A DNA stretch of 64,000 nt from Ectocarpus siliculosus (Eukaryota; Sar; Phaeophyceae; Ectocarpales; Ectocarpaceae), in the NCBI GenBank assembly GCA_000310025.1, contig FN649740.1, positions 2,466,831-2,530,830 on the forward strand. Reading direction: 5' to 3'. Under the pieces are notes generated by a model. The model saw only the letters and a list, made by a program, of their open reading frames with translations. It had not been told where the DNA came from and made no database searches. Shown here one piece after another: positions 1-64,000 of this stretch; the stretch's first letter is position 1; each line of letters begins with the position of its first letter. Made by a program: the position numbers and the translations under genes.

Positions 1-1104
1 GATAGCAGCACCCCCCCGAGAACGCCACCGTCAAACTACAGTCTGACGACACACACCCAGCGAAAAGAACGATGTTCGCGAGGCGGGCAGGCCACACAAC
101 CTAGAATACGAAATATAGCACCATTGTCACACGATGAGAGCCGAATCTAGCATACAAACTTCCAAGGAATAACCGCCGACTAAAAAACATGGTACAGTAC
201 AGAGAACACAAGGCTAATAGTGGCAGTGGTAGATAGCAGCAGGCACCAGGCCTGGAGCGCAGCTCTGATAGGAAGCAAGGCTTCCTCTTGAGACCCTCGC
301 CTAAGCTTTCACCTAGGCTTGCAGCCAGAGACACAGGAGGCACCCACTTGATTCCGCTGCTCTACCGCCGACTGTGAACTCGAGAGCAATGACCCCCACC
401 TCACCCCAAAACACTACCTACCAGGTACCGATTATTGGTGTGCAACAGCAAATCATGGCAGCCAGTTGGCGCGCATGACAGCAGGAGCAAACAAGGCCTC
501 CACCGTACCCAAGACAGCCACCCCAGCACTTTTGGAGAGCATGCAGTGGACCGAACGTAACATGCCCCCTCCCGCCATTGCGGCGGTAGCTGAGCGTAGC
601 CGAGCGGCCCATGGCCGTGATACGACCTATCTCCAGTACCTTTCCTTGCCCCCTCCACCGCGTAGCAAATCCTCCCAGGCCCATGCACGAACTCTGGGCT
701 AAGCCTCCTTGAGCCCGCTGCAAAGGAGGGTGGGCTCAGCTCAGGACACATATCGTCTGCACATCAGGTCGGTGCGGCACGAATGTTTTTCGTTCCCTGC
801 GCGACACCTCCCTCTCGCTACCCCCTTCTCTCCATTTGCACGCCCCCCTCTCCGTGCGCATGCTTCCCCCTCCCTCCCAGCGCCGACTACAGTCGAAATG
901 CCGAAAAACCCACAGCATTAACCGAGTCGGGGCCAAAGCTTTGCGTCTCACACGCCCCCTCCGCTCGCGACTATGAGTACACCCCCCCCCTTGCCATGCA
1001 CGGACCCTCGAAGATGAAAGAAAATACCGGGCACCGCCGGTGCCCCCCCCGTCTCCACCCCGTCGCCGCCGCCGCGGCCCTCGCCGCCCCCGCTGGCCAT
1101 TGAG
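1..1104. other. 3' flank of the CDK gene, no gene recognised
   Basis: This stretch lies downstream of the CDK stop codon and probably holds its 3' UTR plus intergenic DNA. Several short open frames overlap on both strands, but none shows a recognisable domain, a hydrophobic-core pattern or credible splice-linked neighbours. C-rich and CT-rich runs occur at about 820-1090. I see no tRNA, transposon end or promoter that I can support. Confidence 0.5.
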
Positions 1105-4100
1105 CTAGTTGCCCAGCAAGTCGGTCTTGTCGAGGTCGTCGAAAAATGCGTGTTCTAATGCGCGCTTGGCTGAGATTCGCTTCTTCGGGTCGTAGTACAG
1201 CAATTTCTGCGGCAAGACACGACACACATGATGGCGACGACGACACGCACAAGGTTAATTACGCCAATGACAAGCGGGAAGATCAACGAGGGGCGGGGGG
1301 GGGGGGGGGGGGGGGGGGACAAGCAGACGTAAAATATATACGAGTGCTCGAATGGAATGGAATGGAACAGAAGTACGCGCACGAACAAGGCATCAGGGGG
1401 AGGAGAGACAACCAACGGGTGGCGGAAGCCAGCACATGACACCCCACCACAGGGTCCGAATTCCTGGCCTTACGGAGCGTGTCACGTTTTTTAGCCGCGC
1501 TGAGACTGAAGTACTCTCATTGGTCAGCAGGTTAGCACGGTCCATACTTCATGCCATCCAAAAGGACACACACATCAAATACACACACACACCTCGAGCA
1601 GGTCCAGCCCGCACTTGTCCATCCCCTGTGATCGGTGGGCGAGGTTCAGCCGTTTCCACGTGGGGAACCCAGGATTCCAGTCCTGCAGGTCGGTAACGTT
1701 CGGCCATACCTCCTCGTTCGGAGTCCCAAGCAGCCTAATTGCAAGAGCAAGGGCGGGGGCGGGGACGGTGTCTAACGATCCGTGCTCAGGACGCCGGTGA
1801 TTGACTGCTGCACATCTGCATGCACGTCGGCGATGTTCGAAAAAAGGGGCCTGCAGATGCAGAATGGCGCCACCCACCCACCCACCCCCGGATATCTAGC
1901 TTGTTGCAATTTGTGTACGGGAACGACAACCCGGGAAGAAGCAACAGCAGCTAGGGGTAAGTCTAGACGGGCATAAAAGAAAAGGCACATAGCAACAAAT
2001 AGCTTTACGGAATGGCGGAAGCAGGCACCAGCAAAAGCCGAGGGATCGATTGGCATGCAGTGGCACTTCTTGTCGTGATGATCATCCGCCCTCACTGGAA
2101 AATCTTGTAATAGATTTCGAGGTATCGATTGGCATGTAGCGTCAGTCGCACTTCTTTTCGCGTTGATCATCCACTCACTGGAAAATCTTGTAAAAGATCT
2201 CGAGGTATCGATTGGCATGCAGCGTCACATTCTGTTTCATGTTCATCCATCTTCACTGGAAAATCTTGTAAAAGATCTCGAGGTATCGACTGGCATGCAG
2301 CGGTGTCACACGTCATTCTTCATGTTCCATCATCATGACTCACTGGAAGATCTTGTAGATCTCATCGATCTCCGAGTCCCCCGGAAAGAGGGGGCGCTTG
2401 GTCACCATCTCCACCAGGATCGTGCCGACCGCCCAGAGGTCGACGGGAGGGGCGTACGTCTGCGTCCCGAGGAGGATCTCCGGCGCGCGGTACCAGAGGG
2501 TAACCACCTGAGGGTCGACACCACACACGGCAGGCACACAGGATGAGGGATGGCACCAACACGACGGACAAGCGGCGGCGGTGTCGGTGGTGTAGCGGCT
2601 ACACAGGGCAAATCACGATGGGATCGCACTGACACAACAGACAAAGCGGTGGAGGTGTGGCGGTGGTAGCGCGGCCAAACGCGGCAGGCACACGATGGGA
2701 TGGGTACCAACACAACAGACCACGTGGCAGCGGCGTCGGTGGTGGCGGTTACACGCGGCCAAACACGGCAGGCACACGATGTGGGATGGCATCAACACAA
2801 CACACAGCGGTGGCGGTAGCGGTTTGAATATGACACACGTCGACAAAGATCATGGCCACAGCGAAAAGAGGCGGTGGCAGCACCACACATCGACGCTAAG
2901 ATACATGGGACAGATAATGAGCAATAGGATACATGGGACAGATTGATACAGCCAACTATTATAGTGGTGGTGGCAGCAGAAACTCAATCGTGCGGAGCAT
3001 GCCGATTCTTGAAGCAGTCATGCTTCAAGCACGCACAGTACCAGCAGAAAGAAGGTGTGAAGCAGTAGAGCTCATTCGAAGGCCTAGCAGCACTTCCGGT
3101 AGTGTGGGAGTTTGCTTCAAGCATTGACCAAAATCGCACAACAGCAGTAGTGCAGCCGGAAAAAAAAACGCCCTTCTAGGGAAGTATGTACAGCGTACAC
3201 AAGAGCGAATTTAGACGATGAAACAATCGTCAAAGACAGCAGGGTCTAGATCACCCACGCTCCTTGCGAAGGGGGACGCAAGAGACATCGGTTTGAATCA
3301 AACCAACACACCCATCCATCCCAACAACAACCCAGACTGCGTGCAAAAACCACAACACGTACTGTCGTGGAGCAGGAGGAGGCGTCATGGAAACCACGAA
3401 TGATCCAATCCCCCTTTGGCAAAGTAGGAAGGAACAATTGGCCAGCGGTGATCAGTCCTGCGGGAACAATGTTCCGTCCGCTCCAGGGCGCGTGGTCAAC
3501 GGTCTGTTAACCTTGTGAAGCCATGCAAAACGCGAGTACGACCCCTCCCGAAAAAAAAAATACACAGCAAGGAGACGCGACACCGCTCCCGGGCGACTAA
3601 TGCAACCCCCCGGCCCACAACGGCCCACAACCAAAGTGCGCGTTGTTATGGACCGGAGAGCCATATGCCCTCAGCAGATTCCCTGTGCGCGGCCTCCCCA
3701 GCGCGGAGGCCGAGCGTACGAGACCCGATGGACAGTGTAGAAGGGAGGATATGCATCAATGTTCGGCAGTGTAGAGAGGCACCCCGGTTGGCACAACAAG
3801 AGGGTGCAATCGTCATCTACCATCGTCATCTCTGCATACTCCATCCAAGCCCCCAGCAGAGCCCGGGTCTACCGCGTATGTACACACCTCGTGCGTGAGA
3901 GGGCGGATCGGGGGGCAAAACGCGCGCGCGAGTCCGAAGTCCGCGAGCTTGAGCTTTCCGTCTCGGCTGACGAGCAGGTTTTGCGGCTTAAGGTCGCTGC
4001 GAGATATCGTAACCCAGCAAAGCAAGAGGGTGCACACAAAAAAGGACGGGTTGAGGGGGGCGAGGGGGTTCAATTGTCGTTGCTCTCGTTGTGCATAGGA

Positions 4101-7100
4101 GTTGCCCATCATGGTGAGCGATACTGTTGACGGGAGGGGCATAGACCAAGGTCTTGTCCGTGAGAACTGGCGAGCAAGGTGATGCCGCGCTCCGCACACG
4201 CGTGCCGTCAAGCGAAAACGTGCGTATGATGCAAGTCCTACCGTTGTGGACAAGGAAAAAGGAGAGACAAAAACGAGGGTCGCCAAGTAGACGAACTCCT
4301 CGAAGTACGCGAAATAAACGCGGGCGTTGGAATGACGACTTGGTATAAAGACTCAAGCCTTGAACACCTCTTACTCTTTTGCAGCGAATACGAAAGACAA
4401 GCACACAGCAGTGCGAGGTAGTGTTATTAAATAGTATTTGCCTAATGCACTCGAGCTACACATCGTTTCTGCCGATGCAGCAACAAGAAAACAGGGGAGG
4501 AAAACAACAGAGTCGTACAAAGCTCACCGGTGCATGACGCCTCGTGCGTGGCAGAACTCCAAACCGCGAACCATCTGGAACAGGTAGGACTGGATTCATC
4601 CGTAGTTTCATGCAGAGAGGGGAGCACGCGGTCAGCAGGTGAGGAGTGGGTGCCAGAGCGACAGAGAGAGCGGACGCGGAGGGGGTGTACACCCGGACAG
4701 AGGTAGAGGTTATACCTAGACAGACAAACGAAACGAAGACAACACTGGACGACAACGAAAAAGGCCGTCGAATTGGCCTATGGGCCTGCCAAAAGGTCCA
4801 AGCACACACACTACCAAAACTACTATCACGGCAGGGATACATAGCCGCTGCGCAACAGGGACCTAAGGGGTAACGCGACGGCAGTCTGCTGCTCACTGAG
4901 GGCGCGCCGAAAGAAGAAAAAAAAACAGCGGCGCTTGTGCGGGCATACCTTGACCAACATGGGGTCTAGCATGCCCTGGGTGGCCTCCATGTACTTCTTC
5001 AGGTCCCGGTCGACGAACTCGAAGATCAGGTACAGCTTTCCCTCGCTCTGGACGCAGTCCTGTTCTCCTCAAACACACACACACGCACACGCACACGCAC
5101 AATATTTTGTGTTTTCAGCCGCACTGAGACTGACGCATTTTCATTAGTCAGCCGGTTCGCGCGGTCGACGCTAATAAATTAAAAAAAAACACACACACAC
5201 ACACACGCACACGCACACACGCACACACGCATTGATCAGCCAGTTAGGGGGTGATCAGCCGGTCAGCAATCAATTCAAAGACACACGCAGGTGCAACCAG
5301 CGACAATGTGGCGCCGTCGACCGGAAACAAAGAAACACAAATACACACGCAGGACAAAACGCCAGGGAAAAATGAAACATACTTCGCCAGTCGCTACAGT
5401 ACAGATGAGCAATGGCGGGGGCGAACAAACAGCAAAAACAGCCCATACAACTTCGCGCGAACAAGGAACGGCAGCAACGGCAATGACGACGACAACAACA
5501 GGGCTGCGGTCTGTGCACAGGTGCTTCAAACCCGCGGGTTCGTTGCCACCGTGAGACATGGACAATCAAAAACAGTACAACTATTTGTAGGCACGTTTGG
5601 TAGTACAGAGCATGAAGCACAGAACCGACACACTCGCGGCTTATCCCCACACCGATTGGACTTGGGGAAACTTTGGCGGTTTTGTGCCCAGCGGGACACT
5701 CGCGTTGCAACCAGAAAGGGAGTGAAGGCTGAGCATCGGAGAAAGGGAAAAGAGCCACCGGAGCATCAATTCTTCGTTGCTACTGCTGCCGTCTAGAAAA
5801 GAGACAAGACCCTGGTGCAACCATTCAAAACACGCGAGACAACAAGGCCAAGACTGCTGTGCATGTCGAGGCACGGTACGGCGAGCAGCGGTTGTCACCA
5901 TACATGGCAGTGTAGGACGTGCATCGGCCGAAACCCTACCAATGAAGGTGATCGGGAGAGCTCGGAAAAACCTCGTGTGCCTCTAGGCGCATGCACACCT
6001 ACCGTAGCGCATCGGCAGGACCGATGATACTCGATTGGCCCATCTACATACTGTGTACCAATACGCTTTTAGATGAAAAGCGTTTCCATTATGCTCCAAG
6101 TCAGCGCTGACTTGCAGCATAGTGGATACGCTGTACATCTAACAGAGGTACAACCTATTCTACCTGAGCGCATCGGCAGGACCGATGATACTCCATCGAC
6201 CCACCCATCAACGGGCTCGATCATGCACACAACAAACTGACCTTGAGCTCGACGATGTTCGGGTGCTGCAGCTCGCGCAGCAGAGAGATCTCCCGCAGGG
6301 CCGTGCTGGGGATGCCCTCATCCTCCACCTCCAGCCTGATTCTCTGCTCGAACGGCGACCGATCGGGGCCAGGTGCGGGGGTACTCATGTTAAAGCACGC
6401 CTTAGCTGCAAGACCATTCAACACACGCGTTCTCGAGAGGACGGAGCATTGTTCCCGCAGGACCGATCGCCGATGGCCAATCGTTTCTTCCTACTTCGCC
6501 AAAAGTTGGCTCACTATGTTGCTTTCTTGATTCGAAACAATGCAGAGAGCACCATCCGTACGTGCATTGTAGTAGGGGGCACCGGGGTGTGGGGTGTGGG
6601 GTGTGGGGTGTGGGGATTGTTACAGGTGCCGTCGTTCTCGTTCCGCAGGGGAGGCGGAAGCACAACCCGGATGGTTTCCAATCCAGTACTGTACGACACA
6701 TGCTGATTTGGATTTGGAGGAGGCTGTAGTAGAGGCGCGCGGGGTGGAGAGGGAGATGTAGGCACAGGCCTAATGCACGCAGAGCATGGCGACATGGCGA
6801 CCGATCCAATAAGTAACCCTCCACATGCTGGCATTTCAGACCCCTATCAAGATGGGTGGATGCGGGGGTCTTGACCACTGTGTAGAGTGTACCCATCACG
6901 ATGGACCGTTTATGGTCTGTCGTTGTCAGGGACTCGGCACCCGGGAGAAAAACAAATCAAGGGGGGTGGTTTTTCGCGCGCAGTCGGGAAAAACCAAGTG
7001 AAGAGAGAAACGTGGCGAAGTTTGAGGAGAGAAACGCTGCTATGCATACAGCACTCGCATGCCTCTTGCGTTTTGTGCGCGATAGGCGAGCGAGCCATGT

Positions 7101-10100
7101 GCTACTACCGAAAACATCGAGACTGACGAGAAAGGGAGCAAGAGCTGGCTCCCGCGGCGTGGTGTGCACGGCAAAGGACAAGGCGAAACTCAAAAATCAA
7201 CGGCAGGGAACCCCCCTTACCCTCCTCTTGGAAGAGATCCAACGGAATGGACATCATTTGCCACACACTGCTGTTTGGCGCAGGTGGCCCTCAAAACAAG
7301 CCCCAAACAACATGCACAGTCTACGACATCGCTCTCGTGCGCAACGGCATCCGACCGCAGCAACGTAACGCTGAACAGGAAAATGGCCATGGCCGGAGCT
7401 CGAATCCTAGCGTTAGCTGTTGTTTTTCTTGTTCTGCCTCGACATCAGACCAAAGAAAAATACACACGGAGGGAAGGAGCCAAAAAATCACGGTCGCTAT
7501 TCCGCGTGCTTTTCCTGGTGAGGGACAAAATGCCCCCGGAGGTCGCTTGGTGGTTTCACGCGGCAATACAAGCTGCCGCTGTTCGGACCCTAGACGCTAT
7601 CCCCGCCATCTTCGCGAGTAAACTGTCTAGGATAAGGAGTGGTCAGCCACGGTTGGGCTAGGGAAGACTAAAGTCCCCCGTGTTTGCATGTACTGTTTGT
7701 TTCTTCGGCAGTTAGTTCTCATCATCCCCCTCTGCTAACAATTGCTATTGCGCAGGGCCTATGCGATAACTGCGTATTTACTTCTTGCCCACAAAAAAAG
7801 CTGATATCCAGGATCACATCGAACAGTCCCGACGCGGTGCATGCCTTCAGTCCCTCCACGATTTTTATCATGCGCAAACTCACGCAAGGCGCTTGGCCCG
7901 CAGGCCTAGTGCATCGCAAGCAGCATTAGAGGTCTTTATTTGAAAGCCGAAGTGAAACCATTAGACAGCGCCAGTGTTGGATATTGGGCATCGAATATCG
8001 ATTCAAAACTGATAAATATCGGCGATACGCGGTATCGGTATTGCCGATTTCCACGACGATATATGTCGATACGAATCGGTATCAGTATCGATATCGGCAT
8101 TCGATATTCGATATTTTGGCCCCCTTTTTTACTGGGGAGGGGTCGGTTTCCCAGCTGTCGACCCCCTTTTTTCGCTCCGTTGCGCTCCGGCGCCTACTAC
8201 TGTCGCCACCCACTGCCATCACAATCACACACACACAAAAAATGAGGATCAGAATGATGGTAGCGACAACAAGGAGGATAATGGTGAAAGTACTCTTAAA
8301 CGAACTCGAGTACAAGGTAATAGCCATGGTAGACGCGTGCAGTTTTCTTCTGCTGCCACTGTTTGTGTCTTTGATTCGAAGGATAGTTTAGCCTCCCCCA
8401 TGCTGCCCCCTCACGGGGTCCCAGTTCATGGCAGATAGAAATGTTTTGTGCTTTCAACCGCACTAAGACTGACGTCTTTTCATTGGTCAGCCGGTTAGCG
8501 CGGTCGATGCTAATAATAAAGACACAAACACACCAAGCCACCAGCCACCAGCCACACAAACAGCGCCTGCGCATCATTTCCTTTTCGTACATCTTTTTTC
8601 GCAAGGTTTTTTCTTTTGTCTCCTTTAGGCTGTTGGGTGTCTAGAAGAGTTAATACTCGCTCGAGGTGCATTGTTGGGCACCCAACAATTGGTGGGTGTA
8701 AGTTTTGCATGCCGCATGCAGTTTTTGAAGAAAATAAAAAGCAAAGTTCGAGTTTTTCGCGCGTTTGTTTGTCGTGAAATCCTGCTCGCAGGGGCAGGCA
8801 GCCGAGCCTGCACTGATTCGATCGCAACAGTACGGCAGAGTACACTGTTTGTAAAATGTAAGATATATCGGGTCGACACAGCTACACAAAAACCACCCTG
8901 CCTCTCGCACGATGCAGTTTTCTACGCAACATCACACCACACAGCGTGTGCCCTCTGTTGTTGTGCTCGTCATGTCCAATTGCACACACACACCGCTACT
9001 TCCATGCCGCCGGACCTTGCCCGCACGTCTTGCGCACTGCTATATACTTCCGATAGGGTTTGGGTGTGCCAGCGTACGTGTAGTTGCGTAACGCTCGCTC
9101 TTCTTGTAACCTGAGGCCTTCAAAACACCCGTACCGATATCGAGTATCGATACTCGATACGTATCGAGCCATTTTCAGAATATCGAACAAAATATCGGTA
9201 TTTGCTTTTGTTTCTCGAAACGGTGGTCGCATTGTATCGACCCCTTCTTCCGGACCAATATCCAACACTGGACAGCGCCGAGTAGGCTCATGTGTTGATT
9301 TCGGGTTCGAAAGGTCCCAAGAATTTTGTTCCGGTAAATAATCTCACGTTGACTAAACACCCCACCACGTGTGCATGTAGGCAAGTGGGCGACCCGTCCG
9401 CAGGTGAAACAGAGTCGTCTCTCCGTAGGAAGGGTGTCAAGGAACGTCAAGACGAATCGCTCCTTGAGGTGTGGTATGTAGGTAGATTCGCCGCCATGAT
9501 TACACCACAGGGTCGACCTACACTTCCGGGGGATACGAAAAGCAACGCTGCATATGCGGCAAGTCATGGTTGGTGATGACCAACCAACCAACCCGCCCAA
9601 CTCTAAAACAAGACGCGGGTAAAGTGACAGCATGTAAATGCATCCCACGCGCTGTCACCGTCGGGCGAAGGTGCAGCGAGTCGGCACATGCGTGCATCAA
9701 AACAGATCGTGACTTGGGCGGGCCGTCGTCCACACCAACAGCAGCCTTTGGACCGCAGCGAGCGAGCTCCCTCTCGCGCGCGGGGAATGGCGTAACAGAG
9801 CAGCGCAGGCGCTTGTAAATGTGTGGGGCTAATGGCCCTTGGAGTACATGTGTACGTTCGGTCAGATAATGGTTGTTCCGCTGGGGGTGGCGGTCGCCCC
9901 GCTTTCCCAAAGGATGGCACCCTTCCAGGACCTGCGGAGGCCAGGTCGTGTGTTCAACTATGTAGTCGAACATTCAGCCTAGGCCTCGGTTAATGAGCTC
10001 GGGCTGGAGTTTTGAACAAATGTTGAAAACCGATTCTATTGTTGACAAGGGTGCCCACGATCGGGAGGAGTTGAAGCGAGGTACCGCAGAAAACAGTGGA

Positions 10101-11456
10101 TACTGCTAAGGAATCGTTCTGTGCGATCCTGCCAAGTCATACATAAAATCGACAACGGCATACCCTACAAGAGACGTTGTGTCATGCATTTGTGTACACC
10201 CACCTACTTGCTCTTCACAAGGTGCCTATCATCACAACATGTAACACCCATCCCCCGATGTCCGCCTGTATATGTTTAGTATCAGCAGCAGTTGTATCTG
10301 GCGCGTGATATCTACTGCTGTAAGGGCTGATGTTCACCCATGTTTCGGCAGAGCACGTAGCGGTAAAACCTCTCGAGCGTTCATTGTGCCAGGTATGTCA
10401 GGTCTGTGGCCTAGCCTTGCTTACAAGGTTACCACAACAAGTGATGTCGTTGCGGGCTGTGGACATTCGTACAGGCTGCCTCCTCTGTACGCTACACCTT
10501 ACACCAAATTGTGGCCCCATGTGTATGTACCATCACGCGGGCAAAGAGCCAAGACCAAGAAATAGGGTGCGTGCAGGTGAGCATACTTGTACGGTGTTTG
10601 ACGTGTTGGCACTCGAATCTTCGGAAAACTTTCAGCCGAGCTTCACACACACACTCGACACTGCTGCCGTCCAAGGGATGGTGCTACATTATTTGAAAGA
10701 ACACTTCTCCAATTGCCTTCCGAATATCGCTGTTCCAAACCTACACACAACTTGAATCAAGGACTGCTGCCTTTGTACAGAGCAGGCCCGGCGGGGGAGA
10801 AGGCAGAGAGAGATCAGCGGCGGCGTGATACCGCGAGCGGAGGGTAAGCGTGAGGCTCAGTTACAGCGGTCCCTGCCATTTGGAGCTCGTTTACATATGT
10901 GTTCGGGATGTACAGTACCACACGCCGATAAACTCCAAACAAACTTGCGGCAAAGCGGACGTGGTGGGGTGCATGGGGGTACACCTCTTAACTTATCCGT
11001 ATGTTACACGCAGCATTTATTGCAAGACGTAGCAGCAGTTCCTCACACGGGTGCTTTGGCCGTCACCACTATCGGCCCCCAGAAGGAATAAACGCGGGAA
11101 CACAAGCATGGCGCGAAATACAATTATTCGACGGGTGAACGGCGCTGTGTTATGGCTGAGCTGCCTGCACCACCTCTCACCACCACCTCCACGCGGCGCA
11201 AACATCCGATCTGCTGCTGGGTTTGAAGTAGGGAAGAGAGGTTTCTCATGATAAGTACAAAGCGCCCGTGACACTGCACCACCATAAAAATCACACACCG
11301 TGCCCTCAGCCCACAGCAGCCTTCTTCTCTTCGTTCTCTCACCTTGAGAGCGACGATCTCTTCCGTCTGCCGGTCCTTCGCCTTGTAGACCACGCCGTAG
11401 GTGCCCTCTCCGAGATTACCCCCCCCGCCTTTTTCGATCTTCTGATAGCGATCCAT
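1105..11456 (-). CDS. CDKA2: Cyclin-dependent kinase, CDKA2-like (PSTALRE)
   Basis: Serine/threonine kinase of the cell-cycle CDK family, expected to need a cyclin partner. Coding exons in transcript order: 11343-11456, 6242-6343, 4949-5059, 4528-4589, 3888-3996, 2344-2507, 1593-1734, 1105-1206. All junctions are GT-AG and in phase, giving 301 aa. Visible motifs are the Gly-rich loop GEGTYGVV (with the inhibitory Thr-Tyr pair), the ALK lysine, the cyclin helix [23 protein letters not shown], the T-loop segment [15 protein letters not shown] and GDSEID. PSTALRE rather than PSTAIRE matches stramenopile CDKA2, which is family knowledge. I chose the start MDRYQKIEK by family alignment, although the frame stays open to 11675, so an extended N-terminus is possible. 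Oddities: an extra Gly-rich insertion (GGGGN) just before the Gly loop, and a 5 kb first intron containing transposons. It is head to head with the ankyrin gene. Confidence 0.95.
1481..1575 (+). repeat. SINE-like dispersed repeat, copy 1 (diverged)
   Basis: This sits in the last CDK intron. It shares with copies near 5.1 and 8.5 kb the order 'ttttagccgc', 'ctgagactga', 'tcattggtcagc', 'ggttagc', followed by a CA-rich tail. It is the most diverged of the three copies. The middle part resembles the D-arm to anticodon region of a tRNA, so a tRNA-derived SINE is the likely class. Confidence 0.5.
2037..2340 (-). repeat. Tandem copies of the CDK exon-6 end and splice donor
   Basis: About 80-bp units repeat three to four times in the intron just after CDK exon 6 (transcript sense). 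Each unit contains a near copy of the end of that exon and its donor: the true end at 2340-2360 reads 'cactggaagatcttgtag' on the plus strand, and the copies near 2093, 2176 and 2254 read 'cactggaaaatcttgtaa'. In transcript sense each copy still encodes a YKIFQ-like end followed by GTGA, so several decoy donors lie beside the real one. Confidence 0.8.
2520..2835. repeat. Minisatellite, about 75-80 bp period
   Basis: Degenerate tandem units lie in a CDK intron. The recurring cores are 'cggcaggcacacgatg', 'ggatggcaccaacacgac' and 'ggcggtggtagcg'. About four units are visible. No coding frame is conserved between them, so this is a simple intronic minisatellite. Confidence 0.7.
5104..5185 (+). 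repeat. SINE-like dispersed repeat, copy 2
   Basis: This intronic copy lies in the CDK gene. It is about 89% identical by eye to copy 3 over some 73 bp, from 'ttttgtgttttcagccgc' to 'cgacgctaataa', and is followed by an A run and a (CA)n tail. The stretch 'tcagccggttcgcgcggtcg' then 'ctaataa' resembles positions 10-38 of tRNA-Ile(AAU). Partial head fragments recur at 5230-5262. Confidence 0.65.
6006..6193. repeat. Hairpin element flanked by direct repeats
   Basis: In the CDK intron between the PSTALRE exon and the next exon, an imperfect palindrome of about 84 bp (6064-6147) is centred on 'aagtcagcgctgactt' at 6098-6113. It is flanked by two 27-bp direct repeats (6006-6032, 6167-6193), each itself a small hairpin, 'catcggcaggaccgatg'. 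The layout resembles a short foldback or MITE-like element. I found no matching terminal inverted repeat with a clear target duplication, so the class is open. Confidence 0.65.
6584..6616 (+). repeat. GGGGTGT simple repeat, possible G-quadruplex
   Basis: Four to five tandem GGGGTGT units lie inside CDK intron 1. The run has enough G4 tracts to form a quadruplex on the plus strand, which is the non-template strand with respect to antisense transcription. It is most likely a neutral simple repeat. Confidence 0.6.
7972..9270. mobile_element. Non-autonomous hAT-type DNA transposon
   Basis: The ends are a perfect 16-bp terminal inverted repeat, CAGTGTTGGATATTGG at 7972-7987 and its reverse complement at 9255-9270. 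The element is bounded by an exact 8-bp target duplication, gacagcgc, at 7964-7971 and 9271-9278. A CAGTG start and 8-bp duplication are hallmarks of the hAT superfamily. Both subterminal regions are packed with 'atatcg'/'cgatac' motifs, as expected for transposase-binding repeats. The 1.3 kb interior has no transposase-like frame, so movement would need a transposase supplied elsewhere. The intact duplication suggests a fairly recent insertion. It lies in CDK intron 1 and is itself the host of a SINE copy near 8.5 kb. Confidence 0.9.
8444..8535 (+). repeat. SINE-like dispersed repeat, copy 3, nested in the hAT element
   Basis: This is the best-preserved copy. It runs from 'ttttgtgctttcaaccgc' through 'cattggtcagccggttagcg' to 'gatgctaataataaag', then a CA-rich tail. 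The tRNA-Ile(AAU)-like block is clear. It lies inside the hAT transposon, so it inserted after, or was carried along by, that element. I could not define its target duplication. Confidence 0.7.
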
Positions 11457-11900
11457 GTGGTTCCTCGCTTGGGTTATCCCTGCCGTCGCCCTCGCCCTCT
11501 CCTTTCTCTCACGCGCGCGAGGGGGGTAACCGAGCAGCGGCCGAGCGTCTCCGAGCTTCTCCTGCCACTCTCCTCGCTGGCTCGAGACCCCTTTCAGCCC
11601 GCTCGGTCCGGACCCGCTTCCGATCTCCCTCTCGCTGCTGCTGCCTGCTGTGTTGTCTCGCTCGGCGTATTTCAAAAAGAAAAACTAAAACTTGAAGAAA
11701 TAAAGAAAAAAAACAGAAAACGTCCCCGATCCCCCCTGAAGCGGCCAAACAAAGAATCCTGTCAAGCCTTTCAAAAGAGCCGCATTATTGGGCGCGCGTT
11801 AGGGTTTTCCACCAACGACACAACGCCTTTGTGTTTGCCGCCAACCCCTCCGCGCCGCCGCTTTCAAAAGCACCGGGGGGCAAGGGCACACAGCAGTTTC
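11457..11900. promoter_or_regulatory. Shared divergent promoter region, CDK / ankyrin gene
   Basis: These 444 bp separate the two start codons of divergently transcribed genes and so must hold both 5' UTRs and any proximal promoters. On the minus strand the CDK frame remains open up to 11675, so part of this region may be translated if an upstream start is used. An A-rich tract lies at 11671-11725. I see no convincing TATA box. Confidence 0.6.
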
Positions 11901-14900
11901 ATGTGGTGGGGTTTCAAAGACGGCGCGAAAGACGGCAACACCAGCGAGCCGCGAGCGGCAGCAGGAGCAGCCCCCTCGCAGCAGGCTGCTGCCCCATCTC
12001 CCAGAGGGTCCCTCCCTGGATTCTCATCAGCGACCCCAGCAGAAACCACTTCCTCTGCGGCCGCCGTGCCGACTCCCAGTGGCGCCGTGACGCCTGCTAG
12101 CCCCCCCCCCACGGCCGCACCGGGCCTGCCCCCGGGGGCGGCGGTGACGGCTCCCGTAACAGCCGCGGCTGTCACGGCGGCGGCCCTGGGGGGGACGAAC
12201 GAACCTCTCGCTCCTCCTGCCGCCGCGCCGGTAGCTCTCGCCGTGGTGGCTCCCTCCCCGCAGCAGCCGCTGAGCGTCGCTGCCCCATCCCTCCCGCAGC
12301 AGACCCCAACGCCTGCCGGCGCTTCGCAGCCTGTTGCCGCCGCCGCCGCCGCCGCCGCCGCCGCTGCCGCTGCCGCGGCGGCAGCAGTAGCTTCCGCGCC
12401 ACCGCCACCGCCGATGTCGGCGCCGGTGGCGATANNNNNNNNNNNNNNNNNNNNNNNNNNNNNNNNNNNNNNNNNNNNNNNNNNNNNNNNNNNNNNNNNN
12501 NNNNNNNNNNNNNNNNNNNNNNNNNNNNNNNNNNATCTTGTGGCACCGCCGGCAGGGTTCAGCTTGCCCGTGGCACCTCCACCGGCCGCCAAGCCCGGCC
12601 CTTCGGTTGCAGTACTGCAGGCGGCGGCGGCGCAAGCCGCGGCGGCCGCCTCGGCGGCCGCGAACGCGGCGCTCCGATCCAACCAGAAACACACCAAGCC
12701 CGGAGCGAGGCGCTACTCCTCCTCCGGATCCGCCGGCGCCGCGGGAATGCCCGCGTCCTCGAAGGAAACCGGGATCGATATCCATAGAGCGGCCGACCGC
12801 GGCACCTTCCGGGATGTGTGCAAGTACGTGGAAATCGGGGGCGACGTGAACGCTCGCGACAAGTCGCAGGTGAGATTGAAAGTTGGTGTTCGTTTGTTGT
12901 GGCGGAAGATACGCGATCTCCTACATAATACAGCAGCACCTTGAATCAACTGCTGTCGAGAGCACGACGTCAATGAATGCTTGTTGGTGAGACCTCTGCT
13001 GTCTCTCGCGGCTGCTCCTGGAATTGCTGTCGCTCTCGCCGTTTTTTTTTTATTTAATGGTTTGTGATTGGTGAGAAGCACTTCTCTCAAGATCCCTCCC
13101 CCTCCCCCCGACAACACCGACACCCTCCAAACCTAACGCCGACTTGTCGAATAGCCCTTGCCCGTCGGGTGGAATCGTGGCTTCACCTGGATCGCGAGAT
13201 TAATATGCTTTCAGAGACCTGCGCAGGTCGTATCCATTCTGTCGGCGAACGGTTCTCGTGGTAAAAAACCCTAATACCGTCTCATTTAGAACCGGATAAC
13301 CGGACAAGCCCTTGTCTGTTCCATGGAAGTGTGGCTTCACCTGGATCGCGATATTTTGCGATGCTTTCTCTGAGAGACACCAGTACAAACAGTATATTTC
13401 TGTAGGTAACGGTTCTGTTGATCACCCCCGCTTATCGTCCCGATTTGGATCCGATCCTCGCCGATCACGAGCACGTCGTCGTCGGATAGAAACCACCGCG
13501 CGCCCCCGACAGACAGCATTTTGTTTGATGACGAGGTCGCCGCCAGAAAGTTGCTATTTTAAAGAAAACAATTGATATTTAAAATCAAACAACGACTTGA
13601 TAAAAAAAAAGCAAGAACTACTGTACCTGGTCGAGATTCGAGATAATACTACCCATGAGCGAGCGTCGTCCCGTCGACAAGGCAAATATCCAACCGCTTC
13701 CGTTCTCCTTTTCCGCTTTCCCGCCCCTCTCCTTCCATTTTATTTCACCCCACGCTTTCGTTCCCAGTGGACACCCCTTCATCGCTGCGCCCGCAAAGGG
13801 CACACCGACGCCTGTAAATTCCTGCTCCAGCACGGCGCAGACGTGACCCTCAAGACGATGGAGTTGTGGACGCCCCTCCACTGCGCGTGCGTCGGGGGTC
13901 ATCCGGCGGTAAGCGTATTTTGCGGTGTTCATGGTATATGACGGTGCACGTGACATCTCGATGGTGGTTGTGAGTGCTGTTGCTGCTGCTAGCCTCAAAG
14001 GGACAAATCAACAGGGAGTTGGTGCGCGGGCGGATGTCGAAATCTTGCCCCGTTTTCCTTCGTGTACACCACCGTATTTAGTTGCCATCTCCCCCCCTCA
14101 CGTAACATGTGCGTTTGTAACGCGCTGCTTGCCCGGCCTTACCTAGTGCTGTAACGGCTGGACCTCTGTGAATCCTTGCCCTACTGGTCTCTTTGATTGC
14201 CAACATTTGTTTCCTTCGTGCATAACCATGATTTTTTTTTTTCTTTTTTCATGCATGCGGTCGGTCGAAACTTGTGCGATGCATCATATGTACAACAGGT
14301 GGTAAAAGAGTTAGTGAGCGCAACGCCGTCGCCGGCCCTGCAATCGAAGACACGCCTCGGGCAGACGCCTCTGTACCTGGCCGCGTACTGGGTGAGTGTG
14401 ATTCCCCGGTCGGTGTCGGCATTCACGCGTGTGCAAGCGTGCGCTTCCTTTGTTGGCCGGTTTCTAACGAGGAGAGGGCACTAAAATAGCGGAAAGGTTC
14501 CTTCTGTCTTGCGGCGTGCTTGGCGGACGAGTTGGCCTGTTCTTCTTGATCGTGTCTATTTTACATCAAAATATATTTATTTTCTGGAACGTACTGTATT
14601 GTAGATATTTCGTTGTGGGTCGTCCTCTGGACGCCCCGTCCGCATCATTCCGTATACACGGTCTTTTGAAATTATATTTTCTCTGTTGTTTGCGATGGGA
14701 GAGTATCATGCCCATCAACGGGTGCCCCGTTTTTGTAGAGCCCTTGTACACGGTACTGCTGCAGTCGATGCGCTGTGGCGGTGGCAGAGGCGAGGGGTGT
14801 GTGTGGGGAGGGAGGTGTCAAAGCGGTAACGTTTGTCGGAGCTGTTCAGCATGTACAGCGGAGATTCGGCCGTCCCTTGACAAAGCGTTGCTGCTGGAGC

Positions 14901-17477
14901 ACATATGTCGCACTGCTGTACACGACACCCATTTCCCTCACAAGCCCTTGTCCGGCAACATCTTGTTGAACGATGCATGCCTGGAATTTGCAGGGGCATC
15001 TTCACTCGGTGCGGGAGCTGCTGGCCGCCGGCGCTGACACAACTCTCAAGGTGTGGCAGAAGGGCTCCAGAATGGAAGGGCTTGGCGCATTTTGGGGGGG
15101 GGGGCGGGGGAAGCTCTTGGAGGGAGTCGCTTCTATTGGTTCAACATTTTGGGCACTTTTTTTTTTTTTCTGTTATCGGGTGGCTGTATTCTTGCAACCA
15201 GACCCAAGAGTCCCAGAGAGAAGAGGGTCGCTTCGCACTCACGCTGCTGATGGGCGAGTGCCAGCGCGGTCATTTTTTGTGACCTTCTTGCGCAGTTGGC
15301 TTGTCCAAACGACGATGCGATCGCGCCTTGCCAACATTTATTTCGAGGCGAGGACGGGGGGGTTGTACAGCAGTGCTGGCGGTGCTTTGGGGCATGCCCA
15401 CCTCATCAGTACACGTCTTGTGGTCTTCTGGTGCGTTGTGTTGCTCTCTCTCTCAAAACGTCCTACGGCCGAAAACCGACTTTCGCGTTTCACATGTACA
15501 TTGGGCTTGCAGGATTCGCGCGCGTTAGGCCCGGCTGCAGCACGATTTTAGTCGTGGTGGAACGCCGTGTGGTCCGAACAAGACCATGTACAACTATTTT
15601 TCGTCGAAAGGCGTGAGCGCCTCCGCGATGGGAAGCTAAACGCGTGTGCGTTGCGTTTGGGTATGTGCCGTGCGTGTGTGTGTGTGTGTTTTTTTTTTTT
15701 GCGTGTATCATTTATGTTGCAGGATGCCCACGGAAGGGCCCCCGGGGAGGACTTCCACGAGACGGTGGCAACACCGCTCAAGGTTGCCGTTGGCGCCGCT
15801 CTCAGGTGAGAACAAAGCTGTACGAAAATGAAAAAAAATGTCGTTTTCTTGCCCTGCCTTCTTTTTTGCCGACTGAGGACCGAAGCTCGTCGTCTCCGTG
15901 TCTGTCTTTCTCCCTTGCCGATTATTTGCCCCCGTGTGAGGGTCCGACGTGGGGGTGATTAGCAGTTGCGTCCCGTCGGCCGGAGGTTGGGAAAGGGCGG
16001 GGTGAAAGAATTCGCGGACCAGTCGAATATTAGCGATTTTTCTTGCTCGGACGGAAGGACTTCGGTCACCATGCGAGGTCTGCGCCTATCCTTTGCGCAT
16101 GACCCCCCCCCTCCCCCTCTCTCCATTCTTTGTGTGTGAGGTTTGCAGCTCCCCCTGCCTCACGTCAGTTATGACAACAGTTTTATAGCAGCACCCGTTC
16201 GTTTGTGCCGGCGGCCTGCCTGCTTTACCGCCTTCTCTCGCCCCTGTTGCTGTTTGCGGGTGAATGTGTGTGTTTGCTCCCGAAAATCCAAACTCCCATC
16301 GACCCTCTTTTTTTTTTTTTTCTGCGATGCGGTCAGGGCGGCGAATCCGATCGTTATGTCATCCCCCTCCGTTAGCCAGGACGAGGTGGGGGAGCTCAAG
16401 CGGCGCGTGAAGAAGCTGGAGGACGCCGTAGCTGCCCTCCAAGCGGTGAGTGAGCAGCAAGGAAGAAACGGCAAGCCACACGACCGATCTTAACCTTGTC
16501 GGGATTTTGTTGGCTGTTATCCGGCCTGCCGGCCGGCCTTCGGCGCTGTGACATTTGTGCGCTGGTGGTGGTGTGTTTTTGAAGTGTCTTGATAGCATCG
16601 TCTTATCGCGCTCCCTGACCTGCGTGTTGGCCCTTGTGAGTGAGACCTGCATCTTGTTTGAGCTTGAGTTGAAACGCCCGTCGTGTGCCTCCCCAAAGGT
16701 CGTTTGGAAGCATTTAGCCCCCTGAATTGTTTATTGTCTTGGTCGTGGGGGGATTCATTCGACAATCGCCAGTCGATGAGTGCTGTCGAGTGCTGTGTCG
16801 ATCGCTGGCGCAGCATGCAGCTTGTCTTTTTTGCGTAGATCTGTGTGCTGCTACGTTGTCTGGCCTGTGTTTGAAAAAATGCCCCTGTGTGATGTTTGTT
16901 CATGATGGTCTAGAACCGGCCGGAAAGTCGTTTGCAAGGGGCGATATCGTCTCCTTCGAGGCTGCGGGATTTTCCAGAGCAAGGCGATCATTGGTTGGTT
17001 GAGAAAAAACAAACAATACGGCAATACGGAATATCCGTTCATTGGCTCTCGTGTACGACTTAGACCCCGCATGTTCCACAGTCAGGTTGTCTTCCATGCT
17101 TGCTACTGTGGTTTTCTTGATCACAGCACCCCAGCAAGGATTCGCCATCGGTGACCGGTCCTGTGGAATAATCTCTGCCCTCTCGCGTGGTCAATGGTCT
17201 AACAGCTGCAAGGCATGCAAAAACATGATTTCCCCCTCCGCCGATGCTTCCCACTTTTTTTTTTATGAAATACATGGCGTCGTCACAGGAGCGATTTGGG
17301 GCAACCTTGGCGTCGCTTGGCCCCGCCCCTACCGACCCCCTCTCCAACCCAATGGTTGCCCTGGCTCCCCCCGCCACCGTTTCTGCCGTCACGGCGGCTG
17401 GCCTTGTGGCCCCCGCGCCCGCCAACGGCGGTGGTCTCCTGACCGGGGCCGAGGACGCCAAGCGCCGCAAGGTCTAG
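11901..17477 (+). CDS. Ankyrin-repeat protein with Ala/Pro-rich N-terminus
   Basis: Exons: 11901-12869, 13768-13908, 14299-14391, 14994-15050, 15723-15805, 16337-16445, 17289-17477, all GT-AG and in phase, giving about 547 codons including a 100-N gap. The first 290 or so residues are low-complexity Ala, Pro, Thr and Ser. Ankyrin repeats follow, with cores IHRAADRGTFRDVCKYVEIG, WTPLHRCARKGHTDACKFLL, WTPLHCACVGGHPA, QTPLYLAAYWGHLHSVRELL and GADTTLKDAHGRAP. A short coiled coil (VGELKRRVKKLEDAVAALQA) comes next, and the protein ends in DAKRRKV, a possible nuclear signal. Ankyrin arrays mediate protein binding, and no catalytic domain is visible. The start MWWGFKDG follows an open upstream frame, so it is the likeliest but not the only choice. 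The exact N-terminal length is unknown because of the gap. Confidence 0.85.
12435..12534. other. Assembly gap of 100 N inside the ankyrin first exon
   Basis: Exactly 100 N follow a GCC-repeat alanine tract. A gap of 100 usually stands for unknown size. The reading frame happens to be preserved across it, which may be chance, so the number of missing residues is unknown. Confidence 0.99.
13147..13420. repeat. Diverged direct repeat in ankyrin intron 1
   Basis: Two similar blocks of about 110 bp (about 13147-13260 and 13300-13420) share 'agcccttg' then 'gtggcttcacctggatcgcga' shortened by drift, 'atgctttc' and 'aacggttct'. Non-coding; most simply an old tandem duplication. Confidence 0.6.
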
Positions 17478-19946
17478 CCAGATTCCAGAGAGGGGGGGGG
17501 GGGGGGGGGGGGTTTTTTAAAAAAACCCGGGCCCCAAAAGGGGGGAACAAAAAAGGCCCCCCGGAAAAGGCCGGGGCCCCCATTTTTAAAAAAGAAAAAA
17601 GGGGAAAAAAAAACCCCGGGTGGTTTCCAAAAAAAAAAAAAAGCATTTTTGGGGGGGGGGGGGAAAAAAAAATAGAAAGGTGGTTTGTTTTTCCCCCCCC
17701 GCGGGGGGGGGGGGGGGGGGGGGGGGGCTGAGCTGCGAAAAAACCCCCCCCGGGGGGCATTTTGGCACCCAGGGGATTTTCCATGCCCGTTCCCACGCAT
17801 GCTTTTGGCCGGGGGGAGGGAAGCCCTCCCTTTGAGAGGTCTGACCTAGGCAAACGCTGGCAGTTTGGTCGCAAGGACGCAAGAGAAACTGCTTGGAGGC
17901 GAAGAAGACAGGGGGGGGGGGGCAGTATTGAGACTCCCAACTCTTTCGTGAACTGGGATTCTGGCGAGACTGTTTTTTTTTTTTTGTGCGTTTGCGCGCG
18001 GGCATGGCGTGATTGCGAGGGGCTCGGAAGCTTGTGGCCCCGGATGGAGGCGCTGGTGTATCTTGTTGGTCGTCTACACCACTGCGGGCCGTGCCCGGCC
18101 ACCGCACCTCTAGTTTTGCTTCAGTGGCGAGCGTCGTTTTTGCGGGCGTTCATGAGCAAAAGCCGGTTTGCTGTGTCTGGTTTAGTCCCGCTTTTTTTTC
18201 CCGCAGACTTTTGATGGGTTCAGATCGATCTATCCAGGCAATAGATAGAGAGTATCACGCGCGGGGTCCACCATGTTGCAGTTGTCTGCTTCTCGCGCCG
18301 GTGTGTGCGTTTCGTGCGGGCAACGTTGGGATATGTTAGTATTTATCGGTTGATGTGTAACGGCCGAGCAAACCAACAGGCACGCAAGTACATATATGTT
18401 TTAATGTGCTATGTACACCTCGCCACTGCTGCTGCTGTGGCGTTGGTGCTTTTTTTACCAAAGCCGCCTTCGCGCTTTTTATCGCCTTTTTTTTTTTCTT
18501 GTCGGTGTGGAGGACGCCGCCTACTGCTGTGCCTCCTGCATGACGTCCGTGCGCTGGCGGTGTGTTTTTGTGGCTGCTGCCGTGATGCCATGTGGTTCAA
18601 AGCCTAGACCTATTCCGAGCCTGCGCACGCGAGGCACGAGTGATTCGTTGAGCCTGTGTCCATGTCTTTTATTTTGCCGGCAAGGCATTCTCCTTGGCGT
18701 ACGTGGGTACACTGGAGTTCTCGTGTTTCCTAAATGAAGGGAGGCGTGCACCAGAGAGGGGACCCATTTTGTGTGACCCCGGGAGTCAGAGCCGTCCGTC
18801 AAACCGTCCGTCAAAGTAGGCAAGAAATTATTTACGAACGACAGCTCTAGTTTTGATGAGACAGCAAAATAATCCTAAAGTCTCCCAACACGACCACCCG
18901 CTGCAACTGACCCGTCACGGCCGGGATCGAGGCCGTGTCTTCCGACGCTAATTTAGCGCCATCTCTTCGGAGGCGCTACGCTTGTCTTGGTGTCTGCGTC
19001 ATAGATGCGGTCGTGAATCCGACGGTGTCTGTGAACAGAAGCACTTGGTTAACGCGGAATTGTTTTGTTTTCTGCATGCATGCGTTGGGAAGCATGTCTG
19101 GGTCACACTTGGGCCAAAGGTTGTCCTGTGTCGCTAAACAAGGAAGAAGCACGTGGGCGCCGAGGTGTTCGTACCCGTTCGACCGATTTGCCCCCCAGTT
19201 GGTGGCAGGGTGGCAAACCACGAGACCAACGAACCCGTAAAAGCCGGCAGCGAACGGCTTGTTTCCATGTTTGTTTGTGTCGTACCTTTTGCTGCGCAAG
19301 CCATATATACGGAACGGGAAGAGGATCACCTGAAAAGTCGAGCTGAGCTCATCCTCCTGACGCTGAGAAGATGACGCTGCGATTCACTGAAGCTTGTTGC
19401 TCGCCTACCTCTGAAAGCGACAGCTAGCGCTCATTTTCCCCGTTACGTTCTGACTATCTACCTTGGTTCCCGCCTCCCACACATGCCACTGCTCTGCTGG
19501 TGCTGATGTCGGTTTCTGTCAACGACCGTGCCGTGATGCAAGTGCGTACCTCGTCGCAACGAACATGAAAAGTTGTACCGGCGGGTAGCTACTGCATACG
19601 CCATGTTTCGTGTGTTGCCCACCGAACGCAGCGAACGCTGCACCAATATCACGAAATACACCACTCCGTCCGGTAGAGCTAGCCAGGCAACAAGGTGGCC
19701 TCCACGTTCATTCAGGAAAATGTCAGGATAGTTTAAAACGGACACCTACCATCGAACACCCGGCAGCAAGGGGATATACAAAAACGGCAGCGGTGTCGTA
19801 ACGTCCTACGACAGCAAGTAACTAGTCCTATTCGTGTACATCTATGGACTTCTCATCTAACCAAACTCAAAACATAAAAGAGCTGCAAGTACAAACCCAA
19901 ACCTAACCATCATACTAAAATTGATAAAAAAACACTGAGAAAATAT
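17478..19946. other. Convergent intergenic region
   Basis: This is the space between the 3' ends of the ankyrin gene (plus) and the lumen-protein gene (minus). It presumably contains both 3' UTRs. Apart from the homopolymer-rich segment at 17489-17790 listed separately, the open frames are short, overlap in all phases and show no domain. No RNA gene was recognised. Confidence 0.6.
17489..17790. other. Homopolymer-stretched segment, probable sequencing artefact
   Basis: Almost every base in this stretch occurs in runs of three to more than ten (for example 'aaaaaacccgggccccaaaa', followed by long g and a runs). Normal-looking sequence resumes after about 17790. Such stretching of all four bases is typical of base calls from a degraded Sanger trace or a read end rather than of a biological repeat. 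Confidence 0.75.
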
Positions 19947-22900
19947 TTACTTTCCCACCCAGGCGCCCGCGACAAACGCCCCCTCCCCGATAACGGCGCC
20001 TTCCAGCTCCCGCCCCCCCCCCAACGCCGCCGGTGCATCCGTGCTCTTTGGCCTGGCCGTCTGGGCGGTGCGCGCCTGGTCAGCGGTGTTTTTTGCCACC
20101 ATCAAGACGTCTTCGCGTGGGGCGAGGGCCAGGAAATCGTCTATGCCCTGCAGCACCGAGCGGCCCGCCTCCTCGAGGTCTTCGACGTCTTCACGGTCTA
20201 TCTTGGAGCCCTTGTTCTTCTCGGACGCTAGGTACGCCAGCAGCTCGGAGACCGCCTGGGAGTTGTAGTGTTATGTTGCAAGGAACCAACGCGTGTTTCG
20301 TTGTCGCCAGAAACAAAAGAACAACGCAACAAAGACAAAAAAAAAAAGGGTGAGCCAGGAGCTGTAAATTTGTCTTATCTTCCACTCCAACGCTTTGGTG
20401 TCCACAGAGGGAGCGATACGCCCGTTAGTTAAGTACGGTAAGAGAGGCCGGAGCCCACAGAGGGGGTGATGCGCCCGTTAAGTAGATCAACAAAACGCCT
20501 GTGAGTTGCGGCACGGGCCTCGGGCACGGCGGCTACGCTGTATTTCAGCAACTGCATGCAACACACCATTCCATGTTGTTGTGGCGCAGTGCAACACAAA
20601 GACGCTCATCGTGCACAACATCAACAGAAAACGCTTTTTGCTGGCCGGGGCCGAGGCGTTCGGCGATGGACGTCAGACGGTGCTTTTTGACTGCCCGAAA
20701 TTCTGCAACAACAACACCGATTCGTTTTTATGTTGCCTGGTTCCCAAGTCCGGCACAAACGACCTCTACACGAAACGACGCCAGCAGCGCGGAGGGCGGT
20801 ACGTAGGAACATCCGTTGCCCAATCAAATAGAGAAGCTAGCCGTTGATGTACGGTATGCGCTTTTCGACACTCACTCGCAGTCTAAAAGACTGTTTTCTG
20901 ACACTAAAGAGCAGCTGGGGAGGTCTGCATTCCGCCACCATAATCCAAACGGTCATATTCTTCGCGCGGGTGAGTGCTGTAAAGCGTACGCCGAAAATAG
21001 GTGCTCTACACGACCGAGCAGGGATGACGTACGTACGTAACGCGCGCCACCGGCTGGCGTCGTTGCGTCAGATTTAAGAACCGCCTATGCCTACAAGAAC
21101 GGCAGCATTCAACAGGTGGATCGAGAGGCTTCTTTGTCGTCGTAACAGCTGTAGTACGTGGAGGACTGATCGTGTGTTTCCTATTTATCGCGCAGCTGCA
21201 ATTCGTATGCAGACACGAAGCGATTGCAAATGTGCGGTTCAAGCTGTCAGCGCGACAAAACAAATTGCTAAATAGTCTAGCGCTTGCTCGAGATTTGTAT
21301 TTTTCTCAGGAGGATCACACACGGGACAAAAAGAAAAATATAGCGGGGGCAGTCCTTCCGCGCCTTGGTTTGTTAGCACCCGCGCCAACTTTACTGCCAA
21401 CGGGTTGCGCTGGCAGGAAAGGCTGCCGTACATCGTGCAGAAGCTACGTCGTCATCCACCTTGAGGGCGTCTTGCGCCTGTATGCGGTAGAGGTCGAACG
21501 CCAAGTGCTGCTCGGGATCCGCGTCGCTGTACGTCCGGAAGCACTCCTTGAAGTCGGCTGGGGCTAACGGGGGCGACTTGAGGGCCTCGCGAGCCTCGCC
21601 CCACTTCTCTGGGTCCTTCATCAGCTTCAGCACGCTCTGGACCGCGAGCTGGAAAATGTTATTCGTAGATACGCGCGAGCGTCATATCCGAAAGGCGTTG
21701 CACGGGGTGGTTGGTGCACAGGTCGAAGCGGTAGTCTACGCAGGCTAATCGAAGCAAGCAAACATACTGGATAAAGTATATATAATTCGGCTAAGTTAGG
21801 TTTAGGTTTAGGGTTAGGGTTATAGGGTCTGCGTGCCCCCTGTGTTGTAATAAACTTGCTTTGCGTACTACTGTAGGCAGTCCTGTAGACCCGGGGGAAG
21901 GTTGAACGCGGGAGGAGAGCACGCTGGGGGCAGCTATCTTGGGTTGATCGGTTTGTCATAACCCCTAAGTTCGTGCACTGCACCCGAATAGAATCAACCA
22001 ACTGCTTGAATAACTATGAAGCAGTGCCAGGTTGCACCCCGGAGGATGCAGAAATCAGGGAAAACGCCTATTTAGAGTCACGGGTTTCCAGTCTCGGTCA
22101 TTTCACCACGACAAATATCACCAGCACGGCCGCAGACCAAGTTGAGGTTTCAGATCGAGGATCCACCGAAAACGGGACTCAAAGGGTGGGTAGGAACGTC
22201 CACGTAGCGAAGGACACGACGCCTGCCGGAACAATCTCGTCAACGTGAGGACTTCTAGCATGTCCCTCTTCGGCACCTCGTCGTATTTATTGGTGGATTG
22301 TGGTGTGTACTTCTGCAAGTTCAAGGCAAAGTAGGTATATGGCGATGAATTAATGGTTATTACAAGGGACTGCTGGAATCACGACGGTGCTATGTAAATT
22401 GCTAGTAAAATGCACTCTCGATGCGCGAAACGCAGTATCTACAACCGGCAGAGAACAGTGGACACCAGCTAGTGGACTGATGCAGGATACGGTCTCGGGT
22501 AACCGCCGTCAAGTACGTCGCAGTGTGTGCCTAGTCAGAAACATGTGTTTCGCAGCTTCCAGCGATACCTTTGCGTTCTTGCTGTTGATCTGCTCCCTCG
22601 CAACAGCTAGATAACTCTTGGGTCCACACACCTTCGCGCGAAGAGCAGGAACAAGGAGCAACGCGTTGGGAGGAGCGGTCGTTCTCTCTCCGGGCTGAAC
22701 GCCAACGGCCCGTGCGGGAGACGTCGTTCGATGCCCGGCAACGGTTAGAGTGAGCGCTGCCGCGGCTGCAGCTCGCACGAAGCCACCCCGGTTCACGCTG
22801 CCACTGCTGCTGCTGCTTATTCTTCGTTTCTGTCCGTCTTCGTTCCTTCCCTTCATCTCCATTGAGCTTCCGCAGCGCCCTCGCCCCGTCCTCCGAGTCG

Positions 22901-23039
22901 TAGGGCTGTTCGACATGATGTGCTGATCGGCGACCCTGCTACTGCTGCACGAGCTTGTTGTAGAGAACGCGTCACACCGCAACGACGTCGCGCAGATCAT
23001 CATCGCTACCAGATAAAGCTTTCTAGTAGCGGATGCCAT
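19947..23039 (-). CDS. Predicted thylakoid-lumen helical protein, family unknown
   Basis: Exons: 22632-23039, 22312 down to about 22253, 21460-21648, 19947-20255, roughly 320 aa. The first exon starts MASATRKLYLVAMMICATS, a signal peptide ending CDA|FSTTS, the heterokont plastid motif with Phe at +1. A Ser/Arg-rich transit region follows, then a second hydrophobic stretch, RAAAAAALTLTVAG, ending ARA, like a lumen-transfer signal. The mature part is helical and charged (KYDEVPKRDMLE, VLKLMKDPEKWGEAREAL, DPEQHLAFDLYRIQAQDALK, AVSELLAYLASEKNKGSKID, VLQGIDDFLALAPREDVLMV). A PsbQ- or Psb31-like four-helix lumen protein is a guess from location and shape only. The donor ending exon 2 (GAA|GTCCTC) is weak and that boundary is uncertain. 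The gene is head to head with another plastid-targeted gene. Confidence 0.7.
21793..21827 (+). repeat. Interstitial telomere-like repeat
   Basis: A short array of TTAGG, TTTAGG, TTTAGGG, TTAGGG and TTATAGGG units lies in an intron of the lumen-protein gene. It could be a scar of telomerase-primed or microhomology repair, or chance low complexity. The array is too short to be a telomere. Confidence 0.6.
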
Positions 23040-23378
23040 CGTGATGCAGCCTGGTCGAAACGCTTCACACCTCCTGGTGCCTCACGTTGGCAACCCCAGA
23101 GCAGAGACAGGGCAACACACTTTTGCAGTGCACCACGACGAGGCAGGCTGACGTGCACCGCGTCAGCAACAGTTCAGATGGCAGGTAGTACATCCAGAGA
23201 ACCCCTGGCAAAGCTGACAGTCCCGTGGACGAATTATCACACCGCTGAATACTGCTGCTGCTGCACATGTTTACTCTGTCTCTGTTTACCCTTCCTCGCC
23301 CTCCTTTGGCCTCGCCTTGCAGGAGATGGAAGGCTCTTCGTAGGCGTCAATTGTAGTTTCTTGGCCAAGGCGTCCGAC
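23040..23378. promoter_or_regulatory. Bidirectional promoter of two plastid-targeted genes
   Basis: Only 339 bp separate the start codons of two divergent genes that both encode signal-plus-transit presequences. Both 5' UTRs and core promoters must share this space, so coordinated expression is plausible. I see no firm TATA box or repeated operator-like motif. Confidence 0.55.
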
Positions 23379-25263
23379 ATGCTGCAGCCCCGCCGAATCC
23401 TTTTATCTCTTGCCCTGCTGGCGCCGCAGTTACCACGTCAACCGGCCGATGCCTTCGCCGTTCCCTCTGCTGCTGCTCCTGCGGCAGCCTCTCCTCGGCC
23501 GAAGGCCCCGCGGCGATTGCTGATCCTCCCCGACGCTCGAGCCGACCTGTCGAATCCTGACTGCTGGCACCACCATCTGAAGGTGTGTTGCAAGTGCTCG
23601 GTACTTTCGCAGAGAGACGGGGGGGGGGGAGATGCTGCTGCTGTTGCTGAAAAGAGAGGGAGGGAGGGATACGATGGCTTCAGGGGTAAGAAAGAAGCAC
23701 CGTGCGCCGACCCGTTTGGCGAGGTACTCTCATGAGCAAATGTTGTATGCAACAACGAACGGCGAGGGTATGATTTCAGCTGCCAATATAGCTATGCATA
23801 CATTACGACAGTGTGTATGTTCTGTGGTCCTGAGGGGTCGGGGCTCAGCCAGTTGGTTAGCCCTCTCGCTACGGCCCTCGTCGTTACATGCATGCATGTC
23901 GATTTCGCGCTTCCCGTAAGAAAATGTTTTTTTTTTTTTTTCATATGATGCAGGCAAACGTGGTGGTGGCCGACAAAGACGTGGAAGTGACTATTGAAGA
24001 CATGCCCGACCCTTACTCGTTCAACACCAAGCGGTGAGTACACTTGCAAGGAAGGGCGTGTGGATGACTGCTGGTTCCTGTGTGTACGGCCGCTGTGGTA
24101 AAACTGTTGTGGTCAAATCCGTAAAGTGCGACAAGCATAGGATGCTTATCGCAATCGTATTTTTCTTGTGTTTAGTACTTTCTTTCACACCTTCGAATGA
24201 AAATAGTGGAGGAGGGTTTCCACTCTGATAACCATCGCGCCCCTATAAATGTCAAAGTCGTAGGTTGCGTAAGCTGTTGCCGGTCCCTTATGTGTGCACG
24301 GAAATAAAGAAATGCTGAAGCGTATTCTTGTAAGCATCGCAACGGATGAAGAGCTCGACCCGTTGAAAGAAACGATCCAAACGGGGATCAATGACCGGAG
24401 ACGAAGGCACACCACCTCCAAGACCCATCGGCATGCCTACCACCAACGCACAAAGCTGACGGCAGTTGTTGCTGTCATCAAACGCTGGCTTGTAGCGGCG
24501 GCTTTTACGATGACATTTTTTCAAGGTATGTCGAGCGAGATCTTGACGTTTCCGCTGCCTGCGAATAAAATGCTTTATTTGACGGCGTGTACATCGGATT
24601 CGACGTCCATGTATTCGTTCACCGCTGTCTCAGGTACGAAACCTTTTGGTTAAATTTCATGGCGGATGAGCTAGCACTTGACCCTGGCACTCTGGTGGTT
24701 GCCCACGGCACAGCGGCGGACGCCGTTCTGCGCTTCGTCGAAAAGTATGAAGTGAGTCGATTCACTGCTGTCCGCAGGGCTCTTTTACTCCTGCACAGAA
24801 GAAACGAAACCCAGTTCCTGGCGAGGTTACGGTATATTGAAGTGGAGACTTGACGAAGAAGCTGAGGTAGATCCAGTGCTTCAGCATGTGGACTCAGTCT
24901 GCCCTGGGTATCCAGCAGCAGCAAGTTGTGCACCGATCTGTAGATTCGTCACAACGTGCGTTGTACTACAAGCTTTTGATGCAAAAGACGGAGAGAAAAC
25001 AATCTTGCATACTGCTTTTAGGAGTATGTTTTGTTGAGGTATTTCCAAGTTTCGCTTGCGTTTTCGCGAACCGTGAATCTCAAGATCAGAAACCACGGTG
25101 AACAGGTTTGGGGCGCCGTGCTCGTGTGCCCGGGCGGAGAGATGTACCATGCTGGCGAGAGGCATGGGAGAGCTTACGTGTGGCCGGCGGTGCGGAGGGG
25201 TTGCCCATGGCTAGCGATCGTGCATGGAAACGGGGACCCCATAATGGGGGACGCCGAGGCCGG
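23379..25263 (+). CDS. Plastid RBBP9/YdeN-like hydrolase lacking the nucleophile Ser
   Basis: Exons: 23379-23582, 23954-24033, 24634-24751, 25106-25263, in phase; a last exon after the GG|GTGAGC donor was not fixed. The presequence MLQPRRILLSLALLAP ends at ADA|FAVPS, a heterokont plastid signal. The body aligns by eye with human RBBP9 (alpha/beta hydrolase, PF06821): MPDP, then FWLNFMADELALDPGTLVV (RBBP9: IWLPFMETELHCDEKTIII), AVLRFVEKYE, VWGAVLV and VHGNGDP. Where RBBP9 has GHSSGA, this protein has AHGTAA, so the catalytic Ser position is Gly. The Asp of the triad (GNGDP) is present, while the His region would be in the unplaced last exon. Known relatives are serine hydrolases; here a pseudoenzyme or binding role is inferred. 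The frame in the fourth exon runs into a stop just after the donor, supporting splicing onward, possibly to about 25.4-25.6 kb. Confidence 0.75.
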
Positions 25264-26665
25264 GTGAGCTGCGGGTGGGCAACAACTAGCAATAGAGTTT
25301 CTTGGCAGCAGTTGTTTTACGCCGCCACAAATCATACTGTGTGCTCTCAATTGCAATCGCGATGCGGAGAGCAGAAAGCGCCACGTTCAAGAGTGTTTGA
25401 AGCTCCAGGCTCAAGGCGACCACCTGCTCAGCTCATTGGCGAGTTCTTGCGCGCTGTCTCCTCTCCTTTGCTTTTTTCATTCGTAGTCAGAACCACCGCT
25501 CAAAGCTTTCAACTACGCATTCCAACCCCATCCCCCATATGCGTGCCCCTACCGGTTCGTTCCGCTGCCGCTTCCATCACGAATGACACAGAAGGATGAA
25601 GGGCGCCCTTGGCGTACCCCCTCTGTTGTTCCGGGAGGCTGATGGGGGTCAGCAGCGACTCAGAGATCACACAGGCAGTCTACGGGAGGTGGAAGAGCTT
25701 GTGCTGTCTGCGTTTTAAAGTTGACTCCATTTTCGACCCAGGTCGAACATGTGGGACAATTACTTGATGACACCTGCTGGGAACATCCTTGGGCACTTTT
25801 GAGAACATGTTGCAAAACTTGACGGTTCGTGACTGGACGTCCCTGGAAATCGTTGTTTCTTGAGGAGTCAAGAGCCGTTGTAAGTATGTATATTCGACAT
25901 AAACATAATTGGAATTGACGTTAGAAAGAGGTCTAGCCTCTCTCATGATATGCGGGCGTTGGGCCGGCACACGGTGGTTGGTATGGTTGGTATGGACTTG
26001 CCGCGTACGGGGCCGTAGGAACTTCAGGTCACTGCGTGTTGTTTGTAGGCGACATTCTTCGTCGAATAAGATGCGGGGGGGTTGTTGTTGCGGGGAGCCT
26101 GATGCAGCAGGTTGGCCATTGGCGTTTGTGACGTTTTCACAACCGAAATATTGCAGTTTGGTTGTGGCGTGGTTCGAATTGATGGTGTGTACAGACCTAC
26201 CACAGTCTGGAGAGTTGTTGCAGTCACGCCCACAAGCTAACGTGTCGGGCGCTGCGTGGTGTTCTGGCCTTGAAAGAGTAGCCTTGTGGAGAGCACGTGG
26301 GCCTGTTGAGCTATTTCGGTATGACTACGACGTTTACACCAGTTCTTTTTTTATGCCCCGGGTCACACGAACAGCCTGCGTTAAATTTCGATCACACACA
26401 AGGCAGTGAGCAAGAAAGTAGAACCTCCTCTCTAACTGAACAGTCAGTCTTCCCTGTCTGCCAGTTACCCCGAAGCGCAATGTTGTCACCGCGACAGACA
26501 GGAGCATGAGTTCGCCCTCAAAGAGTAACTGGTTTCAATCTTATGGCTACCGCTACGCAGTTGTAACTGAGAAATGTAAAAGGATCGACAAACAGAGAGA
26601 CATCATTGGGGAGGGCATGCACTTCTTTGCGTCTTCTCCGACTTGGTGAGCCACGAGGGACATCT
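25264..26665. other. Convergent region: unplaced hydrolase end and intergenic DNA
   Basis: This region should contain the last exon and 3' UTR of the RBBP9-like gene and the 3' UTR of the large minus-strand gene. An open plus frame around 25392-25599 contains PPAQLIGEFLRAVS, which has the look of a C-terminal helix, and an acceptor at 25391 would be in phase, but the site is weak. The rest (25600-26665) shows no recognisable gene. Confidence 0.4.
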
Positions 26666-29600
26666 CTATCTCCCCTGGTAGTGGTGATCTTCGAAGAAGG
26701 AAGGTGCTCTTGTCATTGCGGCGGTCGTCGTCGTCGATCGAAGCTGGTCCCTGAACTCGCTTATCGACACCCCCGGAGGAACGAGGCCGAGGGCGGCCAG
26801 TCGGTGGTACTCCCGCTCCTCCTGCCTTCGCTGAATGGCCGACGCCACTCGTTCAAATCTGGCAACAGGAGCGAGCGTGAACACGGGGTACGCGTGTAGC
26901 GTGTGCGACGGTAAATCAGCACAACTTCCCTGGGATGCTTAGCCCTCACGGAACGACGCCCCACTCTGGTAACCTTCCTTTTTTAAACCCTCGCCTCTTG
27001 TATCCTCCGCGCGGAAACCAACGAAGAATGTATAGGTTGGTTTAGGGTAGGCCCCAAGGTCATAGGCCATGTACAATGTAAAAGTGTGTTAGAACCCTCA
27101 AGTTCCTAACTCCGCGTTCTGTAGGCTCGGCAATGAGCTTGTTTTGGAGGCCAACCTACTCTATTTCTACTCCGAACACTTCAATGGGGGGGGGGGGTCG
27201 TGAAAGCAGGTTCTCAGGGTGTTCAGTGTTGAAACAACGGCACAGGTGGAAAACAACGTTCCTATCGTTACGACACAAGACCGTACGTGCGCGATTTCTT
27301 ACGTTGTGTACCAGGATGGTAGAATAAGTTGACAGGCAATAGCCTTAATGAACGTTGCAAAGGCGGACAGGTAGGTAGTCTTTGCGCGTCAGTTACAATG
27401 GTCGCCGGCAACTATTCCCGAAGTTTACTCTCTATCTGCCACCGCCCACTACAAGTAGTTTCATCCAATCAATTCTGTCAGAAAGCACGATTCTTGGGCA
27501 CCAGCAACTGGAAATGCAATAACGATCATGAATGGCTACCAGAGCACAAGCCAGGCGGCGCCTTGCCCGGCGCTGCTGACATGTAGCCTTTTTCTGCCGG
27601 TTCGTCTGACCTTTGGCTGAGGGTCAATATCTCAGCGTGTTGTTCGACGACCCGCGCGTGCTCCTTGGCCGCTCTACGCCTTTCGCACGCACGGGTATCG
27701 TTCGTAGAGCTTGAGCCCGCTGCGGTTGCCGCCGCTGGTTCGGTGTTCTCTGCCGCCAACCCCCCTGTCGGAAATGTTCCCGCTGTTTTCACCAGGTTTC
27801 GTATCTTGATAGCCTGTTCCGTGCAGATACCCATCCTTTCGATCACCAGGGGCCTTTGGAGTACATCCATCCGTCAGGCCGTGAAGATGATTCGGGTGGG
27901 CGTGTTTTGTTTGTGATCTTTGCCGTTCTCGTGTGGTGTTCCGCAGCTTGGCAAACTAACGAGGGCAGCTCCGCGGTAAAATGAGCGCTTGCATGTTCTC
28001 TTCAACAACTGGAAAGAGAGTCAAGAGGGGTCACCACTTCTGAGAGCTCAAAAGCCAACCTGAAGGACAAAGATATTTTCGACAGTGTACCACTTACCAC
28101 CTCGTAAGCATGCCATCTACAGCCTCTCTGGCTCTGGCCACCCGCCCGATCTGTTGCTTGGTCTGTCTTCCGGGGTTGGTGGACTTATTCAAAACCGCCG
28201 CGTCGACGTCGTGCCCTCGTACAGCGCCCTCGATGCTCAGCTCTCGGTTAGCGTGAGCCGTCTGCGTTGTGATCAAAGCCGGGAGGGATAGTAAAACGCC
28301 ACAGAGTAAGAAACAGGTCGGCGGTGTACGTACGTGTAAGTCACGATTCACTGATAATGCTTACGCCGACAGGCTTACGTACATCGACCGCATGGTGTCG
28401 TCGCGTCGAACGACACAGGGATGCTTGCTGGAGTACATCCCCATGTTACACATGTCGGCCGACCAGCATGCCATGTATCGAATTGGATGTCATCGATCTG
28501 AAGTACTTGAGTAGGGGGTCGTCGTTGAACAAGGGCTCAACTTTCTGCTGTGCCGCCGTTGGGCATGATAATCATTTCTGTGTCAAACCTTTCTCCATGT
28601 GCACCGTGCAGCAAATTGGGAGCGCGTACTCGGGCGATTGTCTAGCAAAGTTTAAGGATAACACTGTCGGACGTCGTGCGGTTGCCGTATAACATTTAAC
28701 AAGACACGGAACTCCCCTTGGTGCGTTGAAACGGGTTCCGCCAGTGTGAAAAGAACCACATCATTATTCCCGTCATTGCATATCCTGGCGGATACGTCTA
28801 AACCCCTCTTAAATCCGAAACGTGTAGACGTAGACGTAAAGGTCGATCAAAAATCAAATCCTGTTACCTTCATCTTCGATGCATGCGCAGCGGCGCCTTT
28901 GAGCATCGCCCGAAACTCTCGGAGCCGTCCCGCCGTTGCAAACCTTCCGGTCTTCCCGGTCACCGTCGCCGCCGTCCGCCTCGAAGACCCCCCGCTGCCG
29001 TCCAGGCTACTGCTACTTGCGTCACACCGCACCTTTAGCCCAGAAACCCCCGTTGCTTCAACTGCCATGGAATGTCGCTGGCCCATGCCCGTTGTGCCGC
29101 TGACTCCAAGTTCGGTTTTGCTCTGCGTACCGGCACCGCCCACGCCATTTTCCTGACCGGCGTTCCCCGATCTTGTTGACCCGTCGGGCGACGCCGGGGA
29201 GTTTGTCGGACCCGTTCCTTTTGGAGGCTTCGTTGACGAGGGGTTGCTGGGGTTGGCGGAACTGCCGGCCGAGTAGCTGCTGCTGTCGTCGCTTCTGGAT
29301 TCTGTCTGCGCCGCTTCGTGGAATAACAGAAGGTGCATGTCAAACCCGCGAGAGACGTAGACTCCGGCGAGGATCCTGGACGTTCGGACACAGAAAGGCG
29401 GTGTTTTGATTGTTTCGTCTCTTAATCTGCTGTGTGTGTGTCTCTTTGCTTGTCAGATGGAGTTCGGTCGAGTACGAGTTTGAAGAAGCGAGAAAGATCA
29501 GAGGACTGCCTTTGGTTTGTGAACACAGGTGCGCTGGGAACATGAGCAGCCCGACACGCTTTGACTGCACGCTATACTAGTATGATACCTCTGCTGCGAA

Positions 29601-30767
29601 TTCGATGTCTTAATAGGTCGTCGAAGCGTGTCCTTTTCCACAGGGTGTGAACGTTGGCCCAGCATGGCGCGCGGGAGGCACATGATCCTAACTTGGTAAC
29701 AGCGGGCTCCCTTTCCGGTGAATGCTTTGCAAACACCAAAATTGTTAGCATGAGAACGCTCCAAATAACAGAAACATATGATTCTCATGTAGGCTTGACC
29801 GTTTGGTTCATTCGAGAGCCAAAAAATTGCCGGAAACAACTGGTCTCGCGTCCGAATTCTCCACGCAGCCAGGCGAAGGCCGTACTCGACGGAATCACGA
29901 CCTTTTCTTCATTCCACGTGGACGTCTATTATAGGCCAATCCGAAACAGTGCCAACTTGCGCCCTCGGAAAAGCTCCTCACATACCAAACGTACCGGAGG
30001 CAATCAACGATCTTGTCCACCGGAAAGGAGATGTCTATGACCCTCCCGAATGCCTCGTCTGTCAACTCGCTTACTCTGGTGTCTCGGTACCGCAGTGGTG
30101 GTATCATCAGTTGTGCGGGGTGCCCCGTCATGTGGTGTGACAGTCACGTCGTGCGGAGCGGCAGAGGTGGAGACGAACGGCATCAAAGACGGACGTACAG
30201 GTTCCCACGGTGTTCCGACAAATTGAAGCATGTTACACTGCAAACCAAACCCCACCCATGTCTGCAATCAAGCGAATCTCGATTGGCATATGTACGTGTA
30301 TGTTTAGGCGGACAAACTTAATCGTCACTAGGAGGGAAGGGAGGGAAAGGGGTTCATTTCCGTACGATTTTGTAAATGTGCAGAGGAGATTAATCCAAAG
30401 CTCTATAGTTCGGGACGGCGACGTTACCCCGCCCAGGCTAAGTTTCGACAAAAAATGTGTTTTCAGCCGCGTGGAGTCTTTTCATTCGTCACCCGAACAT
30501 TAGCGCCCAGGCAGATTCCGCGAGGTTCATGGTCTCCTCCGCGTCTCCCAATCTCTCCAGCACAAGTTTCGCGGCCTCCAACAGGCGCAAGGCCCCCGCA
30601 CGAGTCAAGGGCGGCGGAGGCGGTTGCTTTTGCCGGCGGCGCGCTGCCAGCACCTTGCACAATTCGGAAAGCCCGCCGCCGACGGGTTTGCCGCCGCCAC
30701 TTCCGCCACCACCGCCAGGCTGGCGCGCTGCTACGGGGTGCTTTAGTCCGTGCACCGTGTACAGAAG
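26666..30767 (-). other. C-terminal helical region
   Basis: The helices LRLLEAAKLVLERLGDAEET and MNLAESAWALMF look TPR-like, preceded by Gly- and Pro-rich loops. The remainder (27.6-29.3 kb) is mostly Ser/Gly/Thr-rich with short helices (AGRLREFRAMLKGAAAHASK). The last exon encodes FERVASAIQRRQEEREYHRL and ends HHYQGR then a stop at 26666. No catalytic motif is seen. Confidence 0.6.
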
Positions 30768-33700
30768 CTGTGTGTATTGGGTCGGGTCGGGCGCGGGCGG
30801 GAGTGCGTGACGAAGACCAGCCGGCGAGGGGGTCAGGGGGTAGACCGGGCGTACGCACGACAGAGGTGCCGGTCGTGAACGGGTTGCTGGACCACCACTG
30901 TTTCAAATCGTGACTGAGACACAAAGCAGAGGAATACAGGGCGCTCATTATCGAGAACACGAAATACAACAATGTGGGTGCACCCAAAAAACGGAGCAGA
31001 TTTTCTCGCATGCATTTCGAACTACTGTAGCCAACCGAAAACTCGTCCAAATACCTCTCCTTTACCGTCGAATCTGAGTTCTTAACCCATTTTTTTTGTT
31101 GCAGGAAACTCATGTGCACGTACAAGATCCTCTGCCGTTCCTTCGAGGTTACGGTATACTGAGAAGTGTACGCGCCACCATCGTGGAACGCGTGCTCTCA
31201 TGGGATCTCAATCGACAACGCAAGAGCACCAACATTCTCATCGCCGTAGCAGTCCGCAGAAAACAACAAGAACACATCCCCGGCTGTGTGAGATCTCACG
31301 TCATGAGTCGCCGCCGCCCGCGCTTGGTGTTGGTAGTGTTCACGGTGGTTTCTCCCGTGGAAGCCCATCGCCTTGTGGGAGACGACGTTGTAGTACTCCT
31401 CGAAGGTGCTCCGAACGGCGGCGGCGAACCGGCGGGGAGCGGCGAAGACATGCGCAAGGTGCATGTACTCCAGGTACGCTTGTGGATCGCCCCTTGTGTT
31501 GTTTGTTGAAAAACAGGTTTGTTGTTTTTTCCACAGAGAAACAAGAACGTGGCCCCAGGCAGTTGGGGCGGGGGGTTGTTAAGACGGTGTTGAGAATGGA
31601 GGATGCGCTGCGATCCCGTGACTATGCCGTGTTTGTCTACCAAGCACTTGTAGCGAGGGCACCTTTTGCTGCCGTTCATGGCGTACAGGAGCTCGACGTC
31701 GGCCAAGGCGGTGAAGAGTTTTTCCCTGTGAGGCCGAGACGCCCGCCGGGGAGCTTCCACCCCGCCGTGGGTCGAAAGGACGACAATAGCTGGTTTGGGG
31801 GCACGACAGCAGCGTGGTGGGGGGATACAATCAGTGCTGTTGCCATACACGGCGCTCACTTCTTCCCAGAACCAAGGCTGGGGACGTCGGGATTTCACCG
31901 CCGAGTAAGACACATGTACCAGGGGCGAAGTTCCTCGATGTAGGCGTTGGACCGGTCACATGCACGGTGGGTGGAGGTTGAATCGGACCCTTTTGACAAC
32001 TTGTGCTATGTGTGTTTACCTTTGGAATGCCTTCAACATCAGAATTTTTCTAGTCGCGTAGGAAAGACTGAGCTTTCGATTTATTGACATATTGACACAC
32101 CATGGTTGCGGCATTATAAATTTTCCCTGAAAGAAGATGATACGAACAAAGGCTCTCGAGATGTAGCTCACCCGCGAGGGCGGCGAGTTGCTCCTCCGCG
32201 CGGCGCACCCCGGGCAAATCCTTGGCGAAACTGTCTGCCAACACCTGATAGTAAAAATGTTTAGATCTGTGTTCCGTGGGTCCTGCGTCAGCACCACCAT
32301 TGGAACCAGACGACGACGACGAGGGTGCCCCTGTCACGTGCCCTAAACCCAGCGGGCCGTGAGCCGTTGCAGGTTGTGGTTGCTGATGCTGCTGTGCCCT
32401 CACCACGAACTTATCCCGGGTTTCCAGGCACTCCAAGTCCACCGCCGTCACGGTCACGAAGTCGCGGAGGACGAAACGACCGAGCACCTGCGATATGTTA
32501 GGACCGAGACGTGTTCGTGGCGTTATTGAGGAGCGGGGTACAGGGTCTCGAAGATACCCTAGCCATGCCGAACAAAAGCCGACGCTAGAGTAGCTCAACG
32601 GATGACTAACTCCACCCCACACCGGTAGAGACACACTACACGCCCAGTAGGAATGGCGGAAAACGACTTCACATACGTGGCGTTCTGCTCGTGCGCGATC
32701 TTGTGTTGGTGCACACAGCACCCCCTTTTTCGCCATCCCTCCCCCCGTCCCATTCCCCACGCGCACAAGGTTCCTACACTGCACCACTCAGCAGTGCCCA
32801 AACCGTGAGTCCATGCGCGTGTCGTATATCTTGTCTGCATGCACATCCGAGCTTCAGACGGAACACGTACCCTCTCGCTCATGAGTGGCACACCTTGTGA
32901 CAGAACTGCATCAAGTCGGGCTCGAGCGCCCTCCAGTCCTGCTGCCCGAAGGCCGGCCTCTGGGTCCGCTCAGCCCTAGGGCTGGAGCTGGTCAGGCCAT
33001 GCTCCCCCAGTGCTGCCGCCCCTTTGCCCCCCCTCTCTGGCGGTTGCTTCGCCGCTGCCGTCGGCGCCGTCGCCGCCCCGGGTTTCCCTCCTCCTCCCAC
33101 CTCCGTCGAGCTTGCGTGCGCCATCGACGCGTCTCCTACCTCTTCGGAGGTGGTAGTGTTCTTCTTCGTTGCCGTCGTCGCCGTTGTGTCGGTTGTAGTT
33201 ACAGACTTTCGCGGTGCGTCCGGAAGACCGGAGTCGTTGTTCCTGTCTTTCGTGGTATCGGCAGAGGCGCCGGGGTTCGGGGGAGTTTCAGGGCTCCCTG
33301 TGGCCTGTGGCGACGTAGAGGCGGGGGATTGCCGTGTCGTTGGGGTGGCCACCGCTGCCTCTCTCGCTGGTGGTTCTCTTGCTGATGCCGTGGTCGTTGT
33401 TTGGGAAGAGGACGGGTTGCTGTTGCTTGAGTTGCTGTTATTGCCGTTGTTGCTGGTGTTGTCGTGGACGTTGCTGCTGTTTCCTGGCCCCTTGTTGCTG
33501 CTACCAGTATTTCGCCCCCCCGTCCCCGACCCCGCGGCTGACGCCGTAACATTTGTGTACGGCGGTGGCTTGTGATGTTGATGGCGTTGACTCTTGTAGC
33601 GTTCTAAGATGTGGCGTAGCGCGGCACTCAGCTCAAGCACAGACAGGCCTGCGTGGGAAAGGCGAACCTGCGTTGCGAATCGGGAGGGAAGGAGGAAACC

Positions 33701-36700
33701 GTGCCAACAGTATGTGTCGGAAAAAAGGGGGGGAACAGGACGCAAAGCTTAGACCTGCTTCCCGACAACTTTTTGGCCGGCGAGAGGAACGAGGATCGCC
33801 GAGCGGGAGAGAGTTGCCGCGACGAGCTGGATGAGCCAGCTGCGAAAGAGAACGTACACATAAGTCTAGCCCTCAACACACAAGGACGTAGCACGGACAA
33901 CTGCCCTGACCCCGCCCGCTGAATCTCCACGTGGTTGTGAGAACAGCGATGCCGACCGACCACCGGCGATACCACGATCAGAGTGCTTAACCTACCAGGC
34001 ACAGGGCCGCGCGCAGCAAACTTCCCCGGTGACCCTTGATAGACACCAGCTGGCGGATCCGAAGCCTCGCCACACCAATCGCCGACTCCTCGTGCATCTG
34101 GGTGTGTGGGTCAAAACCGGGACGGGGCAAGGTGGAGGTGTTCGTGAATGGGTCAGGACTCCTCTAGTGGCAGAAAGGTATCAATGGATCGTGCGAACGG
34201 CGGTCTAGCAAAGTTGTATACGTCCGAAGGCCAATGCTCCAATCGAGTGGCAGCAAGGTACCAATGGGTGATGTGAACGCCGGTCTAGCAAGTTGCCAAA
34301 TGTTTTTCTCGAAGCCATGATACGACGGTTGCCGAACGTCGACAACGAGGATGCTAGTGGTGGAGGGTCATACCTGGTTGCGGTTTTCCACGGTACTGCC
34401 TAGTGCTTGCGGGTCTTTGTGCTCTTTCTGCGAGCATGACTGAAGGAGGTCGACGACCAAGTTGACTTGTGTTGTAGCAACTTTTCACTTACCTCGACAA
34501 ATGGATACATGACGCAAAAACCATCTCCTGTAGACAAGAAACAGATGTCCTACGCATAGACAAAGAAACGAAAATTTATGAAGAAGCCAGAAATATAACA
34601 CCCTCCCGTCCTCACCATCGAGGCAGCCGCCCCGCGTAGGCTGGCCACGTCTGCGTCGCTCAGGCCGCCGCCGCCGCCACCACCGCCGTCGCAATTTTCG
34701 CCCTTACCGGCGCTAGTACAAGAACCAGAATTTGAGCGGCAGGCAGCTGCCGAAGATACCGACGATGGCGAGGCGGGTCTCGAGCCGGCGCTAGCCGCTG
34801 TGTGGAGACCGGGAGGGAGCCCGGAGCGAGCCAGCTTGCCGCTGTAGCAGAGAGCTTCCGTCACTCCTACCAGAAACTGCGCATTTTCATTGTGCTTTGT
34901 CGTTGTTTGCGTTGTCGTCGAGATTGTTGGGAGCAATCGGTGCAGCCATAAAGCAACCAGGGAGTAGCCTATGAGGATAGCAGATTTTTCTCGCCCTCTC
35001 TACATACACCCTAGAGACGTGTTTCCACCTCAAGTTGTTTTTCGAGCTGACGATATTTCTAACACCATCGTTCTGGAATGACAAAACACACAGCGAAGAA
35101 GCAATTGGCGGGCTTCCTAGTGCATTCGAAAATGTGCCCTTGCCTGAATGTTGGCGGTTTTCTCCTTAAGGACGAGGTCGGACTCCACCCAGTCCAGCAT
35201 ACAGCCGACGCCGTGCTTCCTCAACACCGCATCGATCACCTGATAACCACGCCAAGATGTGTGTTGACGGCACATTGGGCCGTTTCCCGGAATGAAGAAC
35301 AACGCGCGTTCTTTACTGAAATTTTCCACCTTGTTGGTGAAAATGATGTATAATGATTTGTAGCCCGAAGATTCCTCAGCGGACTGTTCTAACAGGCACT
35401 AAATATCTTGTGGGTCTGATCGACCGTGTCAACGGCGGCTTCCTTGCAATAGCGGAAAATGAGACTTGTGCGCTGTCGACAAAGTCCAACCTCCCCAGCG
35501 AAGTACGTAAATCGCTTACTAACCATCAGGACCACCCTGTCGCCACAACTGCCATCTGTGCCGCTGCTAGAGTAGTGTATCATTCCCCCCAAAGAGTATC
35601 TGTACACGCACCTGACCCTTGGTGTCGGCATCCAGACCGGCCTTCCTTCTTAGCATGTGCCACCCCCAGCCCTCGGCCCCGCACAGAAGCTGCTGGCAAG
35701 AGCTCCCCGTTGAGCATGTCGTGATAACCTAGAATGTTTTTGTTTATGGTGTGAAGTGTTGGAGAGGGTCTATTTGGTAACCCCACATGGTTTGCGTACA
35801 ACCACGAAGAAAAAAAGGAGTAACAACCACGACACACAAATAGCTTTGCGGACTCGTCTCGGAGCGTAGAGACAAACGGGAAAAACGTGGACACCTTCAC
35901 CCGTGCTTGAGATCGTATCTTCTCTTCCTTTCGCTCGCCCCAGGAACTGAGGGGAATCGTTCTTTTGCGCCGATTCTTTCTATCTAAACACATCACACAA
36001 AGTGTGCACGGAACCCCTCCTCCTCCTCCTCCTCCTCCTCCTCCTCCTAGCCCTCCCAAAAATAAAGCTGTACAAGAGGACGTCGCGCCATTCTACCGGG
36101 AAAGGAAAACTGTCGATTGTCATTGGCGTACCTTGACATGCGGCGGCAGCTCTGGAGGGAGCCACGCCAGCGGGTTTGGCACTTGCTCTGGGGAAGCGGC
36201 GGCCCGCTCCTCGGGAGTTACGAGGGCGTCCGGGTTTTCGATGACGAGAACCTTGCTTGCACGACACGTGTACAGGTGTTGCCGAACACGTAAACACAAC
36301 TTTAGGTTCAGCCCTCAACCAGTTGGGCTATTGAGAGCTCTCTGGGGGTTTCTCCAAGTAGAGAAGGAACGCGTGGTTCGCTGTCATCTGTGACTGCGAT
36401 AGCCAAGTACCCCCCAAGCAAAGTCTCATGATCGATGGTCGAATAACGTGTCGATATAGCGATGCATAGTCCAAAGGCGGAGGCGAAGGTATGTTTCACG
36501 ACCGTCCCTCTTCGTCGGATGCTACGACCTGCGTTGAATGGCGCCATCGCCGAAGGTCTCTACTGCAATCGTCGGCTTCGAGGAAATTTCGTTCGTTGTG
36601 AGAAGTTTGATCAGCAAACATCGGACGTACGCTTCCTCTCCTCTTCCTCCTCCTTCTCCTCGTCCTAGAAACTAAACACACTACAGTATACGGAATCATT

Positions 36701-39700
36701 TCTTTGGCATATGGGACCCTACCGGGGATTTGGCGCACGACACTACTGTATCGCTGGCTCTTGCCCCGCCTCCCTCCTCACCCATCAGCCAGAAACAAAC
36801 ATCATCCTTCGACCCAAAAACGCTAGTGATACCGCGTCTCACCAAATCTCCGTGTCCACGAAGAACATCGAACCATCGCCTTAGAACCTCCGGTCCTATC
36901 TCTGTCCGCCCACCCTCCTTCCCTCCCTTCCCGCCGGACGTCGCAGCAGCCACGGCCATGGTGCCCCCACCACTCTTTGTGCCCGAAGGGGCCGCGGTAT
37001 CCGCGGCAAGCTGGTCTTGAGGGTCTACAGCAGCTTCGTCGTCGTCGTGGTTGTGCTCCCGAGGGTTGTCTGAGGTTTGTTCACTCACGATCCCTGTGTC
37101 AGGCCTATTTGTTCATTGTTGTTCGTCGGCCGTAGAAAGTCGGGGCGGTCGACTGTTGCTTGCATTTGAGCAGATGTGTGCATGTGTGTCTGTACTTCAT
37201 GATAAACCATATCCTGAACTTCACAAATCAGAACTCTTGAAAAGTATTAAATGCTGTGCACGTTCGTTGTGCGTGGTTCATAGTTGTCGCTGTCGTTGTC
37301 GCGGCTCCGGGGATGATCTTCATTTTTCCGTGCAACCTCATCTGTCTCATATTATATTCTAGCTCATTTCGCTATGAGTAGTTCCTCGTGCCTGATAATG
37401 TCATAGCTGCTATGCATAGACGCCAACTATCGATATGTCCCACTGTTGCTGCAGCTACTGTGGAACGCCGACGAGGGGGTGCAAAGGGATTATTTCCTCA
37501 CCGTGGACCTTCTTTCCTTCGTGGTGTCCACCATTTCCTAGTGCTAAGGGTTTCAGTTCCTTCCAGTGGGTGCGCTCACGAACTGCAGCTCTTTCTACCC
37601 ACAGCGCGCGACATCTCAACTCGAGCGTACCGACATTCGTTGCGTCGCCTCTTCGCCACTGATATGTACCATAGAGGTTAAAAATAAACATGTCGAGCCT
37701 GCAGTTATAGATACGATACCTGCTAGAGAGACCGGGCTTGTCCGGCATTTTGTAGGGCATGCCGAATGTCCGGATTATCTCACAGGATAGGTAGTTCACT
37801 AGGTGCGCTTTATCAAGGCGGCCATGGCAAGGGTCCCGGCAATCCACACGCACCACCTGCGGTTGTAAGCAATGGCAACGAGGTCACTCGTTGGCAACGA
37901 TATTTTCTCTGCGATCGTGACTAACAAGCAGTCACCTGGGAGCACCGGTGTAGAAAGTTGTCAAAGCTCCCGAATCGAACATCTCCCGTAGTGCATACCC
38001 CCCCTCCCCCCCCATCTCACCAGTGTTCGCCGTTCCACCGTTTCATCAGCCAGGCCTCCGTCATTCAAATTGCGCGAGACCAGCCGAGGCCTCGAAATCA
38101 CTGCTCGCGACAGGTTGCAGCGGCCGTACTGTGGGATCCTGTCTAGCGACTCGACGACCGTCACCCCCTGTAAAAACAGTTTGAAACCGGTTCGGAACTA
38201 CCAATGAAGTAAAACAAGGCGAGTCCTGAGACCGTCGCAGGTGAAAGTAAAAGCCAAGTGGGAAGGCCGAGGGATGCGGAATGGCTCTTCGGTGTGACAA
38301 GTAGATATACCTTTCACGCGGGGTTGGTGTTCGATTTTTTTGACTTAGATGTACTGCTATGGCACCGTACTACTGTCTCGTCATCCCTCATTCTCAGCCG
38401 ACCGTGTGATGCTGGTCTGCGCTTCAAGAGCGTTTAGGAAGCTAAACCGGCGTCAAGCTCATCGCCCTTGATTGGCAATGGGCACAAGAATCCCCTGTGT
38501 CGTCTCGTGAAAGCTACGTTGGACACAAATTCTCTGCCGTCCGTACCACGAGGTTTGGTCGCAGTTCTCACCTTTCGACCTCCCGCAACCTGCCCCCTGC
38601 AGTACCACTCTAAAAAGCCGAGCAAGGCGGTGGTGAGTCCAGTGCCGGGCTGATCGACTACAACCATGCCTATCGTTGTTTTGTCTCCCAGGTAATCTGC
38701 CAGCACGACGGCAAGCCTCTTCGCCGCGACTGCAGGCGTTGAGGCCGGCGCAGCACCGCTGCCGGCCGCACCATCACGGGTACCTTCGCTGCCCGTTTCC
38801 GCCGGCGTTGTGCCGAGGGACCTAGCGGTACCTCGGCGGCCGTCACTTCCCAAGCTGAGATCGACACGCACCGCTGCTGCAGTCCCCCCATCGGCTGCGG
38901 CAGCATGGGCCGCAGCGGCGGAGCTAATATCTCCACCCCCTTGCGCTTCGCCCGACATCCTCTTGACTCTCTCCTCGAACGGAATAAACTCGAGGCGCTG
39001 CTGTAACCGCCACGCCGCCGACGCCGCGGCAGCGGCGGCCGCAGCCGCCGTAGCGGCCGTAACGGCGGTGCTAGCAGCGGGGGAGACTGCGAGCCCCGGG
39101 GATGCGAGCACGCCGCCGGTCACGGCGGAGGGTTCGGGCCGGAAACCCCGGTAGCGGACGACGGGGAGCTTGACGACCGCGGCGTTGAGGAGGTTCCGAG
39201 CCGACGCGTGCGGGAAGAGGGAGACGTAGTCGAGACGATCCGGGGCCGTGTGCATCGGGTACAAGCGGTCTATCGCTCGGGAAAGGTCTTCGGTGCGGGT
39301 GGGGTGGAAGGGGGCGGCACGGGGAACAAGGATTGAGAGGATTCGATTTCGTTTCCATGAATAGTGTACTTGCTGGTTCTTGTACTTGGCTGCCCCCTTC
39401 TAGTCGCGATTCTACTCAATCGAGCTTCAAGACTGAGAACAAGTTCGTCACACGTATCGTGGGGATTATGGTCACGGTTGTTAACGTGTACAGGGCGAAC
39501 GACCCAGAATCTCAAGTAGACCGTTTCCCCCTGTTCCCCCATTACAGCTTTATCCGCCGCAAGGTAAGACCAGCTGTAGATGTCGTGGCGCATTTTAGCA
39601 GAGTTCGCTTACATTATTTTCAGAAACTATATATACCGATGTTTCGCTACTCGTCACCTTCCAACAACATCGAGACAAGAACCGTTTCGTCCTGGTATCC

Positions 39701-42700
39701 CTGCCGAAACCGACTTGTGTTCGCGGCGAGTTCGTGCTTGAGCTTTATCATGCGCCCTTTGCTGCCGTTGATGAACCGTATCGCCCCTGCAATCCCGCCT
39801 GCCCCCTTCGTCGCGTCAGCACGGCGATGGGTTCCCCGAAGGTGCGCGGAGGCGACGGGGGTGACGTTCAGATAACATTTAGCACTCGTTTTCGTCCTTA
39901 CAGGTTTTGTGTACGCCGCAGCACAACACTTGCCATTTGTCACTACAGTGGGAAGCGGCGGATACCGCGCTCCAACGACCTGACTGACCCTACCACGACG
40001 ACTCAGAAACACAACTAGAGCAACAAGCCAAAGCCTCACCATTTTTTGGGTAGGGTGGAGCTCGCTGCGAAGGCACGCGGCACGAGTGTAGAAGAAGGCG
40101 TGTTCCGTCATGAATCCTCGCTTCGGAACAACCGTGCCCTGCGTCACCACGCCCGAAGATTGGGCTTTGCACACGCAAGCAAGTAATACACGTGAGCGGT
40201 CAATCTCCCGCTCGCCAGACGGAACAGGCACATCGAGCACGTTCCTTTGTCGTCAATATCCGAGGGTACTTGCTGTCCGCGCCGGGTGCGTACGAGGAGT
40301 GTAGTAAACCGGTGAACTGTTGTGTGGGTTTCAGGGTCATCCTCGATGTCTCGCTGTTACGACTGCTCCGGCGTAAGCGATGAATGCAAGCGCTGAGAGG
40401 GAATTTCGCATGCAATTTTCACTTATCCATTGCGTAAGAATCTCTTTTGAGAGTCACAGAGGTTCTTGCCTGCACTATTCACAAGTATTTGCAGCCAAGA
40501 GAATAAGATTCCGGGATTGGCGTAGACGTATTCGGGGCTAGACGCCCGGGGTCATGCCAACTATCTGACTTGCATCCTTTGATCAACAACATCTACTGGG
40601 GGCCTGTCGCTATCGTGGGCGCCTTGTCGTCCTGCCCCTCACCAGCGTCCGCTGCAACAGGCTTGCCGTTTCCATCGCCGGCAACTTCTTCATCGTGCCC
40701 ATCGCCCCCCTCTCTGTCTTGTTGAGAGACGAGCCTTCGAAAGTCGGCGAGGGCGTTGACGATGCAGGAGTGTCGGGCGGCCCCTCCCGGCACTGCCGCT
40801 AGCCGCGCTCGCGTAACACCAGCCGTGGTGCAGGACCCACTCTCGGCTTTTTTCGGTGGTGTTTCGTTGAGTCGTGCATGCCGCAGATGATCATGAAACC
40901 GACAACAACGATTGTTGGGGGCAGTGATAGTCCGAGGCACCGCGGAAAAGAGACGTGCAGGGCAGTAAACCGCAGGGGTAAGACCGGAGGAACGACCTCG
41001 TTGCGCCTCTGAGAAAAAGCGAGCATCGTCACGGAATAAGAATCGGTTTTGACCTGGGGGGAGGCGGGTTCCCAAGGGTAAATGGTCTGCCGTCTTGAGT
41101 TTCTGTATGGAGACAAGTTGGTGCTACCTCGTTAACTTGCTTGGTGGCGACGGCGGCAGCGTGGAACGTATGTATGCGCAGTTGATCGCACCACCATTTT
41201 TGTGCGTTTGTTCCTGTCAGAGTTTTGTTGCGACAAGAAAACCTAGATCCTTACCGGACAAATGAAAGTGCGTCTCTGATGTCCTACAAGAAACAACTTG
41301 TGGCACTGGTGTCTTTGCGCGTCATGGTAGAAGCTCTTTGTGGAACTGCCGAAGGAAAAGGCGGGAGTTTTCTCAATACCGCACTCACCCCACCCACAGC
41401 ATATGCGTTTCGAGCCCATTGCTACAAGCATACCCCCAAAACACCCCGCAGTATCTCAATGGTCAACTCACCTTGTATGGTTTCTTGCAACACGGGCAGC
41501 AGAAAACCGGACAGAACTTCCAGATCCGTGACGGTAAGCATGGCCGCCGCCGCCCTCATGCGCCCGGCGCGCACCAGTTTTTTCTCTCGGTCACTGGAGT
41601 TCGTCAATGCCGGCGAATCCGAAAGCAGAACTCTCTGAATAGCCGAGGTTTCGAGAGAGGCGACGCGAAGAGAGCGAGTAAAGAGCGGAAACATGCTGAT
41701 AGCAACAAGAGAGGGTGTACTTTTTGCGCTAGGGTATTCAAGAAGGATTCTAGCGGCAGCTGGTGCGCAGTCAAGACAAACAGGCATGCCAAGAACACTC
41801 GGGCCCGTTTCTGTGTGTGTGAACCACCCGTCCGTACCTTGAGCCACGGGTTTCCTTGAAGAATGGAGGCGTTCACGCTCTCCGCTCCGAGCTCAACATC
41901 GTTCAGCTCCCCGAGGCAGCACACGAAGTACGGACAACACCTTCTGATTCCATCCTGCGAGAAAAACAGTTTCATCGCAAAGATGATTCCGCTACATAAC
42001 ATGGCATTGGTTGAGCCGACCAACGCAAACATTGTGTCTTTTTTCACACTGGGCATACCTTTACAATAGTCTATATCAAGACGTTTTCCAGGTGTTGACG
42101 TACTGCCTATGTATCCTCATGAACAGAATCTGCTCACTGAACGTAACACACTTAACATCATTCGTTGAGGAATACCAGTAGTGTTCTCGAGACCCATTGC
42201 AACTTGTGTGTGGAGTATGGTCCCCGCGTCATGCCCTGCCTTGCTACCGGAAAGAGTCGGGTAAACAAGCCACACATCACACCCCCAACCAGTCCGAAGT
42301 GTTCTCATATACCTTGGTCTGCCACAATTGCTTGCTTCTGTTAACGGTGAAACCTTTCGAGCTCGATTGTATGTATTTCCCCATTCCGGATGCCATCCGA
42401 CATTACGCGTGTTTCGGTTGAAGGTGGAGCAGACGACACTCTGTCACGCCGTTCGTTTATTTTTTCTGCTCACGCTACGAGAACCAGTGCGTCTACAATA
42501 TCATACCCCGCTGGCATGCAACTTCTCAGCACTAGCATATATACTTTCAATATATATACCAGACGTATTACGGCGGTTGCAATTGATGCCATTGAATTCT
42601 CACACCCACGCTTCTACGGTGTAGTACGTGGGTTTCGAAACCAACACCTCTAGAGATGATGAAAAGCGCATCGTGCCGTGATTGGCAGACGTAGACGACA

Positions 42701-45700
42701 GAGGGTCCCTCTGTCTTTGAGCGTCCTTGAGGCAGGTTACCCTTTCGGTTTCTTCGTTTTGGCAACATGAAACGCAACTGTTGAACTTGCCGCGCTTTTT
42801 TCCCCTATTCGAAGTGACGTATCTAGCAACCAGATCGTTGAAAGAGCGTACCAGGACTGCATCGACCCCCCTGGGAGTGGTCAGGTCCTCGACGTCCAAG
42901 TCACTTCGCGCATCTATGAAACCAAAGGTGACGCCTCTTGCATCCAGCATTTGCTTGAGAGCGGGTGCAGCCGCATCCCTGAAGGCGGCGCGCTCTAGCA
43001 TCATGTCCCACCGTGTCGACAGGTAAAGAGTGAATTCGCGCCCATTCCTGTGTCGGGGAGCAGGGCTATTTGTTGTCAAGAGAGAGGTGGCGGTGCGCAT
43101 GCATGTATGTACGGGTAAGGCGTAAAGGCGAGAATGTGATGAAACTTACCATTTCTTTGATCTAATCCCCAGAGCACAAGTTTTCCAGGGAACGGGGAAC
43201 AGGGACGCTCATTTGGCTGCGTGCTCTCGAGACAACGTCGAACCCCGACATAGATTGCAACCGTCGTGCCCATTTAGTGGTGTCCCCAAATGGCTTTTGT
43301 TCACAGGGGACTCCGCGGCTTCGTGCACTGCTCGGACAGGAGGGAGAAGACGATTAGAAAGTTTCTTCCCCCGTTTGCAAGCTATTACTCTATGGTAACG
43401 CCGATATCTAGCCCCGACGATTTCGAGCCGCACACCGTTGTCTATTGTTTCATTGTGCACGAGGTTGCACCACACGTTCATTGTGGCAATGACGAAATGT
43501 TCGCGTTTACGCGTACGTGCCTCCAGGATGAACATACCCAAAAGAGGGAGTAAGAGGTATCTCGCAAAAAAGAAACCAGCCGTTTGCAAACCAAGACAAC
43601 ACCGATTGTAGTTTGGGGGGGAAAGGGTCGCGGGGTCGATCATGAGAGTGCACACATGGCCACACATCGAGCGGGAGTTGTCTTCCGAAAAACGCCCCAT
43701 CATAAGCAATGCATCAGAGGGCAGCGCAGCCCACCTGGAACAACGGGCTTCCTCGGCACCAAAGCCGCTGATGCACTCGAACATGGCCGTTGATCCCGCC
43801 ACGGCGTTGTTGGACTCGGTCAAGAAGGCGTGTACCGCGTACTTCCCGGGCAGAGGAGGGCCTTCTTCAAAGAACACCTATTCGGATCACAAAGAACATC
43901 CAGTCCAGTTCGAGAAAAGGGGTGTTTCGATCAAACTGTGTGTGCAAATGCCTGGACGTGAAAAACATCCGTGAGGCTGCAAAAATTAAGCTGCTGCACC
44001 TTCTTCTCCGCATGGCCACCGTCGGTGAGTGATGCACCCGCAACATTTTCGTATCGTAGCCCCCAGCACTGTATTTACACGTAGAACCAAACACCGTGTG
44101 TGGAACGAAAACATAACCTTCACGCTTGCCAACAGAAAAATAGAGAACGGGTCCGGAGGTGTTGGTATAAAACTATTACCAACAACATACTGGGAGCCCT
44201 GCAAGAAGAGAATAAATCAAGGGTATAGGTCGCGGTACATGCAAAAACTCGCGCTACTATGTCGCACCGTTCCAGAGCTTGATTCCAGGAAAGGTCTCCT
44301 GACAATGCAGGTGCCGGCGGTGGGTTCGTCCCCCCACGCGATCACTCCAAGCCAATCTCCGGTCGGGACGGCCGTGCTGTAGTTGAACCTGTAGGCGACC
44401 TGTGAAGCATCCAGCGGGTCCATACAAACGATGAACTATGGAAACATTCGAAGACGGGGTCCGGGAGGTAAGCGAAGATGATAAGCCCCTCTCTGTGAGC
44501 CCTGGCCCGGAATAGCAAAGCTTGACGAACGGAGCAAAAAGTTGGCCAATCAGAACTTCAAGAATAGAGGAATGGGCCTCGTTGTGTGAAAGGAGGGAAC
44601 AACCAGAAGGGTACGGGGAGGAGGAGAGTGAGGAGGAGCGCCTCCGTATAGGCTGTCACCACGAAAGACAGCAACATCTGACGGGCCGTATAGTCACTAA
44701 CTACAAAGATACAGAAGAGGGTCTACATATACGGTTATGAGTCCTAAGTAGAGATGAAAACATACCTCGAAGGGCGCGCCACACGTCAACCGCAGGAACC
44801 CTGGCGTGGGGGAGTTCGAAGTTGTAGCACCCAGCTTTAAGTTCGACGCAGTTGTCGCTGTTGTCGGCGGGGGAGAAACGCCCGCGACGATCTTGAGGTC
44901 CACACGAGCCATCTCAATCTTCGGGCCACGCAAGCAAGAGTTGGCCAAAGGAAAGCAAGATGTAAAGATGGATGCACCCGCTCAAAAACATGCACGCGAT
45001 AACTTGAGACACGAACCGTTCGTTTCAGTAGAGGACCTCGCAGCTCCAACGAGGGTTGAAAGCGCAGAAAATTGAAACCAGTCACTGCCTGCCGAGTGAT
45101 TGGTGTAGATGAGATGCGCAACGGCGAGGAGACGCATGGTATGCTTAGCAAGAGGCAGGGCGGCTCGCTACGAGAAAACATCCCCTACAGTCAAGTGTTG
45201 TTTTCGCTTTTGTGTTCTTGCACCTGAAAACGGAGGCGAAAAACCAACCAACGCCATCGTGCACTGCGTCTTCCTTGCTAACCCATACCCATGATCACGC
45301 AAACGCCTCCACTGGCCCACCCCCGTGAGAGGCCGTCGTCAAACCCACAATCCCCCCAAACGCGACCTCGCGCAATACCTTGAAGTTCTTGCTCTGGGCC
45401 ACACAACAGCCGCTCCCGCCGAGGAAATATCTCACCACGTACACCCCTTCGAGCGCGACTATGCGTTCGTCCACTTCAAACACTCCCTTTGTGAGGATGG
45501 CGAAGACAGTAGCAGTATCAGTACCGAAGAGAACATAGAGTAAGCTACAAACGAGGTTGGGCGTTTACAAGACTAGCTCGCGTCGTGCAGGTCCAGGATC
45601 ATGTTAAAAAAAAGATGTATGGTGACGAGGCAGCGTTCAACGGGAAGAGAAGAAACCATGTGTCGCGCAAACAAATGAAGATGAACGGCTCAATGAAGAC

Positions 45701-48700
45701 ATCGTTACCGTAACCCTCGTCTGCTGTTCAACGCTTCACAAGAAAGTGTTGAGCGATGATGGTCCGAGTTGAACAGTGAATCCTGCCTCCTCGGTCTTAC
45801 CGCGTTATCCGGTGGCAGTGTTCGCCAACCGATCATCTTTCCCGGAAACAAAGTCTTGCCCCTGTCCCCTTCCTTTCCCACGACTGAATTATGCCCGCTT
45901 CTGGTCGCTGTAGCTTTCGGCGACGCGCCTGTAGCAAGCTCCGTTGCCACCTGATGACTGCTAGATATTTTCTTGTTCTGCGTCCTACTGCTGGCATCTT
46001 CACCGTTGACGTTGTCTGGAGTGCGTAAGTCGGCGTGACGTCCGGGTGGGTTCGTACCACTTGCTACGCTTGCCGCCAACGTTACCGTCAGTGCTGGCCC
46101 CGATGACCCCGCCGCCGAGACTGTTTCTGCTCCTGCTGCTGCTGCCGCATCAACCGCCGATCCATCGCCGCCAACAACGCTGGCGCTGCCGTCTTTCTTG
46201 TTGTCGGCGGTAGAACCTACGTTGCTCCTTCCCGTGGTTTGCTGGCCGTCAGGAGTACTACCACGAGCAGTTGATTCGCCAGGGGCAACGTGGTATGGTA
46301 ATCGCTTATCGGGGGTGACGGGGGCGGTTTGACGTTGGCCTGCTTGCGGCGGAGGTCGTACAGCCGGCGCGATAACGGCGGGAGGAGGGGGTAGCTCATC
46401 GCCGAGAAGGAACAAGCCCACCCAATCCTTGGCGGGGTGGGGGTGGTGGAGTTTATCCCGATGGTGGTATCTGAGGGTGCATGTAGGACAGGACGATACG
46501 CAACGGAACGAAATGAGAGGGGCGAGGGCGCACGTTAACTTTACTGGTTGCGTCCTCGTCAACGAAGCGATTGGAACGTTGTGCTGCGCGTATGAGCTAT
46601 GCGACAAAGTAGTGAACTTCATTTCCAATAAATTGGGTTCGTAGTGTGGTTTCTTCACGCAGACCGCAAACCGATTCAAGGAGCACTCTAACCGAGATGT
46701 GTTTTCACTGTAATTTCGGCATCAGTTGTGTCAGAAAATAGAATAGTAGGAGTAGACTCGGATCGGAGTCCGTTCGAATTGTAAACGCGGTGCAGTTGTA
46801 CCGTTACACGTCGATGTCTTGGTCTGTTGTCATTTTCGATTTGAGAAGTTCCAAGTCGATTGTATCCAACAAGACGCATCAGCGTAGCAACTTTCTTTTG
46901 GGTGATACATAATGATAACGGTAAATGACGGAATCATATCAAGTTCTCGTGGAAGTCGGCGGACTTGCTCAACCGGTCAATACCCTATCATTTCTTGACT
47001 AGACAGGGTATGCGTAGTCTTGTTTATTAGAAATAAGCTCACGAGTATCGCACGGTGAACCGTTCTCCGAGAACGCCGCTGGCCGCAGGACCCAGAGCAA
47101 CCTCCACGTCCGCCCGGAAATCTTCCTTCTTCGGGAAAGAGCTTATCTGCCGGAAGGACTCTTGCAACACCTGATGGAGCGTGCGGGCGGGTGATTACAT
47201 GCATCACAATCTTCGGGTGGATGGTTACATGCATCACAAACTTCGTTCTTCGGGAAACCCCGCCTGAATATAATTTTCCCAGTAGCAATTTTTCATGTAA
47301 ATCCTTCATATTGTTTTTTGCTCGGCGTTCTGTGGACAAGGAACCTTGAGCACAGGAAATCTTCTAGAGAGCCCACTGCAGATTCCAAGTAGTTTCACCA
47401 GTATAGCACTTTTTCCTCCATCCTTTCCTGGCCGGTGCGAATCTACAACGATGTTTCCCAATCTTCAGTTCTGAGCAGGTTGATCTCACAACGAACGCTC
47501 AATTCACAATACAGTCGCATTTCAATATTCACTTTTTCGAATATTTTCGTGCCAAGGCAAACCATGTTTGTTGATGAAAACTTCGGACCACATTGCATAC
47601 AGCGCTCCGATGGTCTAGTTGGTTATGACGCCACCTTGACATGGTGGAGGTCGCGGGTTCGAACCCCGCTTGGAGTACGTTTTTTCTTTAGTAGTCTAGC
47701 CTCGGGGCCAGTTTATCTGAGTGTACCTCTTTAGGGTAAGTTAACCTGTGACCACGGGGATCGACCGCGTCGAGTGTTGGATCAGTACGGACAAACGAAG
47801 GTACTGGGTAGAGAGAGATCGGTACGGTTTTGAATGTGAAAACAACAACAACAACTCGCTATGAACCGCACTTTTGGTGGCACGCAAGAGCTAGACATGC
47901 TCCCTGCCGCCTTTGTAGGGATGCAAGCATCTGCCGCACGTTAACACCGCCACTCAATAAACCCTCAATGTTGGCCTGACCTGTATCGCCACGGGGTTCC
48001 GAACGTCTTGCTCTAGGCTGCCCATGCACGACCGCGCCGCGAGGAAATAGTCCTGCCGCTTGAGCGAGTCTGTCGCTCGCCTCACCGCCTCTTCGCTGTT
48101 GAAGCCCGTGTTGCTCGCGCTGAGAAGGGTAGCCGACAGGCCCTGTGGGTATATACCGTGGGTGACAGGAGAGACATCGCACCGCTGTGAACTTATCTGC
48201 GAATAACGCTACGTTTTAAAAATATCTTGCTCACGGCACACAATTTTCTGTACATGAAAGATTGTGGTATCCAGCGGTTATCAAAACTCCGTACTTGACT
48301 TGAGTCAGAAATTTTTTCATAAGGATCCATCTTCGGGCGGAAGCGCCCCAGACCTTGGGATAACTCTCAGCGCCGGAGGGATTTCTTCATGCGAAGCTCT
48401 CCTGCTTCCGAACGAGGCCTCGCCAAATTCAATACTTGCGTCGAATGATCTGCACCTATTATAGGAAAACATTACACTGTAGCAACTTCCGTGACCCGCT
48501 CTGAATGGCATGGTCTATCTATCATTCTGTCACTCACGGTGCACGAATGATAAATAGAAGGGCTGCCAACGTTAAGCATTTCCTCGGTAAGAAACAAGGC
48601 GAATAGACACAAACACACGTTCGTGCACACGCCAACCTCTGGATCGATCCTTGCAGTAGTGTGCCACACGTGCGGTGCCTCAGAACCTGCAGTCATCGCC

Positions 48701-51700
48701 GTTGCCGCGTTGGTCATCTCCCAGTCCGACACCATTCCTGGTCCCCCCCCCGACAGATAGCCCTCTTCCGCTTGCACGCCGTACGCGTTCATGTCTGTAT
48801 GTAATCCTCCGCGGGTGGCTTTCTCCTTGACGCCTTTGTCCTCCTCGAGTGCAGCGAACGTCTGGAACTCCCGTTTGCGGATGCGCTGTCGTGCCCTGCG
48901 GGGGTAGTGGGATTGAACGGCGGGTTGCGGAATATCTCAGGAGAAGCCGGTGTGGACAAATTAATCTTGGGCGTAGGTTCGTGTTTCTAATGCTGATGAT
49001 GTTGAAAAAGCGAGTACCCCGCCCTACCCTCCCGACCGTAGGCACCGAACCGAGTCCTTGTGGCGTAGCCAGGACCTCTCAAGTCGGGGCTACTTTTTTT
49101 TTAGGCGAGGAAGATATCCCGCGCTTTCGTGACAGGGAACATTGTTGTGCTACAATATATTCGCAAGCATGGATTTGGTTGAGAATCATGTCTCGGTAAC
49201 GTCTTCAGAAACTGAACGGACCGCTCTGCCGCCGCAAGCGCCCACTTCTCCTTGAACAGGTTGGCCAAGCGCAATTCAACATCCGCGGCATCCTCGCCGC
49301 CGCCACCACCGTTATTATTTTTCTTGCTTCTCTTCGAAGAAAACGCGCCCCCGCCTTCCGTTTTGAAAGTCTCGATGGCACGCTCTAGTTCGGCGATCCG
49401 AAGGTTCACGGTCCGAAGATGTGCCTGGAATTGTGCGATATGATGCGGATTACGGGTTTACGTGGTTGCCAACCAAGTAGTTATCGTCCAATGTCAAAAC
49501 CTGGTTACGTCGGAAGAAACTTGCTCTTGAACCGCAGTCCTGCCCCGCCATACGCAAACGAGCCTTGGTTGACAGCCGAGGGAGGCTTTGCACACTACTA
49601 TCATCTTGCCATCTTGTTTTCTTTGCACTCCAAACAATGTTCAAGTGAAGGGATTTTCCACTTAACAAGGTAGCGATTATCCGCATCAACGTATTCACCG
49701 AACTCTAACCCAATACCCTATTCTTTCCATGTACATCCTGCCAACCCCCCACCAAGATGAAACACCTGGTAGTCACGGTGCGCCGAACGTTTCTCCGTAT
49801 GAGACGTATCACACAAGTTTAACCCAACGAGAGGGGGCCTGAAGGAAGGCGTGTCTGCAAAACACGTGGCCAATTTTTGGATTTGCCGAGACTTCCGTCG
49901 CCCACTATTTACCCTTCCCCCGCTCGCCCAGCTGCTAAGAACGAACAGCGGTGCCGAGGACCACAAGCCTGGAAAATTAACCCCCCCCGAACCCGAGCGA
50001 CTCATACCTCGACGTTCCAGTCTCCAAAGTGTTGCGCTTACATGCGGGTCCGCGCGAAGCTCCTTGGCCTCGTCTTGTCTCCCCCCGTTCTGGGCGTCGT
50101 ACACTTGCAGCAGGAGCATCCCCGACGCTCGAGCCTTGGGGTGGTCAACTCCGAACGTCTGGTCGCGAGAGGTTGCACATGTAGAAAGTACTTACTCGGT
50201 GAGAAGTGCACTGGTCTTGCCTATAGGTGCTTGATTTCAACCGCAGAGTAGAAGCGGACGAATACCCAGATCCGCGTTCATGGATCCACAAGATCAGCGG
50301 CGTGCCCCACTCTCGGAACGTTGATAAATGTACGCCTTGCAAACAAGATGAGGGCTGGTTCCCTGGTATCTCTCCCCATAACGGCCAGGGTGCTACAATG
50401 TGTCGTGCCATGTGCGTGATGCGAATGCACCCCCGACTTGGCACAAAAGGGAGCGCAGGCGAAATCCACAGCAAGTTAACAGCCGTCAAGATCGTCTAGA
50501 ACGGCTTGTCTTAGCCTTTGGTGATATAGCGCCGAGGGGTGGAGAAGGAAGACTCGTGGTGGCGCTCACCGGGGCGATTTAGCAACTGCTGAATAATATG
50601 GGTGTCCTTCCCTTGGTCATGTCCGGAACTCACCGCCGATCGAATCGAAAACGCCTGCTGAAGAAGAACTTCGGCCGACAGGTAGTCCACCATAGAGTCG
50701 TCGAACCTTTGCAACCGCGATCGCAGGATCACATGACAGCGGATGGTGACGAAGTAGCGGATTCAACCGAGGGAATCGCACTGAACGAGTTGGTTGACGC
50801 TATAACCACCGCTAGGTGCTGTTTCGTGGCTATTCCAAGTACTGAGGCTGCATCTCGCCAAATGTTGAAAGCTTGCTCAAGTTGCATGAGAATTGTACTT
50901 TCAAATACGTTGTTGATGGTGCTTCGCCAAATAGTACCCAGAGCTCTTGCGAACACGTCTGGAGAAAGGATACCACCGGCTGGCTACTCACCGGTCCAAG
51001 AGATTGATGCCAGATTTGCTTCCCATGGCGACTACGGCCTCGGACGCGCTGCTCAGGTTTTGAGGCAGCGGGCATGAACAAAGGGAATAAAGGAGGGTGA
51101 GATGCAAGAGCATGTTTTGAGGAGGTGATAACAGGGTGGCCATGCCCGACTCTTTCAGGTGGTCCGTATGCTCATCATGTATCCGCGGAGGACTATGCTG
51201 AGTAATTGTCAAGGTGTTCTTTTCGATAGTTTCGGCAAGAGGGCCGTCGTACCGATACGCCGCCTCTGTTCACCAACGAAGTACCGTAGGGAAGCCATCA
51301 CGCGAAAAGAGGACACATGATTGCATTCTTGTATCGAAACTACCGTGATGTGCCCCGAGATGGTGATGAGTGGAGGACAAGGAAACAAGCCAGCAAGACA
51401 CACACGATTTATCAAACTGAACGTGACTTTACTGCGTTCTTTCTGGTAGTCTGCACGGCAGAACGCGACGATCAGGCCGACTTGGAAGGCCGCCTGGCGG
51501 GAGTTCCTTGTACCGCAAGTCGTTGCTGACTCTATGTCAATATTGAAGCAAAACCGTTGTACCCTTTCCCGGCTTGTGTTCTTACCGCTCTGTTTTGTTT
51601 AACACCAACTTGGACACGAAGAACTCCCACCCTGACCCAGTGGGAGAGCTCCCTTTCTTCAAGCCACTACCAGCACGGTATACCGGAGGCGGTGCGTTGG

Positions 51701-53302
51701 TGAGGACCTTCTTGCCTATACAAACGCAGCAGATACTGTTAGTTTGGCATCGTACCAGCCGCGCTGTAGTGTACATTTTTGCTCTTGGCATCAGCACACG
51801 CGACAACAAGTTTCTGCGGCCATGTGAGATTGAGGAATGACCTGGATAGTCCGATCTCACTTTTAAAAGTACCGTTTGCGTTGACGAAGTCCAATGCACA
51901 ACACGGCGGACGATTGGCACCCTCCCCTGTAGTATCCTGGATACCAACTCCGCCGAACAAGACGGGTGTGGCAGATTTTTTTTGCTGAACTTTGCGACGC
52001 CTAGTCCTCCTCTTCCACTGTTCGAAAGAATTTGTGGCTGAAGTCTCACCATCAAGGGAGGACGAGTATCTGGGAAGGCCGGAAGACGCCTGCGTAGACC
52101 TCCCGCCGCCACCGCCACCCCGGAGAAAGGGGCCATCCCTATCTTCTTGGGTCAGTTGGCGCTGATTGTGTGTACGCAGAATGTATGGCCCATCGTTGAG
52201 AAAGCGAGGTAAATTCAGCGGTTCAGTGTAGTCGCGCTGGACTGCGATGATGGTGAGTCGGGCCGGGAGGGCACAACATCAGCTAGGTACATAGCAGGAT
52301 GTCCAGAAGCCGCTACTACGCTCCCAGAGACGTTCGTCTTGAAAGGAGACTCGTGTATGGGGGTAGCATGGACTGCCGGCCAAATCAGTGTTCACAAATT
52401 TGCAAGTTGTTAGCGTACACAACGTGGAGGGCATGACATTCTCCAACCTGCCAAGGAAACCGACGACACCCAGTGTCGCTTGGTGGACGACATTGTTGGG
52501 AAACTTGTCTCAAGTCCTCTCTACAACCACACCGACGTATTCGTCGGCAGGCTCGCGTTAAGCTTGCCTCTCACCATCCTTCCGTCCGGTCGGCGCCGCT
52601 GCCTCGCGCTGGCTGCCCTGGTTTGCTGGTTGTTGGCGCTCTTGGCATACCAGGGCATGTCGTCCCCAAACATGACGGACGGTGACGCCCCCAACTGCGC
52701 GGTCGGCGGCATCGACAGTATTGCGAGCGGCAGACACTCGTCAGCTCTCCTCTGAAAAGCATGCTTCGTATGCAATTGCTTTGTGCACACCTTACAAAGA
52801 GGCGAGGTGCGGAAGGGAACTGTCTCCGGTGGTCACATGCCCTGCCTCTCGGCCACAGTTCGTTGCCGCTCTGAGGTGGGTAACAAGCCCAGAACGACAC
52901 AAAATTTCATGCAACTTTCTTCCACCCAGTCGACGACGTGGGTCACACGCCCGATCGAGGTCAAATACCAAATGCCCTCCCTCACCTCCTTCTTGATCCA
53001 CAGCGCGGCCTCCTCTCTCCTTTTCTCTAGCGTAGAAGGGTCTGCGCTAGCGAGCTGTCGGAGCTCCATCTCTCGAAGCAGCCACCCCGGGAACATGGCA
53101 TGGTTGCCCTCCTTACACTGCGAGTGCGGGGAAAACGGACTCGTTCCACCGCCGACCCCGCCACAACCATTAAGTTTTGAACCAAAGGAGCCGTACTTTT
53201 TTCTAGTCGACCATTCTGGAAGCGCAGCACGGCGGTTGTTGTCTGGAAGATTCCTCCGCTGGTGGACACTGAACTCCTTGAGCTCGCGCGTCCTGTCGTC
53301 GG
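26666..53302 (-). CDS. Giant TPR / SKICH / DUF4062 / STAND protein (about 3,000 aa)
   Basis: Exons in transcript order: 52986-53302, 52575-52751, 51861-52236, 51433-51525, about 50993-51048, 50634-50706, 50042-50158, 49201-49424, 48637-48895, 47981-48142, 47043-47170, 45709-46470, 45379-45544, 44766-44918, 44304-44399, 43735-43877, 42819-43047, 41838-41954, 41472-41634, 40643-40792, 40040-40164, 39658-39805, 38572-39389, 38021-38167, 37720-37856, 36843-37104, 36132-36251, 35612-35692, 35144-35239, 34616-34876, 33996-34097, 32894-33667, 32172-32487, 31663-31753, 31300-31492, 30493-30767, 29995-30075, 28868-29294, 28098-28261, 27611-27853, 26666-26858. Phases agree at every join except around the fifth exon (51.0-51.4 kb), which is unresolved. 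One intron uses a GC donor. The N-terminus lies upstream of 53302 and was not found. The role is unknown; STAND proteins are signalling switches or scaffolds. Two adjacent genes joined near 51 kb cannot be excluded. Confidence 0.8.
30453..30491 (+). repeat. SINE fragment abutting a splice donor
   Basis: Fourteen bases (gtgttttcagccgc) are identical to the SINE head seen at 5.1 kb, and 'ttttcattcgtca' differs from it at one base. The fragment ends at the GTGACG donor of the exon at 30493-30767. Similarity could be chance over so short a stretch, but the order of blocks is the same as in the SINE. Confidence 0.45.
31300..34876 (-). other. Winged-helix region split by a 180-residue low-complexity insert
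   Basis: The exon at 32894-33667 begins LSHAGLSVLELSAALRHILE and ends DWRALEPDLMQFCHK, the two ends of a STAND winged helix. They are separated by about 180 residues of Asn/Ser/Thr/Pro repeats. The following exon holds VLGRFVLRDFVTVTAVDLEC and FYYQVLADSFAKDLPGVRRA, matching the 'H..LADYF' segment that precedes the helical repeats of NPHP3-like proteins. Exons at 31300-31753 are helical (FTALADVELLYAMNGSK, FAAAVRSTFEEYYNVVSHKA). Confidence 0.6.
34166..34296. repeat. 80-bp period direct repeat in an intron
   Basis: Two copies of a block of about 51 bp begin 'agtggcagaaaggtatcaat' (34166) and 'agtggcagcaaggtaccaat' (34246) and both end 'cggtctagca' followed by 'aagttg' or 'agttg'. They lie in an intron of the large STAND gene. 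Confidence 0.75.
35144..39389 (-). other. Degenerate STAND (NACHT-like) ATPase core
   Basis: The P-loop position at 38629-38670 reads VVDQPGTGLTTALLGFL. The expected GxxGxGK[ST] lysine is absent (GTGLTT). The Walker B strand at 36251-36222 reads VLVIENPDAL, with Glu-Asn where Asp-Gly or Asp-Asp is usual. It is followed by NPLAWLPPELPPHVK, a hallmark of NPHP3/TEP1-type NACHT modules. Long Ala-rich and Asp/Gly-rich insertions separate the motifs. A Lys-less P-loop normally weakens nucleotide binding, so a non-hydrolysing scaffold is inferred rather than shown. Confidence 0.7.
39658..43047 (-). other. DUF4062 domain
   Basis: The exon at 42819-43047 carries EFTLYLSTRWDMMLERAAFR followed by a predicted strand, VTFGFIDARSDLDVE. 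This matches the DUF4062 opening 'FISSTFRDM..ER..L' seen ahead of NACHT domains in NPHP3- and TEP1-type proteins. The next exons continue the family order: RCCPYFVCCLGE then GNPWLK (41838-41954), TVTDLEVLSGFLLP (41472-41634), TEHAFFYTR (40040-40164) and a Lys-rich helix (39658-39805). Function of DUF4062 is not established; it is thought to be a sensor or effector module beside STAND ATPases. Confidence 0.75.
47191..47245. repeat. Short tandem duplication, 30-bp period
   Basis: 'gattacatgcatcacaatct' and 'ggttacatgcatcacaaact' repeat with a 30-bp period just inside an intron of the large gene, next to the acceptor of exon 47043-47170. Confidence 0.7.
47604..47677 (+). tRNA. tRNA-Val (anticodon GAC)
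   Basis: A full 74-nt cloverleaf: acceptor GCTCCGA / TTGGAGT (two G-U pairs), D-stem GTC/GAC, anticodon stem CCACC/GGTGG with loop TTGACAT, variable AGGTC, T-stem GCGGG/CCCGC with loop TTCGAAC, discriminator A. The anticodon GAC is at 47638-47640. The internal boxes are TGGTCTAGTTGG (A) and GGTTCGAAC (B). A run of six T at 47680-47685 is the RNA polymerase III terminator. No intron. It lies antisense inside an intron of the large STAND gene (47171-47980). Eukaryotic valine boxes are usually read by AAC (inosine), so G34 is less common. Confidence 0.93.
47680..47685 (+). terminator. Pol III terminator of tRNA-Val
   Basis: Six consecutive T residues start two bases after the tRNA discriminator base, a standard RNA polymerase III stop. 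Confidence 0.85.
50042..53302 (-). other. N-terminal region with kinesin-light-chain-type TPR
   Basis: The first three exons found are charged or low complexity (RTRELKEFSVHQRRNLPDNN, PLNLPRFLNDGPYILRTHNQ). The TPR is clear at 50042-50706: YLSAEVLLQQAFSIRSA joins in phase to TFGVDHPKARASGM and GGRQDEAKELRADPH, matching the KLC repeat pattern of an 'AE.LL..AL.I' helix followed by 'FG.DHP'. Such TPRs bind peptides or partner proteins. Only about one and a half repeats are visible, so neighbouring repeats may be diverged or in missed exons. Confidence 0.7.
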
Positions 53303-55376
53303 CTGTGTATCAGAGGTTCGTGGCGGGTTTGTCGGAGAACAAGGCGATGGAGGTATGGTGCCGTCGGTTTATGCTCTGCATGTCCGTGTTTGTCGGCGGC
53401 TTGCACTACGAGCATACGAGTGCCCTACGAGGTACCGGTAAAACTCCAGCGCCAACTATCACCGTCTTCACTGGGATGTTTGGTAGTACCAGGTCAGAGA
53501 GGGTGAAGGGATCTTTTCGACGGAGATCAGAGTACAAGTTGGTCATAAGCACCGGTGCTACAGGCTGATCTCGCTTGCTGCCCGAGGCTTGCCTGTGTTC
53601 CTGCCCCCCTTCAGTCCATGGAGGTGGCGAAGCGTGCGTCTGCTGTTGATCTCACGACGAGGGAGAAGCGCTGACTGTGGTCGACCAAGCGGATGGTGAG
53701 CCGCGTGGCGGAAGCTGTCAAGAATTATCTCGACCTCGTGGCTGGGGCAGCGATTTAGGGAAACCCACTTTTGGATGTTGGACATGTCGTCGGGCATGAA
53801 GGCAGGGACCACCAAGGAGAATAGAGGGAGACACAACGTCTGGTCAGATCGTTTGCACAAGCACTACCACAGCTGTAGTGTGCGCCGTTCTTGTTTGGCG
53901 GTCGTACCATGAAAGCAATTGGTGTGCTCACCATGAAACATGAACTCATGCAATGCATGGGATACTCACAAGACCGCCAGAACATGGGTGAAGATTTTGT
54001 TCAATAGCAACAGAATACGTTCAGCACATAGAGAGAGGCAGTTTTCGTTGTGTTTTTGGGGAAACCCACATGACAGTTCGAACGGCATCACAACGTAAAA
54101 GCAGGTGTTGTCGGGGACACCTCAATACCGAAAGTGAACAAACATTTGGACTTGGCGTGAATGTTGGTGCACACAAATTACGAACGGCGATATATTTTTT
54201 GTTTTATGCTGGATGTGGAGACTATCTCTCCCCGCCAACATTTGAGCACACGGAGAATCGCCATGCATCGACTACAATACTTCGGGTTGTCAGTATGAGC
54301 GAGGTGTGCCTGTAGGTTGTAAGATGCCATAACAAATAGTCGAACTGCTGTTGTGTGTGTGTGCGGCGGTTCCCAACCTAGTACGGTGATGCCCGCCCAG
54401 CCGAGTATTTTGTGGCTTCCCAAAACAAATCAAATTGTCGACGGGGGTGTTGCGGTGGGTGTGTGGTATCTCATGTGGTCAAAGACGATGTATAACTGCT
54501 GTGGATTTTTAGTGTACTGCGAGTACAGCGTAGTTGTTTTATGTTCTACAGTAGCTCGTGTTGACCCGCAAAAATAGGTATCACTACATGTACGCATATG
54601 TACCAAGAACAACGCGGTAATGTGCGGGGGGGTGTTATTTTACATATATATGTATGTATGTATGTGGGTGTGTTGTCTTGTGCGGTATATACGGTGGTGA
54701 AAGCAAACCGTCACACAGACTCATGTACGTCCAGGAGGTGTCACTCAAACTTGACTGGTAAGGCAACACATCATTTCCTCGAGAGTGTTGAGTGGGCAGC
54801 AGTAGTGTAGTTAACCTACATGCAATACAACAGCAGTGTAGTCTTCAGTCAACGTCAATATGACTCCACACACCTCGGCTGTGTTGGGTGTGTAGCGGTT
54901 GGCGTCCACCTTAGTGCGCTCTCGTGCTTGATGGCTGGTGGAAGTCATGATCGGTGACACCCGCACGAGATGTATCCCGTGCGGTGGGCAAATGTTCAGC
55001 CGGGTGGCATGCCGAGGGAGAGAGATAAAGGGACAGAGAAGAAGATAAAACGTAACGGAAATTGTATCTTCGTCTCGTCGGCGCGGCTGCTGCTACTACT
55101 GTTTCATGCGGAGTTCGGCATTTTATTCGCAGCACACGCATCACAAGGTCTCATGAATAAAGGACACAGGGTACAATATGCATGGGGCGTGTCTTAGCCA
55201 CACAGCCATGAAGTATGGAATGGGACACATTCAGAAACATTGTATGTGTGCGCGTTCCCTACCAACAGAACACGATGACCCTACAATACCAACTCCCTCC
55301 ACAGCACACCTGTCGCAGATCGCAGATCCACTATTATCCACCAACCAGCTCCTTGTACCACACAGCAGGGACTGCC
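53303..55376. other. Unresolved 5' end of the STAND gene and divergent promoter region
   Basis: On the minus strand, open segments near 53440-53600 (LRRKDPFTLSDLVLPNIPVK) and 53640-53850 (MSNIQKWVSLNRCPSHEVEI; ATRLTIRLVDHSQRFSLV followed by GTGAGA) look coding and may be upstream exons of the large gene, but I could not link them in one consistent phase. From about 53.9 kb to the carrier start codon I see no gene; this should contain the promoters of both divergent genes. A short TATG repeat lies near 54645-54665. Confidence 0.4.
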
Positions 55377-58300
55377 ATGACCCCAAAACCTGGTGTCGGA
55401 CCCTCCGATGGGATTCCCACAGCCGTGAGGTTTGGGGTTGCCGGTGCGAGCGGGATCTCCGCGTGGATGTTCGTGCATCCAATGGATGTTCTCAAGGTCA
55501 GTTTGCACGAATATTCGGCAGTAGACCAGAGACTACAGCAGTAGTACTGCTGGAGTGGCATCCACCCTTGATCTCGTGGAATTCGCCCTTTGATACGTGA
55601 AGATAAACTCTCATAGCCGGACCCCTCTATTTGTCAATGCCTTCATGTAATTTCCCGTGCCAAGAGTTCTACCTGTGCCCGACAGCAGTGCCACCGCAGC
55701 GATCCCGTTCATCAAAACTCACCCAAAAAATGTTCTGCTACAGAAGTAGCTGTAGTGTAGAGCTAATTCCGCCGCATTTCTTCCCCCCGTCACCCGGTCA
55801 CACACACCTACCGCACCGCCGTTCGTACTCTATATACGTTGGGGAGCAGAACCACACCGCGTACCCTTATATGTAAATGTGATGGCTTCCTGCAGTACCA
55901 TGAGCCTGTAGTGTTGTTAGAGAAGACGGTGGGCCACCTCGTTCAAAAAAAGGTGGTGTGCGCAGACTCACCGTCAAAGAGCAGCACCCCGGTATGATCT
56001 GTTCGGTAAGATGGGCCAACCACACAAGGAGAAGACCTACAACCATTTCAAAAGAGTCTTGTATAAGCTAGCAGGTGGATTTCCGTGCACTCTACTTGTA
56101 CGGGATAAAGCTGCTGTTGTCTTGAGACACTAAAAGTATAAACGAGCACGAAGAGAAAAATTACATATCAGTATCATAATTCGCCTCGATTTTTGCCCCG
56201 ATAAGGAGGGCTCGTCGGAATCACCGCATGTCATTCATGTTCCTTCTTGCACATCTCGTGACGCCATGCGCTATTGAAGTAGCGGCTGGCCGTCCCTACC
56301 TACCATTTACACACACCACCCCAACATGTGTTGACTTCCCGCCGCAGGTTCGCATGCAGCTCGGGGCCGGCGCCGGGCACCCCATGGCGGCCGCGAAGCT
56401 TGTCTACGGGGAGAGCGGGCTGAGGGGCATGTACGCGGGGCTGTCGGCGGCGGTGACCAGGCAGGCCGTCTACACCACGCTGAGAGTCGGGCTGTACGAC
56501 TGGATACGGGTGAGGGAGGGAGTAGAGCCTGGAAAGGTTGGGCCGGCCGGAAATGCGCCGAGAACGGCGGGGTAGCCAGCGATGGACAAAGCAGTCACAG
56601 GCAGCAGTTGTTGTCGCCCGGATTTTTTCGCCCCCGAATTCTGATCAGCCATGTTTTTCGCTTGTCTCTCTTCGTTGTCGGAACCCTGCTCTGCTGCTTG
56701 CACGTTTGCGGTAAGGGCGACACGTGGAAAAGGAGCGAGTCTCCCCTTACCTCTCTCTGGGTGTTGCCAGCTAGGGCGCGTGCCATAAGCCTCACGTTCG
56801 ACCTCTGTAACAATAGTACAACCTGTGTCCGTCAAACGTTTAGCGACGTGAGACGCGAATTGTTTTTGGTGGCACCGCGCTGACGCCCGCTGCCCGTCCT
56901 CCACTACCCCGTCCTGCTTGCCACCACCACTGCACTTGGACGCCGTTCTCGGTGTCGCAACGTGGCTTCTTTTTTCGCCTACTCGTCGTCCATGGAATCG
57001 AGAGTCTTCCTCTCTCATCCGAAAATCTTTGTTACTCTCCTTCCTTTTGCAGGATCACGCGGTACATAAGTTCGTCAAGCAGGAGGACATAAACGTCTTG
57101 CACAGAGCTGCAGTCGGCCTCACGGCGGGCGGTATCGCCTCCTTCATGTGCTGCCCCATAGAGGTAAATATATTATTGTTCTTGTTTGTCTTGTGTTTTG
57201 TTTTCATTCGGCGTTTTAATCGTGCAACGTCGTTTTGATCAACATCGTGCACGTGAGCTGCCAACCCCTTGAGCTCCCGTGCACAGATATAGATTTGTCT
57301 TACTTCTGCAGGTTGTTCTTTGTTGCTACATCGCCAGCGGTGATTGCTTTGCAGCGACGCTCTTGTGTGTGTCCTCGTTGCGTTCTATGCCTGTTGTTCC
57401 ACGGTAAAATTTCGACCACAAACCGTATCTACCGGGGGGGCGCAGGTGTGCATGGTGCGGATGCAGTCCGACGCCCGCCTCCCGCAGGCAGATCGACTGG
57501 GCTACAAGCACATCGGGGACGCACTTTTCCGCATCGCCAAGGAGGAAGGGGTGCGGACGTACTGGCGAGGGGCGACGCCCACGGGTAAGGTTACAGACGC
57601 AGGTGTAGTGGGGGAACAGTTGGACAGTGTAGACACACACACACACATTTTTGAACTGTATCATTAGTTCTTAATTTTCAACTTTTGAGACGTCGTATTG
57701 GAGGGAGGCGCAACGACCCTTAACTAGTTTATAGGAGGATCGAGGAACTCAACAGTTTATAGTAGGGTGGGAGGATCAGTATCAAACACCACAATGTGCG
57801 ACGCTGCGTATCTTGTTACTCGTTTGAAGATGATGCGGGACGCTAGTGTTTTGTCCTCGCGCGTGGCGGCTAGACGCTTGCTGCTGGCGGGGCTACCTAA
57901 CTTATGAAAAAGCGACAGATTTTCAGGTATCCACCTGGAGCTTGAAGCCGCAACGTGGACACGGGGTCGTCGTGTTGGCCTACAACAACCGCTTTACCCT
58001 GTGTCCCTTCTGTGCTTGCGCAACAACGAAGACAAGGTCAGCTGCCCATGTTCCTCCTTGGTTTGTGCCTGATCGTTGGCGTGAAACGTTAACGGTTGAG
58101 CAGTCTCGCGGGCCATGGTGGTGTCCATGACACAGCTGGGGACGTACGATCAGGCCAAGACCGTGCTCCTGCCCATCCTGGGGGACAACAAGGGGTTGCA
58201 CCTCGCCTCCGCGCTGACGGCGGCGGTGGTATACTCCTACGCCTCGCTTCCCTTGGTGAGTGTGCTTGACCACGGTTGGCTTTCTATCAGTACCGTGGAA

Positions 58301-59767
58301 ATTACCGCCGCCCGGTGTGCGTGTCGGCTTTTGGACCAGCAGGAGAATGCTCGATCAGATACGGGGGGGGGTGTTGACGTGATGAACCAGGATGCGACGT
58401 ACACGTACACCACGAAGCTTAACGTGTAGCCAGCAGTCGGGGCGAAAGGCGAGGGTTGCGGTAGCCGTTCAAGACCACCGGTATTCATTAAGGCTGTAAG
58501 GCCTCCGGCGTATCGTTTAGATACGACGTTCTACCCAAGATTGCCGCGCCCGCGAACCAATGCCTTCAACAAGGGTGCCCGCGCGGGCAAACTCAGGCAG
58601 GCTCTTGCAGGTTTCGTTCACATTCCGCCAATTCCGCCAACGATTATCGCATCTTCTCGCGCGATGAACACACGCGATTTTGCCCGGAACAGCAATGATA
58701 CAACGCAGGAAGGGCGCGACCAACCCATGGTTTCTCAAATCAATCCCCTCGGTTGTTTCCCCTCATCCCTTTTGTTTGTTTTTGGCGGGCAGGACTCAGC
58801 TAAGACTCGGATGCAGAGCCAGGCGGCGAGCACGGACGGGAAGCCGCTCAAGTACACGTCGACGCTGCAGACCCTGTCCCACGTCGCCAAGTCGGAGGGA
58901 TTCTTCAGCCTCTGGAAGGGTTTCACCCCGTACTTCTTGCGCTCGGGCACGCACACGGTGCGGTGGAATTATATTATAGTAGGAGATCCGAAGAGTTGGG
59001 AGGCGTTTTTCTCGTTTCTAAGTTAATTGTTCGTCCACCGTAAAAGCGGAGCACTATGTTTTATTTTTATTTTCGAACCTGGCTATCAAACGGGCCCCGG
59101 TTTTAAAGGTTGGGAGGGGGGCGGCGAGGGAAGAAGACCGGGCGGGGATGATGGAGGTTTTTCTTTGAGAGTATTGCGGGTTCTTTCTTTCGGCGACGTT
59201 GGTACAGCACCAGCACCAGCAGCAGCGTCGGTATCTGGCCGTGAGAACTTCGGTGGTAGATGGGAGGGCGTTTCTGTGCGGGAGTCGGTAGCGGCGTCGC
59301 GCAGCACATTCTGCAAATCCCGCAGAATGACTCCTAGCACATACCGTAGTGGTTTGGTTCAGTATCCATTTATGACTCATTGCACTATGTCGCCAGGTTC
59401 AATAACCATTTGCTGGCCCGCGTGCGCTCGAGTCTCGTACACGGGTAAACGGGGGGGGTAAGGCTACCCCCATCCCTCACCCTCTTCCCCTCAATTCCCA
59501 CGGATGGAAAGAGAGCGAGAGAAAGAGGGACTGACGGTCCTGAGAGTAGGTGCTCCCAGAATGTTGTGGCATTCATCCACCTTCGAAGCAAGAGGTCGGC
59601 CGTTATCCCTCACCTGGATCTATCCCAATCCTTCCTCCCTCTTGGCGGGCTCGTCCCTGCACTCTTTGACCCTCCTGTTCTTTTGTCCCGCTGACCCCCA
59701 GGTCTTGATGTTCATGTTCAAGGAGGAGTACACGCGCCTGGTTGGAGCCTACTACGGCACCTCTTAG
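55377..59767 (+). CDS. Mitochondrial 2-oxoglutarate/malate carrier (SLC25A11-like)
   Basis: Inner-membrane antiporter of the mitochondrial carrier family. Exons: 55377-55496, 56348-56509, 57053-57163, 57446-57584, 58104-58255, 58793-58957, 59702-59767; all GT-AG, in phase, 304 aa, a normal length for the family. The three repeat signatures are HPMDVLKVRMQL, CPIEVCMVRMQS and LPLDSAKTRMQS. The second has Met in place of the usual Lys/Arg, as in animal OGC (PAEVALIRM). Other OGC-type segments are GYKHIGDALFRIAKEEGV, YWRGATPTVSRAMV, QLGTYDQAK and EGFFSLWKGFTPYF, then GTHTVLMFMFKEEY. Substrate is inferred from this similarity to the OGC subgroup rather than to dicarboxylate or uncoupling carriers. 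The start MTPKPGVG is the first Met before the first helix. Confidence 0.93.
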
Positions 59768-61010
59768 AAGGCGCTGCTTCTCCCGTTTGTGCTCGGTGAA
59801 GGAGAGCTGGCGACACAACGATGATATGACGCCCGTTTTTTTCGTCACCGACTTGATCGCGCTCCTTGCTTTTCGTAACCGTATTCTTTGCTTGTTTGGT
59901 GAGGGGTACGGTCAGTGATATCACAGCCAGTGGCAACAGGTAAGTATGGTGTGTAGCAGGTCTTGGAATCCTGCCGTGTGGAACGTTGTTTGTAGGGTGA
60001 AAAAAACGGGGAAAGAAATGGGACGGTACTGCATTTGCAGTGCTGCAAAGCCCCTTTTTTGTGTTGTCGAAAGAGTTTCGATTTTTTTGTGTGGTTTGGC
60101 GCTGAAATGGCTCAGATTTTGTTGGTGGGATTCCCGGTATCAGTCAAGTACTTTCCGATTTGGCGAGCGCCTGTCGTTACAGCGCGAATTGTCGTTCTTT
60201 GCTCGTTTTTATGGATGCATTTGTTGTCCGAATTTCATTTCCCTGAGTGGGATGGGGTCGGCAGCGATGTGCATTCCCAAGATCTCTGTTCAGGTATTGT
60301 TCAAGTATTTGTTGACACGGATGCTGCTGAGTTTATAGACTTGTTCGCTGTAGTCTGAACCGAGCGGCAAGGTATGGGACCGACAATGGAATCCGATTTC
60401 TGGACGTTGATTGTCCTGCTACCAAAACGTGTTCCACAGAGTCACCTGGTCGTGGTCTTTCGGGAGGGGGGGTCATGTTTTCTACGGTCTTGAAAGTTTG
60501 CAACGGTTTTCGAAGCCGTGTCTTAGGCTCTTCCATTTTTTCTCTCCGCTGTATTATTATCTGCACTGCTGCTGTACTGCTGTACCCTCTGTCTGTTGGT
60601 AGCCCCTCTACCGTGCCGAAAATTCACACTGGCCGCACCAAAGTCTGTCATAGCTCGTACCTCTCCTGTGTGTATTACCGTCGGGAAGAGCTTCTCTGTG
60701 CTGTCGCTCGAGCTGCAATACCGCGAGCTCACCTGCCTCTTGAGCACAGCTGCTCCCACGAAGGCACAAGTGTAATTGTTTCCAAAAGAACGAGGTTGGG
60801 CACGCCCCCCCCATGCCCCCACTAAGATTGGTATATTTTCTCGGATAAAATAGAAGCCGCGAAGGTTCCGGCGAGACAGACATTTTGTACGCATCGTTCT
60901 TTGTTCGTGCACGCAACCATGCGCTGCACAGAGTGTGGCCCGCAGTTCGGCATTCGCACTGCCTGTGGCCATGATGAGCGTTGAAGGGAGCATCGCTCAC
61001 AACTGGGTGC

Positions 61011-61057
61011 TAGTATTATACTGCTGTGTGGACTTCATTTACAGCAGTATAGTATTA
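61011..61057. repeat. Inverted repeat, 17-bp arms
   Basis: Arms 'tagtattatactgctgt' (61011-61027) and 'acagcagtatagtatta' (61041-61057) pair at 15 of 17 positions around a 13-nt loop. Possible foldback-element scar; no coding context. Confidence 0.6.
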
Positions 61058-63177
61058 CTTCCGACTACTACTGTAAGCGTGCGTGCGCCGGTCGAACGTG
61101 CGCAACCGTCTGGCGAAAGAAAGCAAAGGGTTGCCGGAAGATACCAATATTTCTACGCCCCCCTCTCTTCCTCGGCCTGATCGACCCAACAACACACAAT
61201 AAGCAACAAGAAGAGGAGTACGGCTGGCTGTGGACTTCATCTGGTGTACTACAATTAAATACATTTTGTCACGCGTGTATTTTTACGTACATTGCACAAG
61301 ATACCCCTGGACCGATAAATTAAAAAATCGATTACTCCATGAAGAAGGAGGTACCTCATTCAAACGAGAATTGTCCGAAAGCTCTCCACGAGACGGTTCC
61401 AACGCCGTCATTTTCGGCACCGTCGCTGTTTTCGCTGCAGATAAATCGAGTGTTCAATAGTCGGTCCTGGGGGGTGGTATCTTACGCAACTTATCGTCCT
61501 GGATCCGAGAGCCCCCCCCGCTACCCCCCTACCTCTTCCACTCGGTGGGCCCCCGGCGGAACAATAGTTGGGTGGCGGTGTGGCGGTTCGTTTCGCAGCA
61601 GGCGCCGAGCACCAAGAAGGCGAGCTAGCAGCAGTCACGGCGGACAAACAGCGTGAAATAGGCCCATGTGAAGGCACCGGTATTCTCATGGCGGGAGAGA
61701 ACAACAGCAACGGTGGTGGATTGTCCAAGCAAGAAGCTAGTGCCAAGAAACCAGAGGTGGATCCTGTAGACAGAAAACAGGACACACCAATATTTTGGCA
61801 GAGTTGACTTTTCCCGAGAGAGTGAGAGAACATACGTATATGCATTGGCTTGGTTCCTGCTCAGGTAACCCGGGCTGTGGCGTTGAGCAGGCAGGTCGGC
61901 CGTCGGCCGGTTCTGCTGGGTTGAAGCCGTGCGATGGGCGCGAGCGGCCTGCTTGCAGGGTCAGCACACCATCGGTGGGAACCTTGTGTGGGAGTGAAAC
62001 GTACCCGTGGTTGCAAAAGCTTGGTGGTTGTAGAGACCAATTAGCAGCTGCTTTGTACCTCGACGCAAACCAGAGATTGTCCTGGCTTCTATTATAGCTG
62101 GCCGCGAGAGATATCCCCCACCCGATGCCAGCCTTGCCAGCAACGACGTTCTGCGTAATGACCCATGTCTAAAACCAAGTCCGTAGGGATTGGTGCAATG
62201 CAGACATGCTTTTTGGTCGACCGAGGGGGTTGTTCTTGCAGCAAATAATTCTTAGTAAACATCAATGCAAACACAAACACAGAAAGACTACAATTCTTCT
62301 GAGCGCCACCAACAAAACCACACCGGGTAATTATTCACAATCCGGGGCCCGCGGGTCATGTATGCATTCCTACAGTACAGCAGTTGCAATTCGTGTCTAC
62401 AGCAGTGTAGTGGTCCCTAAAAGCCGCATGGTGCCAAGGGGTTTGGCGGGCGTTACACCAACCCCGACGGCACACGTATTGTAGAAAGAGTGTACTTTGA
62501 AAATGTTCCATCTGTGTCACCAAGATTTCTTCGGTGTTATATCGGGCACCGGCCTTATTCATTAGGCCTTATAGAGGGACCGCTACTGCGTTGGTGCGTA
62601 TCCTTATTGCGATCACGCGGTGTACCTTTGTACATTGTGCAATCGCCGTCTACCAGAAAATCGACGGCTGAATCGACCGCACGACAAAAAGAAGTGCGGC
62701 AATCACCTCTGCAAAAAGCTGGAGACGACACGGACAAAATCCCATTCGCCTTCCTGTGTGTGCCCAGGCCAGCTGGTTCTCCACACACGTCAGAGTATCA
62801 GGATTGGACGTGTATGCACGCCGAAAGGTCTACTATATCCAGAGTAGAATAGATGGTATGACAACAAACAACAAAGACCACACATGTGTCAGGCCGGTTC
62901 ACCCACACTACACAGAATTGGGCGTGAATAGTGCGGAAGTTGCCGTTTCCAAGTTCTGAGAAACCTAAACCTTTATGATTTGTCCACCAGATTTTTGTAC
63001 GCTGTGAAGTGGTCCGAGAGGAGTGTGTGATGCAGTACTTCTTAGTTGCAAGCGATGTTCTACCAGCGCCGCCGTCGCTTTGGGCATGGTGCAGCCCGCA
63101 GTGCGCGCTGAGTTTGTTGCGAACATTCCGTATCGCACGGTCAAGGAGACATATGTTTGTACCTGGCCTAAAAAGAG

Positions 63178-63237
63178 GTGCTCGTTATTCGCTGAATCGT
63201 ACCAGACGTGCTCATTATTCCCTGAATCGTACCAGAA
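63178..63237. repeat. Tandem duplication of a 30-bp unit
   Basis: Two adjacent 30-bp units differ at only a few bases; both contain 'ctgaatcgtaccaga' preceded by 'gtgctc' and 'ttatt'. No coding role seen. Confidence 0.75.
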
Positions 63238-63689
63238 ACATCGACTCTGCACAACGGAATGTTCAATCTCGAACCGGGGCATTTTTTCTTTGATGTCATG
63301 TACATGCACGTTCTCTCGAAGCACTGTTCGTCTTTGCCATTCTGCTCTTATTGACAGTATGTGATGATGGCAGCACCTCCTCTTTCCCCTCAACTGGGCA
63401 TGAACAAGAGATGAATGATTCGCGCTAGAACACATGCATGCGTTTGTTCCTGCACTTTGGGCAATACTTGGTGCACGGCAATGGTTGGCCTATTTTTGCA
63501 TGCCATGTGCGCATCAAGTTCGAATGTTAAACTTGCTGTGTGCGCGCTAATTCATACCGCTTTGCGCTACCAACTGGATTGCGACGGTTTACCTCTGATG
63601 AAAGCTAGACCACGCGCGCGTCTCACTGAAGATTGTTTCCTGGGCGCCCACCCATCCCACCTCCTCTCTCTCCCTCGTTGGCCGTGTAC

Positions 63690-63711
63690 CTTTTGATCAT
63701 TGACGTGACAT

Positions 63712-63742
<31 letters not shown>

Positions 63743-63873
63743 CGCTGTTGCTGCAAATGGTCATCAACGAAAGGGTCGAGGAAGCAATGGCGTGGCGGTC
63801 ACTGCGGAAGACCTTGCCCTTCGGGAGGACATCTGCTACCAGATCTTCGGAGATGTCGGACCGCTGATCAGGG
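63690..63873 (+). CDS. Possible exon of a gene running off the right edge
   Basis: An open plus frame passes through a GTTGCT repeat and then encodes TAEDLALREDICYQIFGDVG, ending at a good donor (GG|GTGAGT) at 63873. The composition of the last 35 residues is protein-like. No family is recognised and the start is unclear; the next exon would be beyond the window. Confidence 0.25.
63713..63757 (+). repeat. GTTGCT hexamer repeat
   Basis: About seven tandem copies of a 6-bp unit (gctgtt phase), one with a T-to-C change. In one plus frame it would encode alternating Ala-Val. Confidence 0.85.
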
Positions 63874-64000
63874 GTGAGTTGGCCTCAACAGCACCTCTTC
63901 AAACCCACCATCACAGCGGTAGTCAGCGCACAGAATTGTTGTTGCCTGTGGCGTTTTGCGTAGATGTTGTCTCGCTGAAAATACTGCTGTTGTGACAGAG

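What the first reader, a model, noticed from the sequence alone, without database searches (positions are those of the whole stretch)
26666..53302. A giant TPR-SKICH-SKICH-DUF4062-STAND gene with at least 41 exons
Reading 41 exons on the minus strand gives one protein joining KLC-type TPR, two SKICH folds, DUF4062 and a STAND core with winged helix. DUF4062-NACHT combinations are known (NPHP3, TEP1 types), but I know of none with tandem SKICH domains in front. SKICH domains target proteins to membranes or autophagy partners, so this could be a membrane-tethered STAND sensor specific to this lineage. Phases agree at every join but one.
Basis: partly seen in the sequence, partly recalled or inferred. 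Interest (0 to 1): 0.82.

Follow-up and report, generated by a model that had tools for sequence, protein, structure and literature searches.

The report
Giant TPR–SKICH-like–TIR-like STAND protein gene
A very large, many-exon gene, probably from a brown alga, appears to encode a scaffold-like protein that joins a kinesin-light-chain-type repeat region, two SKICH-like modules and a TIR-like enzyme fold with its catalytic glutamate kept, followed by an ATPase-like domain that has lost its key ATP-binding lysine; I know of no described protein with this combination.

Summary
An 18-exon minus-strand chain (50158 to 38572) reads 1169 codons with no stop; every intron is GT-AG and all phases agree. 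It joins KLC-type TPR (PDB E=1e-9), two SKICH-like domains paralogous to each other (BLASTP E=8e-7; SKICH profile P=1.4e-5), DUF4062 (43 bits, E=2.7e-15 for one comparison) and a P-loop-like segment. A spliced-profile search without hand-picked exons recovers the same three DUF4062 exons, 70 bits against at most 45 in controls. The STAND part is weaker and the winged helix is not supported. "At least 41 exons" and one transcript cannot be proved from DNA alone. New here: a 2026 preprint shows DUF4062 is a TIR-like NADase fold. This protein keeps the catalytic-Glu column (TEP1 E1008; 75 of 75 sequences), but loses an active-site Arg, and its P-loop has Leu for the Walker-A Lys. Best reading: a recruited scaffold of the TEP1/NPHP3/NWD class with a degenerate NTPase; NADase activity is open. 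A new variant of a known kind.

The parts
52986..53096 (-). possible first coding exon (MFPGWLLREMELRQLASADPSTLEKRREEAALWIKKE)
   Evidence: open frame and good donor only; start codon unproved
50634..50706 (-). KLC-type TPR, helix part (FDDSMVDYLSAEVLLQQAFSIRSA); acceptor uncertain
   Evidence: Pfam TPR_10/TPR_12, phmmer to KLC TPR structures
50042..50158 (-). KLC-type TPR exon (TFGVDHPKARASGMLLLQVYDAQNGGRQDEAKEL)
   Evidence: E=1e-9
49222..49424 (-). probable coiled-coil exon
   Evidence: open frame, phase-consistent chain
48619..48895 (-). linker exon
47981..48142 (-). linker exon before SKICH-like 1
47043..47128 (-). SKICH-like 1, first strands (KEDFRADVEVALGPAASGVLGERFTVRY)
45801..46470 (-). 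SKICH-like 1 core (HPAKDWVGLFLLGDE; Asp codon 46427-46425) with a long low-complexity insert
   Evidence: Pfam SKICH E=0.22 as only hit
45379..45486 (-). SKICH-like 1, last strands (GVFEVDERIVALEGVYVVRYFLGGSGCCVAQSKNFK)
   Evidence: BLASTP to SKICH-like 2, E=8e-7
45017..45167 (-). linker exon between the SKICH-like domains
   Evidence: phase-consistent chain
44766..44857 (-). SKICH-like 2, first strands
   Evidence: weak acceptor
44268..44399 (-). SKICH-like 2 core (VAYRFNYSTAVPTGDWLGVIAWGDE)
44180..44198 (-). 19-base micro-exon needed for phase (GSQYVV)
43735..43864 (-). SKICH-like 2, last strands (GPPLPGKYAVHAFLTESNNAVAGSTAMFECIS)
42852..43047 (-). DUF4062 (TIR-like), first exon (FTLYLSTRWDMMLER...TFGFIDARSDL...TPRGVDAVL)
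41838..41954 (-). DUF4062, second exon (DGIRRCCPYFVCCLGE...)
41472..41634 (-). DUF4062, third exon with the catalytic-Glu column (VTDLEV; Glu codon 41520-41518)
   Evidence: aligned to TEP1 E1008; E in 75 of 75 sequences
40040..40164 (-). DUF4062, FFYFRD-like exon (EHAFFYTRAACL)
   Evidence: acceptor weak
39658..39700 (-). short exon GYQDETVLVSMLLE
   Evidence: spliced-profile path
38572..39287 (-). linker EDLSRAIDRLYP... and degenerate P-loop VVVDQPGTGLTTALL (Lys position is Leu, 38637-38635)
36843..37069 (-). probable NACHT exon (EIGPEVLRRWFDVLRGHGDL)
   Evidence: phase 0 donor matches the next exon
36132..36251 (-). Walker-B-like VLVIENPDAL and WLPPELPPHVK motif
   Evidence: scores above all reported shuffles of 1000
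32894..33648 (-). post-NACHT exon with a long Ser/Thr/Asn-rich insert
   Evidence: long open frame; winged helix not supported
32172..32487 (-). post-NACHT exon (HFYYQVLADSFAKDLPGVRRAEEQLAALA)
   Evidence: open frame; family match not significant
26666..26858 (-). probable last exon with stop codon

Best explanation
One gene encodes a large cytosolic scaffold of the TEP1/NPHP3/NWD class. Shown: the modules and their order in one open spliced frame from the TPR to the P-loop; loss of the Walker-A lysine; retention of the catalytic-Glu column in the TIR-like domain. Inferred: the KLC-type TPR and the two SKICH-like modules recruit the protein to partners or membranes, the TIR-like plus NACHT-like core clusters by recruitment rather than by ATP cycling, and the TIR-like domain acts mainly structurally or as a weak NADase that needs clustering.
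For: 18-exon phase-consistent frame with GC3 above intron GC. TPR. SKICH-like pair. DUF4062: the single tblastn hit at E<=10 in 7.3 Gb of plasmids is a gene annotated DUF4062, at E=2. Degenerate P-loop and Walker-B-like segment in the right order. Glu column kept in 75 of 75 sequences, while the R976 column (R in 74 of 75) is Leu here. In PMC13174449 only TEP1 of four human DUF4062-NACHT proteins was an active NADase, and TEP1 activity rose with concentration.
Against: No transcript. The TPR-SKICH join crosses an interval holding an opposite-strand tRNA gene, and the DUF4062 exon has an in-frame ATG just upstream, so two or three genes are possible. NACHT evidence alone does not beat controls in the spliced search. 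SKICH stays below Pfam's curated cut-off. No relative with the same order was available to compare.
Confidence: 0.5

Rival explanations
1. Two or three neighbouring genes: a KLC-TPR/coiled-coil gene (about 53-48 kb), a SKICH-like gene (47-43.7 kb) and a DUF4062-STAND gene (43.1-26.7 kb).
For: A 63-bit tRNA gene lies on the + strand at 47604-47677 between the TPR-side and SKICH-side exons; an ATG lies in frame upstream of the DUF4062 exon.
Against: Phases agree across all these joins with no stop; the first SKICH-like exon has no in-frame ATG in its open segment 47194-47042; tRNA genes can sit in introns on the other strand (general knowledge).
Confidence: 0.25
2. The protein is an active, membrane- or partner-tethered TIR-like NADase whose clustering by SKICH/TPR partners, not ATP, switches it on to deplete NAD+ in stress or infection.
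For: Catalytic Glu column kept, Arg aligned with TEP1 R954 kept; DUF4062 NADase activity depends on clustering in TEP1 and Swarozyc.
Against: The near-invariant Arg (TEP1 R976; its Ala mutant reduces activity per PMC13174449), the TEP1 R908 position and the DLRWG and GxRYGW motifs are all lost; human NPHP3, NWD1 and NWD2 are inactive.
Confidence: 0.15
3. A decaying pseudogene or chance join of exon-like stretches.
For: Many active-site and nucleotide-binding motifs are lost; some splice sites are weak (acceptors at 40164, 39287 and 36251).
Against: 1169 codons without stop across 18 exons and elevated GC3; collinear domain signal far above controls.
Confidence: 0.1

Closest known systems
TEP1 / NPHP3 / NWD1 / NWD2 (DUF4062-NACHT proteins)
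   Same: DUF4062 followed by a P-loop NACHT-type segment; catalytic-Glu column kept as in TEP1
   Different: KLC-type TPR and two SKICH-like domains lie in front of DUF4062; Walker-A Lys is Leu; several DUF4062 active-site motifs lost; no WD40 found
Prokaryotic DUF4062-NACHT proteins (e.g. Chloroflexota CP069395 plasmid protein, L001)
   Same: same order of DUF4062 and NACHT; used here as the profile
   Different: no introns, WD40 repeats in L001, intact P-loop (GGMGKS) and Walker B
SKICH proteins (NDP52/CALCOCO2, TAX1BP1, CALCOCO1, INPP5K)
   Same: DW[VIL]G core and C-terminal G-Y...S-F strand pattern aligned over 82 columns
   Different: two tandem copies, one with a long insert; no coiled-coil/LIR or phosphatase context seen; below Pfam cut-off
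Brown-algal NB-ARC-TPR and LRR-ROCO candidate immune receptors (PMC11378527)
   Same: large multi-exon proteins joining a nucleotide-binding domain with repeats in brown algae
   Different: no NB-ARC, ROC or LRR found here; TPR is N-terminal; no array of equal shuffling exons seen
Swarozyc (bacterial DUF4062 defence, PMC13174449)
   Same: same TIR-like fold family
   Different: short bacterial effector with HTH/winged auxiliary domain; no similar auxiliary domain here

Membership tests
DUF4062 (TIR-like) | profile similarity over the domain | tested here: met
   43.0 bits, E=2.7e-15 for a single comparison with a profile of prokaryotic members plus TEP1; spliced search 70 bits against <=45 in controls. 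Pfam PF13271 itself gave no hit
DUF4062 (TIR-like) | catalytic glutamate | tested here: met
   E in VTDLEV aligns with TEP1 E1008; 75/75
DUF4062 (TIR-like) | conserved active-site Arg (TEP1 R976 column) | tested here: not met
   R in 74/75, Leu here
DUF4062 (TIR-like) | NADase activity | not testable with these tools
   needs purified protein
STAND/NACHT NTPase | Walker A GxxxxGK[ST] | tested here: not met
   DQPGTGLTT, Lys position is Leu
STAND/NACHT NTPase | Walker B hhhhD | tested here: inconclusive
   VLVIENPDAL, Glu at the Asp position; exon acceptor weak
STAND/NACHT NTPase | winged helix after the NTPase | tested here: inconclusive
   not above shuffles
SKICH | profile match above curated cut-off | tested here: not met
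   12.5 bits against 23.4
SKICH | full-length fold-level similarity | tested here: inconclusive
KLC-type TPR | TPR with FGxDHP-type turn | tested here: met
   E=1e-9 to 4y6w, 3.6e-7 to KLC1
Brown-algal NB-ARC-TPR | NB-ARC followed by shuffling TPR exons | tested here: not met
   no NB-ARC in Pfam scans of the model and its pieces

The most novel reading that the evidence does not exclude
A eukaryotic TIR-like NADase fused behind tandem SKICH-like modules and a dead NTPase, switched on by membrane or autophagy-cargo clustering instead of ATP, acting in algal stress or immune signalling.
Probability: 0.12. Interest if true: 0.8.

Novelty: new variant of a known kind. Interest (0 to 1): 0.5.

Why it matters
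DUF4062 was only recently shown to be a TIR-like NADase that serves bacterial immunity and the vault. A distant eukaryote that keeps its catalytic glutamate but has lost the neighbouring ATP switch, and has gained two SKICH-like modules, would show how this fold is re-wired, and gives a direct test of whether NADase activity can be uncoupled from NACHT ATP binding.

Tried and rejected
Pfam/NCBIfam on the automatic model and on pieces: no DUF4062, NACHT or winged-helix hit. PDB search with the DUF4062-NACHT piece: nothing. Six-frame single-exon HMM search: individual exons too short to stand out. First settings of the spliced-profile search were discarded because splice-site scores were added without cost. 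My first choice of FFYFRD exon (41053, QNRFLFRDDARFF) was replaced by 40164-40040, chosen by the spliced search. GVTVVESLDRIPQ at 38167 as Walker B was rejected in favour of 36251 (no score). IMG/VR scans with DUF4062 and brown-algal pieces, and a phage tblastn: no relatives. The first genome-contig scan failed, the second gave 79 loci. Literature: no paper joins SKICH with DUF4062, or SKICH with Ectocarpus; the three papers holding both 'SKICH' and 'NACHT' are about unrelated subjects.

Full report
Setting. The minus strand from about 54 to 26 kb is intron-rich. A simple self-trained exon decoder joined it into one gene of 30-47 exons depending on iteration, but that decoder is unvalidated and favours joining, so I did not rely on it for exon counts or gene ends.

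Gene model. I listed open segments with candidate splice sites and assembled the core by hand. The resulting chain of 18 exons from 50158 to 38572 reads 1169 codons without a stop, with every intron GT-AG and every phase consistent; GC at third codon positions is 0.663 and intron GC 0.503. A 19-base micro-exon (44198-44180) and a linker exon (45167-45017) are needed for phase; a first attempt without them broke the frame. Acceptors at 40164, 39287 and 44857 are weak. Downstream of 38572 only parts are firm: a pair of phase-compatible exons 37069-36843 and 36251-36132, two long open exons (33648-32894, 32487-32172), and a last exon 26858-26666 that fits the exon ending at 27611.

TPR. The piece from 50706-50634 plus 50158-50042 matches kinesin-light-chain TPR structures (4y6w E=1e-9, KLC1 E=3.6e-7) and Pfam TPR_10, TPR_12 and, weakly, TPR_NPHP3.

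SKICH-like domains. The two DWxG-containing domains are 30% identical over 87 aa (BLASTP E=8e-7 for this comparison). As a pair they align with four SKICH domains over 82 columns (hhalign Prob 80%, P=1.4e-5); 200 column shuffles reach at most 18.6 against 33.4. The long insert of domain 1 was left out for these tests. NDP52 was checked against PDB chains and TAX1BP1 was taken from the alignment PDB returned; the CALCOCO1 and INPP5K sequences were written from memory and checked only as SKICH by Pfam. Pfam SKICH is the only hit of domain 1, at E=0.22; domain 2 has none. I call them SKICH-like.

DUF4062. A tblastn of the spliced piece against 7.3 Gb of plasmids returned a single hit at E<=10, a Chloroflexota DUF4062-NACHT-WD40 gene, at E=2. 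With that protein and a Rhodococcus relative I fetched 79 prokaryotic loci. A profile of these plus human TEP1 (PDB 11gz) scores the spliced piece at 43.0 bits, E=2.7e-15 for a single comparison; exon choice by eye makes that number optimistic. An independent dynamic-programming search of the DNA with introns allowed recovers the same three exons (43047-42852, 41954-41838, 41634-41472) with 70 bits, against 22-36 bits elsewhere in the window and at most 45 with permuted profile columns.

Catalytic residues. A 2026 preprint (PMC13174449) shows DUF4062 is a TIR-like NADase; TEP1 E1008 is catalytic and R908, R954 and R976 lie in the active site. Placing these by offset on the 11gz sequence, the E1008 column is Glu in 75 of 75 sequences including this one; R954 aligns with an Arg; R976 (Arg in 74 of 75) is Leu; R908 aligns with Trp. 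The DLRWG and GxRYGW motifs are lost. The preprint found human NPHP3, NWD1 and NWD2 inactive, so a kept Glu does not prove activity.

STAND part. The P-loop segment (VVVDQPGTGLTTALL) and the Walker-B/WLPPELPPHVK segment follow in the family's order and each scores above every reported shuffle of 1000, but the NACHT profile alone does not beat controls in the spliced search. The Walker-A Lys is Leu and the Walker-B Asp position is Glu. The winged helix is not supported by sequence.

One gene or several. The frames join cleanly, and the first SKICH-like exon has no in-frame ATG in its open segment, which favours one gene. Against it, a tRNA gene (Val, GAC anticodon by ARAGORN; 63.4 bits in Rfam) lies on the plus strand at 47604-47677 in the intron before it, and an in-frame ATG precedes the DUF4062 exon. 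Only transcripts can settle this.

Function. The most economical reading is a recruited scaffold of the TEP1/NPHP3/NWD class in which ATP switching has been lost and TPR and SKICH-like modules provide the contacts. Whether the TIR-like domain still hydrolyses NAD+ is open, and testable.

Noticed in passing
window 47604-47677 (+): A tRNA gene (Rfam 63.4 bits; ARAGORN Val, anticodon GAC) lies antisense inside the presumed intron between the TPR-side and SKICH-side exons; its reverse reading gives the peptide AGFEPATSTMSRWRHNQLDHRS.
   Followed up: partly
window about 13767-13911 (+): Strong ankyrin-repeat match (Pfam Ank E=4.5e-11), presumably another gene.
   Followed up: no
window 26858-26666 (-) and upstream C-terminal exons: The joined C-terminal piece gave a weak, below-cut-off Pfam SseC match (E=0.0028), probably a coiled-coil effect.
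   Followed up: no
window 46470-45801, 39287-38572, 33648-32894 (-): Long low-complexity inserts (Ala/Gly/Ser/Thr/Asn-rich) sit inside or beside the folded domains of the protein.
   Followed up: no
L001 (CP069395.1): A cold-seep Chloroflexota plasmid carries an intact DUF4062-NACHT-WD40 gene, the TEP1/NWD-like layout in a bacterium.
   Followed up: partly
window 12435-12534: A run of 100 N marks an assembly gap.
   Followed up: no
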